Below, piece after piece: positions 1 to 64,000 of a stretch of 64,000 nt of DNA. The notes beneath the pieces were generated by a model. The model saw nothing but the letters and a program-made list of their open reading frames with translations. It had not been told where the DNA came from and ran no database searches. The position numbers were made by a program, and so were the translations under genes. How positions within the stretch are numbered: position 1 is the stretch's first letter; every line of letters begins with the position of its first letter. This DNA is from Pegea sp. RAD2-039 (lineage: Eukaryota > Chordata > Thaliacea > Salpida > Salpidae). The stretch is from contig JAQGEQ010000107.1 in the NCBI GenBank assembly GCA_034620365.1, positions 248,001-312,000 of the forward strand, read 5' to 3'.

Positions 1-343
1 TTACTTGACAGTTTTGATCTGTCTGTCTGCTTCTATAAAAAAAAAATAGTATTTTGAAAGTAGGTTAATATCAGATTACTTACAATAGAGTTGGTTTTAC
101 GAGTTCTCTAAAATGCTTAATGTTCACTTAGTTATATTATAATTCTATATAAGTATCACTCAGATAACTATTTCAGAATTAAATAATTCAAATACAAAAG
201 TATTTCAATAATATTTTCGTTTTGTTAATATAATACAGATTTTAAGTTAAAAATAACAGTAATTTTACCTTGACTATAGATGATTCAACCACGAATAACT
301 CCGTCAATAAGAAAACAACGAAAATTGAACTTAATTTCAACAT
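1..343 (-). CDS. 5' end of a secreted multi-CBM14 (chitin-binding) protein, partial, runs off the left edge
   Basis: This is a minus-strand copy of the first two exons of the two plus-strand CBM14 genes at 12015 and 53274. Exon 1 (343-269, 25 codons) encodes a hydrophobic signal peptide starting [17 protein letters not shown] and ends AAG|GT in phase 0. Exon 2 (32-5, 28 nt) begins after a TATAG acceptor, encodes a short basic peptide (KQTDRSK...) and ends A|GTAAG in phase 1. The chitin-binding exons would lie beyond base 1. The promoter and exon 1 are nearly identical to the other two copies, so the copy is recent and inverted. By analogy it encodes a secreted extracellular chitin-binding protein, but no CBM14 domain is visible here. 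Confidence 0.75.
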
Positions 344-407
344 AGTTCTAATCGAAAGTTTGATTTGAAATAAATTTTATTTCATGAAACTATATTCCTA
401 CAGGTTG

Positions 408-415
408 TATATATA
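408..415 (-). promoter_or_regulatory. TATA box of the left-edge CBM14 gene
   Basis: A TATATATA octamer lies 65 nt upstream of the start ATG (343-341) on the minus strand. The same octamer at the same spacing is found in front of the two plus-strand paralogues, in a block conserved through the ATG. Confidence 0.7.
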
Positions 416-493
416 CACCCTTAGAGAGTTACCAGGAAATGTTTTTTCCAAGTTTTTTAGAAATACAAACTAATAAAATTTCTATAATTTCTA

Positions 494-691
494 TTAGAAT
501 TTGTTTTCATAAAATTCACATTCAATAGTTTTCCAATCAGTTTCTTGCAAGGTAGATTTTTTCATGGATAATCTACTTCCTATGAAACTATTCAAAGTGT
601 TTTGAAATTTTTTAACTTTAATGAAAACTTTTAAAGAATATTCAATTAGAAGAGGAAGTGAATGATTCAATAAAACAATTATAGATGTCAA
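494..691 (-). repeat. Promoter-upstream repeat with a 65-codon open frame (R element), minus-strand copy
   Basis: This is one copy of a roughly 200-250 nt sequence found at least nine times upstream of CBM14 promoters or relics (plus-strand copies near 9757, 11660, 23622, 31124, 38390, 46010, 51014, 52874). Most copies keep a 65-69 codon frame (TSIIVLLxHSLPL...), but it starts at TTG rather than ATG. A diverged version sits in the long introns of the CBM14 genes. I treat it as a duplicated non-coding or relic block, not as a proven gene. Confidence 0.5.
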
Positions 692-1035
692 GAAGATGTT
701 CTTAATTAATTTAATTAATTTTTTTCAATTTATCTAAATACACAAATCTTTTTAGAGGATGTAGCTAAGATTATTTGAAAGCCTTCAAAATTTGCAAAAC
801 TATAAAAAATATTTAAAAACATTTTCTAAAAGCATTCAATCATTCATTTATGAAAAGTATTTGATTAAAATTTCAATGTACTTAAATTAAATTTTATTTT
901 ATGTTTTTTTAATGTTTTCTATGAGGTTGAAAATACCCAAGTTGAAAAAGAATATTTTTATCTGATTAGAGATTTTATAAAGTTTTAATTAATGATTACC
1001 AGTTAAGTTGCTATTGGGAGTACTACCTCTCTTAT

Positions 1036-1134
1036 TACTTATTCTTTTCATTGAGAAGCATAATCCAGCCAATCACAAACCTCCAAAGCTGGATTGAAAA
1101 CGGTTCCATTACCACTGTATTGTGAAGAAGATTT
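1036..1134 (-). pseudogene. Relic second-half CBM14 exon
   Basis: The minus strand reads as the second CBM14 exon (TVFNPALEVCDW-like) after a TTTAAACAG acceptor, followed by the same AGGTAGT...TTAACTGGTAATCATT sequence seen after the plus-strand relics at 9313, 37942 and 50570. Cysteines are lost and the frame is degraded. It belongs to the inverted copy of the region upstream of the CBM14 promoter. No first-half exon can be recognised; 1200-1950 shows nothing else. Confidence 0.6.
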
Positions 1135-1952
1135 CTGTTTAAATCGACAACAATTATGTGAAAAAAACAAACTAATTATTATTTCAGTTTATTTTTTTTT
1201 AACAACAAACAATCAATTAATTTTATAACTTCAACCTAATGTCAGCAAGATGAAATTTGGTATTCAAAATTTCTTAAGATGAGATATTTATAAAATAGTT
1301 TGTTTTTAAAATTCAAGTTCTATAAGAATATTATATTTAGTAGAAATGTCGACTTAAACTGAAATTTTTACTCAGTATATTTTTGATAGTTTTTATAGTT
1401 TTTACAAGTTACTTTTACAAAAGAAATAAAAAATCAAAATGGAGTGTGAAAGAAAGAATTGTAATCTTGGTTAACTTATTTAAAAAGTTGTTCGATAACC
1501 AGATATTAAAATGTAAAGTGGTTTAATTTTGAATGCCTCTGAGGATGTATCATATTTCCTAACAGTTATTTCAAAATGATAATTTTCCTTTCGGTATTAA
1601 AATGTTAGACTTTTATTAATTGGTTTAAACATTACAAAAGTATCAAAAAGTTTGAAAAGAATTTTTATTATTTAAAATGTATATAGCTTATTGCATTATC
1701 TTGGAACATAGAAAATTTTTAATAAAGTTAAAAGTTAAATTTCTAGTTTAAATTTTTTATACGAAGTTACAAAAACTACGAATTAAATGAAGTTGATTTT
1801 GTTAAGGAAAACATTTGTTTATAAACATAAGTTTAACATTTATCTAAAATTTTGAAGTATTTATTTCAATTCTCAAATTTCAATTGCTTCTTTCAAAATC
1901 ACTTGATTTAACTGAAGTCAAAAACAAAACACAAAATTGAATCTTTGAACAT

Positions 1953-1958
1953 TTTATT
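1953..1958 (-). terminator. Polyadenylation signal overlapping the stop codon
   Basis: An AATAAA hexamer begins inside the last GAA codon and overlaps the TAA stop of the TSP1/TIL/WAP gene. This implies a very short 3' UTR if it is used. Confidence 0.45.
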
Positions 1959-4198
1959 CAAGTTGACCAACAACACATTTTAAACCACATTCTGTTTTAC
2001 AGCAAACGTCATTTTCGTTGACGCAATCATTCTTGATGACGTCACACTCATCAAAAGATTTACCACAATCTCTTCCAAACTTCTTTAAAATCGGCATGAC
2101 ATCATCACGTGGACACTTCAGCTTTCCTACAAAACATCAATCAATAATGACATCATTAATAATGACGTCACGAACTTTGACGTCGGCAGTAAACGGGACA
2201 TGACGTATCAGCTGTCAAGTAACATGACGTCGTCTCAAGCATTCCATCACATTCTATACAAAACATTGATGACGTAATCATTATGTGACGTCATCAGTAG
2301 AAAATAATACTAACTGCATGGAATAAATCCCGGTTTTGTAGCAATGATGACGTTATAAAGGCACTTTGGTAACTCAGAAGTGATGACATCATCAGCACTT
2401 GATGCTGTGACGTCAACAACAGTTTTAGTTGAGACGTCATATGGCTGTGGCGTAGCTCCAAAATTAGCCATCTCTGATCCAAAAGGTCCAAACGAGTTCA
2501 TTGGACATTCAAATGGAAATCTGGAAATATTTTCACTGATGACGTCACCATCGAGCTAGTGACGTAATCATACGTGTAGCAAGTTCCAGATGAAGATAGA
2601 AAAGGTTTTTTGGATGGACAACCACAACCTTTCTCACAGATTCCATCACAACCTGATGACGTCATTGGGTAGACTTCACCGTTTAAGAATGACGTCAGAT
2701 ACTTGAAGATGTCTGTTGGATAACAACGAGACACACATGGCTTGCAATGATGATAGATTTGATTTTTAGGGCAAACTACGAAACAATTGGTGGTTTCAGG
2801 TGCTGTTTAAGATTTTGGCGCGTTTAGGAGGTACCTGGACATGAGTGGACGTTGCAGTATGACTTTTGGAGAGTTTGAAATTGACAGCTTTTGACAAATT
2901 CTGTTTTCTCGCGGATTGTGACGTCAGAGGACAACATGAAAAGAGTGATTTGCTGAATTCTGGTAAAAGATTAAAAATTATAAAAACTGTTTATCTTGAA
3001 ATCTTCATACCCTGGTGACTGCAGTTTATCAATAATATTTTGAAGATGATCATAATAAGGATCATTATTAGGAACATTTGGGATGCAGGCTCGAGCTCTT
3101 GACCTTACACCTCCTCCACAGTCATGTGAACATTCAGAAAATTCGCTCCAGTCTCCAGTTTTGACTAAAAAGAAATTTTTTTAATTTCCGCTAAGTGGCG
3201 TAAAAGAGCTAAAACTCACAACAAGATTGTTGGTTACAAAATCTGATCTTTCCAGCTGTAAAGGCACATTTTGACTGATCTTCAGCGTCTAGACATCGTC
3301 TGGTCGCTTTTTGTTGACCTCTACCGCAAACTCTTGAACAGTTTGACCATTCAGACCATTCAGTGATTGCTATGGTAACGAAATTTAGTTATAAATTGAC
3401 CAGATTAAATTTTGAATGTTACTCACTGCATGCGTTAAAGTTACATGGCTGTGTTTGGGTTTCTATCATATTTTTATCCACGTATTGAAGTAATAGTCCA
3501 TAAGGGTTCAATGGTATGGTGTTACTTCTACAATTTGATATTGTGACGTTATCTCCCTTTGAGCTGATGCAAGATCGTGATCTCTTTTGGTTTCCTCCTC
3601 CGCAGATTTTGCTGCAAGCGCTGAAGTTGCTCCATTCAGAGTAGGAGTAAGTAGCTGGTCACGTGATAAATTTTTTTTGTTTACTCATCAGAAGTTTAGT
3701 TTGAAGAAATTTTACAAAAAAATAAATTTTTGAAGTAAATTCTTGAGTCATAAAATAATGATAGAAAGTTTGAATGATTCTAATTCTTAAATTAGCAAAA
3801 TCTGTGAGAAACCTTCTATAGAATAAAGACGAAGAAAATCGGAAAAAATTGAATTAAAAATAACTTTTTAGATTTTTTTCGAAATTAGAGTTTTTAAAAA
3901 CTCTTGAAAAAACAAATTTAACTTTTTTTGAAATTAAAAAAAAATCAATTTTATTTTTATTTAGTTTATAATAAATATTAGTATAAAAACCGCGAGTATA
4001 CTTTTTGAATCTTAAATAAAAATGAATCTTACTTTCATTTACATTTATCATTCGAGACTCATATTCATTTGGAAAGAAAACTCTTTCAACCAAAATCTTT
4101 AATCTTTCCTCGAAACAATATGATTGTTGAAACAATCCGACCAAAAAAACGAAACTCAAGATTGCTCTCATTTTTAACTTGATAAAATAAGATTGCAA
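1954..4198 (-). CDS. Secreted TSP1 x3 - TIL - WAP-like protein, eight exons
   Basis: Exons on the minus strand: 4198-4033, 3654-3427, 3369-3220, 3164-3011, 2959-2835, 2802-2574, 2520-2315, 2126-1954. They sum to 1431 nt (476 codons plus stop), and all joints have GT-AG ends and matching phase. An in-frame ATG at 4171 opens a clean signal peptide (MRAILSFVFLVGLFQQSYC), so either ATG could be used. Exons 2 and 3 each encode one TSP1 module (SEWSNFSAC..CGGG; TEWSEWSNCSRVCGRG). Exons 4-5 encode a third (GDWSEFSEC..CGGG). Exon 6 encodes a TIL-type cysteine-rich module (CPKNQIYHHCKPC...GCGCP). The last exon encodes a WAP-like four-disulphide core (DECDVIKNDC...CCKTECGLKC). It is probably an extracellular matrix or defence protein with protease-inhibitor-like modules. 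Its function is inferred from domains only. The exon 6 donor at 2574 is the least certain joint. Confidence 0.85.
2037..2697. promoter_or_regulatory. Cluster of TGACGTCA palindromes
   Basis: Seven perfect 8-mers start at 2037, 2163, 2286, 2408, 2540, 2657 and 2690. One more lies at 2919 and another at 4818, with several one-mismatch versions between them. The motif matches the CRE/ATF consensus. It occurs in both exons and introns of the TSP1/TIL/WAP gene and shapes its protein (TSS, DVT, DVI segments). Whether it binds bZIP factors or is simply a genome-wide favoured word cannot be told from this window. Confidence 0.55.
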
Positions 4199-6718
4199 TT
4201 CAAAAGTTGTGCTTCATAAACTGTCTTTTGAAACTTTGCTTTAGGCAATGTCTAAAATAAATTGATTTTTTCTAATTTTTTCTCAATTTAACTTTGTTTC
4301 TGCAGGCTTAAAGGTTTTTAAGCATAAATATTTATTTGTTAAAATTTCATACATATATATTTTTCATTTTATTTTTTGTGAATTCTCAATTTTAAAGTTA
4401 TTAAAACATAAAAAAATAGTTTTTATTAAAAAATATTTTGAAACTTTTTCTAACAAAAATTATTTCATCATTTGAAAAATTTATTTACAAATTAACTTCT
4501 TATTTCAAATTTCAGATCAAACTAAGAAAAACAATTTTTAAACAAAAACTTTGATGAACTTTTAAAAGAACAGCCACAAAAGACATCAAAATTATTTTCT
4601 AAATTTGTTTATCTAATTAGAAATATTAATAATTTTATTGAAATGTTTGTTATGTTTGTACTTTTGGAGGTTTTCTGCATTAATAATATTTTGAAAATTG
4701 TCTAAAAAGGTTCTAAATCTAGAAAAACAGACTAAATCAGGCAATAACATATTTTCATGAACAATTTTCAACCAAACAAATAAATTATAACATTTTTCAC
4801 TGAGTAGCGGTAGCTAATGACGTCACAAGCGCTTATACAAATTTTGATAAAACACAAACCAGCGCGATTGCATAATCAATTTCTAATTTCAAATCAAATT
4901 TTTTAACAATTTTTTTTAAATTAATCATTTTTGGTTTGTTGTTGTTTTCGTTGTAAATTTTGAAAAACAATTTTTCAATTAAAGTAAAATGTGAATTTAA
5001 AAATAGTTTCAAATAAAATAATTAAATATAGGATGTTTGCCATCAATTTAGAAAAACTATTTGGAAACTTTGATTTTTAAAACAAATAAATGATTTTACA
5101 TCTTCTACTTTTACAAGGTCTTTATAATACTTCAAACAACTGATAAAAACTTTGAAACTTTCTTATTTTAATATTAAATGTTTTAACAATATGGAAAGAA
5201 TAAACCACATCTGTAACTTTTAAATCTAAAACTGATTTATCTGAAGTAATTGAATATTTAATTTACAACTTAGCATACACAACCATAAACTTTATTCGAC
5301 TTGTGGTAATAAGCCCTTTGTTTAATTTTGAAATGTTCAACAGACTATTATCTAATATAAAATTTTGAATTTGATTTAAAAATTTACTTTGTAAAATCCA
5401 CTAAAGAAAAATTTTAAGACATTTGTTTGATATTTTACAAGTTTTTATTTTATAAACTAAACACAAGGAAAAATAAATTTTGAAGAAAATCAAAATTTTG
5501 TAGAAAATAAGTTAAAGTTGTAATAAGTAATTGCTGAATGGAAACTTTCATGTGTTTAATCTGGTTTTAATTGAACAAAAAAATTAATTTTGTGTTGCAA
5601 AGATAACACAACAACCAAATTTGATTTTAATAATTTTTCAAAAAACTTATTAAAATACCAAACTTTCTTTCAAAGTGTAAAGACTTAAAATAATATTAAG
5701 AATATGAAGAATACAATTTAAGATTTGTAGAAGTTGATTTTCAATTTTTATTGATTTTCGATTAAACTGATAAGACTCCTGAACATATTAGATGTCTGAT
5801 TTTTTTAACTAAAATTTACTTTAATTCTTTTAAGCCAAAACAGTATTCTCTAATTGTATCAAATACTGAAATTAATTTAAAAACTTTCTAGTGTTAGGTT
5901 ACATCTATCAGTATTTAATAAGATTTAAATTTTTGTAGAATATTTACAGTTATTTGTATTTTGTAAATGTAAAATAAGAACTGAATAATAATTTGATTCG
6001 AAAAGTTTAAATGTGAAATGTAACTTTGTTTCAAAAAGTAGAAATACTTTTCAATTATAAAGAGATATAAGATTTTATTTACTGACTTTCAACTTTTGGT
6101 AGAAAAAGTAAAACCTTTTTTTTAGTCATAAAATGTACTTTGAAATGTTTTATAATTCTTTTGAACGATCTTAAACCTTTATAACTCATATATACGAATT
6201 TATGATGACAATAAAACAAGTTTTCGTTTTATTTATTACTCGAAGTAATATATTAGAAACTTTATCTTTTGATGAAAAATATTTCGATTTACAATCAATC
6301 ATAGAACTGAATTTTAAAAAAATCAAAATTTTTTGATAAAATATAATTTAACTATTTATTATTTCTAATGGAGAAATAAGATTACACATTTTTATTCAAG
6401 CTTAAAAGTTCTATTTATGTCTTATGTAAAACTAGCTAGAAAAACGATTTTTGTCTAAAGGTTTAACTTATTTTAAAAGTCAATATAAGATTGTATGAAA
6501 TTATTTTACTTTTTTTAAGTTACTTATTTAGTGTTAAAATCTTTCTAGCTTTTAAGCTGTTCGAGAATCTATAATTAGCTTCATTTGAAAAATAGATGAA
6601 AAAATTGATGTTGTCGCTTTTTCAAAAACTTTATATTTTATCATTAACCTCAAAAAATTGAATTTCAAAATTTGTTCACACTTCCCAGCTTTTCTATTTT
6701 TAGTTTCTAAATCGTACA
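4199..6718. other. Intergenic AT-rich sequence, start of the first duplicated unit
   Basis: 4199-5600 is AT-rich with no coding pattern, apart from a lone TGACGTCA at 4818. From about 5640 the sequence matches the block that precedes every Mis18-like copy (near 10380, 24080, 31580, 38830, 46480 and 51640), so a duplicated unit begins here. No promoter motif for the 6719 gene is convincing. Confidence 0.5.
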
Positions 6719-7897
6719 ATGTATTTCTTTGCTTGTAAGTCTTGCCAGTCAATCTGCTCTAGGTTCAAATACTGCGCACCGTTTTATGTAGAAGAGTTCC
6801 CAGACGCTATTTCTGTGTCCCAAGCTGATGTGAGTGAAATTATTGATAATGATTACTGTTACATCGGAGGCTGTTCTGTCCTGCCAGTTTTTTGTTTGGC
6901 TTGCAATATTGAGCTTGGTTGCAGAATCATAAGAGTCAGTAACATAAATCGAAAATCATTGTGTGGCTTGTATCAATTTAAAAGAGAATCATTGATAAAA
7001 ATGGATATAGAAACTGTTCAAAGAGAATTTGAAGTGATAAAAGAAAGATTAGCAAGTGAAGAAGAGGAAGAAGATGAGGAAGAAGATGAGGAAGAAGTTG
7101 AAGAGAGTGAAAATGTGGATGGTTTTCAGCTGCTTCAAGATCTTCAAAGTATTTTTAGTAAAGAGTTAAAAAAAGAGAAACATAAAGTGAACAACCAAAT
7201 CTTACAAAAAACTTAATCAGATATCAAAGAATTGAGACTTGTGAGTAGAGTTGCTGATCAACAGATCAATTTGTATTTGATATTTGCAGTTGAGATTTTA
7301 ACAAGAAACTTTGTTCCAGTATTAAAGATAAAATTGAGACAAATTGAAGCAGATTTATTCATGAAAGTTCTTGCATCTACTGATTGGTTAGTTTTGAATT
7401 GTAAAGAAACCACTAAAAGATATTTAAGAAAGATCACTCTTAACAACTCAAAGAAAAGAAGATTAATTGAAAGTACATATAAAAAACTATCAACATTAAT
7501 TTCGAAGACAATTAAAAAGTATTTTCATAAATTCGAACAGTTTCTAGAAGTTGATATTTTTATAATGAAAAGATCTTTGAGAAAGATTCTTCGAGATGCT
7601 ATTGTTCAAATTAAACGGAAAAACTCTTGTGCTCTTACTAACATCAACGAAGAACATCTTAGTCGTACATTATTTCTGTTAACAAAAATGGTAAAAATAC
7701 GAGCTGAATGTTTGATTAATATTGACAATGGAATGGAAATTGTGTTAGAAAAACTGTTTTACTGGATCCAAAGTGGTTTTGAAATTTCTAACATGATGTT
7801 GAATGCCAAACTGAATTCATATTTGGGAAAACTACAAGATGGTATTATTGGTTTGATTCGAAAAACTTGTATGACGAAAAATCAATTAGAATATTGA
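6719..7897 (+). pseudogene. Mis18-like protein, copy 1, interrupted by one nonsense codon
   Basis: One uninterrupted exon-like frame of 393 codons, broken only by TAA at 7214-7216 where the intact copy has TCA. The N-terminus shows two CxxC pairs (CKSC near residue 6, CLAC near residue 59) and a G-L-Y-Q-F motif, resembling the Yippee/Mis18 zinc fold. A short Glu-rich acidic run and a basic helical C-terminus follow. The C-terminal half remains fully open after the stop, so inactivation is recent or the truncated 165-residue product is used. An AATAAA lies at 8014-8019. Mis18 proteins act in CENP-A loading at centromeres; that role is only a family inference here. Confidence 0.6.
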
Positions 7898-9128
7898 TTT
7901 TACTAATATAGGTTGGACATCAGTATTATTGAAATGCATTTCGCTTTTAAAGTTTTACTTTTGGTTGTTGTTAAAAATGAAATTTGTGTTTGGTGACTTG
8001 ACGAGTTCTTACAAATAAAAATAACTTTCTAGAATTATCCATGACTTGTAAATTTTATTTTATATCTTAAACTACAAAAATCATTTTGAAATTTGCTTTG
8101 AATTTAGTTTTACTTTTATCATATTGTGATGGTTTTAAAGATCTAATCTAAAAGTAAACTACATATGCAGTTCTTAAATTTTTATCAAACGAATTTTATG
8201 GTTAAAAATAAAGTCTTTCAGTATGTTACTTAACGTGAAAAAAAAAACTCTTAAATATTTTGACTAATAGATTTTAATAAAAGAACTTTTTAATTTTATG
8301 TTTGATTGATTTTGAATCTAATTTAAGATTTTATAGCTTTGATTTTTAACAAACTTTTCTCAGATAAAATACTATTCAGTTAAAACAGGAAAAAGCTCGA
8401 AAAAGTTTCGAATGACAAAATTGTGAATTTCTCCTTATGTTCATTGTTTAGGGTTTTTCTTGAAGAATCTGTATATTCTGAGGATAAATCTGCTAAAAAT
8501 GACTTTCAACTAGTTTATGTTAAAAATCAAACTTTTTTCAATAAATTCTAGAAACAAAAGAATTATAAATATAGAATTTTGTAAATCAAATTTAAAACAA
8601 AAATTATTTCTTATTTAGAACCAATTACTCATATTTTAGAATTGATCAGTGTAAAAATATTTAGAAAAATATATCAAACAGAAAAAAATTTGTAATTTGA
8701 ACTTACTAAAATTCAAAATATTTGATGAATAATCTTTAAATTTAATTCCTAAAATGTAAAGAAAAAAAATGATTTCATAAAAATGAAAATAAAGAAAAAA
8801 GTTGAAACCAAGAGACGAAGTCTACTACGAGTTGAGCAAATTTGTTTTAAACGTTTTGAAAGATCTGTGGACAACAAATTTAGATGAAATTCTAATTTTG
8901 GTTTAGTCAGTTCCTAAATTATTCAAAGTTTCTTTAAAAATAAGATAATAATATTTTAATCTTCAATAAAACCTTACATTCAAACCACCAACCAGAAAGT
9001 TTATTTATTAAGGGTTTGAAAAGGGTAGAAACAGTTAAAGCTAAACACAAAATCTGGTTAGATCCCAAATTTGGGAACAATTAGTACATTTATAACAGGT
9101 TTTCTATTAGAAATTTGTTTAACAACAG
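7898..9128. other. 3' flank of Mis18-like copy 1 and unit spacer
   Basis: It contains the AATAAA at 8014-8019 and a spacer shared with 21900-22850, 29480-30300, 44370-45190 and 49340-50220. Within it, 8783-8887 holds an ATG-started 34-codon basic ORF (MKIKKKVETKRRSLL...) that is largely kept at 50043 and 44996. No other gene is recognised. Confidence 0.4.
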
Positions 9129-9420
9129 CACCACAATTCTACCAGTCCTAATGGTGAACAATTTCAAAAACTAGAGGACTGATATCATTTCTACCGATTT
9201 AGCGCAGGTTGTTTTGAAATTATTTATATAATTGATTGTTTGTTGTTAAAATAAACAAACGGAATTGACAAATAGTTTGTCTTTTTTCACATAAGTGTTG
9301 TCGATTTAAACACGAATCTTATACGCAATACCATGTGGTACTAGAACGTTTTTCAATCAAGCTTTGAAGGTTTGTGATTGGCCAGATAATGTTCCTCAGT
9401 GCAAAGGAATAACTAATAAG
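9129..9420 (+). pseudogene. Relic CBM14 exon pair
   Basis: The first half (9129-9207) and second half (from 9313, [17 protein letters not shown]-like) are recognisable, together with the usual intron between them. Several cysteines are gone in the first half, and the second-half acceptor has changed from CAG to CAC. The same mutation is present at about 50570, so these two relics share a common ancestor after decay. Confidence 0.65.
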
Positions 9421-9756
9421 AGAGGTAGTGCTCCAAGTACCAACTTAACTGGTAATCATTAATTTAAACTTTGAAAATCTCTAATCAGATAAAAATATTC
9501 TTTTTCAATTTTGGTCTTTTCAACTTCATAAAAAACATTAAAAAATTATAAAATAATTTTTTATTTAAATACATTGAAATTTTAACCAAAAACTTTTCAT
9601 AAATGAATGATTGAATGCTTTTGAAATTTTTTTAAATTATTTTGATAGTTTTGCAAATTTTGAATGCTTTCAAATAATCTTAGCTACATCCTCTAAAAAG
9701 ATCCGTGTATTAAGATAGATTGAATAAAATTAATTAAATTAATTAAGAACATCTTT

Positions 9757-9966
9757 TTGACATCTATAATTGTTTTATTGTATCATTCACTTCCTCTTCA
9801 AGTTGAATATTCTTTAAAAACTTTCATTAAAGTTAAAAAATTTAAAAACACTTTGAATAGTTTCATAGGAAGTAGAATATCCATGAAAAAATCTACTTTG
9901 CAAAAAACTGACTGGAAATCTATTGAATGTGAATTTTATGAAAACAAATTTAATAGAAATTATTGA
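9757..9966 (+). repeat. R element copy with 69-codon TTG-started frame
   Basis: This copy matches the repeat at 494-691 (minus) and 51014 (plus). It has no ATG start or recognisable domain. It follows the CBM14 relic at the position where, in live copies, the CBM14 promoter lies. Confidence 0.45.
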
Positions 9967-10089
9967 ATTTTTATTAGTTCATATTTCTAAAACAGAGAAA
10001 AAAATCACAAACATCACAACTTGGAAACAAAATAATAACTTTTTGTTCCTTCTATAAAATCTATATCTATCTTGAAAGCTTCAGACCCT

Positions 10090-10330
10090 GGTGACACATA
10101 TTTATCAATAATCTTTGGAAGATGATAATAATACGGATCATTTTAAAGAATATTATGGATGCATGCTCGAGCTCTTGACCTTACACCTCCTCCACAGTCA
10201 TGTGAACCTTTAGAAATTTTGCTCCCTCTCCAGTTTTAACTAAGAAGTAAAGTTTCAGATTTCCTCTAAGTAGCGTAAAAGAGATAAAACTCACAACAAG
10301 TTTGTTGGTTACAAAATCTGATCTTTCACT
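10090..10330 (-). pseudogene. Relic of TSP1 gene exons 3-4
   Basis: The minus strand matches exon 4 of the TSP1 gene (CSHDCGGGVRSRARAC and following) and the 3' end of exon 3 with its intron. The frame is broken by indels. Equivalent relics recur once per unit at about 23826, 31328, 38588, 46213 and 51345. Confidence 0.7.
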
Positions 10331-10379
10331 AAGACAATAACCAAGTTTTATTTAGTCATCTTACCAATAAATTATAGAA

Positions 10380-11880
10380 ATATCAAACTTTCTTTCAAAG
10401 CGTAAAAACTAAAAAAAACTTAATATAATATCAAGCATATGAAGAATACAATTTAAGATTTGTAGAATTTAGTTTTCAATTTGTATTGATTTTCTATTAA
10501 ACTGATAAGATTCCTGAACATATTAGATGTCTGATTTTTTTAACTAAAATTTACTTTAATTCTTTTAAGCCAAAACAGTATTCTCTGATTGTATCAAATA
10601 CTGAAATTAGTTTCAAAGCTTTCTAGTGTTAGGTTACATCTATCAGTATTTAATTAAGATTTAAATTTTTGTAGAATATTTACAGTTATTTACATTTTGT
10701 AAATGTAAAATAAGAACTGAATAATAATTTGATTCTAAAAGTTTAAATTTGAAATGTAACTTTGTTTCAAAAAGTAGAAATACTTTTCAATTATAAAGAG
10801 ATATAAGATTTTATTTACTGATCTTCAACTTTTGGTAGAAAAAATAAAACCTTTTTTTAGACATAAAATGTACTTTGAAATTTTTTATATTTTCTTTGAT
10901 TGCTTTCAAAGAAAGTTTAATTATGAAAAGTTTTTGAATAGATAGAAAAAAGTAAAGTTAAACACAAAGTCTAAATTCTTTAAAGGATTTAAATTCTTTT
11001 AATATATATATCGTTTTTAGTATTAAGTGAGATTGTATAGTTTGTGAGAATGTTTATTAGCAAAAGCTTTTCTGTTAAGGCATTTACATCAAATTTATTC
11101 TAAAAATGAAGAAAAAAAATTAACTAAATTATAAATCAAGTATCAATTTTATGAAATAAAGTCTTGAAATACTTTTTCGTACATAAAATAACACTTCATG
11201 ATCAATTATTACGTTTGTTTGGAATAAAAGTCCTAGATTCAAATCCTTTTGAAGAAATTTTTGAATGTTTTGATTCCTACTTAAAAAATAAGATTTAAAA
11301 TTTATTTTCAAGTTTGGAATATAAATAAGAGAGGTAGTGCTCCCAATGCCAACTTAACTGGTAATCATTAATGAAAACTTTATAAAATCTCTAATCAAAT
11401 AAAAATATTCTTTTTCAATTTGGGTATTTTCAACCTCATAGAAAACATTAAAAAAACATAATATAAAATTTAATTTAAGTACATTGAAATTTTAATCAAA
11501 TACTTTTCATAAATGAATGATTGAATGCTTTTAGGAAATGTTTTTAAATATTTTTTATAGTTTTGCAAATTTTTAAAGCTTTCAATTAATCTTAGCTACA
11601 TCCTCTAAAAAGACTCGTGTATTTAGATAGATTAAAAAAATTAATTCAATTAATTAAGAACATCTTCTTGACATCTATAACTGTTTTATTGAATCATTCA
11701 CTTCCTCTTCTAATTGAATATTCTTAAAAAATTTTCATTAAAGTTAAAAAAGTTAAAAACACATTGAATAGTTTCATAGGAAGTAGATTATCCATGAAAA
11801 AATCTACCTTGCAAGAAACTGATTGGAAAACTATTGAATGTGAATTTTATGAATACAAATTTTTAGAGAAATTATTGAAA
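10380..11880. other. Unit spacer followed by a second R element copy
   Basis: 10380-10870 matches the block 5' of the Mis18-like genes, but no Mis18-like gene follows. 10900-11330 matches 22890-23310 and the other units. The R element copy at about 11664-11880 has a 1-nt deletion in its frame. No gene is seen. Confidence 0.4.
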
Positions 11881-11942
11881 TTTTATTACTTCCTATTTCT
11901 AAAAACTTGGAAAAAACATTTCCTGGTAACTCTCTAAGGGTG

Positions 11943-11950
11943 TATATATA
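11943..11950 (+). promoter_or_regulatory. TATA box of the seven-domain CBM14 gene
   Basis: TATATATA lies 65 nt before the ATG at 12015, in a block nearly identical to 53160-53274 and to the inverted block at 343-440. Confidence 0.7.
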
Positions 11951-12014
11951 CAACCTGTAGGAATATAGTTTCATGAAATAAAATTTATTTCAAATCAAAC
12001 TTTCGATTAGAACT

Positions 12015-15000
12015 ATGTTGAAATTAAGTTCAATTTTCGTTGTTTTCTTGTTGACGGAGTTATTCGTGGTTGAATCATCTATAGTCAAGGTAAAATTACT
12101 GTTAGTTTTAACTTAAAATCTGTATTTTATTAACAAACCGAAAATATTATTGAAATACTTTTGTATTTGAATTATTTATTTCTGAAATAGTTATCTAAGT
12201 GATACTTATATAGAATTATAACATAACTAAGTGAACATTAAGCATTTTAGAGAAGTCGTAACACGAACTCTATTGTAAGTAATCTGATATAAACCTATTT
12301 TCACAATACTATTTTATTTTATAGAAGCAGACAGACAGATCAAAACGGTCAAGTAAGCTAAACCTTTATTGATTATGATTTTTAGGAAATTAAAAGATTA
12401 TGATAAACCAAACATACTCAAACTGTTAAAATAATTTTCAAGTACAATTATTACATTTATATCAACTTTTATATTAAAAAACCTTTTCAAAAACAGCACC
12501 AGAATGTTTTGGTCCTGACGGTGAACCATTAAGTACTAAACCATTTGAAAAACCAGGAGACTGCCACCATTACTACCAATGTTATGCAGGTTGGTTTGAA
12601 GTTATCGATTTAACTTATTGTTTGTTGTTAAAATACAAAAACTGAAATCATCAATAGTTTGTTCTTTCACTGAATTGTTGTCGATTTAAACAGGAATCTT
12701 ATACACAATGACATGTGCTTCTGGAACTGTTTACAATCCAGCTTTGAAGGTTTGTGATTGGCCAGACAATGTTCCTGGTTGCGGAAAAGAAGGTAAAATG
12801 AATGAACAAAGTGGTTCAAAAAGCATTTCAATTGATAAATATTTATTTTAGAATTATGATATAAATAATCTGACAAAAAAATATTCTTTCTTAATTTGAT
12901 TATTTTCAACCTCATAGAAAACATTAAAACAACTTAAATATAATTCTGTGTTTCCATTTGACAAATGTTTAATAAAAAATAATTTTTACTAAAGTAATCT
13001 TTTCTATAACCTGTTTTAGTATTATTGAACAAGTATTTGTATTTTTTTTTCCATTTTTCTTAAAATAACATCAAGTCTTTTTATTTCAACTTGAAATAAC
13101 TATTTAATATTTTGAGCAGTTTAAACGCTTCAACAAAATAGTTGATCTTATAACTTTCATACTTTTTTGTAATTCCTGTTGAATCTTATGATTTGCTTTT
13201 AGAACTTTATATATTTTTACAAAACTGTTTCAATATACAAGCAAAATTGAACTAACTACAATTTATTTATTAATCATTGAAACAATTTTTTGTATTTTAG
13301 TGTGTTGATTTAGAGTAACCAGAAAGAATATAAATATTTTAATAATTTTAATGAAATCATGAAAATGTATCAATAAAATTGTAGTTCTATTCAGTTTTGT
13401 AATGAACTTTTTGTGATTACTTTTTAAAAAAATAACTTTTGAAAATTACGTAGATGCAGTAAAAATATTTAAATTAATACAGATAACTAAATGAAAATTT
13501 CAGATCCTAACTTACAATGTATTGGTGCTAACAGTTTTCCATTAAGCACTAAACCATTTGAAAAACCAGGAGATTGCAAGCATTTCTACCAATGTGGTGC
13601 AGGTTGGTTTGAAGTTATTCATTAAATTGATTGTTTGTTGTTAAATTAAACAAATTAAATCATAAAAGTTTGTTTTTTCTCTGAATTGTTGTCGATTTAA
13701 ACAGGAATCTTATACACATTGCAATGTCCTGCTAGAACTGTTTTCAATCCAGCTTTGAAGGTTTGTGATTGGCCATATAATGTTCCTGGATGCAATGGAG
13801 ACGGTAATAATAAAGATTAAGTTGTTCAAACACCAATGCAATTGATAAATATTAAATTTAGACTTGTGATGTAATTTATCAGAAAGAAATATTCTGCTTA
13901 AATTTGATTATTTTCAAATAACTCAAATATAATTTCTGTGGTTCCATTTAAAAAATGTTTAATAAAACTTAATCTTTACTAAATCAATCTTTTCTATAAT
14001 CTATTTTAGTATTATTGAACAAGTAATTGTAAACTTTTTCCATTTTTTTATAATAACATCAAGTCTTATTATTCTAACTTGAAATAATCATTTAATATTT
14101 TGAGCAATTTAAACGCTTAAACATATTAGTCTATCTTAAAACTGTCAGTATTTCTTGTAATTTTTTTGTCAATTTTATGATTTGTTTTTAAAATTGTTTA
14201 TATTTTCATGAAACTGTTTCATCATACAAGAAAAATTGAATCAACTACAAAAGCATCATTAATGATTAAATCATATTTTTCAGATTTAGTTTATAACTTT
14301 TGAGTAAATGCAAAGATGATAAATATTTTAATAGTTTTTATGACATCATGAAAATTATCAATAAAATTTTAGTACTATTTTAACTTTTATTTAACTTTTT
14401 ATGATTACTTTAAATAAAATAACTTTCGAAAATATCTTAGAGTCAGTAAAAATTTTTTAAAATTAACTAAATCAACATTACAGAATATAATTCACAATGT
14501 ATTGGTCTTGACGGTGAACCATTAAGTACTAAACCATTTGAAAAACCAGGAGATTGCCACCATTACTACCAATGTGGTGCAGGTTGGTTTGAAGTTATTG
14601 ATTTAATTGATTGTTTGTTGTTAAAATAAACAAACTGAATTCACAAATAGTTTTTTCACTGAATGGCTGTCGATTTAAACAGGAATCTTATACACAATGC
14701 CATGTGGTACTGGAACTGTTTTCAATCCAGTTTTGAAGATTTGTGATTTTCCATGGAATGTTCCTCATTGCAGTGGAGATGGTAATCAATTCAAAGGAAG
14801 TCTTTCAGATTCAAATCAAGGTGGTATTTTTAATTTTTGTTTAAATGATTTTAAACTAGTTTTTTGCTAAAAGTAGTTTTTCTTTTCGATTAAGAACGAG
14901 GTTTACAAATGTTGAATGAAACGTAAACTTTATTAAAAAAGTATGTGTTTAAGATGTTTTAGCGCTATCGAACACGCATTTGTGAAGCTCTTTATTTTTT

Positions 15001-18000
15001 AATTTAATAACATAAAGTCTTTTTATATGAACATGAAGTCATTATTAAATATTTTTACAAAATTGAACCTTTTAACAAAATTTTTTAATCTTAATAATAT
15101 AAAAGATCTTCAAAGCCATTGTCATTTATTTAATATGGTATTCAAAACCTTATCTATTTTCATGAAACTTTGTTTATTTAAAAAGCAAAAAAAAAAGTAG
15201 GAAAAAATTACTTTCAACCTCACTGAAACCTTTAAGAAACATAAATTAACAAATTAATTGAAGTATATTTAAAAATTAAATCAATTCGTTTAATTTAAAC
15301 AAGATAAAAAGCATGTGATAAAACATTGTTTTATACATTTTTTAGTTTTGTAAAAAAGTTAGTTTTTCAAACAATCTTATCTTAACAATTTTATCATTGA
15401 CTTCCTCTTTTAGTAAAATTTCTTTATATTTTCTCATAAATATTAAAAATTTTAAAAACGGTTTGAATAGTTTCATAAGTAGTACATTGACTGTAACACA
15501 AATTAAATGCAAGAAACTTATTAAAGACTTTCATTGATTGTACATTTTTTTTAACATTTAAAAAATTGACAACCATCTAAGATTTAAGTGAAGAAAATAG
15601 ATTCATTTTAACTTTTAATTATTTTTCTTTCTTTCAAAAAAAAGTTATTTTTTCAATTATAATAAAGTTGTTGTTAATTTGAACTTTCAGATTCTAAGTC
15701 ATTATGTATTGGTCCAGACGGTGAACCATTAACTACTGGACCATTTGAAAAACCAGGAGATTACAACCATTATTACCAATGTTTTGCAGGTTAGTTTGAA
15801 GTTATTGATTTAATTTATAGTTTGTTGTTAAAGTAAACAACTGATATCATAACTAGTTTGTTTTTTCACTGAATTGTTTTCGATTTAAACAGGAATTTTA
15901 TACACAATGCCATGTCGTAATGGAACAATTTTCGTTCCAGTTTTGAAGACGTGTTTTCCTCTACTTAAAGTTCCCTCTTGCAGTGAAGATGGTAATCAAA
16001 TCAAAGGAAGTCTTTCAGATTCAAATGAAAATGGTTTTTATTATTTTGATCAAATATTTTAAACTGTAATGTTTGCTATAAGTAGTTTTTCTGTTAGATT
16101 AGGAACATGGTTTACAAATGTTGAATGAAAATTAAAATTTATTAAAAATTAGTTTTATAGCTGTTTTAGTAATATTCAACAAGTATTTGTGATTTTTTTT
16201 GTTATTGTTATAATAACATCTATTCTTATTATATTAACTTGAAGTCATTATTTATAGTTTTGACAAAATTGAAAGTTTTAACAAAATTCTTTAATCTTAA
16301 TATTTGTCAGATTTCTTTAAAACCATTGTCATTTATTTAATGTGCTTTTAAGAATTATAAATTTTATTATATTATTATAAGAGTTTGTTTATTTTAAATG
16401 CAAAAAAGAAGTATAAGAAGTATTACTTTCTACCTCACTGAAACCTTTTGAAAAGCATAAATTAATTATTCTATTGAAGTATATCCAAAATTTTATATTT
16501 TATATTCAAAAAGCATTTCAATTGATAGATATTAAATTTAGAATTATGATAAAATTAATTAGACAAAAAAATATCTTTTTAAATTTGATTGCTTTAAACA
16601 CATCGAAAACATTAAAATAACTTAAATATAATTTTTAGTGGTTCCATTTTACAAATGTTTAATAAAACTTAATATTTATTAAAATAATTTTTTCTATAAT
16701 TTGTTTTAGTATTAGTGAACAAGTAACTTAAAACTTTCTTCATTTTTATTATAATATTATCTTGAAGTATATAATTAATATTTTGAGTAATTTAAACGCT
16801 TCAACAAAATAGTTGCTCTTAAAACTTTCATACTTTTTTGTAAATCTTTGTCATTTTTATGATTTGTTTTTAAAACCTTTTATATATTTATAAAAGCTTG
16901 TTAAATATACAAGCAAAATTGAATTAACTACAAAAACATTATTTATCATTAAAACAATTTATAGATTAAGTTTATAACTTTTGAGAAAACAAAAAGATTA
17001 TTAATGTTTTACCAGTTTTACGTAATCTTGAAAAACTATCATTAAGATTTGAGTTTTACTAAATTTTTTAGTTAACTTTTAGTCATTACTTCTAAACAAA
17101 AAAAACGTTTAAAAATATATTAGATTGACAAAAAGATTTTTAAAACAATAAAGATAACTAAATGAACCTTTCAGATCCTAACTTGCAGTGTACTGTGATG
17201 TGTACTGGTCCTAACGGTGAACCATTAACTACTGAACCATTTGTAAAACCCGGAGATTACAACCATTACTACAAATGTTCAAAGGGTTGGTTTAAAATTA
17301 TTTTATTTAAATGATTGCTTGTTGTTAAAATTAACAAACTGAATTCACAAATAATATCTTCATTTACTAAATTGTCCTCAATTTTTATAGGAATCCTAGA
17401 GACATTGTCATGTCCTATTTTAAATGATTTCAATCCAGATTGGAAGCTTTGTGATATTATAGAAAAAGTTCCTCAATGCAAAGGAAATGGTATTTAAATC
17501 AAAATTAGTCTTTCAAATTCAAATTAACGTAGCATTTTCAAAATTTGATTAAATATTCTTAGACTAATATTTTTGCTAAAATCACTTTCTCTGTTTGATT
17601 AAGAACAAGTTTACAAATGTTGAATGAAGCTTAAACTTTATTAGAATAGTTTTTATTATAAGTTGTTTTAGTACTATTGAACAAGTATTTGAAAACTTTT
17701 TCATTTTTATTTTAATAACATCAAGTCATATTATGTTAACTTGAAGTCATTATATAAAATTTTGAAGAATTTAAACGCTTCAACAAAATCTTTTAATCTT
17801 AATGAGTATCAAACTTCTTTAAATCTCTGTCATTTATTTAATATATTAAAATAGTACCCAATACCTTTCATGAAAGTTTGTTTATTTTAAAAGCAAAAAT
17901 AAAGAAATTAAAAAAAGCATCACTTGTATCCTCACTGAAACCTTTTAAAAAACATAAAATAACAATTTAATTGAAGTATATTTAGAAATCAAATCAAATA

Positions 18001-20067
18001 CTTTAATTTAAACAAGATAAAAAGCATGTGATAAAACATTGTTGTATACATTTTTTAGTTTTCTAAAAAAGTTAGTTTTTCTAGCAATCTTAGCTACTTT
18101 CTTTGAAAATTTTTGTGCGTGTTAATAGTTTTTAAACAAATAAATTTCATTATATAAAAAGATCTTTAACATAAATAAACTTATTCTATTTTATCATTGA
18201 CTTCCTCTTTTAGTTGAAATTTCTTTATATTTTCTCATAAATATTAATAATTTTAAAAACGGTTTGAATAGTTTCATATGCAGTACATTGACTGTAACAC
18301 AAATAAATTGCAAGAAACTTATTAAAGACTTTCATTGATTGTAAATTTCTTATTAATAGTTTTAAAAATTGACAACTAGCTAATATTTTTGTGAAGAAAA
18401 GAGACTCATTTTAACTTTAAATTATTTTTCTTTCTCTCTCAAAAAAAATATTTTTTCAATTTTAAGAAAGTTGCTGTTAAAATGAATCTTTCAGATCCTA
18501 ACTCACGATGTATTGGTCCAGACGGTGAACTATTAACTACTGAACCATTTGAAAAACCCGGAGATTACAACCATTACTACAAATGTTTAAACGGTTGGTT
18601 TAAAATTATTTTATTTAAAAGATAGCTTGTTGTTAAAATTAACAAACTGTATTCACAAATAATATCTTCATTTACTAAATTGTTCTCAACTTTTATAGGA
18701 ATCTTAGAGACATTGACATGTCCTCCTGGAACTGATTTCAATCCAGATTTGAAGATTTGTGATATTATAGAAATAGTTTCTCAATACAAAGGAAATGGTA
18801 GTTAATTAAAATCAGTCTTTCAAATTCAAATTAACGTAGTATTTTCAAAATTTGATTAAATATTCTTAGACTAAAATTTTTGCTAGAATCACTTTCTCTG
18901 TTTGATTAAGAACAGTTTTACAAATCTTGAATGAAACTTAAACTTTATTATAATATTTTTTATTATTAGTTGTTTTAGTACTATCGAACAAGTTTTTGAA
19001 AACTTTTTCATTTTTATTTTAATAACATCAAGTCATATTATGTTAACTTGAAGTAATTATATAAAATTTTGATGAATTTAAACGCTTCAACAAAGTCTTT
19101 AAATTTAATCTCTGTAATTTAAATCTTTAATTGTTTTTCATTTATTTAAAGTGTTTTTAAAACCTTTCATGAAAGTTTGTTTATTTTAAAAACAAAAATA
19201 AAGAAATTAAAAAAAGCATTACTTTTATCCTCACTGAAACCTTTAAAAAAACATAAATTAACAATTTAATTGAAGTATATTCAAACCTTTAACCAAATAC
19301 TTTTTTATATGAAAGATAGAATGCATGTAAAATGATATTCTTTGATAAACTGTTTAGCTTTGTAAAAAAGTTAAAATTTCAAATAGTCTTGGTTACATTT
19401 TTTGAAAATTTTAGATTATTTAAATAGTTTTTAAGCAAATTAATTTCATTACATAAAAAGAAACTTTGTATAGGTAAACCTATTCAATTTTATCATTGAC
19501 TTCATATTTTAGTTGATTAATCTTTAAATTTTTTCATAAATGTTAATAAATGAAAAACAGTTTGAATAGTTTCATAATCAGTACATTGACCATGGCACAA
19601 AAAAATTGAAAGTAACAGATTGAAGACTTTCATAGATTGTATTTTTTTAAATATTTTATAAAACTAACAACTACCTAATATTATAGTGAAGAAAACAGAT
19701 TCATTTTATTTTTTAATTATTTTTCTTTCTCTCAAAACGAAGTTATTTTCGAAATTATAATGAAGTTGTTGTTAAAATGAATTTTCAGATCCTGACTCAC
19801 GATGTTTTGGTCCTGACGGTGCACCATTAACTACTGGACCATTTGAAAAACCAGGAGACCTCTACCATTACTACAAATGTTTTAACGGTTGGTTTGAAGT
19901 TATTTATTTAATTGATTGCTTGTTGCTAAAATAAAAAGATGAGTTCATAAATAGTTTGTTCTTTTACTAAGTTGTTCTCAATTTTTATAGGAATCTTAGA
20001 GACATTGTCATGTCCTGCTGGAACTTATTTCAATCCATATTTGAAGATTTGTGATTATTATATGTGA
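12015..20067 (+). CDS. Secreted protein with seven peritrophin-type chitin-binding domains
   Basis: Sixteen exons: 12015-12089, 12325-12352, 12497-12589, 12694-12792, 13504-13602, 13705-13803, 14484-14582, 14683-14781, 15691-15789, 15893-15991, 17175-17285, 17391-17489, 18495-18593, 18699-18797, 19789-19887, 19991-20067. They total 1473 nt (490 residues), and every joint keeps GT-AG and phase (phase 0 after exon 1, then phase 1). Exon 1 is a signal peptide and exon 2 a 28-nt linker. Each CBM14 domain is split over two exons of about 99 nt ([19 protein letters not shown], then CxxGTxFNPxLKxCD). Domains 1-3 keep six cysteines, while later domains lose the second and often the sixth. Exons 8 and 10 may instead end at in-phase donors at 14820 and 16033, adding 13-14 residues. 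It probably binds chitin or chitin-like glycans outside the cell. Confidence 0.85.
12793..13503 (+). repeat. First long inter-domain intron; repeating intron unit of the CBM14 genes
   Basis: The long introns between domains are related to one another, so the gene grew by copying an exon-intron-exon-intron cassette of about 1.0-1.5 kb. A conserved stretch (AACATCAAGTC...ACTTGAA...TTTAAACGCTTCAACAAAA) recurs at about 13065-13135, 14050-14115, 17715-17785 and 19020-19090. An R-element-like block recurs at about 15395, 18195 and 19485. No gene lies in the introns. Confidence 0.6.
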
Positions 20068-20072
20068 TTATC

Positions 20073-20078
20073 AATAAA
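20073..20078 (+). terminator. Polyadenylation signal of the seven-domain CBM14 gene
   Basis: AATAAA begins 6 nt after the TGA stop (20065-20067). This supports the short terminal exon, whose last CBM14 domain stops before the sixth-cysteine position. Confidence 0.55.
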
Positions 20079-20459
20079 ATGTTTCTCCTTGCAGAAGAGA
20101 TTGTAATAAAAAAAAATTGAAAATATATACCTACAACTTAATTGAAGATGAAAATGTTCTTCATAATTATGCTGATCGTCTCTTTATGCATTTAAAAAAA
20201 TTCCATTTAAACATATTTATCCAAAATAATAATAAAATCTTGATTATAACATCATTTAAATAAATTCCAAAAAAGCTTTTTCACGTGTAATTATTTAATT
20301 ATCTCAGATCAGATGGTTCAGCTTTTGATTAATAGATGACTTTTAACTAAGATCAGTAAAAAAGTAAAAAAAAATAAAGTGAAGTTTATAAAAGTCTAAA
20401 ATATCTATAAATTTATATATTTGTTCAATATCAAGGAAATAAACTTAACAACGGAGTAG

Positions 20460-20467
20460 TATAAAAA
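20460..20467 (+). promoter_or_regulatory. TATA-like box of CTLD copy A
   Basis: TATAAAAA lies about 113 nt before the ATG at 20573. The matching position in copies B and D reads CTAAAAAA, a weakened form. A short upstream ORF (ATG at 20552) ends in TGA overlapping the main ATG. Confidence 0.4.
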
Positions 20468-20572
20468 GACAAAGAAAATTATTTTACTTTAAAACTAAAA
20501 CAGATTTTTCTAGAAGTATAGTAGTTGGTTGAGTTTTTGGTTGATAAGTTTCATGGTTCAAAAAATCAGAAA

Positions 20573-21436
20573 ATGATTCAGAATAAAGTTCAAAAAGTAA
20601 AGAAAAAAGAAAGGAAGTTTCTTAATTCCAGTATCGGTGTGATTGAAGCAGCAAATTTATACAGAAGTAAAACTGAGGCTACCAAATAATGTGAAGAAAA
20701 TGATGGAATGTTGATTCCATTACATAATCAGAAGATAGTTGATGAAGTATCAGATAAACTTATGGAGGTTAAATTCCTTAAAGAAGGAAGTTGGATTCTT
20801 GTTGGACTTGATTGTAAAAACGGAATATATCAGTGGCAAGATGGAATGAAGTTTAATGGAAATAATTATGATCCAATTTTGCAGTTGCGGAAAGATAAGT
20901 GTCAATAATAATATCTTTGACGTAGAAGTAACAGAAACAAGTTTCAACTAACAGGAAGTCGATGGAACTATTAGGTTCCATTTATATGTTTAAGGAATGG
21001 TAAGAATCAACCAGCATGAAAAACTTCTGCAATTAAATTTACAGAATTAAAAGATATTTTTATGTCTAGTAGTAGACAAACATTGATTACTTCGACTGAA
21101 CCAACAAGCAAACCTTTGTCTAGTAGCAGACAAACAACAACTGTAATTATTGATAGCAATAAAGTAAGTTCTAACAACTTTCTCTTGATTGGCTTATCTG
21201 TTGGATCAGTTCTGTTATTTGCATTAATTTGCTACATGGTTTTGAAAAAGACTCTTCTTAAGATAAAGAAACAAAAATACGTTGCCAATGATATTGAGCT
21301 TCAAGATGCTAAGGTTGACGAGAACAAAGACATCATTCAGCAAAGAGAAGAAAGTCATGTTTATGCTAATATTGAAGACTTAAACCATCAAGACACTTAT
21401 GTATCTATGATGCCAATTCATACCAGCATCATTTAA
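20573..21436 (+). pseudogene. CTLD receptor-like gene, copy A: broken ectodomain, intact tyrosine tail
   Basis: The frame aligns with the intact CTLD genes but has TAA at 20687 (Tyr codon in the others), TAA at 20906 and several further stops through the end of the lectin domain. From 21062 to 21436 the frame is open. It encodes a Ser/Thr-rich stalk with SSRQT repeats, one transmembrane segment (NNFLLIGLSVGSVLLFALIC), a basic stop-transfer (KKTLLKIKKQK) and a tail containing YANI, eight residues, then YVSM. This is the only copy with both tail tyrosines in frame with the transmembrane segment. ATGACGTCAT (21440-21449) lies just after the stop. The 3' piece could still be spliced to another exon, but no donor partner was found. 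Confidence 0.75.
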
Positions 21437-23600
21437 ACGATGACGTCATTTAGTCCAGAACTTCAAACTGTAAACGGATATTTTGTTTTCTGAAATTTTT
21501 TCTAAATCTCGTAAAAACAATCAGCTTCAAACCTCTTAAACAGATTTTAAAGTCATTCTTTTCTTAAGTTTATTTTCTGAGAACTTTTTTTTATTTAATT
21601 TTTTCCATCTAAAAAATTGTTGTTTATTGGTGAAGTATCTTCTATTGATGTACCAATTATCAGCTTCTAATGATGAGTAGCTTCAGCAAATATATATCTA
21701 CAATGTAATTAAAAATGAGAAACTTGTTTATAAAAAAGCTGAATATCTCTTAATGCAATCTTTAAATAATTTTCAGCTGCAAAATAATAAATATATCTTG
21801 ATTAAATCATTCGTTAAAAAAACTTTAATAAATGTCTTTATTTCCGTTTATTCATTTAATTAAATAATTCAGTTTATTGTATGGGTAAATCAGGACATTA
21901 TATATAATTTTGATAGTTGCAATGAATTTATTTTTATTTTTCATGTTGTGATGGTTTCCAAGATTTAAATATATTTAGTATATGAAAATTATTCATACAA
22001 ATAAAAAATTTTAAAATTGTATTTGAAAAAACAACATAAAAAACTTTTGTTTTCTGCAAGTGTTTTCGACAAGCTATAAAAACATTGTGGAGGTAAATCA
22101 CATATGCAGTTCTTGAATTTCTTTCAAATAAATTTTCTGGTTAAAATAAAGACTTTCAGGCCGTTAATTAACGTGGAAACAAAAATAAAATATTTTGACA
22201 AATAAAGTTAATAAAAAGTACTTTGTGATTTTATGTTTGATTTGACTTTGAATCTAATTTAAGATTTTATAGTTTTGATTTTTAACAAAATTTTCTAAGA
22301 TAAAATACTATTCAGTTAAAACAGGAAAAAGCTTGAAAAAGTTTCGAATGACAAAATTGTGAATTTCTCCTTTTATTCATTGTTTATGGTTTTTCATGAA
22401 GAATCTGTATATTCTGAGGAAAATCTGCTAAAAATGACTTTCAACTAGTTATGTTAAAAATAAAACTTTTTTCAATGAAATTCTTCAAACAAAATAATTG
22501 AAAATATTTAGAGATTTGAAGCAAAAGTAAATAACAAATAATTGTAATAAGTTTTAAAATAAACTTATTGAAATGAAAATATTTGATGAATAATTTTCAA
22601 ATTTTATCCCTAAAATGTAAAGCAAATAAAAAAAGGATTTCATCAAAATAAAAATTACTAAAGACAATTTTGAAACTAATAGAGTTAGTCTAATAAGAGC
22701 TGTGCAAACTTGTTTTAAACGTTTTGAAAAATCTGTGGACAACAAATTTAGATGAAACTTTAATTTTGGTTTAATGAGTTCTTCAATTATTAAATCTTTC
22801 ATTAAAAACAGGATAAAAAGTAATTTAATCATCGATAGTTTCCTACAATAAAACCACTAATTAAATAAAAAAGTCATTTTTTTTATTGTTATCAAAGAAA
22901 GTTTATTTATGAAAAGTTTTTGAATAGATAGAAAAAAGTAAAGTTAAACACAAAGTCTAAATTCTTAAAAGGATTTAAATTCTTTTAATATATATATCGT
23001 TTTTGGTATAAAGTGAGATTGTATAGTTTGTGAGAATGTTTATTAGCAAAAGATGTTCTTTTTAGGCATTCTACATCACATTTATTCTAAAAAATAAAGA
23101 AAAAAAAATTAACTAAAATATATATAAAGTATCAATTTTATGAAAAAAGTCTTGAAATATTTTCTCAAGCATAAAATAATACTTCACGATCAATTATCAC
23201 ATTTGTATGCATTAAAAGTCCTGGATGTAAATATCTTTATAGAAATTGTTGAATGTATTGATTTCTACTAAAAAAATAAGATTTAACATTTATATTCAAG
23301 TTTGGAATAACTAATAAGAGAGGTAGTGCTCCCAATACCAACTTAACTGGTAATCATTAATTTAAACTTTATAAAATCTCTAATCAGATAAAAATTTTCT
23401 TTTTCAATTTGTTTATTTTCAACCTCATAGAAAACATTAAGAAACATAAAATAATTTTTAATTTAAGTACATTGAAATTTTAACCAAATACTTTTCATAA
23501 ATGAATGATTGAATTTTGCAAATTTTGAAGGCTTTCAAATAATCTTAGCTACATCCTCTCAAAAGATCCGTGTATTAAGATAGATTGAAAAAAATTAATT
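21437..23600. other. 3' flank of CTLD copy A and unit spacer
   Basis: After the CRE-like palindrome the sequence matches 29010-31100 and 43900-45990 closely. The 34-codon ORF block is degraded here (about 22650-22755). I see no gene. Confidence 0.4.
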
Positions 23601-23621
23601 AAATTCATTAAGAACATCTTT

Positions 23622-23819
23622 TTGACATCTATAATTGGTTTATTGTATCATTCACTTCCTCTTCAAGTTGAATATTCTTTAAAAATTGTCATTAAAGTTA
23701 AAAAATTTAAAAACACTTTGAATAGTTTCATAGGAAGTAAATTATCCATGAAAAAATCTACTTGGCAAGAAACTGATTGGAAAACTATTGAAGGTGAATT
23801 TACTGAATACAAATTTTAA
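23622..23819 (+). repeat. R element copy with 65-codon TTG-started frame
   Basis: This is the same repeat as at 31124 and 46010, followed immediately by a TSP1 relic in all three places. Confidence 0.45.
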
Positions 23820-23825
23820 TAAAAG

Positions 23826-24040
23826 TTTATGAAAAGATGATCATAATACTGAGCATTTAAGGAACATTCGGGATGCAGACTCGAGATCTTGACCTTACAC
23901 TTCCTCCACAGTCAGAAAATTAGCTCCAACTCTAGTTTTAACTAAAAACTAAATTTTTAACTTCTACTAAATGGCGTAAAAGAGCTATAACTTACATAAA
24001 GATTGTTGGTTTCAAAATCTGATCTTTCACTAAGACAATA
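23826..24040 (-). pseudogene. Relic of TSP1 gene exons 3-4
   Basis: The minus strand keeps fragments of exon 4 (GGSVRSRSRVC-like), its acceptor TTTTTAGTTAAAA and the tail of exon 3 beyond. It is shorter than the relic at 10090. Confidence 0.6.
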
Positions 24041-25348
24041 ATACAATAACCAAATTGCATTTAATAGTTTTTCAAATAACTAATGGAAATACCAAACTTT
24101 CTTCCAAAGCGTAACAACTAAAAAAGCTTAAAATAATATCAAGAATATGAAGAATACAATTTAAGATTTGTAGAAGTTGATTTTCAATTTTTATTGATTT
24201 TCTATTAAGCTGATAAGATTCCTGAACATATTAGATGTCTGATTTTTTTAACTAAAACTCACTTTAATTTTTTTAAGCCAAAACAGTATTATCTGATTTT
24301 ATCAAATACTGACATTAGTTTAAAAACTTTTTAGTATTAGGTTAAATCTATCAGTATTTAATAAGATTTCAATTTTTTTGAACAACTGAATTTATTTCTA
24401 TTTTGTAAGTCTAAAAAACGAACTCAACAATAATTTGATTATAAAAGTTTAAATGTGAAATGTAACTTTTTTTCAAAAAGTAGAAATACTTTTCAATTAT
24501 AAAGAGATATAAGATTTTATTTACTGACTTTCAACTTTTGGTAGAAAAAATAAAATCGTTTTTTTTTTGTCATAAAATGTACTTTGAAATTGTTTTATAA
24601 TTCTTTTAAACGATCTTAAACCTTTATAACTCATATAAACGAATTTATGATGACAATAAATCAGGTTTTTGTTTTTTTCATTATTTGTTACTCGAAGTAA
24701 TATATTAGAAACTTTATCTTTTGGTGAAAAATATTTCGATTTACAATCAATCATAGAACTGAATATTTAATAACATTTTTCTCAAACTTTCAAATATAAT
24801 GCTTTCAATTGTAAAAAAATGATTAAAAGTAGAAAGTTTGCTTAAAAATATTTAACTATTTTGTAGCATTACATTGTAAATTATTTCTTTTTTAGTTCAA
24901 ATAAGAAGATTTTACAAGTAATTCAACCTGAAGCGGTTTTAAACCAATTATAAGAGATTTTTTAAATAAAAAATAGTTTAACTATTTATTATTTCTATTG
25001 GAGAAATAAGATTTAACATTTTTATTCATGTTTAAAAGTTTTATTTAGGTTTTGTGTAAAACTACCTTAAACACGTTTTTCGTCTAAAGGTTTAATTCAT
25101 TTTAAAAGTCATTATAAGATTGTATAAAATTATTTTACTTTTTTTAAGCTACTTATTTAGTGTTAAAATCTTTCTAGCTTTTAAACTGTTTGAGAATCTG
25201 TATTTAGCTTTATTTGAAAAATAAATGACAAGATTTGATGTTGTCGCTTTTTTAAAAACTTTATATTTTATCATTAACCTAAAAAAATTAATTTTTAAAA
25301 TTTTTCCACACTTCCCAGCTTTTCTATTTTTAGTTTCTAAATCGTACA

Positions 25349-26584
25349 ATGTATTTCTTTGCTTGTAAGTCTTGCCGGTCAATCTGCTCCAGGTTCAAAT
25401 ACTGCGCACCGTTTTATGTAGAAGAGTTCCCAGACGCTATTTCTGTGTCCCAAGCTGATGTGAGTGAAATTATTGATAATGATTACTGTTACATCGGAGG
25501 CTGTTCTGTCCTGCCAGTTTTTTGTTTGGCTTGCAATATTGAGCTTGGTTGCAGAATCATAAGAGTCAGTAATATAAATCGAAAATCATTATGAGGCTTG
25601 TATCAATTTAAAAGAGAATCATTGATAAAAATGGATAGAAAAGCTGTTCGAAGAGAATTTGAAGTGATCAAAGAAAGAATATCAAGTGAGAAAGAGAAAG
25701 AAAAAGAAAAAGAAGAAAACAAAGAAGCAGAGGAAAAAGAAGAGGAAGAAGAAGACGAAGAGAAAAAAGAGGGGAAAACAGAAGAGGAAGAAGCGGAAGA
25801 GGAAGAGGAAGAAGATGAAGAGAGTGAAAATGTTGATGATTCCTTCCGGATTCAAGATCCTCAAAGTATTTTTAGTAGAGAGTTAGAAAAAGAGAAACAT
25901 AAAGTGAACAACCAAATCTTAGAAATAACTTCTTTAGATATTGAAGGCATGAGACTTGCGTGTAGAGTTGCTGATCAACAGATCAATTTGTATTTGAGAT
26001 TTGCAGTTGAGATTTTAACGAGAAACTTGGTTCCAGTATTAAAGATAAAATTGAAACAAAGCGTCTACTGATTGGTTAGTTTTGAATTGTAAAGAAACCA
26101 CTAAAAGATATTTAAGAAAGATCACTCTTAACAACTCAGAGAAAAGAAGATTAATTGAAAGTACATATAAAAACTCTCAACACTAATTTCGAAGACAATT
26201 AAAAAGTATTTTCATAAATTTGAACAGTTTCTAGAAGTTGATCTTTTTATAATGAAAAGATCTTTGAGAAAGAGTCTTCTAGATGCTATTGTTCAAATTA
26301 AACGGAAAAACTCTTGTGCTCTTACTAACATCAACGAAGAACATCTTAGTTGTACATTATTTCTGTTAAAAAAAATGGTAGAAATACGAGCTGAATGTTT
26401 GAATAATATTGACAATGAAATGGAAATTGTGTTAGAAAAACTGTTTTACTGGATCCAAAGTGGTTTTGAAATTTCTAACGTGATGTGGAGTGCCAAACTG
26501 AATTCATATTTGGGTAAACTACAAGATGGTATTATTGGTTTGATTCGAAAAACTTGTATGACGAAAAAACAATTAGAATATTGA
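25349..26584 (+). pseudogene. Mis18-like protein, copy 2, with nonsense codon and two deletions
   Basis: It starts with the same MYFFACKSC and second CxxC (CLAC). TGA at 25592-25594 replaces an Arg/Cys codon just before the LYQF motif. The acidic tract is longer than in copy 1 or 3 (about 25690-25840, Glu/Lys rich). A 29-nt deletion near 26060 shifts the frame and gives a stop at 26069. A 1-nt deletion near 26170 brings the frame back, so 26252-26584 reads the normal C-terminus. It is a clear pseudogene unless heavily edited. Confidence 0.75.
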
Positions 26585-26599
26585 TTTTACTAATATAGG

Positions 26600-27390
26600 T
26601 TGGACATCACTATTATTAAAATTCATTTCGCTTTTAAAGTTTTACTTTTGGTTGATGTTAAAAAGGAAATTTGTGTTTGGTGACTTGACGAATTCTTATA
26701 AATATAAATAACATTCTGGAATTATCCATGTCTCGTAAATATTACTTTTAAGTCTTAAACTACAAAAAGCACTCTTGAAAAATATTCTATAATTTGCTTT
26801 GAGCCTTTTTATTAAACTCTAAATAACTTAGAAAAATAAGATTACTTATTAGTAACCTTTAGTAAATACTAAAATAAGTTTATATATAAAAATGTTAACT
26901 TACTTTTTTTAATATACTTAATTAAAAAATATCTAATTTGTTGATAAAGCAGAAATCAAACCTAATATCTTTAAGGTTATCATAATCGTAATTTGTTAAT
27001 AGAGTTCTAATTTGGTTTTTCAACTTTTGGTTAGTTGTTTAAACTCCAAAATCTTTCACATAATTAATTCAAAATTGTATTATGGTTCTTAGAAAAGATT
27101 TATTTGGTATTCAGAAGAATCGTTTAAATTGAATAACTCTTAGTGAATGATCAGAAAAACAACTAAACGAAACGTGTTTAAAAGATTCGTAAAAAAATAA
27201 CGATTATATATTTATTCGTGTTTATAAATAATAAACCTTTTTATAAAACTTATTACAACGTATATGAAATGTAGTAAATATTAAAAACATAATTTTTCTA
27301 AAGCTTTTTAGATTAAGTTTTTAAACCAAATAAAATAACTGAATTCATAATAAGTTTGATCACTTACTAAGTTATTCTCAATTTTTATAG
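26600..27390. other. Spacer between Mis18-like copy 2 and relic CBM14/CTLD exon
   Basis: This stretch is nearly identical to 41410-42219, showing that units 2 and 4 are sister duplicates. No gene is seen. Confidence 0.45.
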
Positions 27391-27650
27391 GAATCTTAGA
27401 GATAATGTCACGTCCTCCTGCAACTCATTTCAATCCATATTTGAAGATTTGTGATTTTCCATAAAAAGTTCCTCCTTGCAGAGTAGATAGTAATTAAAAC
27501 TAAAGATCTAAGAACTTTAGGTTTGCTGATATTGAAGCCTTAAGTAATCAAGACACTTACGTATTCATGATACTAATTCTTGACAGCATCATTCAAATGA
27601 TGACATCATTTAGTTCTGAACTTATGATTGTAAACGGATATTTCATTTTC
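27391..27650 (+). pseudogene. Relic CBM14 terminal exon joined to a CTLD tail
   Basis: A TTTTTATAG acceptor is followed by a second-half CBM14 exon (GILEIMS...[13 protein letters not shown]) resembling the terminal exon at 19991, ending in TAA. Within about 40 nt comes a diverged CTLD tail (ADIEALSNQDTYV) and an ATGACATCAT at 27600, the counterpart of ATGACGTCAT after live CTLD genes. Compared with 19991-21449, about 1.2 kb is missing between the two parts. The twin is at 42220. Confidence 0.65.
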
Positions 27651-28152
27651 TAATTTTTTTTTCTAAATCTCGAACCATCAGCCTAAAACCTCTCGTAAAC
27701 ATTCATTCTTTAAATTCTAATTCTTTATTTTTTTCTATAAAAAATTTAGTGCTTATTGTTGATGAGTCTAAATATTAATCGTTAGTTAATACAAATAATT
27801 AAATGTATTATAACCTTAACCATGTTAATTATATCATCATTTGAATAAATCTCAAAAACGTTTTTTCACGTATAATCATTCAATTATTTCAGATCAGTTG
27901 GTTCAGCTTCTGACTAGTAGTGTTAAAATAGTTCAGGTTAAAAGTAAAAAAAATGAAAATAAAAATATACAAGACTCGAAGATATCTATAAATAAATATA
28001 TTTGTTCAAATTCAAGGAAATAGCTTTTTGGATAAAGTACTAAAAAAGACAAAGAAAAGTATTTAACTTTAAAACTGAAAGAAACTTTTTTAGAAGTATA
28101 ACAGTTGGTTGGGTTTTTGGTTGTTAAGTTTTATGGTTCAAAAAACCAGAAT

Positions 28153-28929
28153 ATGGTTGAGAATAAAAGTCAAAGGGTAAAGGAGGTTTTTGATTCTAAT
28201 ATCGGTGTGATTGAAGTAGTAAATTTATACAGAAGTAAATCTGAAGCCACCAAATATTGTGAGGAAAATGATGGAATGTTGATTCCATTACATAATCAGA
28301 AGATAGTTGATGAAGTATCTGATAAACTTATGGAGGCTAAAATTAAAAAAAAAATAACCTGGCTTCAAGTAGGACTTGATTGTAAAAACGGAAGTTATCA
28401 ATGGCAAGATGGAATGAAGTTTAATGGAAATAATTACAATCCAAGTTTGCAGTTTCCAACAGATAGGTGTCAAAACTTCTTTTATCTTCGACGTAGAAGT
28501 AACAGTAAGAAGTTCCAACTCACAGGAAGTCGATGGAACTATTATGTTCCATTTTTATGTTTAAGGAATAGTAAGATTAAACCAACAACAAAAAGGCCAA
28601 CAACTGCATTACCAGAAGCAAAAGATAGTTTTAGTAACAGACAAACAAAAGTTACTTCGACAGAACTAACCAATAAACCCTTCACTAGTAACAGACAAAC
28701 AACAACTTTATTTACTGGTAGCAATCAAGAAGGTTCTAACAGCTTTCTCTTGATTGGTTTATCTGTTGGATCAGTTCTGTTATTTGTATTAATTTGCTAC
28801 ATGGTTTTGAAAAAGACTCTTCTTAAGAAAAAGAAACTAAAATATGCTGCCAATGATATTGAGCTTCAAGATGCTAAGGTTGAAGAAGAAGAAGACATCA
28901 ATCAGCAAAGAGAAGAAAGTCATCTTTAG
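28153..28929 (+). CDS. CTLD single-pass membrane protein, copy B, tail truncated
   Basis: I chose the ATG at 28153 because it aligns with the ATG of copies A and C. The frame is open further upstream to 28105 without an ATG, so a spliced 5' exon is possible. The lectin-like domain shows KYC, GMLIP, WLQVGLDC, YQWQDG, TDRC, SRWNYYVPFLC. It lacks the third canonical cysteine and clear EPN/QPD plus WND calcium motifs. A Ser/Thr-rich stalk with two RQT repeats follows. Then come one transmembrane segment (FLLIGLSVGSVLLFVLICYM) and a basic, acidic-ended cytosolic part. TAG at 28927 sits exactly where copy A has the first tail tyrosine. Beyond it the frame stays open to TAA at 28999-29001 and still encodes YVSM. 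No signal peptide is visible, so topology is uncertain. Confidence 0.8.
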   Translation: MVENKSQRVKEVFDSNIGVIEVVNLYRSKSEATKYCEENDGMLIPLHNQKIVDEVSDKLMEAKIKKKITWLQVGLDCKNGSYQWQDGMKFNGNNYNPSLQFPTDRCQNFFYLRRRSNSKKFQLTGSRWNYYVPFLCLRNSKIKPTTKRPTTALPEAKDSFSNRQTKVTSTELTNKPFTSNRQTTTLFTGSNQEGSNSFLLIGLSVGSVLLFVLICYMVLKKTLLKKKKLKYAANDIELQDAKVEEEEDINQQREESHL

Positions 28930-29004
28930 GCTGATATTGAAGACTTAAACCATCAAGACACTTATGTATCTATGATGCCAAGTCATAACAACATCAATTA
29001 AACG

Positions 29005-29014
29005 ATGACGTCAT
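29005..29014. promoter_or_regulatory. ATGACGTCAT palindrome after CTLD copy B
   Basis: A perfect 10-nt CRE-like palindrome lies a few bases after the tail's final stop. It is conserved at 21440-21449 and 43895-43904. Confidence 0.4.
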
Positions 29015-31100
29015 TTAAACCAGAACTTCAAACTGTAAACGGATATTTTATTTTTCATTTTTTTCTAAATCTCGTAATAACAATCAGCTTCAAACCTCTT
29101 AAACAGATTTTGAAGTCATTCTTTTCTTAAGTTTATTTTCTGAGAACTTTTCTTTTCTTTTTTTAATTTTTTTCCATCCAAAAAATTGTTGTTTATTGTT
29201 GAATCTTCTAATGATGTACCAAATATCAGATTCGAATGATGAGTAGCTCCGGCAAACATATATCTTCAACAAATATAAAAATGAGAAACTTGTTTATAAA
29301 CTAGCTGAGGATCTCTTAATATAATTTTCAATTATCAAAAATTTTAGCACAAAATAATAATTGTATCTTGATTATATTATTCGTTAAATAAACCTCAAAC
29401 AAATAGTTTTATTTCCGTTTAATCATTTAATTAAATAATTCAGTTAGTTGTATGGGTAGATCAAAACATTAAAAATCATTTGGATGTTTGCTTTGAATTT
29501 AGTTTTACTTTTATCAAATTGTGATGATTTTAAAGATTTAATATAAGAGTAAATCACATATGCAGTTCTTAAATTTCTTTCAAATAAATTTTCTGGTTAA
29601 AATAAAGACTTTCAGGCCGTTAATTAACGTGGAAACAAAAATAAAATATTTTGACAAATAAAGTTAATAAAAAGTATCTTGTGATTTTATGTTTGATTTG
29701 ACTTTGAATCTAATTTAAGACTTTATAGCTTTGATTTTTAACAAACTTTTCTCAGATAAAATACTATTCAGTTAAAAAAGAAAAAAACTCGAAAAAGTTT
29801 CGAATGACAAAATTGTGAATTTCTCCTTTTTTTCATTGTTTATGGTTATTCTTGAAAAAAACTGTATATTCTGAGGAAAAATCTGCTAAAAATGACTTTC
29901 AACTAGTTTATGTTAAAAATAAAACTTTTTTCAATGAAATTCTTCAAACAAAATAATTGAAAATATTTAGAGATTTGAAGCAAAAGTAAATAACAAATAA
30001 TTGTAATAAGTTTTAAAATAAACTTATTGAAATGAAAATATTTGATGAATAATTTTTAAATTTTATCCCTAAAATGTAAAGAAAATAAAAAAAGGATTTC
30101 ATCAAAATAAAAATTACTAAATACAATTTTGAAACTAAGAGACGAAGTCTACTAAGAGTTGTGCAAATTTGTTTAAAACGTTTTGAAAGATCTGTGGATA
30201 ACAAATTTAGATGAAACTTTAATTTTGTTTTAGTGAGTTCTTAAATTATTAAACTAATCTTTATAAACAGGATAAAAAGTAAATTATTCATCGATAGTTT
30301 CCTACAATAAAACCACTAATTAAATCAAATCTTTTTTTTAAATTTTCTTTGATTGCTTTCAAAGAAAGTTTAATTATGAAAAGTTTTTGAATAGATAGAA
30401 AAAAAATAAAGTTAAACACAAAGTCTAAATTCTTTAAAGGATTTAAATTCTTTTAATATATATATCGTTTTTGGTATAAAGTGAGATTGTATAGTTTGTG
30501 AGAATGTTTATTAGCAAAAGATGTTCTTTTAAGGCATTCTACATCACATTTATTCTAAATAATAAAGAAAAAAAAATTAACTAAAATATAAATAAAGTAT
30601 CAATTTTATGAAAAAAAGTCTTGAAATATTTTCTCATGCATAAAATAATACTTCACGGTTAATTATTACATTTGTTTGTATTAAAAGTCCTGGATGTAAA
30701 TATTTTTATAGAAATTGTTGAATGTATTGATTTCTACTAAAAAAATAAGATTTAACATTTATATTCAAGTTTGGAATAATTAATAAGAGAGGTAGTGCTC
30801 CCAATACCAACTTAACTGGTAATCATTAATTTGAACTTTATAAAATCTCTAATCAAATAAAATATTTCTTTTTCAATTTGGTTATTTTCAACCTCATAGA
30901 AAACATTAAGAAACATAAAATAATTTTTAATTCAAGTACATTGAAATTTTAACCAAGTACTTTTCATAAATGAATGATTGAATGCTTTTAAAATTTTTTT
31001 AAATTATTTTGATAGTTTTGCAAATTTTTAAAGCTTTCAAATAATCTTAGCTACATCCTCTAAAAAGATCCGTGTATTAAGATAGATTGAAAAAAATTAA
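29015..31100. other. Unit spacer
   Basis: It matches 21450-23600 and 43905-45990. It includes a degraded 34-codon ORF block near 30105-30215 and the AT-rich TATATATATCG region near 30458. No gene is recognised. Confidence 0.4.
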
Positions 31101-31123
31101 TTAAATTAATTAAGAACATCTTT

Positions 31124-31321
31124 TTGACATTTATAATTGTTTTATTGTATCATTCACTTCCTCTTCAAGTTGAATATTCTTTAAAAATTGTCATTAAAGT
31201 TAAAAAATTAAAAAATACTTTGAATAGTTTCATAGGAAGTAAATTATCCATGAAAAAATCTACTTGGCAAGAAACTGATTGGAAATCTATTGAAGGTGAA
31301 TTTACTGAATACAAATTTTAA
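31124..31321 (+). repeat. R element copy with 65-codon frame
   Basis: It starts at TTG like the others and has only a few substitutions relative to 23622 and 46010. Confidence 0.45.
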
Positions 31322-31327
31322 TAAAAG

Positions 31328-31540
31328 TTTATGAAAAGATGATCATAATACGGAGCATTTAAGGAACATTCGGGATGCAGACTCGAGATCTTGACCTTAC
31401 ACTTCCTCCACAGTCAGAAAATTTGCTCCAACTCTAGTTTTAACTAAAAACTAAATTTTTAACTTCTACTAAGTGGCGTAAAAGAGCTAAAACTTACATA
31501 AGGATTGTTGGTTTCAAAATCTGATCTTTCTCTAAGACAA
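31328..31540 (-). pseudogene. Relic of TSP1 gene exons 3-4
   Basis: Same content and order as the relic at 23826, with the frame lost. Confidence 0.6.
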
Positions 31541-32851
31541 TAACACAATAACCAAATTGCATTTAATAGTTTTTCAAATAACTAATGGAATTGCCAAGCT
31601 TTCTTCCAAAGCGTAAAAACTAAAAAAACTTTAAGTAATATCAAGAATATAAAGAATACAATTTAAGATTTGTAGAAGTTGATTTTCAAATTTTATTGAT
31701 TTTCTATTAAACTGATAAGACTCCTGAACATAATTGATATCTGATTTTTTTAACTAAAATTCACTTTAATTTTTTTGAGCCAAAACAGTATTATCTGATT
31801 TTATCAAAAACTGGCATTAGTTTAAAAACCTTTTAGTATTAGGTTATATCTATCAGTATTTAATAAGATTTAAATTTTTTTGAATAATTAAATTTATTTC
31901 TATTTTGTAAGTCTAAAAAACGAACTGAACAATAATTTGATTCTAAAAGTTTAAATGTGAAATGTAACTTTGTTTCAAAAAGTAAAAATACTTTTCAATT
32001 ATAAAAAGATATAATATTTTATTTACTGACCTTCAGCTTTTGGTAGAAAAAAAAAAACTTTTTTTTAGTCATAAAATGTACTTTGAATTGTTTTAAAATT
32101 TTATTAAACGATCTTAAACTTTTATAACTCATATATACGAATTTATGATGACAATAAAACAAGTTTTCGTTTTTTTTCATTATTTGTTACTTGTAGTAAT
32201 ATATTAGAAAGTTTATCTTTTGGTGAAAAATATTTCGATTTACAATCAATCATAGAACTGAATTTTTAATAACATATTTCTCAAACTTTCAAATACAATG
32301 TTTTCAATCGTAAAAAAATGATTAAAAGAAGATATTTTGCTTTAAAATATTTAACTATTTTGTATTTTGTGGCATTACGTTGTAAACTATTTGTTTTTAG
32401 TTCAAATAAGAAGTTTTTACAAGGACTTCAACCTGAAGCGGTTTAAACCAATTATAAATGATTTTTTAATAAAATATAGTCTAACTATTTATTATTTCTA
32501 ATGGAGAAATAAGATTACACATTTTTATTCAAGTTTAAAAGTTGTATTTATGTCTTATGTAAAACTAGCTAGAAAAACGATTTTTGTCTAAAGGTTTAAT
32601 TTATTTTAAAAGTCGTTATAAGATTTTATGAAATTATTTTACTTTATTTAAGTTACTTATTTAGTGTTAAAATCTTTCTAGCTTTTAAGCTGTTTGAGAA
32701 TCTATAATTAGCTTCATTTGAAAAATAGATGAAACAATTGATGTTGTCGCTTTTTCAAAAACTTTATATTTTATCATTAACCTCAAAAAATTGAATTTCA
32801 AAATTTGTTCACACTTCCCAGCTTTTCTATTTTTAGTTTCTAAATCGTACA

Positions 32852-34015
32852 ATGCATTTCTTTGCTTGTAAGTCTTGCCGGTCAATCTGCTCCAGGTTCA
32901 AATACTGCGCACCGTTTTATGTAGAAGAGTTTCCAGACGCTATTTCTGTGTCCCAAGCTGATGTGAGTGAAATTATTGACAATGCTTACTGTTACATCGG
33001 AGGCTGTTCTGTCCTGCCAGTTTTTTGTTTGGATTGCAATATTGAGCTTGGTTGCAGAATCATAAGAGTCAGTAATAAAAATCGAAAATCATTACGTGGC
33101 TTGTATCAATTTAAAAGAGAATCATTGATAAAAATGGATGTAGAAACTGTTCAAAGAGAATTTGAAGTGATAAAAGAAAGATTAGCAAGTGAAGACAGGG
33201 AAGAAGATGATGAAGTTGAAGAGAGTGAAAATGTGGATGGTTTTCTGCTGCTTCAAGATCTTCAAAGTATTTTTAGTAGAGAGTTAGAAAAAGAGAAATA
33301 TAAAGTGAACAACCAAATCTTACAAAAAACTTCATCAGATATCAAAGGAATGAGACTTGCGAGTAGAGTTGCTGATCAACAGATCAATTTGTATTTGAGA
33401 TTTGCAGTTGAGATTTTAACGAGAAACTTGGTTCCAGTATTAAAGATAAAATTGAAACAAATTGAAGCAGATTTATTCTCAAGAGTTCTAGCCTCTACTG
33501 ATTGGTTAGTTTTGAATTGTAAAGAAACCACTAAAAGATATTTAAGAAAGATCACTCTTAACAACTCAAAGAAAAGAAGATTAATTGAAAGTACATATAA
33601 AAAACTATCAACACTAATTTCGAAGACAATTAAAAAGTATTTTCATAAATTTGAACAGTTTCTAGAAGTTGATCTTTTTATAATGAAAAGATCTTTGAGA
33701 AAGATTCTTCGAGATGCTATTGTTCAAATTAAACGGAAAAACTCTTGTGCTCTTACTAACATCAACGAAGAACATCTTAGTTGTACATTATTTCTGTTAA
33801 CAAAAATGGTAGAAATACGAGCTGAATGTTTGATTAATATTGACAATGAAATGGAAATTGTTTTAGAAAAACTGTTTTACTGGATCCAAAGTGGTTTTGA
33901 ATTTTCTAACGTGATGTGGAGTGCCAAACTGATATCATTTTTTGAAAAATTGCTAAATAGTAGTATTCGTTTGATTCGAAAAACTTGTATGACGAAAAAA
34001 CAAAAAGAATATTGA
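32852..34015 (+). CDS. Mis18-like protein with acidic tract, copy 3, the only intact copy
   Basis: An uninterrupted 387-codon frame. Residues 1-95 carry CxxC at 6-9 and 59-62, several further cysteines, and L-R-G-L-Y-Q-F at 81-87. This is the spacing and trailing motif expected of the Mis18/Yippee zinc-binding fold. A short acidic stretch (about 108-125) follows. The rest is predicted helical and strongly basic (KETTKRYLRK, NSKKRRLIES, TIKKYFHKFEQF) and resembles nothing I recognise. Mis18 proteins help deposit CENP-A at centromeres; acidic tracts are common in histone chaperones. Both points are inference. Alternatives are another beta-tent zinc domain such as an RLR C-terminal domain, which lacks the LRGLYQF match. 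A CTATTTTTAG acceptor-like site lies 15 nt upstream of the ATG and the frame is open back to it, so an upstream exon is possible. Confidence 0.75.
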   Translation: MHFFACKSCRSICSRFKYCAPFYVEEFPDAISVSQADVSEIIDNAYCYIGGCSVLPVFCLDCNIELGCRIIRVSNKNRKSLRGLYQFKRESLIKMDVETVQREFEVIKERLASEDREEDDEVEESENVDGFLLLQDLQSIFSRELEKEKYKVNNQILQKTSSDIKGMRLASRVADQQINLYLRFAVEILTRNLVPVLKIKLKQIEADLFSRVLASTDWLVLNCKETTKRYLRKITLNNSKKRRLIESTYKKLSTLISKTIKKYFHKFEQFLEVDLFIMKRSLRKILRDAIVQIKRKNSCALTNINEEHLSCTLFLLTKMVEIRAECLINIDNEMEIVLEKLFYWIQSGFEFSNVMWSAKLISFFEKLLNSSIRLIRKTCMTKKQKEY

Positions 34016-34864
34016 TTTTACTAATATAGGTTGGACATCAGTATTATTAAAATACATTTCACTTTTAAAGTTTTACTTTTGATTGTTGTTAAAAAGAAAT
34101 TTATGTTTTATGACTTGACGAGTTCTTACAAATAAAAATAACATTCTAGAATAATCCATGTCTTGTAAATTATAGCTTTAAGTCTTAAAATACAGTTTTA
34201 AAAAAGCTTTTAGATTTGTTTTGAACCATTTTACATAACTTTATTTAATTTAGAATAAAAAGATTGCTTACTAGTGAGCCTTTAGTAAATACTAAAATAT
34301 ATTTATCTATAAAAATCTCAACTTACTTTTGTTATTACACATTATGAAAAAAGATGTAATTTGTTGATGAGGCAGAAATCAAACTTATTATTTTTCTGCT
34401 TATTATAATAATAATTAGTTAATATAGCTGTATTTTGTTTTTTTTCTCACTTTTGGTTAGTTTAAACTTCAATGACTTGCACAGAATTTATTTTTTGAAT
34501 ATTTTGGTATTTTGAAATTAAAAAAACATTTATTTTGGTTTTTAGTGGAATGTTTTAAATTCAATGACTCTTAGTGAATGATCAGAATAAACAACTAAAC
34601 AAAATGTGTTTAAATTATTCGTAAAAAACCAACCATTAATAAGTTTAAAAGAACTCATGACAAAAATAAAAAAAAAAATTAATAAAACTCTAAGATATCT
34701 AGGAATAAATATATTTGTTCAATATCAAGGAAATAGCTTTAAGGAAAAACTACTAAAGAAACAGGGAAAAGTTTTTAACTTTAAAACTAAAACAAATTAT
34801 TCTAGAACTATAGCAGTTGGTTGAGTTTTTAGTTGATAAGTTTTATGGTTGAGAAAATTAGAAA
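34016..34864. other. Spacer with polyadenylation signal of Mis18-like copy 3
   Basis: AATAAA at 34131-34136 follows the stop by about 115 nt. The rest corresponds to 26600-28100 but lacks the relic CBM14/CTLD exon. An open stretch at 34606-34824 is lysine-rich, low-complexity and probably not a gene. Confidence 0.45.
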
Positions 34865-35668
34865 ATGATTCAGAATAAAAGTAAAAAAGTAGAGAAAAAA
34901 GAAAAGAAGTTTCTTAATTCCAGTATCGGTGTGATTGAAGTAGTAAATTTACACAAAACTAAAACTGAAGCGACCAAATATTGTGAAGAAAATGATGGAA
35001 TGTTGATTCCATTACATAATCAGAAGACAGTTGATGAAGTATCTGATAAACTTATAGAGGCGAAAATTTTTAAAAAAATAACTTGGCTTCAAGTAGGACT
35101 TGATTGTAAACACGGAATATATCAGTGGAAAGATGGAATGAAGTTTAATGAAAATAATTATGATCCAAGCTTGCATTTGTCATCATATAAGTGTCAAAAC
35201 TTATATCTTAAAAGGAGCAATAGAAGCAGAAAATTCGAACTAACAGGAAGTCGATGGAACTATTATGTTCCATTTTTATGTTTAAGGAATAGTAAGACTA
35301 AACCAACAACAAAAGGGTCAACAATTGCATTTACAGAAGCAAAAAGTCTCTTTCTGTCTAGTATCAGACAAACAGCAATTACTTTGACTGAATCAACAAG
35401 CAAACCTTTCACTAGTAGCAGACAAACAACAACTTTATTTACTGGTAGCAATAAATTAGGTTCTAACAACTTTCTCTTGTTTGGTTTATTTGTTGGATCA
35501 GTTCTGTTATTTGTATTTATTTGCTACATGGTTTTGAAGATATTTCTTTTTACAAAGAAAAAGAAAGAAAGATCAACTACTGAAGATATTGAGCTTAAAA
35601 ATACAAGTAATGCTTACGTAGTTGATGACGTGTCTCATGACCAAGTTGATGAACAAGAGAAAGAATAA
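34865..35668 (+). CDS. CTLD single-pass membrane protein, copy C, divergent tail
   Basis: 267 codons from an ATG aligned with copy A. The lectin-like domain has TKYC, WLQVGLDCKHGIYQWKDG, YKC and SRWNYYVPFLC. A two-unit RQT stalk is followed by a transmembrane segment (FLLFGLFVGSVLLFVFICYM). The cytosolic end differs from A, B and D (KIFLFTKKKKERSTTEDIEL...), ending at TAA 35666. In another frame the next 72 nt (35668-35739) read NILYNLDDEDLIYSMTDDNQ and end in TAA at 35740-35742. This is clearly related to the tyrosine tail of copy A, so a frameshift has separated it. Upstream of the ATG the frame has TGA and TAG, which favours this ATG. Confidence 0.8.
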   Translation: MIQNKSKKVEKKEKKFLNSSIGVIEVVNLHKTKTEATKYCEENDGMLIPLHNQKTVDEVSDKLIEAKIFKKITWLQVGLDCKHGIYQWKDGMKFNENNYDPSLHLSSYKCQNLYLKRSNRSRKFELTGSRWNYYVPFLCLRNSKTKPTTKGSTIAFTEAKSLFLSSIRQTAITLTESTSKPFTSSRQTTTLFTGSNKLGSNNFLLFGLFVGSVLLFVFICYMVLKIFLFTKKKKERSTTEDIELKNTSNAYVVDDVSHDQVDEQEKE

Positions 35669-35742
35669 ATATTCTGTATAATCTTGATGATGAAGATCTT
35701 ATTTACTCAATGACAGATGACAATCAACGATCAATCATGTAA

Positions 35743-37300
35743 TGTTTTTGATTATAACAAAGTCTTATATCCTTCTATAATAGCAATATAATAATCATCA
35801 TGTCTTTATCATCCGACTTTTCTCAATGTCCAGCACTTTATTTCACTTTTGAACTTTTGAATTTTCAAGCAATTAAATAAAATAAGAAGGAAAAAGCATT
35901 TCTGTTAAAACTTTTCACTTTATAATTTATATTTACAAAAGTCGGTTTCTTTTAATTTATCATAAAGATCTACTCTGTATAAGATTTTTATTATATATTC
36001 GGAAATTTCATAAAGACTAACTTCTAATTGTTCATTTCATTGTATCTTTAAAGTTTAATCAAAATGTGTTATATTGAATTTGCAGTTTAGTTCCTATCTA
36101 TTTAATATATTAATTAGAAAGCATGATCATTATTTAATCATTATTTAAAATTAGTTGAGTGGATACTATTATAATAAAGATTATTGAAGCTTTTAAACTA
36201 AATTTTGATTAAGAAAAACAAGAAAATTTTTTAGTAATTGAAGTCATCTACTGAATGTTTAAAGTTAACTGTAAATGTTATTACTTCAAGTAGTTTGTAA
36301 TCTGTAAAAACTACCATCTTCTACTGTATAATTTCACTATAATATTTAAACATTTGAGTTTAAGCTTTCTCTTTAAAAATATTTACTGCAGAGTAACTTG
36401 ACTAAAAAACAATTTTGATTTTCAAATGATTATATTTAGTAGGAAATGTTACTTTGTAAAATTTTCGATTAAATTTTATTTATAATATTTTTGATTTCAT
36501 CTTTTAAGGATATTAAGGCATGAACCTTGACAGCTTTCACTTTTAGTAAAAAGTTTTAATTATTAAATTTGTAATTATCGATCTGTATATTACAGTAGTT
36601 TTTCTTAAACTTTTAAAGTAAATATTTTGTTTTTAAAAATTGTTCCTTTTGATTAATTGCAGATAAAAAGTAAAACCTTCGATTATTTTCAGTTACTAAC
36701 AATAGGTCTTTGAAAAATGTTTTTTTATGATTTTTTTTCTTTTTCATCTTTTAAATTACCGCTTTTCTAATTTATCAATATGCTAATGTTTAAGACAAAC
36801 CAGAATATTAAACTTTAACAACTTTCACATTCTGAAAACTTATTAGTAAGATGCAATTATACAAGTTTTAAACTTAAATTCCAACAACATTTTATTTAAA
36901 AACTTTTCATTTTGTGACATCTAATAGACCAATCTGAATGTTATTAATTTGTTTTAATAAATGTAAAGCAGAATGGCTGAAGAGAGCATCTCCCACTAAA
37001 ACACATTCTCACAAAAAACATCTATTAAGTTAGAAATAAACAAAGCAAAAGATGTAACACATGGCATTTCAGTAGTCCTCAAAGCATATAACAGTGACTA
37101 ATTATATAGAATATTAATAATATAAAAGTTGGAAAAACTCACTGTTTTGAAATGGAAATGTTTGCAAAAGTTTAACAGTTCAACTTGTGCTTGAACAAAT
37201 AAATTGTCATAATTTTCATTATGATTATAGGTTTTCGGAAGAAACAGTATCAAATGATTTAAACTAAAAAGCGTTCTTCCCATTTTTTTTTGAACATATT
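35743..37300. other. Unique AT-rich spacer
   Basis: This stretch has no counterpart in the other units apart from its edges, and I recognise no gene. It may include the 3' part of the retrotransposon relic found at 37310-37590. An AATAAA occurs near 35875. Confidence 0.35.
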
Positions 37301-37309
37301 GACATCACC

Positions 37310-37590
37310 TGCTGCTACTAGTCTTCTGATGAGGTATTCAATGAAAATTTAAATGAGAAGTGAACCAGAACGGAACCCTGATGAACACCACTGGTAATTT
37401 GACTTAGATGTGGATAAAGATCTTTCTACACGAGGTTGTTGGTTTCTATCTGATCTTTAATCTTCAATCCACTGTAAGATAAAGCTGTTGATTTTTAAGT
37501 TTTTCAATACAGTAATTAGCTTGTTGTGTGGGACACAATCAAATGACTTGTCATATAATTGTGAATGATATGCTCTTGAGTTCTACAGAT
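37310..37590 (-). mobile_element. Relic of a non-LTR retrotransposon reverse transcriptase
   Basis: On the minus strand, DKSFDCVPHNKLITVLKNLK and SGVHQGSVLVHFSF are recognisable in different frames. They match the conserved D-x-S-K-A-F-D-x-V-P-H and S-G-V-P-Q-G-S-V-L-G-P-L-L-F blocks of LINE reverse transcriptases. Stops and frameshifts make it dead. The catalytic YxDD (FADD) block is not visible. I cannot place the clade. Confidence 0.7.
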
Positions 37591-37759
37591 AACTGAACTC
37601 AGCAAACCGATCAAAAAGCTAAACGTCTGTTTAATATGGTTTTCTGAAAAATAAAAAATTATGATAATCAATACATAAGTAGTAAAATGAGAATAATATA
37701 TTCGAGAACAATTATTCCATTTTTAACAAGTTTTCTATTAAAAACTTGTACAACAACAG

Positions 37760-38045
37760 CACTAAAAAGTATTAGTCCTAACAGTGAATATTTTCAAATA
37801 TCATAGAACTGATATCATTTCTACCAATTTAATACAGGTTGGTTTGAAGTTATTCATTTAATTGATTGTTTGTTGTCAAAATAAACAAACTGATTTTATA
37901 AATAGTTTATTTTTTCAATAAATTGTTGTCGGTTTAAACAGGAATCTTATACACAGTGCCATTTGGTACTGGAACTGTTCTCAATCCAGCTTTAACGGTT
38001 TGTGGTTGGCCAGATAAAATTCCTCAGTGCAGAGGAATAAGTAAT
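37760..38045 (+). pseudogene. Relic CBM14 exon pair
   Basis: The first half (37760-37837) has lost its cysteines. The second half (from 37942) keeps the TTTAAACAG acceptor and reads ILYTVPFGTGTVLNPALTVC, with the fourth cysteine replaced by Phe. It is followed by the usual AGGTAGTGCT sequence. Confidence 0.65.
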
Positions 38046-38379
38046 AAGAAAGGTAGTGCTCAAAATACCAAGAAAACTGGAAATTAAATATCTACACTTT
38101 GTAAAATCTCTAATCAAATAAAAGTACTTCATTTTAACTTGTGTATTTTCAACTTTTTGGAAAACCTTAAAAAGTCATAAAATAAATTTTAATTTAAGTA
38201 CATTGAAATTTTAATCAAAAACTTTTCATAAATGAATGATTGAATGCTTTTAACAAAAGGTTTTCAAATATCTTTTTATTTTTGCAAAATTTTAAGGCTT
38301 TCAAATAATCTTAGCTACATCCTCTAAAAAGACTCGTGTATTTAGTTAGATTAACAAATTAATTAAATTAATTAAGAAC

Positions 38380-38585
38380 ATCTCCTTGACATCTATAATT
38401 GTTTTATTGAATCATTCACTTCCTTTTCAAGTTAAATATTCTTTCAAAATTTTCATTGAAGTTAAAAAATTAAAAACACTTTGAATAGTTTCATAGGAAG
38501 TAGATTATCCATGACAAAATCTACTTTGCAAGAAACTGATTGAAAATCTATTAAAGGTGAATTATATGAAAACAAATTTTAATAA
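38380..38585 (+). repeat. R element copy with broken frame
   Basis: It matches the other R copies, but stops (TAA near 38434, TGA near 38540) interrupt the frame. This supports a non-coding status. Confidence 0.45.
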
Positions 38586-38587
38586 AA

Positions 38588-38800
38588 GTTTATGAAAAGA
38601 TGATCATAATACGGAGCATTTTAGGAACATTCGGGATGCATGCACGAGATCTCTACCTTACACTTCCTCTGCATTCAGAAAATTAGCTCTAACTCTAGTT
38701 TTAACTAAACACTAAATTTTTAACTTCTACTAAGTGGCGTTAAAGAGCTAAAACTTTTATAAATAATGTTGGTTTCAAAATGTGATCTTTCTCTAAGACA
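38588..38800 (-). pseudogene. Relic of TSP1 gene exons 3-4
   Basis: Same relic as at 31328, more diverged. Confidence 0.55.
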
Positions 38801-40116
38801 ATAACACAATAACCAAATTGCATTTAATAGTTTTTCGAATAACTAATGGAAATACCAAACTTTCTTCCGAAGCATAAAAACTAAAAAAACTTAAAATAAT
38901 ATCAAGAATATAAAGAATACAATTTATGATTTGTAGAAGTTGATTTTCAATTTTTATTGATTTTCTATTAAACTGATAAGACTCCTGAACATAATTGATA
39001 TCTGATTTTTTTAACTAAAATTCACTTTAATTTTTTTAAGCCAAAACAGTATTATCTGATTTTATCAAATACTGACGTTAATTTAAAAACTTTTTAGTAT
39101 TAGGTTATATCTATCAGTAAATAATAAGATCTAAATTTTTTTGAATAATTGGATTTATTTCTATTTTGTAAGTCTAAAAAACGAACTCAACAATAATTTG
39201 ATTCTAAAAGTTTAAATGTGAAATGTAACTTTGTTTCAAAAAGTAAAAATACTTTTTAATTATAAAAAGATATAAGATTTTTTTTACTGACCTTCAACTT
39301 TTGGTAGAAAAAATAAAATTGTTTTTTTTTATCATAAAATGTACTTTGAAATATGTTATAACTTTTTTAAACGATCTTAAACTTTTATAACTCATATATA
39401 CGAATTTATGATGACAATAAAACAAGTTTTCATTTTTTTCATTATTTGTTACTCGAAGTAATATAATAGAAAGTTTATCTTTTGGTGAAAAATATTTCGA
39501 TTTACAATCAATCAAAGAACTGAATAATTAATAAAATTTTTCTCAAACTTTCTTATACAATGTTTTCAAATGTAAAAAAATGATTAAAAGTACAAGGTTT
39601 GCTTAAAAATATTTAACTATTTTGTATTTTGTAGCATTACATTGTAGACTATTTCCTTTTTAGTTCAAATAAGAAGTTTTTACAAGTACTTTAACCTGAA
39701 GCGGTTTTAAACCAATTATAAGTGACTTTTTTAATAAAATATAGTCTAACTATTTATTATTTCTAATGGAGAAATAAGATTTAACATTTTTATTCAAGCT
39801 TAAAAGTTCTATTTATGTCTTATGTAAGACTAGCTAGAAAAACGATTTTTGTCTAAAGGTTTAATTTATTTTAAAAGTCGTTATAAGATTTTATGAAATT
39901 ATTTTACTTTATTTAAGTTACTTATTTAGTGTTAAAATCTTTCTAGCTTTTAAGCTGTTCGAGAATCTATAATTAGCTTCATTTGAAAAATAGATGAAAC
40001 AATTGATGATGTCGCTTTTTCAAAAACTTCATATTTTATCATTAACCTCAAAAAATTGAATTTCAAAATTTGTTCACACTTCCCAGCTTTTCTATTTTTA
40101 GTTTCTAAATCGTACA

Positions 40117-41399
40117 ATGTATTTCTTTGCTTGTAAGTCTTGCCGGTCAATCTGCTCCAGGTTCCAATACTGCGCACCGTTTTATGTAGAAGAGTTTCCA
40201 GACGCTATTTCTGTGTCCCAAGCTGATGTGAGTGAAATTATTGATAATGATTACTGTTACATCGGAGGCTGTTCTGTCCTGCCAGTTTTTTGTCTGGCTT
40301 GCAATATTGAGTTTGTTGCAGAATCATAAGAGTCAGTAATAAACATCGAAAATCATTACGTGGCTTGTATCAATTTAAAAGAGAATCATTGATAAAAATG
40401 TATACAGAAACTGTTCAAAGAGAATTTGAAGTGATAAAAGAAAGAATAGCAAGTGAAAAAGAGGAAGAACATAGGAAAGAAGAAGAGAAAGAAGAAGAGG
40501 AAAAAGAAGGGGAAGAAGAAGAAGAAGAGAAAAAAGAGGAGAAAACAGAATAGGAAGAAGCAGACCAAGAAGAAGAGGAAGAAAATGAGTAAGATTAAAA
40601 TGAAGAAGGTGAAGATGAAGAGAGTGAAAATGTTGATGATTCCCTCCGGATTCAAGATCTTCAAAGTATTTTTAGTAGAGAGTTAGAAAAAGAGAAATAC
40701 AAAGTGAACAACCAAATCTTAGAAATAACTTCTTTAGATATCAAAGAAATGAGACTTGTGAGTAGAGTTGCTGATCAACAGATCAATTTGTATTTGAGAT
40801 TTGCAGTTGAGATTTTAACAAGAAACTTTGTTCCAGTGTTAAAGATAAAATTGAGACAAATTGAAGCAGATTTATTCATGAAAGTTCTTGCATCTACTGA
40901 TTTTTTGGTTTCGAATTGTAGAGAAACCACTAAAAGATATTTAAGAAAGATCACTCTTAACAACTCAAAGAAAAGAAGATTAATTGAAAGTACATATAAA
41001 AAACTATCAACATTAATTTCGAAGACAATTAAAAAGTATTTTCATAAATTCGAACAGTTTCTAGAAGTTGATCTTTTTATAATGAAAAGATCTTTGAGAA
41101 AGATTCTTCTAGATGCTATTGTTCAAATTAAACGGAAAAACTCTTTTGCTCTTACTAACATCAACGAAGAACATCTTAGTCGTACATTATTTCGGTTAAC
41201 AAAAATGGTAAAAATACGAGCTGAATGTTTGATTAATATTGACAATGGAATGGAAATTGTTTTAGAAAAACTGTTTTTCTGGATCCAAAGTGGTTTTGAA
41301 TTTTCTAACGTGGTGTGGAGTGCCAAACTGAATTCAAATTTTGGAAAATTACTAGATAGTAGTATTCGTTTGATTCGAAAAACCTGTTTGACGAAATAA
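40117..41399 (+). pseudogene. Mis18-like protein, copy 4, frameshifted with three stops in the acidic tract
   Basis: The N-terminus (MYFFACKSCRSIC, CLAC) is intact up to a 1-nt deletion near 40312 in the segment after the second CxxC. In the downstream frame the acidic region has TAG at 40551 and TAA at 40590 and 40596. From there the C-terminal helical region is open to TAA at 41397, about six codons earlier than in copy 3. The acidic tract is long and lysine/glutamate mixed. A pseudogene. Confidence 0.75.
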
Positions 41400-42219
41400 C
41401 AATTAGAATATTGATTTTACTAATATAGGTTGGACATCAGTATTATTGAAATGCATTTCGCTTTTAAAGTTTTACTTTTAGTTGTTGTTCAAAAGAAATT
41501 TATGTTTTGTGACTTGACGAATTCTTACAAATAAAAATTACATTCTAGAATTATCCATGTCTTCTAAATTTTATTTTTAAGTCTTAAACTACAAAAAGAA
41601 CTTTTAAAAAAGCTTTTATGATTTGCTCTGAATCTTTTTATAGAACTTTAAATAACTTAGAAAAATAAAATTACTTATTAGTGACCTTTGGTAAATACTA
41701 AAATAAGTTTATATATAAAAATGTTAACTTACTTTTTTTAATATACTTAATTAAAAAAGACTTATTTTGTCGATAAAGCAGAAATCAAACCTAATATCTT
41801 TAAGGTTATCATAATAGTAATTCGTTAATAGAGTTCTAATTTGGTTTTTCAACTTTTGGTTAGTTGTTTAAACTCCAAAATCTTTTACATAATTAATTCA
41901 AAATTGTATTATGGTTGTTAGAAAAGATTTATTTGGTATTCAGAAGAATCGTTTAAATTGAATAACTCTTAGTGAATGATCAGAAAAACAACTAAACGAA
42001 ACGTGTTTAAAAGATTCGTAAAAAAATAACGATTATATATTTATTCGTGTTTATAAATAATAAACCTTTTTATAAAACTTATTACAACGTATATGAAATG
42101 TAGTAAATATTAAAAACATAATTTTTCTAAAGCTTTTTAGATTAAGTTTTTAAACCAAATAAAATAACTGAATTCATAATAAGTTTGATCACTTACTACG
42201 TTATTCTCAATTTTTATAG
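41400..42219. other. Spacer after Mis18-like copy 4
   Basis: Nearly identical to 26600-27390; no gene seen. Confidence 0.4.
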
Positions 42220-42465
42220 GAATCTTAGAGATAATGTCACGTCCTCCTGCAACTCATTTCAATCCATATTTGAAGATTTGTGATTTTCCATAAAAAGTTC
42301 CTCCTTGCAGAGTAGATAGTAATTAAAACTAAAGATCTAAGAACTTGAGGTTTGCTGATATTGAAGCCTTAAGTAATCAAGACACTTACGTATTCATGAT
42401 ACTAATTCTTGACAGCATCATTCAAATGATGACATCATTTAGTTCTGAACTTATGATTGTAAACG
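42220..42465 (+). pseudogene. Relic CBM14 terminal exon joined to a CTLD tail
   Basis: Almost identical to 27391-27650, including the TAA after CDFP and the ATGACATCAT. The fusion therefore predates the duplication that made units 2 and 4. Confidence 0.65.
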
Positions 42466-42982
42466 GATATTTCATTTTCTAATTTTTTTTTCTAAATCTC
42501 GAACCATCAGCCTAAAACCTCTCGTAAACATTCATTCTTTAAATTCTAATTCTTTACTTTTTTCTATAAAAAAATTATTGCTTATTGTTGACGAGTCTAA
42601 ATATTAATCGTTAGTTAATACAAATAATTAAATGTATTATAACCTTAACCATGTTAATTATATCATCATTTGAATAAATCTCAAAAACGTTTTTTCACGT
42701 ATAATCATTCAATTATTTCAGATCAGTTGGTTCAGCTTCTGACTAGTAGTGTTAAAATAGTTCAGGTTAAAAGTAAAAAAAAAAGGAAATAAAAATATAC
42801 AAGACTCGAAGATATCTATAAATAAATATATTTGTTCAAATTCAAGGAAATAGCTTTTTGGAAAGAGTACTAAAAAAGACAAAGAAAAGTATTTAACTTT
42901 AAAACTAAAAGAAACTTTTTTAGAAGTATAACAGTTGGTTGAGTTTTTGGTTGTTAAGTTTTATGGTTCAAAAAACCAGAAT

Positions 42983-43819
42983 ATGTTTGAGAATAAAAGT
43001 CAAAGGGTAAAGGAGGTTTTTGATTCTAGTATCGGTGTGATTGAAGTAGTAAATTTATACAGAAGTAAGTCTGAAGCTACCAAATATTGTGAGGAAAATG
43101 ATGGAATGTTGATTCCATTACATAATCAGAAGATAGTTGAAGAAGTATCTGATAAACTTATGGAGGCTAAAATTAAAAAAAAAATAACCTGGCTTCAAGT
43201 AGGACTTGATTGTAAAAACGGAAGTTATCAGTGGCAAGATGGAATGAAGTTTAATGAAAATAATTACAATCCAAGTTTGCAGTTTCCAACAGATAACTGT
43301 CAAAACTTCTTTTATCTTCGACGTAGAAGTAACAGTAAGAAGTTCCAACTCACAGGAAGTCGATGGAACTATTATGTTCCATTTTTATGTTTAAGGAATA
43401 GTAAGATTAAACCAACAACAAAAAGGCCAACAATTACATTTACAGAAGCAAAAGATATTTTTATGTCTAGTAACAGACAAACAGCAATTACTTTGACTGA
43501 TTCAACAAGCAAACCTTTGTATAGTAACAGACAAACAACATTTACTTTGACAGAACCAACAAGCAAACCTTTCACTAGTAGCAGACAAACAACAACTTTA
43601 TTTACTGGTAGCAATAAATTAGGTTTTAACAACTTTCTCTTGTTTGGTTTATTTGTTGGATCAGTTCTGTTATTTGTATTTATTTGCTACATGGTTTTAA
43701 AAAAGACTCTTCTTAAGAAAAAGAAACTAAAATATGCTGCCAATGATATTGAGCTTCAAGATGCTAACGTTGAAGAGGAAGAAGACATCAATCAGCAAAG
43801 AGAAGAAAGTCATCTTTAG
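42983..43819 (+). CDS. CTLD single-pass membrane protein, copy D, longer stalk, tail truncated
   Basis: The ATG at 42983 aligns with the other copies; the frame is open back to 42935 without an ATG. The lectin-like domain is almost the same as copy B, but has DNC instead of DRC before the loop. The stalk has three SNRQT/SSRQT repeats instead of two (about residues 160-210). The stalk end and transmembrane segment (NNFLLFGLFVGSVLLFVFIC) match copy C, while the cytosolic part matches copy B. Copy D thus looks like a B/C mosaic. TAG at 43817 replaces the first tail tyrosine, as in copy B, with an open continuation containing YVSM. No signal peptide is visible. Confidence 0.8.
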   Translation: MFENKSQRVKEVFDSSIGVIEVVNLYRSKSEATKYCEENDGMLIPLHNQKIVEEVSDKLMEAKIKKKITWLQVGLDCKNGSYQWQDGMKFNENNYNPSLQFPTDNCQNFFYLRRRSNSKKFQLTGSRWNYYVPFLCLRNSKIKPTTKRPTITFTEAKDIFMSSNRQTAITLTDSTSKPLYSNRQTTFTLTEPTSKPFTSSRQTTTLFTGSNKLGFNNFLLFGLFVGSVLLFVFICYMVLKKTLLKKKKLKYAANDIELQDANVEEEEDINQQREESHL

Positions 43820-43894
43820 GCTGATATTGAAGACTTAAACCATCAAGACACTTATGTATCTATGATGCCAAGTCATAACAACATCAATTAAACG

Positions 43895-43904
43895 ATGACG
43901 TCAT
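43895..43904. promoter_or_regulatory. ATGACGTCAT palindrome after CTLD copy D
   Basis: Same position relative to the gene as in copies A and B. Confidence 0.4.
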
Positions 43905-45990
43905 TTAAACCAGAACTTCAAACTGTAAACGGATATTTTATTTTTCATTTTTTTCTAAATCTCGTAATAACAATCAGCTTCAAACCTCTTAAACAGATTT
44001 TGAAGTCATTCTTTTCTTAAGTTTATTTTCTGAGAACTTTTCCTTTCGTTTTTTATTTTTTTTCCATCTAAAAAATTGTTGTTTATTGTTGAATCTTCTA
44101 ATGATGTACCAAATATCAGATTCGAATGATGAGTAGCTACGGCAAACATATATCTTCAACAAATATAAAAATGAAAACCTTGTTTATAAACAAGCTGAAG
44201 ATCTCTTAATATAATTTTAAATTATTAAAAATTTTAGCATAAAATAATAATTGTATCTTGATTATGTTATTCGTTAAATAAACCTCAAATAAATAGTTTT
44301 ATTTCCGTTTAATCATTTAATTAAATAATTCAGTTAGTTGTATGGGTAGATCAAAACACTAAAAATCATTTGGATGTTTGCTTTGAATTTAGTTTTACTT
44401 TTATCAAATTGTGATGGTTTTAAAGATTTAATATAAGAGTAAATCACATATGCAGTTCTTAAATTTCTTTCAAATAAATTTTCTGGTTAAAATAAAGTCT
44501 TTCATGCTGTTAATTAACGTGGAAACAAAATTAAATTATTTCGACAAATAAAGTTAATAAAAAGTACTTTGTGATTTTATGTTTGATTAGATTTTGAATC
44601 TAATTTAAGATTTTATAGTTTTGATTTGTAACAACTTTCTCTTAGATAAAATACTATTCACTTAAAAAAGGAAAAAAGCTTGAAAAAGTTTCGAATGACA
44701 AAATTGTGAATTTCTTCTTTTGTTTATTGTTTATATTTTTTCACCAAAAATATTTATATTCTAAGGAAAAATCTGCTAAAAATGACCTTCAACTAGCTTA
44801 AGTTAAAAAAAAAACTTTTTTCAATGAAATTCTTCAAACAAAATAATTGAAAATATTTAGAGATTTGAAGTAAAAGGAAATAACAAATAATTGTAATAAG
44901 TTGTAAAATAAACTTATTGAAATGAAAATATTTGATGAATAATTTTTAAATTTTATCCCTAAAATGTAAAAAAATAAAAAAAGGATTTCATCAAAATGAA
45001 AATTACTAAAGACAATTTTGAAACTAAGAGACGAAGTCTACTAAGAGTTGTGCCAGTTTGTTTTAAACGTTTTGAAAGATCTGTGGATAACAAATTTAAT
45101 GAAACTTTAATTTTGTTTTAGTGAGTTCTTAAATTATTAAACTATTCTTTATAAACAGGATAAAAAGTAAATTAATCATCGATAGTTTCCTACAATAAAA
45201 CCACTAATTAAATCAAATCTTTTTTTTAAATTTTTTTTGATTGCTTTCAAAGAAAGTTTAATTTTGAAGAGTTTTTGAATAGATAGAAAAAAATAAAGTT
45301 AAACACAATGTCTAAACTCTTAAAAGGATTTAAATTCTTTTAATATATATATCGTTTTTGGTATAAAGTGAGATTGTATAGTTTGTGAGAATGTTTATTA
45401 GCAAAAGATGTTCTTTTTAGGCATTCTACATCACATTTATTCTAAAAAATACAGAAAAAAAAATTAACTAAAATATAAATAAAGTATCAATTTTATGAAA
45501 AAAAGTCTTGAAATATTTTCTCATGCATAAAATAATACTTCACGATCAATTATTACGTTTGTTTGTATTAAAAGTCCTTGATGTAAATCTTTTTGAAGAA
45601 ATTTTTGAATGTATTGATTTTTATCAAAAAAATAAGATTTAACATTTATATTCAAGTTTGGAATATTAATAAGAGAGGTAGTGCTCCCAATACCAACTTA
45701 ACTGGTAATCATTAATTTAAACTTTATAAAATCTCTAATCAGATAAAAATTTTCTTTTTCAATTTGGTTATTTTCAACTTCATAGAAAACATTAAGAAAC
45801 ATAAAATAATTTTTAATTTAAGTACATTGAAATTTTAACCAAGTACTTTTCATAAATGAATGATTGAATGCTTTTAAAATTTTTTTAAACTATTTTGATA
45901 GTTTTGCAAATTTTGAAGGCTTTCAAATAATCTTAGCTACATCCTCTAAAAAGATCCGTGTATTAAGATAGATTGAAAAAAATTAATTAA
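43905..45990. other. Unit spacer
   Basis: It matches 29015-31100. At 44996 an ATG opens the basic ORF block (MKITKDNFETKRRSLL...). No other coding signal is seen. Confidence 0.35.
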
Positions 45991-46009
45991 ATTAATTAAG
46001 AACATCTTT

Positions 46010-46207
46010 TTGACATCTATAATTGTTTTATTGTATCATTCACTTCCTCTTCAAGTTGAATATTCTTTAAAAGTTGTCATTAAAGTTAAAAAATTTAAAA
46101 ACACTTTGAATAGTTTCATAGGAAGTAGATTATCCATGAAAAAATCTACTTGGCAAGAAACTGATTGGAAATCTATTGAAAGTGAATTTAATGAATACAA
46201 ATTTTAA
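46010..46207 (+). repeat. R element copy with 65-codon frame
   Basis: TTG-started, close to 23622 and 31124. Confidence 0.45.
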
Positions 46208-46212
46208 TAAAA

Positions 46213-46430
46213 TTTTATGAAAAGATGATCATACTACGGAGCATTTAAGGAACATTCGGGATGCAGACTCGAGATCTTGACCTTACACTTCCTCCACAGT
46301 CAGAAAATTAGCTCCAACTCTAGTTTTAACTAAAAACTAAATTTTTAACTTCTACTAAGTGGCGTAAAAGAGCTATAACTTACATAAAGATTGTTGGTTT
46401 CAAAATCTGATCTTTCACTAAGACAATAAT
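46213..46430 (-). pseudogene. Relic of TSP1 gene exons 3-4
   Basis: Same relic as at 23826 and 31328. Confidence 0.6.
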
Positions 46431-47737
46431 ACAATAATCAAATTGCATTTAATAGTTTTTCAAATAACTAATGGAAATACCAAACTTTCTTCCAAAGCGT
46501 AAAAACTAAAAAAGCTTAAAATAATATCAAGAATATGAAGAATACAATTTAAGATTTGTAGAAATTGATTTTCAATTTTTATTGATTTTCTATTAAACTG
46601 ATAAGACTCCTGAACATAATTGATATCTGATTTTTTTAACTAAAATTCACTTTAATTTTTTTAAGCCAAAACAGTATTATCTGATTTTATCAAATACTGA
46701 CATTAATTAAAAAACATTTTAGTATTAGGTTATACCTATCAGTATTTAATAAGATTTAAATTTTTTTGAACAACTGAATTTATTTCTATTTTGTAAGTCT
46801 GAAAAACGAACTCAACAATAATTTGATTCTATAAGTTTAAATGTGAAATGTAACTTTGTTTCAAAAAGTAGAAATACTTTTAAATTATAAAGAGATATGA
46901 GATTTTATTTACTGACCTTCAGCTTTTGGTAGAAAAAAAAACTTTTTTTTAGTCATAAAATGTACTTTGAAATATTTTATAATTTTATTAAACGATCTTA
47001 AACTTTTATAACTCATATATACGAATTTATGATGACAATAAAACAAGTTTTCGTTTTTTTCATTGCTTGTTACTCGAAGTAATATATTAGAAAATTTATC
47101 TTTTGGTGAAAAATATTTCGATTTACAATCAATCATAGAACTGAATTTTTAATAACATTTTTCTCAAACTTTCACATATAATGTTTTCTATCGTAAAAAA
47201 ATGATTAAAAGTAGGAAGTTTGCTTAAAAATATTCAACTATTTTGTGTTTTGTAGCATTACATTGTAAACTATTTGTTTTTCAGTTCAAATAAGAAGTTT
47301 TTACAAGGAATTCAACCTGAAGTGGTTTTAAACCAATTATAAATGATATTTTTAATAAAATATAGTCTAACTATTTATTATTTCTAATGGAGAAATAAGA
47401 TTACACATTTTTATTTAAGCTTAAAAGTTATATTTATGTCTTATGTAAAACTAGCTAGAAAAACGATTTTTGTCTAAAGGTTTAATTTATTTTAAAAGTC
47501 GTTATAAGATTTTATGAAATTATTTTACTTTATTTAAGTTACTTATTTAGTGTTAAATTCTTTCTAACTTTTAAGCTGTTCGAGAATCTATAATTAGCTT
47601 CATTTGAAAAATATATGAAAAAATTGATGTTGTCGCTTTTTCAAAAACTTTATATTTTATCATTAACCTCAAAAAATTGAATTTCAAAATTTGTTCACAC
47701 TTCCCAGCTTTTCTATTTTTAGTTTCTAAATCGTACA

Positions 47738-49142
47738 ATGTATTTCTTTGCTTGTAAGTCTTGCCGGTCAATCTGCTCCAGGTTCCAATACTGCGCACCG
47801 TTTTTTGTAGAAGAGTTTCCAGACGCTATTTCTGTGTCCCAAGCTGATGTGAGTGAAATTATTGACAATGCTTACTGTTACATCGGAGGCTGTTCTGTCC
47901 TGCCAGTTTTTTTGTTTGGCTTGCAATATTGAGCTTGGTTGCAGAATCATAAGAGTCAGTAATAAAAATCGAAAATCATTACGTGGCTTGTATCAATTTA
48001 AAAGAGAATCATTGATAAAAATGGATATAGAAAGTGTTCAAAGAGAATTTGAAGTGATCAAAGAAAGAATATCAAGTGAAAAAGAGGAAGAAAATAGGAA
48101 AGAAGAAGAGAAAGAAGAAGAAGAAAAAGAACAGGAGGAAGAGGAAGAAGAAGAGGAAGAGGAAGAGGAAGAGGAAGAGGAAGAGGAAGAGGAAGGGGAA
48201 AAGGAAGAGGAAGAGGAAGAGGAAGGGGAAAAGGAAGAGGAAGAGGAAGAGGAAGAGGAAGAGGAAGAGGAAGAGGAAGAGGAAGAGGAAGAGGAAGAGG
48301 AAGAAGCAGAGGAAGAAGAAGAGGAAAAAGAAGAGGAAGAACAAGAAGAAGAAGAAGATGAAGAGAGTGAAAATGTTTATGATTCCCTCCGGATTCAAGA
48401 TCTTCAAAGTATTTTTAGTAGAGAGTTAGAAAAAGAGAAACATAAAGTGAACAACCAAATCTTAGAAATAACTTCTTTAGATATTGAAGGCATGAGACTT
48501 GCGAGTAGAGTTGTTGATCAACAGATCAATTTGTATTTGGTATTTGCAGTTGAGATTTTAACGAGAAACTTGGTTCCAGTATTAAAGATAAAATTGAGAC
48601 AAATTGAAGCAGATTTATTCTTGAAAGTTCTTGCATCTACTGATTTTTTAGTTTCGAAATGTAGAGAAACCACTGAAAGATATTTGAAAAAGCTTACTCT
48701 TAGCAACTCAAAGAAAAGAAGATTAATTGAAAGTACGTGTAAAAAACTATCAACACTAATTTCGAAGACAATTAAAAAGTATTTTCATAATTTTGAACAG
48801 TTTCTAGAAGTTGATATTTTTATAATGAAAAGATCTTTGAGAAAGATTCTTCTAGATGCTATTGTTCAAATTAAACGGAAAAACTCTTGTGCTCTTACTA
48901 ACATCAACGAAGAACATCTTAGTTGTACATTATTTCTGTTAACAAAAATGGTAAAAATACGAGCTGAATGTTTGATTAATATTGACAATGAAATGGAAAT
49001 TGTTTTAGAAAAACTGTTTTACTGGATCCAAAGTGGTTTTGAATTTTCTAACGTGGTGTGGAGTGCCAAACTGAATTCAAATTTTGGAAAATTACTAGAT
49101 AGTAGTATTCGTTTGATTCGAAAAACCTGTTTGACGAAATAA
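47738..49142 (+). pseudogene. Mis18-like protein, copy 5, single 1-nt insertion and giant poly-Glu tract
   Basis: The N-terminal frame (MYFFACKSC...) is shifted by one extra T in the run at 47907-47913 (seven T against six in the other copies), just before the second CxxC. In the shifted frame everything from there to TAA at 49140-49142 is open. The middle holds a poly-glutamate tract of about 90 residues, encoded by GAGGAA repeats. The only lesion is in a homopolymer, so a sequencing error or a polymorphism could explain it and the gene may be functional. The C-terminal stop matches copy 4. Confidence 0.7.
48133..48306 (+). repeat. Homopurine GAGGAA microsatellite inside Mis18-like copy 5
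   Basis: 174 consecutive purines, mostly (GAGGAA)n with two GAGGAAGGGGAAAAG interruptions. In the gene's frame it encodes Glu with a few Gly and Lys. The mirror-symmetric purine strand could form triplex (H-DNA) structure and is expected to be length-unstable. Confidence 0.9.
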
Positions 49143-50380
49143 CAATTAGAATATTGATTTTACTAATATAGGTTGGACATCAGTATTATTGAAATGCATT
49201 TCACTTTTAAAGTTTTACTTTTGATTGTTGTTAAAAATGAAATTTGTGTTTGGTGACTTGACGAATTCTTACAAATAAAAATAACATTCTAGAATTATCC
49301 ATGACTTGTCAATTTTATTTTATATCTTAAACTACAAAAATCATTTTGAAATTTGCATTGAATTTAGTTTTACTTTTATCGTATTGTGATGGTTTTAAAG
49401 ATTTAATCTAAAAGTAAATCACATATGCAGTTCTTAAATTATTTTCAAACAAATTTTCTGGTTAAAAATAAAGTCTTTCATGCTGTTAATTAATGTAGAA
49501 ACAAAACATTAAAATATTTTGACAAATAGATTTTAATAAAAGTAATTTTTAATTTTATGTTTGATTTGATTTTGAATCTAATTTAAGATTTTATAGCTTT
49601 GATTTTTAACAAACTTTTCTCAGATAAAATACTATTCAGTTAAAACAGGAAAAAGCTCGAAAAAGTTTCGAATGACAAAATTGTGAGTTTCTCCTTTTAT
49701 TCATTGTTTATGGTTTTTCTTGAAGAATCTGTATATTCTGAGGATAAATGTGCTAAAAGTGACTTTCAACTAGTTAATGTTAAAATTCAAACTTTTTTCA
49801 ACAGATTCTAGAAACAAAAGATATATAAATATAGAATTTTGTAAATCAAATTTAAAACATAAATTATTTCTTATTTAGAACCAATTACTCATATTTTAGA
49901 ATTGATCAGTCTAAAAATATTTAAAAAAATATATCAAAAAGAAAAAAAGTTGTAATTTGAACTTACTAAAATTCAAAATATTTGATGAATAATCTTTAAA
50001 TTTAACCCTAAAATGTAAACAAAAAAAAATGATTTCATCAAAATGAAAATAAAGAAAAAAGTTGAAACCAAGAGACGAAGTCTACTACGAGTTGAGAAAA
50101 TTTGTTTTAAACGTTTTGAAAGATCTGTGGACAACAAATTTAGATGAAATTCTAATTTTGGTTTAGTCATTTCCTAAATTATTCAAAGTTTCTTTAAAAA
50201 TAAGATAATAAGTATTTTAATCTTCAATAAAATCTAACATTCAAACCACCAACCAGAAAATTTATTAAGGGTTTGAAAAGGGTAGAAAAAGTTAAAGCTA
50301 AACACAAAATCTGGTTAGATCCCAAATTTGGGAACAATTAGTACATTTATAACAGGTTTTCTATTAAAAATTAGTTTAAC
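49143..50380. other. 3' flank of Mis18-like copy 5 and spacer
   Basis: It matches 7900-9120 closely, so units 1 and 5 are sisters. The 34-codon ORF block is at 50043-50147. No CTLD gene follows this Mis18-like copy. Confidence 0.4.
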
Positions 50381-50390
50381 AACAGCACCA

Positions 50391-50690
50391 CAATTCTACT
50401 AGTCCTAATGGTGAACAATTTCAAAAACTAGAGGACTGATATCATTTCTACCGATTTAGCGCAGGTTGTTTTGAAGTTATTTATTTAATTGATTGTTTGT
50501 TGTTAAAATAAACAAACGGAATTGACAAATAGTTTGTCTTTTTTCACATAAGTGTTGTCGATTTAAACACGAATCTTATACGCAATACCATGTGGTACTA
50601 GAACGTTTTTCAATCAAGCTTTGAAGGTTTGTGATTGGCCAGATAATGTTCCTCAGTGCAAAGGAATAACTAATAAGAGAGTTAGTGCTC
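50391..50690 (+). pseudogene. Relic CBM14 exon pair
   Basis: Near-identical to the relic at 9129-9420, including the CAG to CAC acceptor change before the second half. Confidence 0.65.
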
Positions 50691-51013
50691 CAAGTACCAA
50701 CTTAACTGGTAATCATTAATTTAAACTTTGAAAATCTCTAATCAGATAAAAATATTCTTTTTCAAATTTGGTCTTTTCAACTTCATAAAAAACATTAAAA
50801 AATTATAAAATAATTTTTTATTTAAATACATTGAAATTTTAACCAAAAACTTTTCATAAATGAATGATTGAATGCTTTTGAAATTTTTTTAAATTATTTT
50901 GATAGTTATGCAAATTTTGAAGGCTTTCAAATAATCTTAGCTACATCCTCTAAAAAGATCCGTGTATTAAGATAGATTGAAAAAAATTAATTAAATTAAT
51001 TAAGAACATCTTC

Positions 51014-51223
51014 TTGACATCTACAATTGTTTTATTGTATCATTCACTTCCTCTTCAAGTTGAATATTCTTTTAAAATTTTCATTAAAGTTAAAAAATTT
51101 AAAAACACTTTGAATAGTTTCATAGGAAGTAGAATATCCATGAAAAATTCTACTTTGCAAAAAACTGACTGGAAATCTATTGAATGTGAATTTTATGAAA
51201 ACAAATTTAATAGAAATTATTGA
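51014..51223 (+). repeat. R element copy with 69-codon frame
   Basis: Twin of 9757-9966. Confidence 0.45.
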
Positions 51224-51344
51224 ATTTTTATTAGTTCATATTTCTAAAACACAGAAAAAAATCACAAACATCACAACTTGGAAACAAAATCATAACTTTT
51301 TGTTCCTTCTATAAAATCTATATCTACCTTGAAAGCTTCAGACC

Positions 51345-51590
51345 CTGGTGATACATATTTATCAATAATCTTTGGAAGATGATGATAATACGGATCATTC
51401 TAAAGAATATTTTGGATGCATGCTCGAGCTCTTGACCTTACACCTCCTCCACAGTCATGTGAACCTTTAGAAATTTTGTTCCCTCTCCAGTTTTAACTAA
51501 GAAGTAAAGTTTCAGATTTCCTCTAAGTAGCGTAAAAGAGCTAAAACTCACAACAAGTTTGTTGGTTACAAAATCTGATCTTTCACTAAG
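51345..51590 (-). pseudogene. Relic of TSP1 gene exons 3-4
   Basis: Twin of 10090-10330; the longest and best kept relic type. Confidence 0.65.
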
Positions 51591-52873
51591 ACAATAACCA
51601 AGTTTTATTTAATCATCTTACCAATAAATTATTGAAATATCAAACTTTCTTTCAAAGCGTAAAATCTAAAAAAAACTTAATATAATATCAAGCATATGAA
51701 GAATACAATTTAAGATTTGTAGAATTTAGTTTTCAATTTGTATTGATTTTCTATTAAACTGATAAGATTCCTGAACATATTAGATGTCTGATTTTTTTAA
51801 CTAAAATTTACTTTAATTCTTTTAAGCCAAAACAGTATTCTCTGATTGTATCAAATACTGAAATTAGTTTCAAAGCTTTCTAGTGTTAGGTTACATCTAT
51901 CAGTATTTAATTAAGATTTAAATTTTTGTAGAATATTTACAGTTATTTACATTTTGTAAATGTAAAATAAGAACTGAATAATAATTTGATTCTAAAAGTT
52001 TAAATTTGAAATGTAACTTTGTTTCAAAAAGTAGAAATACTTTTAAATTATAAAGAGATATAAGATTTTATTTACTGATCTTCAACTTTTGGTAGAAAAA
52101 ATAAAACCTTTTTTTAGACATAAACTGTACTTTGAAATTTTTTATGTTTTCTTTGATTGCTTTCAAAGAAAGTTTAATTATGAAAAGTTTTTGAATAGAT
52201 AGAAAAAAGTAAAGTTAAACACAAAGTCTAAATTCTTAAAAGGATTTAAATTCTTTTAATATATATATCGTTTTTGGTATAAAGTGAGATTGTATAGTTT
52301 GTGAGAATGTTTATTAGCAAAAGGTTTTCTGTTAAGGCATTTACATCAAATTTATTCTAAAAATGAAGAAAAAAATTAACTAAATTATAAATCAAGTATC
52401 AATTTTATGAAATAAAGTCTTGAAATACTTTTTCGTACATAAAATAACACTTCACAATCAATTATTACGTTTGTTTGGAATAAAACTCCTGGATTCAAAT
52501 CCTTTTGAAGAAATTTTTGAATGTATTGATTCCTACTTAAAAAATAAGATTTAAAATTTATATTCAAGTTTGGAATAATTAATAAGAGAGGTAGTGCTCC
52601 CAATACCCACTTAACTGGTAATCATTAATTTAAACTTTATAAAATCTCTAATCAAATAAAAATTTTCTTTTTCAATTTGATTATTTTCAACCTCATAGAA
52701 AACATTAAAAAAACATAATATAAAATTTAATTTAAGTACATTGAAATTTTAATCAAATACTTTTCATAAATGAATGATTGAATGCTTTTAGAAAATGTTT
52801 TTAAATATTTTTTATAGTTTTGCAAATTTTTAAAGCTTTCAATTAATCTTAGCTACATCCTCTAAAAAGACTC

Positions 52874-53110
52874 GTGTATTTAGATAGATTAAAAAAATTA
52901 ATTAAATTAATTAAGAACATCTTCTTGACATCTATAATTGTTTTATTGAATCATTCACTTCCTCTTCTAATTGAATGTTCTTTAAAAACTTTCATTAAGG
53001 ATAAAAAAGTTAAAAACACTTTGAATAGTTTTAAAGGAAGTAGATTATCCATGAAAAAATCTACCTTGCAAGAAACTGATTGGAAATCTATTGAATGTGA
53101 ATTTTATTGA
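52874..53110 (+). repeat. R element copy directly upstream of the CBM14 promoter
   Basis: Twin of the copy at about 11664-11880, here with an open frame. It ends about 100 nt before the TATA box at 53212. Confidence 0.45.
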
Positions 53111-53211
53111 ATATAAATTTTAAGAGAAATTATTGAAATTTTATTACTTCCTATTTCTAAAAAACTTGGAAAAAACATTTCCTGGTAACTCTCTAAGGGT
53201 GTATATATACA

Positions 53212-53219
53212 ACCTGTAG
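53212..53219 (+). promoter_or_regulatory. TATA box of the right-hand CBM14 gene
   Basis: TATATATA sits in the block conserved with 11943-11950 and 408-415, about 62 nt before the ATG. Confidence 0.7.
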
Positions 53220-53273
53220 GAATATAGTTTCATGAAATAAAATTTATTTCAAATCAAACTTTCGATTAGAACT

Positions 53274-56200
53274 ATGTTGAAATTAAGTTCAATTTTCGTT
53301 GTTTTCTTATTGACGGAGTTATTCGTGGTTGAATCATCTATAATCAAGGTAAACTTACTGTTAGTTTTAACTTAAAATCTGTATTACATTAACAAACCGA
53401 AAATATTATTGAAATACTTTTGTATTTGAATTATTCATTTCTGAAATAGTTATCTGAGTGATACTTATATAGAATTATAATATAACTAAGTGAACATTAA
53501 ACACTTTAGAGAAGTCGTAAAACCAACTCTATTGTAAGTAATCTGATATTATCCTATTTTCAAAACACTATTTTATTTGATAGAAGCAGACCAACAGATC
53601 AAAACTGTCAAGTAAGCTAAACCTTTATTGATTATGCTTTATAGAAATTTAAAAGATTATGATAAATAAAACATAATCTAACTGTTAAAATAATTTTCAA
53701 GTACAATTATTACATTTATATCAACTTTTATATTAAAAACCATTTTCAAAAACAGCATCAGTATGTTTTGGTCCTGACGGTGAACCATTAAGTACTAAAC
53801 CATTTGAAAAACCAGGAGACTGCCACCATTACTACCAATGTTATGCAGGTAGGTTTGAAGTTATCGATTTAACTTTTTGTTTGTTGTTAAAATACAAAAA
53901 CTGAATTCATCAATAGTTTGTTCTTTCACTGAATTGTTGTCGATTTAAACAGGAATCTTATACACAATGACATGTGCTTCTGGAACTGTTTACAATCCAG
54001 CTTTGAAGGTTTGTGATTGGCCAGACAATGTTCCTGGTTGCGGAAAAGAAGGTAAAATGAATGAACAAAGTGGTTCAAAAAGCATTTCAATTGATAAATA
54101 TTTATTTTAGAATTATGATATAAATAATCTGACAAAAAAATATTCTTTCTTAATTTGATTATTTTCAACCTCATAGAAAATATTAAAACAACTTAATTAT
54201 AATTCTGTGTTTCCATTTGACAAATGTTTAATAAAAAATAATCTTTACTAAAATAATCTTTTCTATAACCTGTTGTAGTATTATTGAACAAGTATTTGTA
54301 TTTTTTTTCCATTTTTGTTAAAATAACATCAAGTCTTTTTATTTTAACTTGAAATAACTATTTAATATTTTGAGCAGTTTAAACGCTTCAACAAAATAGT
54401 TGATCTTATAACTTTCATACTTTTTTGTAATTCCTGTTGAATTTTATGATTTGCTTTTAGAAATTTTTATATTTTTACAAAACTGTTTCATTATACAAGA
54501 AAAATTGAAGTAACTACAAAATATTTATTAATCATTGAAACAATTTTTTGTATTTTAGTGTGTTGATTTAGAGTAACCAGAAAGAATATAAATATTTTAA
54601 TAATTTTAATGAAATCATGAAAATGTATCAATAAAATTGTAGTTCTATTCAGTTTTGTAATGAACTTTTTGTGATTACTTTTTAAAAAAATAACTTTTGA
54701 AAATTACGTAGATGCAGTAAAAATATTTAAACTAATACAGATAACTAAATGAAAATTTCAGATCCTAACTTACAATGTATTGGTGCTAACAGTTTTCCAT
54801 TAAGCACTAAACCATTTGAAAAACCAGGAGATTGCAAGCATTTCTACCAATGTGGTGCAGGTTGGTTTGAAGTTATTCATTAAATTGATTGTTTGTTGTT
54901 AAATTAAACAAATTAAATCATAAAAGTTTGTTTTTTTTTCTGAATTGTTGTCGATTTAAACAGGAATCTTATACACATTGCAATGTCCTGCTAGAACTGT
55001 TTTCAATCCAGCTTTAAAGGTTTGTGATTGGCCATATAATGTTCCTGGATGCAATGGAGACGGTAATAATAAAGATTAAGTTGTTCAAACACCAATGCAA
55101 TTGATAAATAATAAATTTAGACTTGTGATATAATTTATCAGAAAAAAATATTCTGCTTAAATTTGATTATTTTCAAATAACTCAAATATAATTTCTGTAG
55201 TTCCATTTAAAAAATGTTTAATAAAACTTAATCTTTATTAAATCAATCTTTTCTATAATATATTTTAATATTATTGAACAAGTAATTGTAAACTTTTTCC
55301 ATTTTTTTATAATAACATCAAGTCTTATTATTCTAACTTGAAATAATCATTTAATATTTTGAGCAATTTAAACGCTTAAACATATTAGTCTATCTTAAAA
55401 CTGTCAGTATTTCTTGTAATTTTTTTGTCAATTTTATGATTTGTTTTTAAAATTGTTTATATTTTCATGAAACTGTTTCATCATACAAGAAAAATTGAAT
55501 CAACTACAAAAGCATCATTAATGATTAAATCATATTTTTCAGATTTAGTTTATAACTTTTGAGTAAATGCAAAGATGATAAATATTTTAACAGTTTTTAC
55601 GACATCATGAAAATTATCAATACAATTTTAGTACTATTTTAACTTTTATTTAACTTTTTATGATTACTTTAAATAAAATAACTTTTGTCAATATCTTAGA
55701 TTCAGTAGAAATTTTTTAAAATTAACTAAATCAACATTACAGAATATAATTCACAATGTATTGGTCTTGACGGTGAACCATTAAGTACTAAACCATTTGA
55801 AAAACCAGGAGATTGCCACCATTACTACCAATGTGGTGCAGGTTGGTTTGAAGTTATTGATTTAATTGATTGTTTGTTGTTAAAATAAACAAACTGAATT
55901 CACAAATAGTTTTTTCACTGAATGGCTGTCGATTTAAACAGGAATCTTATACACAATGCCATGTGGTACTGGAACTGTTTTCAATCCAGTTTTGAAGATT
56001 TGTGATTTTCCATGGAATGTTCCTCATTGCAGTGGAGATGATAATCAAATCAAAGGAAGTCTTTCAAATTCAAATCAAGGTGGTATTTTTAATTTTTGTT
56101 TAAATGATTTTAAACTAGTTTTTTGCTAAAGTAGTTTTTCTTTTCGATTAAGAACGAGGTTTACAAATGTTGAATGAAACGTAAACTTTATTAAAATAGT

Positions 56201-59200
56201 ATGTGTTTAAGATGTTTTAGCGCTATCTAACACGCATTTGTGAAGCTCTTTATTTTTTAATTTAATAATATAAAGTCTTTTTATATGAACATGAAGTCAT
56301 TATTAAATATTTTTACAAAATTGAACCTTTTAACAAAATTTTTTAATCTTAATAATATAAAAGATCTTCAAAGCCATTGTCATTTATTTAATATGGTATT
56401 CAAAACCTTATCTATTTTCATGAAACTTTGTTTATTTAAAAATCAAAAAAAAAAGTAGGAAAAAATTACTTTCAACCTCACTGAAACCTTTAAGAAACAT
56501 AAATTAACAAATTAATTGAAGTATATTTAAAAATTAAATCAATTCGTTTAATTTAAACAAGATAAAAAGCATGTGATAAAACATTGTTTTATACATTTTT
56601 TAGTTTTGTAAAAAAGTTAGTTTTTCAAACAATCTTACTTACTTTCCTTGACAAATTTTGTGCGTTTAAATAGTTTTTAAACAAATAAATTTCATTATAT
56701 AAAAAGATCTTTTATATAAATAAATTTATTCTATTTTATCATTGACTTCCTCTTTTAGTAAAATTTCTTTATATTTTCTCATAAATATTAAAAATTTTAA
56801 AAACGGTTTGAATAGTTTCATAAGTAGTACATTGACTGTAACACAAATTAAATGCAAGAAACTTATTAAAGACTTTCATTGATTGTACATTTTTTTTAAC
56901 ATTTAAAAAATTGACAACCATCTAAGATTTAAGTGAAGAAAATAGATTCATTTTAACTTTTAATTATTTTTCTTTCTTTCAAAAAAAAGTTATTTTTTCA
57001 ATTATAATAAAGTTGTTGTTAATTTGATATTTCAGATTCTAAGTCATTATGTATTGGTCCAGACGGTGAACCATTAACTACTAAACCATTTGAAAAACCA
57101 GGAGACTACCACCATTATTACCAATGTTTTGCAGGTTAGTTTGAAGTTATTGATTTAATTTATAGTTTGTTGTTAAAGTAAACAACTGATATCATAACTA
57201 GTTTGTTTTTTCACTGAATTGTTTTCGATTTAAACAGGAATTTTATACACAATGCCATGTCGTAATGGAACAATTTTCGTTCCAGTTTTGAAGACGTGTT
57301 TTCCTCTACTTAAAGTTCCCTCTTGCAGTGAAGATGGTAATCAAATCAAAGGAAGTCTTTCAGATTCAAATGAAAATGGTTTTTATTATTTTGATCAAAT
57401 ATTTTAAACTGTAATGTTTGCTATAAGTAGTTTTTCTGTTAGATTAGGAACATGGTTTACAAATGTTGAATGAAAATTAAAATTTATTAAAAATTAGTTT
57501 TATAGCTGTTTTAGTAATATTCAACAAGTATTTGTAATTTTTTTTGTTATTGTTATAATAACATCTATTCTTATTATATTAACTTGAAGTCATTATTTAT
57601 AGTTTTGACAAAATTGAAAGTTTTAACAAAATTCTTTAATCTTAATATTTGTCAGATTTCTTTAAAACCATTGTCATTTATTTAATGTGCTTTTAAGAAT
57701 TATAAATTTTATTATATTATTATAAGAGTTTGTTTATTTTAAATGCAAAAAAGAAGTTTAAGAAGTATTACTTTCTACCTCACTGAAACCTTTTGAAAAG
57801 CATAAATTAATTATTCTATTGAAGTATATCCAAAATTTTATATTTTATATTCAAAAAGCATTTCAATTGATAGATATTAAATTTAGAATTATGATAAAAT
57901 TAATTAGACAAAAAAATATCTTTTTAAATTTGATTGCTTTAAACACATCGAAAACATTAAAATAACTTAAATATGATTTTTAGTGGTTCCATTTTACAAA
58001 TGTTTAATAAAACTTAATATTTATTAAAATAATTTTTTCTATAATCTGTTTTAGTATTAGTGAACAAGTAACTGTAAACTTTTTTCATTTTTATTATAAT
58101 ATTATCTTGAAGTATATAATTAATATTTTGAGGAATTTAAAGGCTTCAACAAAATAGTTGCTCTTAAAACTTTCATACTTTTTTGTAATTCTTTGTCAAT
58201 TTTATGATTTGTTTTTAAAACCTTTTATATATTTATAAAAGCTTGTTAAATATACAAGCAAAATTGAATTAACTACAAAAACATTATTTATCATTAAACC
58301 AATTTATAGATTAAGTTTATAACTTTTGAGAAAACAAAAAGATTATAAATATTTTACCAGTTTTACGTAATCTTGAAAAACTATCATTAAGATTTGAGTT
58401 TTACTAAATTTTTTAGTTAACTTTTAGTCATTACTTCTAAACAAAAAAAACGTTTAAAAATATATTAGATTGACAAAAAGATTTTTAAAACAATAAAGAT
58501 AACTAAATGAACCTTTCAGATCCTAACTTGCAGTGTACTGTGATGTGTACTGGTCCTAACGGTGAACCATTAACTACTGAACCATTTGTAAAACCCGGAG
58601 ATTACAAATATTTCTACAAATGTTCAAACGGTTAGTGTAGAATTATTTTATTTAAATGATTGCTTGTTGTTAAAATTAACAAACTGAATTCACAAATAAT
58701 ATCTTCATTTACTAAATTGTCCTCAATTTTTATAGGAATCTTAGAGACATTGTCATGTCCTATTTTAACTGATTTCAATCCAGATTGGAAGCTTTGTGAT
58801 ATTATAGAAAAAGTTCCTCAATGCAAAGGAAATGGTATTTAAATCAAAATTAGTCTTTCAAATTCAAATTAACGTAGAATTTTCAAAATTTGATTAAATA
58901 TTCTTAGACTAAAACTTTTGCTAGAATCACTTTCTCTGTTTGATTAAGAACAAGTTTACAAATGTTGAATGAAACTTAAACTTTATTAAAATAGTTTTTA
59001 TTATAAGATTTTTTAGTACTATCGAACAAGTATTTGAAAACTTTTTCATTTTTATTTTAATAACATCAAGTCATATTATGTTAACTTGAAGTCATTATAT
59101 AAAATTTTGAAGAATTTAAACGCTTCAACAAAATCTTTTAATCTTAATGAGTATCAAACTTCTTTAAATCTTTGTCATTTATTTAATATATTAATATAGC

Positions 59201-62200
59201 ATTCAAAACCTTTCATGAAAGTTTGTTTATTTTAAAAGCAAAAATAAAGAGATTAAGAAAAGCATTACTTTTATCCTCACTGAAACCTTTCAAAAAACAT
59301 AAAATAACAATTTAATTGAAGTATATTTAGAAATCAAATCAAATACTTTAATTTAAACAAGATAAAAAGCATGTGATAAAACATTGTTGTATACATTTTT
59401 TAGTTTTGTAAAAAAGTTAGTTTTTCTAGCAATCTTGGCTACTTTCTTTGAAAATTTTTGTGCGTGTTAATAGTTTTTAAACAAATAAATTTCATTATAT
59501 AAAAAGATCTTTAACATAAATAAACTTATTCTATTTTATCATTGACTTCCTCTTTTAGTTGAAATTTCTTTATTTTTTCTCATAAATATAAATAATTTTA
59601 AAAACGGTTTGAATAGTTTCATATGCAGTACATTGACTGTAACACAAATAAATTGCAAGAAACTTATTAAAGGCTTTCATTGATTGTAAATTTCTTATTA
59701 ATAGTTTTAAAAATTTACAACTAGCTAATATTTTTGTGAAGAAAAGAGACTCATTTTAATTTTTAATTATTTTTCTTTCTCCCTCAAAAAAATTATTTTT
59801 TCAATTTTAAAGAAGTTGTTGTTAAAATGAATATTTCAGATCCTAACGCACGATGTATTGGTCCAGACGGTAAACCATTAACTACTGGACCATTTGAAAA
59901 ACCCGGAGATTACAACCATTACTACAAATGTTCAAACGGTTGGTTTAAAATTTTTAATTTAATTGATTGCTTGTTGTTAAAATTAACAAACTGAATTCAC
60001 AAATAATATCTTCATTTACTAAATTGTTCTCAATTTTTATAGGAATCTTAGAGACATTGACATGTCCTAATGGAACTGATTTCAATCCAGATTTGAAGAT
60101 TTGTGATATTATAGAAATAGTTCCTCAATACAAAGGAAATGGTAGTTAAATCAAAATTAGTCTTTCAAATTCAAATTAACGTAGTATTTTCAAAATTTGA
60201 TTAAATATTCTTAGACTAATATTTTTGCTAAAATCACTTTTTCTGTTTGATTAGGAACTGGTTTACAAATGTTGAATGAAACTTAAACTTTATTAAAATA
60301 GTTTTTATTATAAGATTTTTTAATAATATCGAACAAGTATTTGAAAACTTTTTCATTTTTATTTTAATAACATCAAGTCATATTATGTTAACTTGAAGTC
60401 ATTATATAATATTTTGAAGAATTTAAACTCTTCAATAAAATCTTTTAATCTTTATAACTTGCAAAGTTCTGTAATTATTTTTAATTTATTTAAAGTGTTT
60501 TTAAAAACTTTCATGAAAGTTTGTTTAGTCTAAAAGCAAAAATTAAAAATCTTTATTATCAACCTTACAGAATCCTTTAACAAAACATTAAAAAGAGTTA
60601 ATTGAAGTATATTCAAACCTTTAACCAAATACTTTTAATATATAAAAGATAGAAAGCATGTAAAATGATATTCTTTCAAAAATTATTTCGTATTCCGAAA
60701 AATTTAGGCCTTCAATCTTAGCTACTTTCTTTGAAAATTTTAGATTATTTAAATAGTTTGTAAGCAAATTAATTTCATTACATAAAAAGATACTTTGTAT
60801 AGGTAAACCTATTCAATTTTATCATTGACTTCATCTTTTAGTTTATTAATCTTTAAATTTTTTCATAAATGGTAATAAATGAAAAATAGTTTGAATAGTT
60901 TCATAAGCAGTACATTAACCATGGCACAAAAAAATTGAAAGTAACAGATTGAAGACTTTCGTTGATTGTATTTTTTTAAAATATTTTATAAAACTAACAA
61001 CTACCTAATATTATAGTGAAGAAAAGAGATTCATTTTAACTTATAATTATTTTTCTTTCTCTGTCAAAAGAATTATTTTTTCAATTTCAAAGAAGTTGTT
61101 GTTAAAATGAATTTTCAGATCCATACTCACGATGTATTGGTCCAGACGGTGAACTATTAACTACTGAACCATTTGAAAAACCCGGAGATTACAACCATTA
61201 CTACAAATGTTCAAACGGTTGGTTTAAAATTACTTTATTCAATTGATTGCTTGTTGTTAAAATTAACAAACTGAATTCACAAATAATATCTTCATTTACT
61301 AAATTGTTCTCAACTTTTATAGGAATCTTAGAGACATTGACATGTCCTAATGGAACTGATTTCAATCCAGATTTGAAGATTTGTGATATTATAGAAATAG
61401 TTCCTCAATACAAAGGAAATGGTATTTAAATCAAAATCAGTCTTTCAGTTTCAAATTAACTTAGTATTTTCAAAATTTGATTAAATATTCTTAGACTAAA
61501 ATTTTTGCTAGAATCACTTTTTCTGTTTGATTAAGAACAGGTTTACAAATGTTGAATGAAACTTAAACTTTATTATAATAGTTTTTATTATAAGTTGTTT
61601 TAGTACTATCGAACAAGTATTTGAAAACTTTTTCATTTTAATTTTAATAGCATCAAGTCATATTATGTTAACTTGAAGTCATTATATAATATTTTGAAGA
61701 ATTTAAACTCTTCAATAAAATCTTTTAATCTTTATGACTATCAAAACTCCCTAAATCTTTGTCATTTATTTAATATATTAATATAGCATTCAAAACCTTT
61801 CATGAAAGTTTGTTTATTTTAAAAGCAAAAATAAAGAAATTAAAAAAAGCATTACTTATATCCTCACTGAAACCTTTAAAAAAACATAAATTAACAATTT
61901 AATTGAAGTGTATTCAAAAATTTAACAAAATATTTTAATAGATGAAAGATAGAAAGCATGTAAAATAATATTCTTTCATAAATTGCTTCGTATTCCAAAA
62001 ACTTTTGGCTTTTAATCAATCTTAGCTACTTTCCTTGATGTATTCTGTGCGTTTAAATAGTTTTTAAACAAATCAATTTCATTATATAAAAAGATCTTTT
62101 ATATAAATAAATTTATTCTATTTTATCAATGACTTCCTCTTTTAGTTGAAATTTCTTTATATTTTCTCATTAACATTAATAATTTTAAAAACAGTTTGAA

Positions 62201-64000
62201 TAGTTTCATAAGCAGTACATTGACTGTAACACAAATTAAATGCAAGAAACTTATTAAAAACTTTTATTGATTGTAAATTTCTTATTAATATTTTTAAAAA
62301 TAGACAACTAGCTAATATTTTTGTGAAGAAAAGACATTCTATTTTAATTTTTCTATTAATTTTAACTTTTAATTAGTTTTCTTTCTCCCTCAAAAAAATT
62401 ATTTTTTCAATTTTAAAGAAGTTGTTGTTAAAATGAATATTTCAGATCCTAGCGCACGATGTATTGGTCCAGACGGTAAACCATTAACTACTGGACCATT
62501 TGAAAAACCCGGAGATTACAACCATTACTACAAATGTTCAAACGGTTGGTTTGAATATTATTTTTTTAACTGATTGCTTGTTGTTAAAATTAACAAACTG
62601 AATTCACAAATAATACCTTCATTTACTAAATTGTTTTCAATTTTTATAGGAATCTTAGAGACATTGACATGTCCTAATGGAACTGATTTCAATCCAGATT
62701 TGAAGATTTGTGATATTATAGATATAGTTCCTCAATACAAAGGAAATGGTAGTTAAATCAAAATTAGTCTTTCAAATTCAAATTAACGTAGTGATTTCAA
62801 AATTTGATTAAATATTCTTAGACTAAAATTTTTGCTAGAATCACTTTTTCTGTTTGATTAAGAACAGGTTTACAAATGTTGAATGAAGCTTAAACTTTAT
62901 TAAAAAGTTTTTATTATAAGATTTTTTAGTACTATCGAACAAGTATTTGAAAACTTTTTCATTTTTATTTTATTAACATCAAGTCATATTATGTTAACTT
63001 GAAATAATTATATTAAATTTTGAAGAATTTAAACGCTTCAACAAAATCTTTTAATCTTAATGAGTATCAAACTTCTTTAAATCTTTGTCATTTATTTAAT
63101 ATATTTATATAGCATTCAAAACCTTTCATGAAAGTTTATTTATTTTAAAAGCAAAAATAAAGAGATTAAAAAAAGCATTACTTTTATCCTCACTGAAACC
63201 TTTCAAAAAACATAAAATAACAATTTAATTGAAGTATATTTAGAAATCAAATCAAATACTTTAATTAAAACAAGATAAAAAGCATGTGATAAAACATTGT
63301 TTTATACATTTTTTAGTTTTGTAAAAAAGTTAGTTTTTCAAACAGTTTTGGCTACTTTCTTTGAAAATTTTTTGCGTGTCAATAGTTTTTAAACAAATAA
63401 ATTTCATTATATAAAACGATCTTTTATATAAATAAACTTATTCTATTTTATCATTGACTTCCTCTTTTAGTTGAAATTTCTTTATATTTTCTCATAAATA
63501 TAAATAAATTTAAAAACGGTTTGAATAGTTTCATAAGCAGTGCATTGACTGTAACACAAATAAATTGCAAGAAACTTATTATAGACTTTCAATGATTGTA
63601 GATTTCTTATTAATAGTTTTAAAAATTGACAACTAGCTAATATTTTTGTGAAGAAAAGAGATTCATTTTAACTTTTAACTATTTTTCTTTCTCTCTCAAA
63701 AAAATTATTTTTTCAATTTTAAGAAAGTTGCTGTTAAAATGAATCTTTCAGATCCTAATTCACGATGTATTGGTCCAGACGGTGAACTATTAACTACTGA
63801 ACCATTTGAAAAACCCGGAGATTACAACCATTACTACAAATGTTCAAACGGTTGGTTTGAATATTCTTTTTTTAACTGATTGCTTGTTGTTAAAATTAGC
63901 AAACTGAATTCACAAATAATATCTTCATTTACTAAATTGTTCTCAACTTTTATAGGAATCTTAGAGACATTTTCATGTCCTCCTGGAACTGATTTCAATC
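53274..64000 (+). CDS. Secreted protein with at least nine CBM14 domains, partial, runs off the right edge
   Basis: Exons: 53274-53348, 53584-53611, 53756-53848, 53953-54051, 54762-54860, 54964-55062, 55743-55841, 55942-56079, 57036-57134, 57238-57336, 58520-58630, 58736-58834, 59840-59938, 60043-60141, 61119-61217, 61323-61421, 62446-62544, 62650-62748, 63752-63850, 63956 onward. All joints are phase 1 after exon 2. It is a close copy of the 12015 gene through domain 5. Then domains of the domain-6 type are repeated (starts 59840, 61119, 62446, 63752), so this copy has expanded. In domain 3 the usual donor after exon 8 has changed from GT to AT at 56041. I therefore end that exon at the in-phase donor at 56079/56080. 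Domains 6-8 lack both the second and sixth cysteines. The likely role is extracellular chitin or glycan binding. Confidence 0.85.

Follow-up and report, generated by a model that had tools for sequence, protein, structure and literature searches.

The four CTLD receptor-like copies, here named A to D, that occur in the window (a stretch of 64,000 nucleotides from Pegea sp. RAD2-039) are a small and partly broken sample of a large, rapidly turning-over multigene family. The reading that we consider somewhat probable is that of a paired-receptor-like membrane family evolving by birth and death, with swapping of tails. The rRNA genes are eukaryotic, with 18S motifs that would point to a spiralian animal, and neither a bdelloid spliced leader nor COX1 gave a match. 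A search with one query matched 139 pieces in this AT-rich animal genome at E≤10, and each open copy consists of one uninterrupted, intron-free reading frame. This frame encodes, in order, a short polar N-terminus, a degenerate CTLD, a Thr/Ser-rich stalk, a transmembrane (TM) helix, a Lys-rich stop-transfer and a tail with tyrosine motifs. The architecture of CTLD, stalk, TM segment and tyrosine tail, already proposed in a preliminary description of the window, is thereby supported, and so is the proposed birth-and-death array, which forms part of a genome-wide family.

The four copies in the window

All four copies lie on the forward strand. Copy A (20573..21436) starts with an ATG at 20573 and is a pseudogene in its CTLD part, which carries six stops (20687, 20906, 20909, 20918, 20972 and 21017), all before the TM segment. 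The tail ORF (21020-21436) then provides an open stalk, TM segment and type-1 tail (YANIEDLNHQDTYVSMMPIHTSII) with YANI (21362) and YVSM (21398) separated by eight residues, and stays open to 21436. Two close relatives, L014 and L022, are found on the same contig, CTLD divergence among the three being 0.7-1.2%.

Copies B (28153..28929) and D (42983..43819) possess an open CTLD, stalk and TM segment and a short tail, which ends with TAG at 28927 and 43817, respectively. The aligned codon is TAT in type-1 copies that retain the tyrosine, confirming that TAG has replaced exactly the first tail tyrosine in both. Behind it, remnants of the type-1 tail persist in B (28930..29001; ADIEDLNHQDTYVSMMPSHNNIN) and D (43820..43891) with no difference over 23 codons; the two CTLDs differ at nine positions. 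The stalk of D harbours a Thr/Ser-rich tandem repeat (43428..43595) made of 3.1 copies of a 54-base unit (18 residues).

Copy C (34865..35668), with its ATG at 34865 and its stop at 35666, also has an open CTLD, stalk and TM segment, and its type-2 tail is ended by a one-base deletion. A tail of this kind is in frame in L018 and L019; that of C continues out of frame at 35677..35742 (YNLDDEDLIYSMTDDNQRSIM), with YNLDDEDLIYSM at 35677-35712. The lesions first described for A (lectin stops in front of an open YANI-x8-YVSM tail) and for C (a tyrosine tail of its own in another frame past a frameshift) were both confirmed, the cause in C being this deletion.

Identity of the lectin domain

PF00059 matches the CTLDs of B, C and D with E-values of 4.6e-4, 6.2e-4 and 3.1e-4, just below its curated cut-off, and at E≤0.01 it recognises 15 of 17 CTLD stretches taken from the family and four of eight full-length relatives. 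Conversely, the family profile finds solved CTLDs, the best match being Lymphocyte antigen 75 (4e-14). Two cysteines, C40 and C139, are invariant in 17 members, and W-x-[DNE] is present in all of 55 family proteins. These 55 were retained by an automatic filter (stop-to-stop frame of at least 195, core motif, TM segment) from the sampled part of the 139 pieces; four are cut by the end of the locus, and near-identical pairs (e.g. L071/L072) were kept. With regard to calcium/sugar motifs, one of the 55 proteins (L068) has an EPN/QPD-like motif and none has WND/WNE. Since these sites are missing, the CTLD would probably sense its ligand without calcium.

Intact copies and exchange of tails

The preliminary description held that copies with an intact ectodomain always have their tail cut off, and that sensing and signalling parts are lost in a mutually exclusive manner. 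The search that it proposed, for a copy with both parts intact, succeeded on the same contig (C100). L024 (C100:215,296-216,099, minus strand), 32 kb left of the window, is open from its ATG through YASI-x8-YVSM, and L019, 45 kb right of the window, has its lectin domain, stalk, TM segment and tyrosine tail all open. L018, L019 and L025, on this contig too, are open through YNLDD...YS, and five copies of a second subfamily retain both parts. Such copies contradict the first statement and, as both halves lie intact just outside the window, the second one too, since sensing and signalling parts do not exclude each other.

The same conclusion came from 30 copies of two subfamilies on C100, whose status was assigned by hand: nine retained ectodomain and tail, ten the ectodomain only, seven the tail only and four neither (Fisher p=0.47). 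Within the window's subfamily (n=19), p was 0.17, and it becomes 0.059 if a one-base shift in an A-run of L012 is a sequencing error. For type-1 tails alone, p was 0.08 (n=11). These copies do show a trend in the direction of mutual exclusion, but their small number and their relatedness make any association look stronger than it is. L022 was scored as tail-open despite a Cys at its second tyrosine. The 30 copies exclude truncated or fragmentary loci (L020, L021, L063, and the pieces at 137,977 and 144,740), L028, which is a near-duplicate of L029 at the contig end, and members of other subfamilies (L055-L061, L065). Mutual exclusion was accordingly ruled out by the intact copies and by the test on 30 copies, a caution against deriving rules from four members of so large an array.

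A further feature of the intact copies concerns the origin of their tails. L024 and L025 differ by 2.8% in CTLD DNA and by 7.2% in the stalk, whereas their tails, which are of different type, and 3' flanks are 50% different, that is, unalignable. Because near-identical lectin domains here carry two unrelated tail types, tails have been exchanged between copies. Near-identical ectodomains with different tails, a trait of paired receptors, are thus present in the family, with L024/L025 as one clear pair. We propose that similar ectodomains come to carry different tails through tandem duplication and through exchange among copies, and broken copies such as A may represent the debris of this turnover.

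Recurrent loss of tail tyrosines

The haplotype CTT-TAG-GCT-GAT is common to B, D, L010, L012 and L023, which span two CTLD clades. Most simply, the TAG of these five copies would go back to one event, and the notion of two independent events in B and D gives way to a single haplotype common to both. Tail-tyrosine loss by a stop nevertheless recurs within the family. By hand count, terminal tyrosine modules were lost in six independent ways with the rest open: the type-1 TAG; the frameshift of C and L017; TAT to TAA at the tyrosine in L052 (also in L062, which has an extra CTLD stop); GAA to TAA in L037 and in L051; and a frameshift in L035 (also in L053, again with an extra CTLD stop). The first lesions in single-lesion lineages, hand-counted post hoc, fall in the tail in six cases and before it in two, and their post hoc clustering in the tail has a P of 0.004-0.03 at tail shares of 25-36%.

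Decoy or soluble-signal forms had been suggested. Since B and D keep the TM segment, soluble forms are not indicated, and B and D would be short-tailed membrane forms, which may have a decoy role. In short-tailed B, D and C, the receptor would be kept with its terminal module gone, and could compete for ligand or dampen signalling.

Constraint versus decay

In nine genes of subfamily II, pooled pN/pS was 0.72 for the CTLD versus 1.11 for tails and 1.44 for stalk and TM segment. Open copies of the window's subfamily gave CTLD values of 0.44-0.99, so constraint is weak, and two pairs that include a broken copy are equally low (D-A 0.53, L019-L026 0.44). For D at 20 substitutions, the neutral probability of finding no stop is 0.24, and the fact that B and D have stayed open therefore says little.

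These values leave some room for plain pseudogenisation, in which the array expands, A to D are dead or dying and the place of a lesion is meaningless, an explanation that we regard as possible but unlikely. It accounts for the many broken copies (A, L014, L022, L029, L030, L026, L064, L020 and L021) and for losses without significant association; TAT is one step away from TAA or TAG and the genome is AT-rich, and the nine CTLD differences between B and D are too few to judge constraint, D-A being as low as it is though A is broken. However, the ectodomains of L018, L019, L023, L024 and L025 are open at 10-18% CTLD divergence (2.8% for L024/L025), a distance at which stops would be expected under neutral drift (P about 0.02-0.03 with 60 substitutions), and in otherwise open genes six of eight lesion events lie at the tail end.

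Tail motifs and putative signalling

YxxM is a real and conserved tail module, as had been supposed: it occurs nine times in the tails of the 55 proteins, compared with a mean of 2.4 and a maximum of 8 in 500 shuffles, which take no account of kinship and in which near-identical pairs were not collapsed. The extended form Y[LVI]xMx[PS][IL] is found in seven of the 55, whose CTLDs are just 33-47% identical. Among the window copies, YxxM is open in A only. More generally, Yxx[ILMV] is enriched in the C-terminal part.

The other motifs that had been proposed fared less well. The YANI of A corresponds to YASI in L024 and YADI in L029/L030, and YxN amounts to 21 occurrences in tails versus a shuffled mean of 21.8, so that a Grb2-type site is neither conserved nor enriched. 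ITAM-like spacing, in a relaxed pattern, was met in three of 55 tails (shuffled mean 1.7, maximum 7) and is not a family trait; A and L024 do not conform to [DE]xxYxx[LI]x6-8Yxx[LI], their YxxI-x8-YxxM ending its second half with M. ITIM-like motifs (16 versus a mean of 13.7) are not enriched either.

Long-tailed members may signal or be sorted via their terminal tyrosine modules, the conserved ones being YxxM-x-[PS]-[IL], which is PI3K-p85-like or YxxPhi-like, and YN[LM]. Indeed, YxxM can equally serve as an AP-2 YxxPhi signal. In the genome, 33 pieces matched SH2 and one matched the p85-binding domain, the latter interrupted by an internal TGA; an exon-wise search of the genome, which is a weak one, did not detect the iSH2 domain of p85.

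N-terminus and topology

By hydropathy and eye, the presumed start Met of the 55 proteins showed no recognisable classical signal peptide, two cases being ambiguous. In L061, an upstream in-frame Met precedes a hydrophobic stretch, and in L044 such a stretch precedes its Met. To reach the surface, the CTLD would consequently have to take an unusual route or have a leader exon that escaped notice, and the apparent absence of signal peptides is a separate cell-biology question. A spliced leader exon common to the family is unlikely, because in L059 and the second L055 copy the region from the last in-frame stop upstream to the SSIG core contains a single AG, which directly adjoins the core. Upstream of 14 loci, hydropathy and donor sites were scanned. 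A hydrophobic ATG stretch, MKMFFIIMLIVSLCI, lies upstream of A and L019 and ends in a stop with no donor-like site; a variant of it upstream of L013 ends in a stop as well, with one donor-like site. Other such stretches, some with donor-like sites, are located far upstream of D, L018, L023, L033, L035, L036 and L037, one being common to L036/L037 and three to L033/L035. None was seen at B, C, L024 or L025, and none is common to all copies at the 14 loci. As AT-rich DNA is expected to contain stretches of this kind, they were rejected as leaders, yet a leader exon upstream of the family copies retains some probability.

The lack of a recognised signal peptide would also fit a CTLD that lies in the cytosol with the tail pointing outwards, or proteins residing in an inner membrane. 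We consider this improbable, since the C side of the TM segment is the more positive one in 48 of 55 proteins and the N side in six, and since the Thr-rich repeat stalks, the two invariant cysteines and the C-terminally enriched Yxx[ILMV] argue against it. These features point to a probable N-outside topology.

Splicing, read-through and sequence errors

It is very improbable that B and D yield the full tail anyway, TAG being spliced out or read through. The sequence around the TAG, CTTTAG|G, does look like a 3' splice site, an in-frame 51-base GT..AG stretch in B (donor 28879) and D (donor 43769) would restore YVSM, and the identity of the two remnants 3' of TAG speaks for either process. However, the donor GT is missing from L010 and L023, copies with the same TAG, and an additional in-frame TAG in L010 and a one-base deletion 3' of the shared TAG in L023 speak against a full tail. 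Assembly or sequencing error as the source of the stops and the frameshift has hardly any probability left, for while the L012 shift is one A in an error-prone A-run and the contig end closely repeats the contig's own 199-204 kb stretch in inverted order, the identical TAG haplotype stands in five separate copies and the deletion of C is shared with L017 on the opposite strand. Reassigned stop codons seem unlikely, most family matches being without an internal stop.

Relation to known receptor systems

A wider proposal is more tentative still, and we find it rather doubtful as a whole: a genome-wide set of intron-free, leaderless CTLD receptors that would take a non-classical N-out route to the surface and form an invertebrate counterpart of the NK-receptor complexes. 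A few tail modules, YxxM-x-P-I and YN[LM], would be shuffled between ectodomains and repeatedly inactivated by stops that fall on the signalling tyrosine or shortly ahead of it, with long/short pairs as the result. If the open copies are expressed, they would constitute a paired-receptor-like system outside vertebrates and on another fold, whose tail exchange and convergent tail loss resemble those of KIR. It could then be tested whether long/short pairs arise in every case in which receptor clusters face rapidly changing ligands.

KIR, including KIR3DL3, likewise form a tandem cluster with long-tailed and short-tailed members, and their tails are exchanged by recombination and by shuffling of heads and tails (PMC7516082). 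KIR differ in having Ig domains, a leader and many exons, whereas the Pegea family has a CTLD in one intron-free frame. Furthermore, an activating KIR has a charged TM residue for its adaptor, while the TM core of B, C and D is uncharged; in the family, a charged TM-core residue was noted in three of 55 proteins (L018, L019 and L035), for which the fixed window may include the TM edge. In the CEACAM (PMC5701461) and Siglec-11/16 (PMC2832619) paired receptors, gene conversion maintains the similarity of near-identical binding domains that are attached to different tails, a situation reminiscent of L024/L025. Those receptors have an Ig fold and defined ITIM/ITAM partners, and belong to mammals.

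The co-receptors CD28/DAP10, which are Ig or adaptor proteins, share YxxM in the tail, and differ in that YxN is not conserved in the Pegea family. DEC-205 and the mannose receptor/PLA2R family, which are type I proteins with several CTLDs and a signal peptide, provide the best profile matches of the family's CTLD and are set apart by these very features. Ly49, NKR-P1, CLEC-2 and Dectin-1 combine a CTLD with a tyrosine tail, as the Pegea family does, but are type II proteins with an N-terminal cytoplasmic tail, whereas that of the Pegea family is C-terminal. The family profile matches chains of CLEC1B at 4e-4 and, weakly, of Dectin-1 (0.08) and KLRB1 (0.2).

The CTLD genes of the window

On re-reading of the sequence, the coordinates given in the preliminary description for the four C-type lectin-like domain (CTLD) copies A to D all proved correct. 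Copy A carries six stops from its ATG (20573) up to its open transmembrane (TM)-tail part and is therefore debris. As described, B and D are open from the ATG to a TAG at the first tail tyrosine codon, where other copies with a type-1 tail (YxxI-x8-YVSM kind) have TAT (Tyr), and C has its tail out of frame owing to a one-base deletion ahead of it. The PF00059 match in B, C and D is slightly under its cut-off; 15 of 17 CTLD stretches of family members reach E<=0.01, and only four of eight full-length relatives match. Against solved CTLDs, the family profile matched Lymphocyte antigen 75 (4e-14) and CLEC1B (4e-4).

With D as query, a genome search found 139 pieces that match at E<=10; the best 30 all lie on C100, the contig holding the window. 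Copies with both parts intact were found, which refutes the proposal that the tail is cut off whenever the ectodomain is intact. In L024 (C100:215,296-216,099, minus strand), CTLD, stalk, TM and tail (YASIEDLNNQDTYVSM) are all open, and L019 (C100:357,387-358,370), L018 (C100:166,102-166,965) and L025 (C100:196,046-196,867, minus strand) are open through a type-2 tail (YNLDD...YS). Both parts are also kept in five copies of subfamily II (129-194 kb; L033, L036, L049, L050, L054), with tails ending in IIYNME[LF] or ILYNMEF. Among 30 copies, with status assigned by hand, nine have both parts, ten the ectodomain only, seven the tail only and four neither (Fisher p=0.47, n=30; 0.17 in the window's subfamily, n=19). 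Taking the A-run shift of L012 as an error gives p=0.059 (subfamily) and 0.26 (overall). The type-1 copies alone (n=11, p=0.08) hint at a trend toward the proposed rule, though they are few and related.

Loss and exchange of tails

The string CTT-TAG-GCT-GAT is common to B, D, L010, L012 and L023, the same site reading GTT-TAT-GCT-[AG][AG]T in other type-1 copies; the TAG in B and D most simply goes back to a single event. Since the CTLD tree places L023 with L024/L025 (support 0.97), apart from B, D, L010 and L012 (0.99), the TAG tail would be either old or handed on by exchange. Support in the tail tree is poor around L023 and L010. Further lesions are present in L010, where another TAG stands upstream, and in L023, which has lost one base behind the TAG. 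A 51-base in-frame GT..AG ends at the TAG (28879-28929 in B, 43769-43819 in D); its GT is missing in L010 and L023.

Between L024 and L025 the CTLD diverges by 2.8% and the stalk by 7.2%, but the former has a type-1 and the latter a type-2 tail, with tail and 3' flank about 50% different, that is, not alignable, and a switch point near where the TM segment ends. This one clear pair bears the signature of paired receptors, as described for Siglec-11/16 (PMC5701461), CEACAM (PMC2832619) and KIR (PMC7516082).

TAT has become TAA exactly at the YNME[LF] tyrosine in L052 (ectodomain open) and its relative L062, which has a further stop in the CTLD, and at YNLDD in L064, a decayed type-2 copy. GAA has become TAA in L037 and L051, seven and ten codons ahead of the tyrosine. 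L035 shares a frameshift with L053, whose CTLD holds another stop; these losses come on top of the type-1 TAG and the deletion in C and L017. In lineages with a single first lesion, this lies in the tail in six and before it in two (L013, L022), an excess (P 0.004-0.03 for a tail of 25-36% of length) counted by hand and post hoc. Such recurrent tail loss echoes the convergent ITIM removal in KIR3DL3 described in PMC6360152.

Duplication and exchange have given rise to predicted proteins in which a variety of CTLDs is combined with a small number of tail types. Ligand binding by the CTLD, probably calcium-independent since EPN/WND are missing, would cluster the receptors, SH2 proteins or AP-2 would dock on the tyrosine modules, and the short-tailed B, C and D may be attenuated or competing forms. 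Literature searches on invertebrate CTLD receptors with these features met no description of such an array; for rotifer lectins, PMC8878817 treats secretory ones and sets transmembrane ones aside.

Tail motifs and possible partners

In 55 open proteins, YxxM occurs nine times, where 500 shuffles gave a mean of 2.4 and a maximum of 8; for Yxx[ILMV] the count is 87 versus 55 and 75. The shuffles ignore kinship among the proteins. The YxN motif and ITAM-like spacing, both stressed previously, are not enriched in this set (21 vs 21.8, and three tails vs 1.7), nor are ITIM-like motifs (16 vs 13.7). YxxM is a p85 SH2 site and YxxPhi a sorting signal; the YVSM of copy A fits the PI3K p85-type site proposed for it, but as a match it fits the sorting signal equally. 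A longer form, Y[LVI]xMx[PS][IL], is present in L024, L043, L056, L057, L058, L061 and L066, and because it recurs among proteins with diverged CTLDs (33-47% identical) and tails (21-38%, without L043), the YVSM of copy A is part of an old module. The genome yielded 33 SH2 matching pieces, one match to the p85-binding domain, with a TGA inside, and, in an exon-wise search of low power, no match to p85 iSH2. L043 (C36:56001-59000) has a 385-residue tail with 30 tyrosines in motifs that recur along it, among them AIYSNVEE, AIYDRTED and YLAMRPI, and the tail of L045 (C107:187501-190000) consists of many repeats resembling DDVTDTRDDVSVGED.

Topology and selection

By hydropathy and eye, no classical signal peptide was recognised in any of the 55 proteins when the Met closest to the core was taken as the start. 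It is unlikely that the members share a spliced leader exon: upstream of the SSIG core, as far as the first in-frame stop, L059 and the second L055 copy have a single AG, which adjoins the core, and AG positions vary among family members. A leaderless reading is weakened by L061, with an earlier in-frame Met followed by a hydrophobic stretch, by L044, hydrophobic just ahead of its Met, and by hydrophobic ATG stretches far upstream of several copies. Classical leaders seem to exist near the CTLD genes, as an ORF at 3854-4213 (minus strand) contains MRAILSFVFLVGLFQQSYC, which resembles one. The rival N-in topology is disfavoured by the charges flanking the TM segment: the C side is more positive in 48 of the 55 proteins and the N side in six, which favours N-out.

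Overall, the ectodomain is under weak constraint. In subfamily II (36 pairs of nine genes, pooled), pN/pS is 0.72 for the CTLD, 1.44 for stalk and TM and 1.11 for tails; selected open pairs of the window's subfamily give 0.44-0.99 for the CTLD, and often >1 for the stalk. The open-versus-broken contrast is not clean, since CTLD values with a broken partner span 0.38-1.43 (D-L012 0.38, L019-L026 0.44, D-A 0.53, L024 against A, L014 and L022 0.99-1.12, L019-L013 1.43). In a neutral simulation, D was still open with P 0.24 after 20 substitutions and 0.02 after 60, which supports selection on diverged open copies but is a poor guide to B and D taken by themselves.

Genomic setting

The assembly comprises 105.7 Mb in 387 contigs, with eukaryotic rRNA genes at two loci (Rfam). 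The two 18S loci, L039 and L040, are not alike; L039 has a much lower score, a degenerate appearance and a microsatellite ahead of it. The window, which spans positions 248,001-312,000 of C100 and has a GC content of 22-29% per 4-kb step, contains several-kb tandem units, about 82-95% identical, that carry the CTLD genes and a Cys-rich/poly-Glu gene. A long duplication (7058-20062 and 48315-61393, 95-97% identical) contains arrays of ~1.0-1.3 kb tandem units. L028/L029 and L020/L021 form very similar inverted copies on C100, at ~199-204 kb on the minus strand and at 388-393 kb on the plus strand; one of them lies at the end of the contig, and they represent either a recent inverted duplication or an assembly artefact.

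Five tandem copies of the Cys-rich/Glu-rich gene (6704-7897, 25340-26584, 32837-34015, 40117-41399 and 47853-49142, plus strand) alternate with the CTLD copies, some with stops or shifts. The N-terminus is rich in Cys (FACKSC...) and bears a weak resemblance to Yippee-Mis18 (PF03226, E 0.012 in the third copy and 0.2 in the first, under cut-off), and the gene also has an acidic Glu-rich stretch; comparison with solved structures gave no convincing match. In the fifth copy, the poly-Glu derives from an AAGAGG hexamer repeat of 47 copies (48082-48365).
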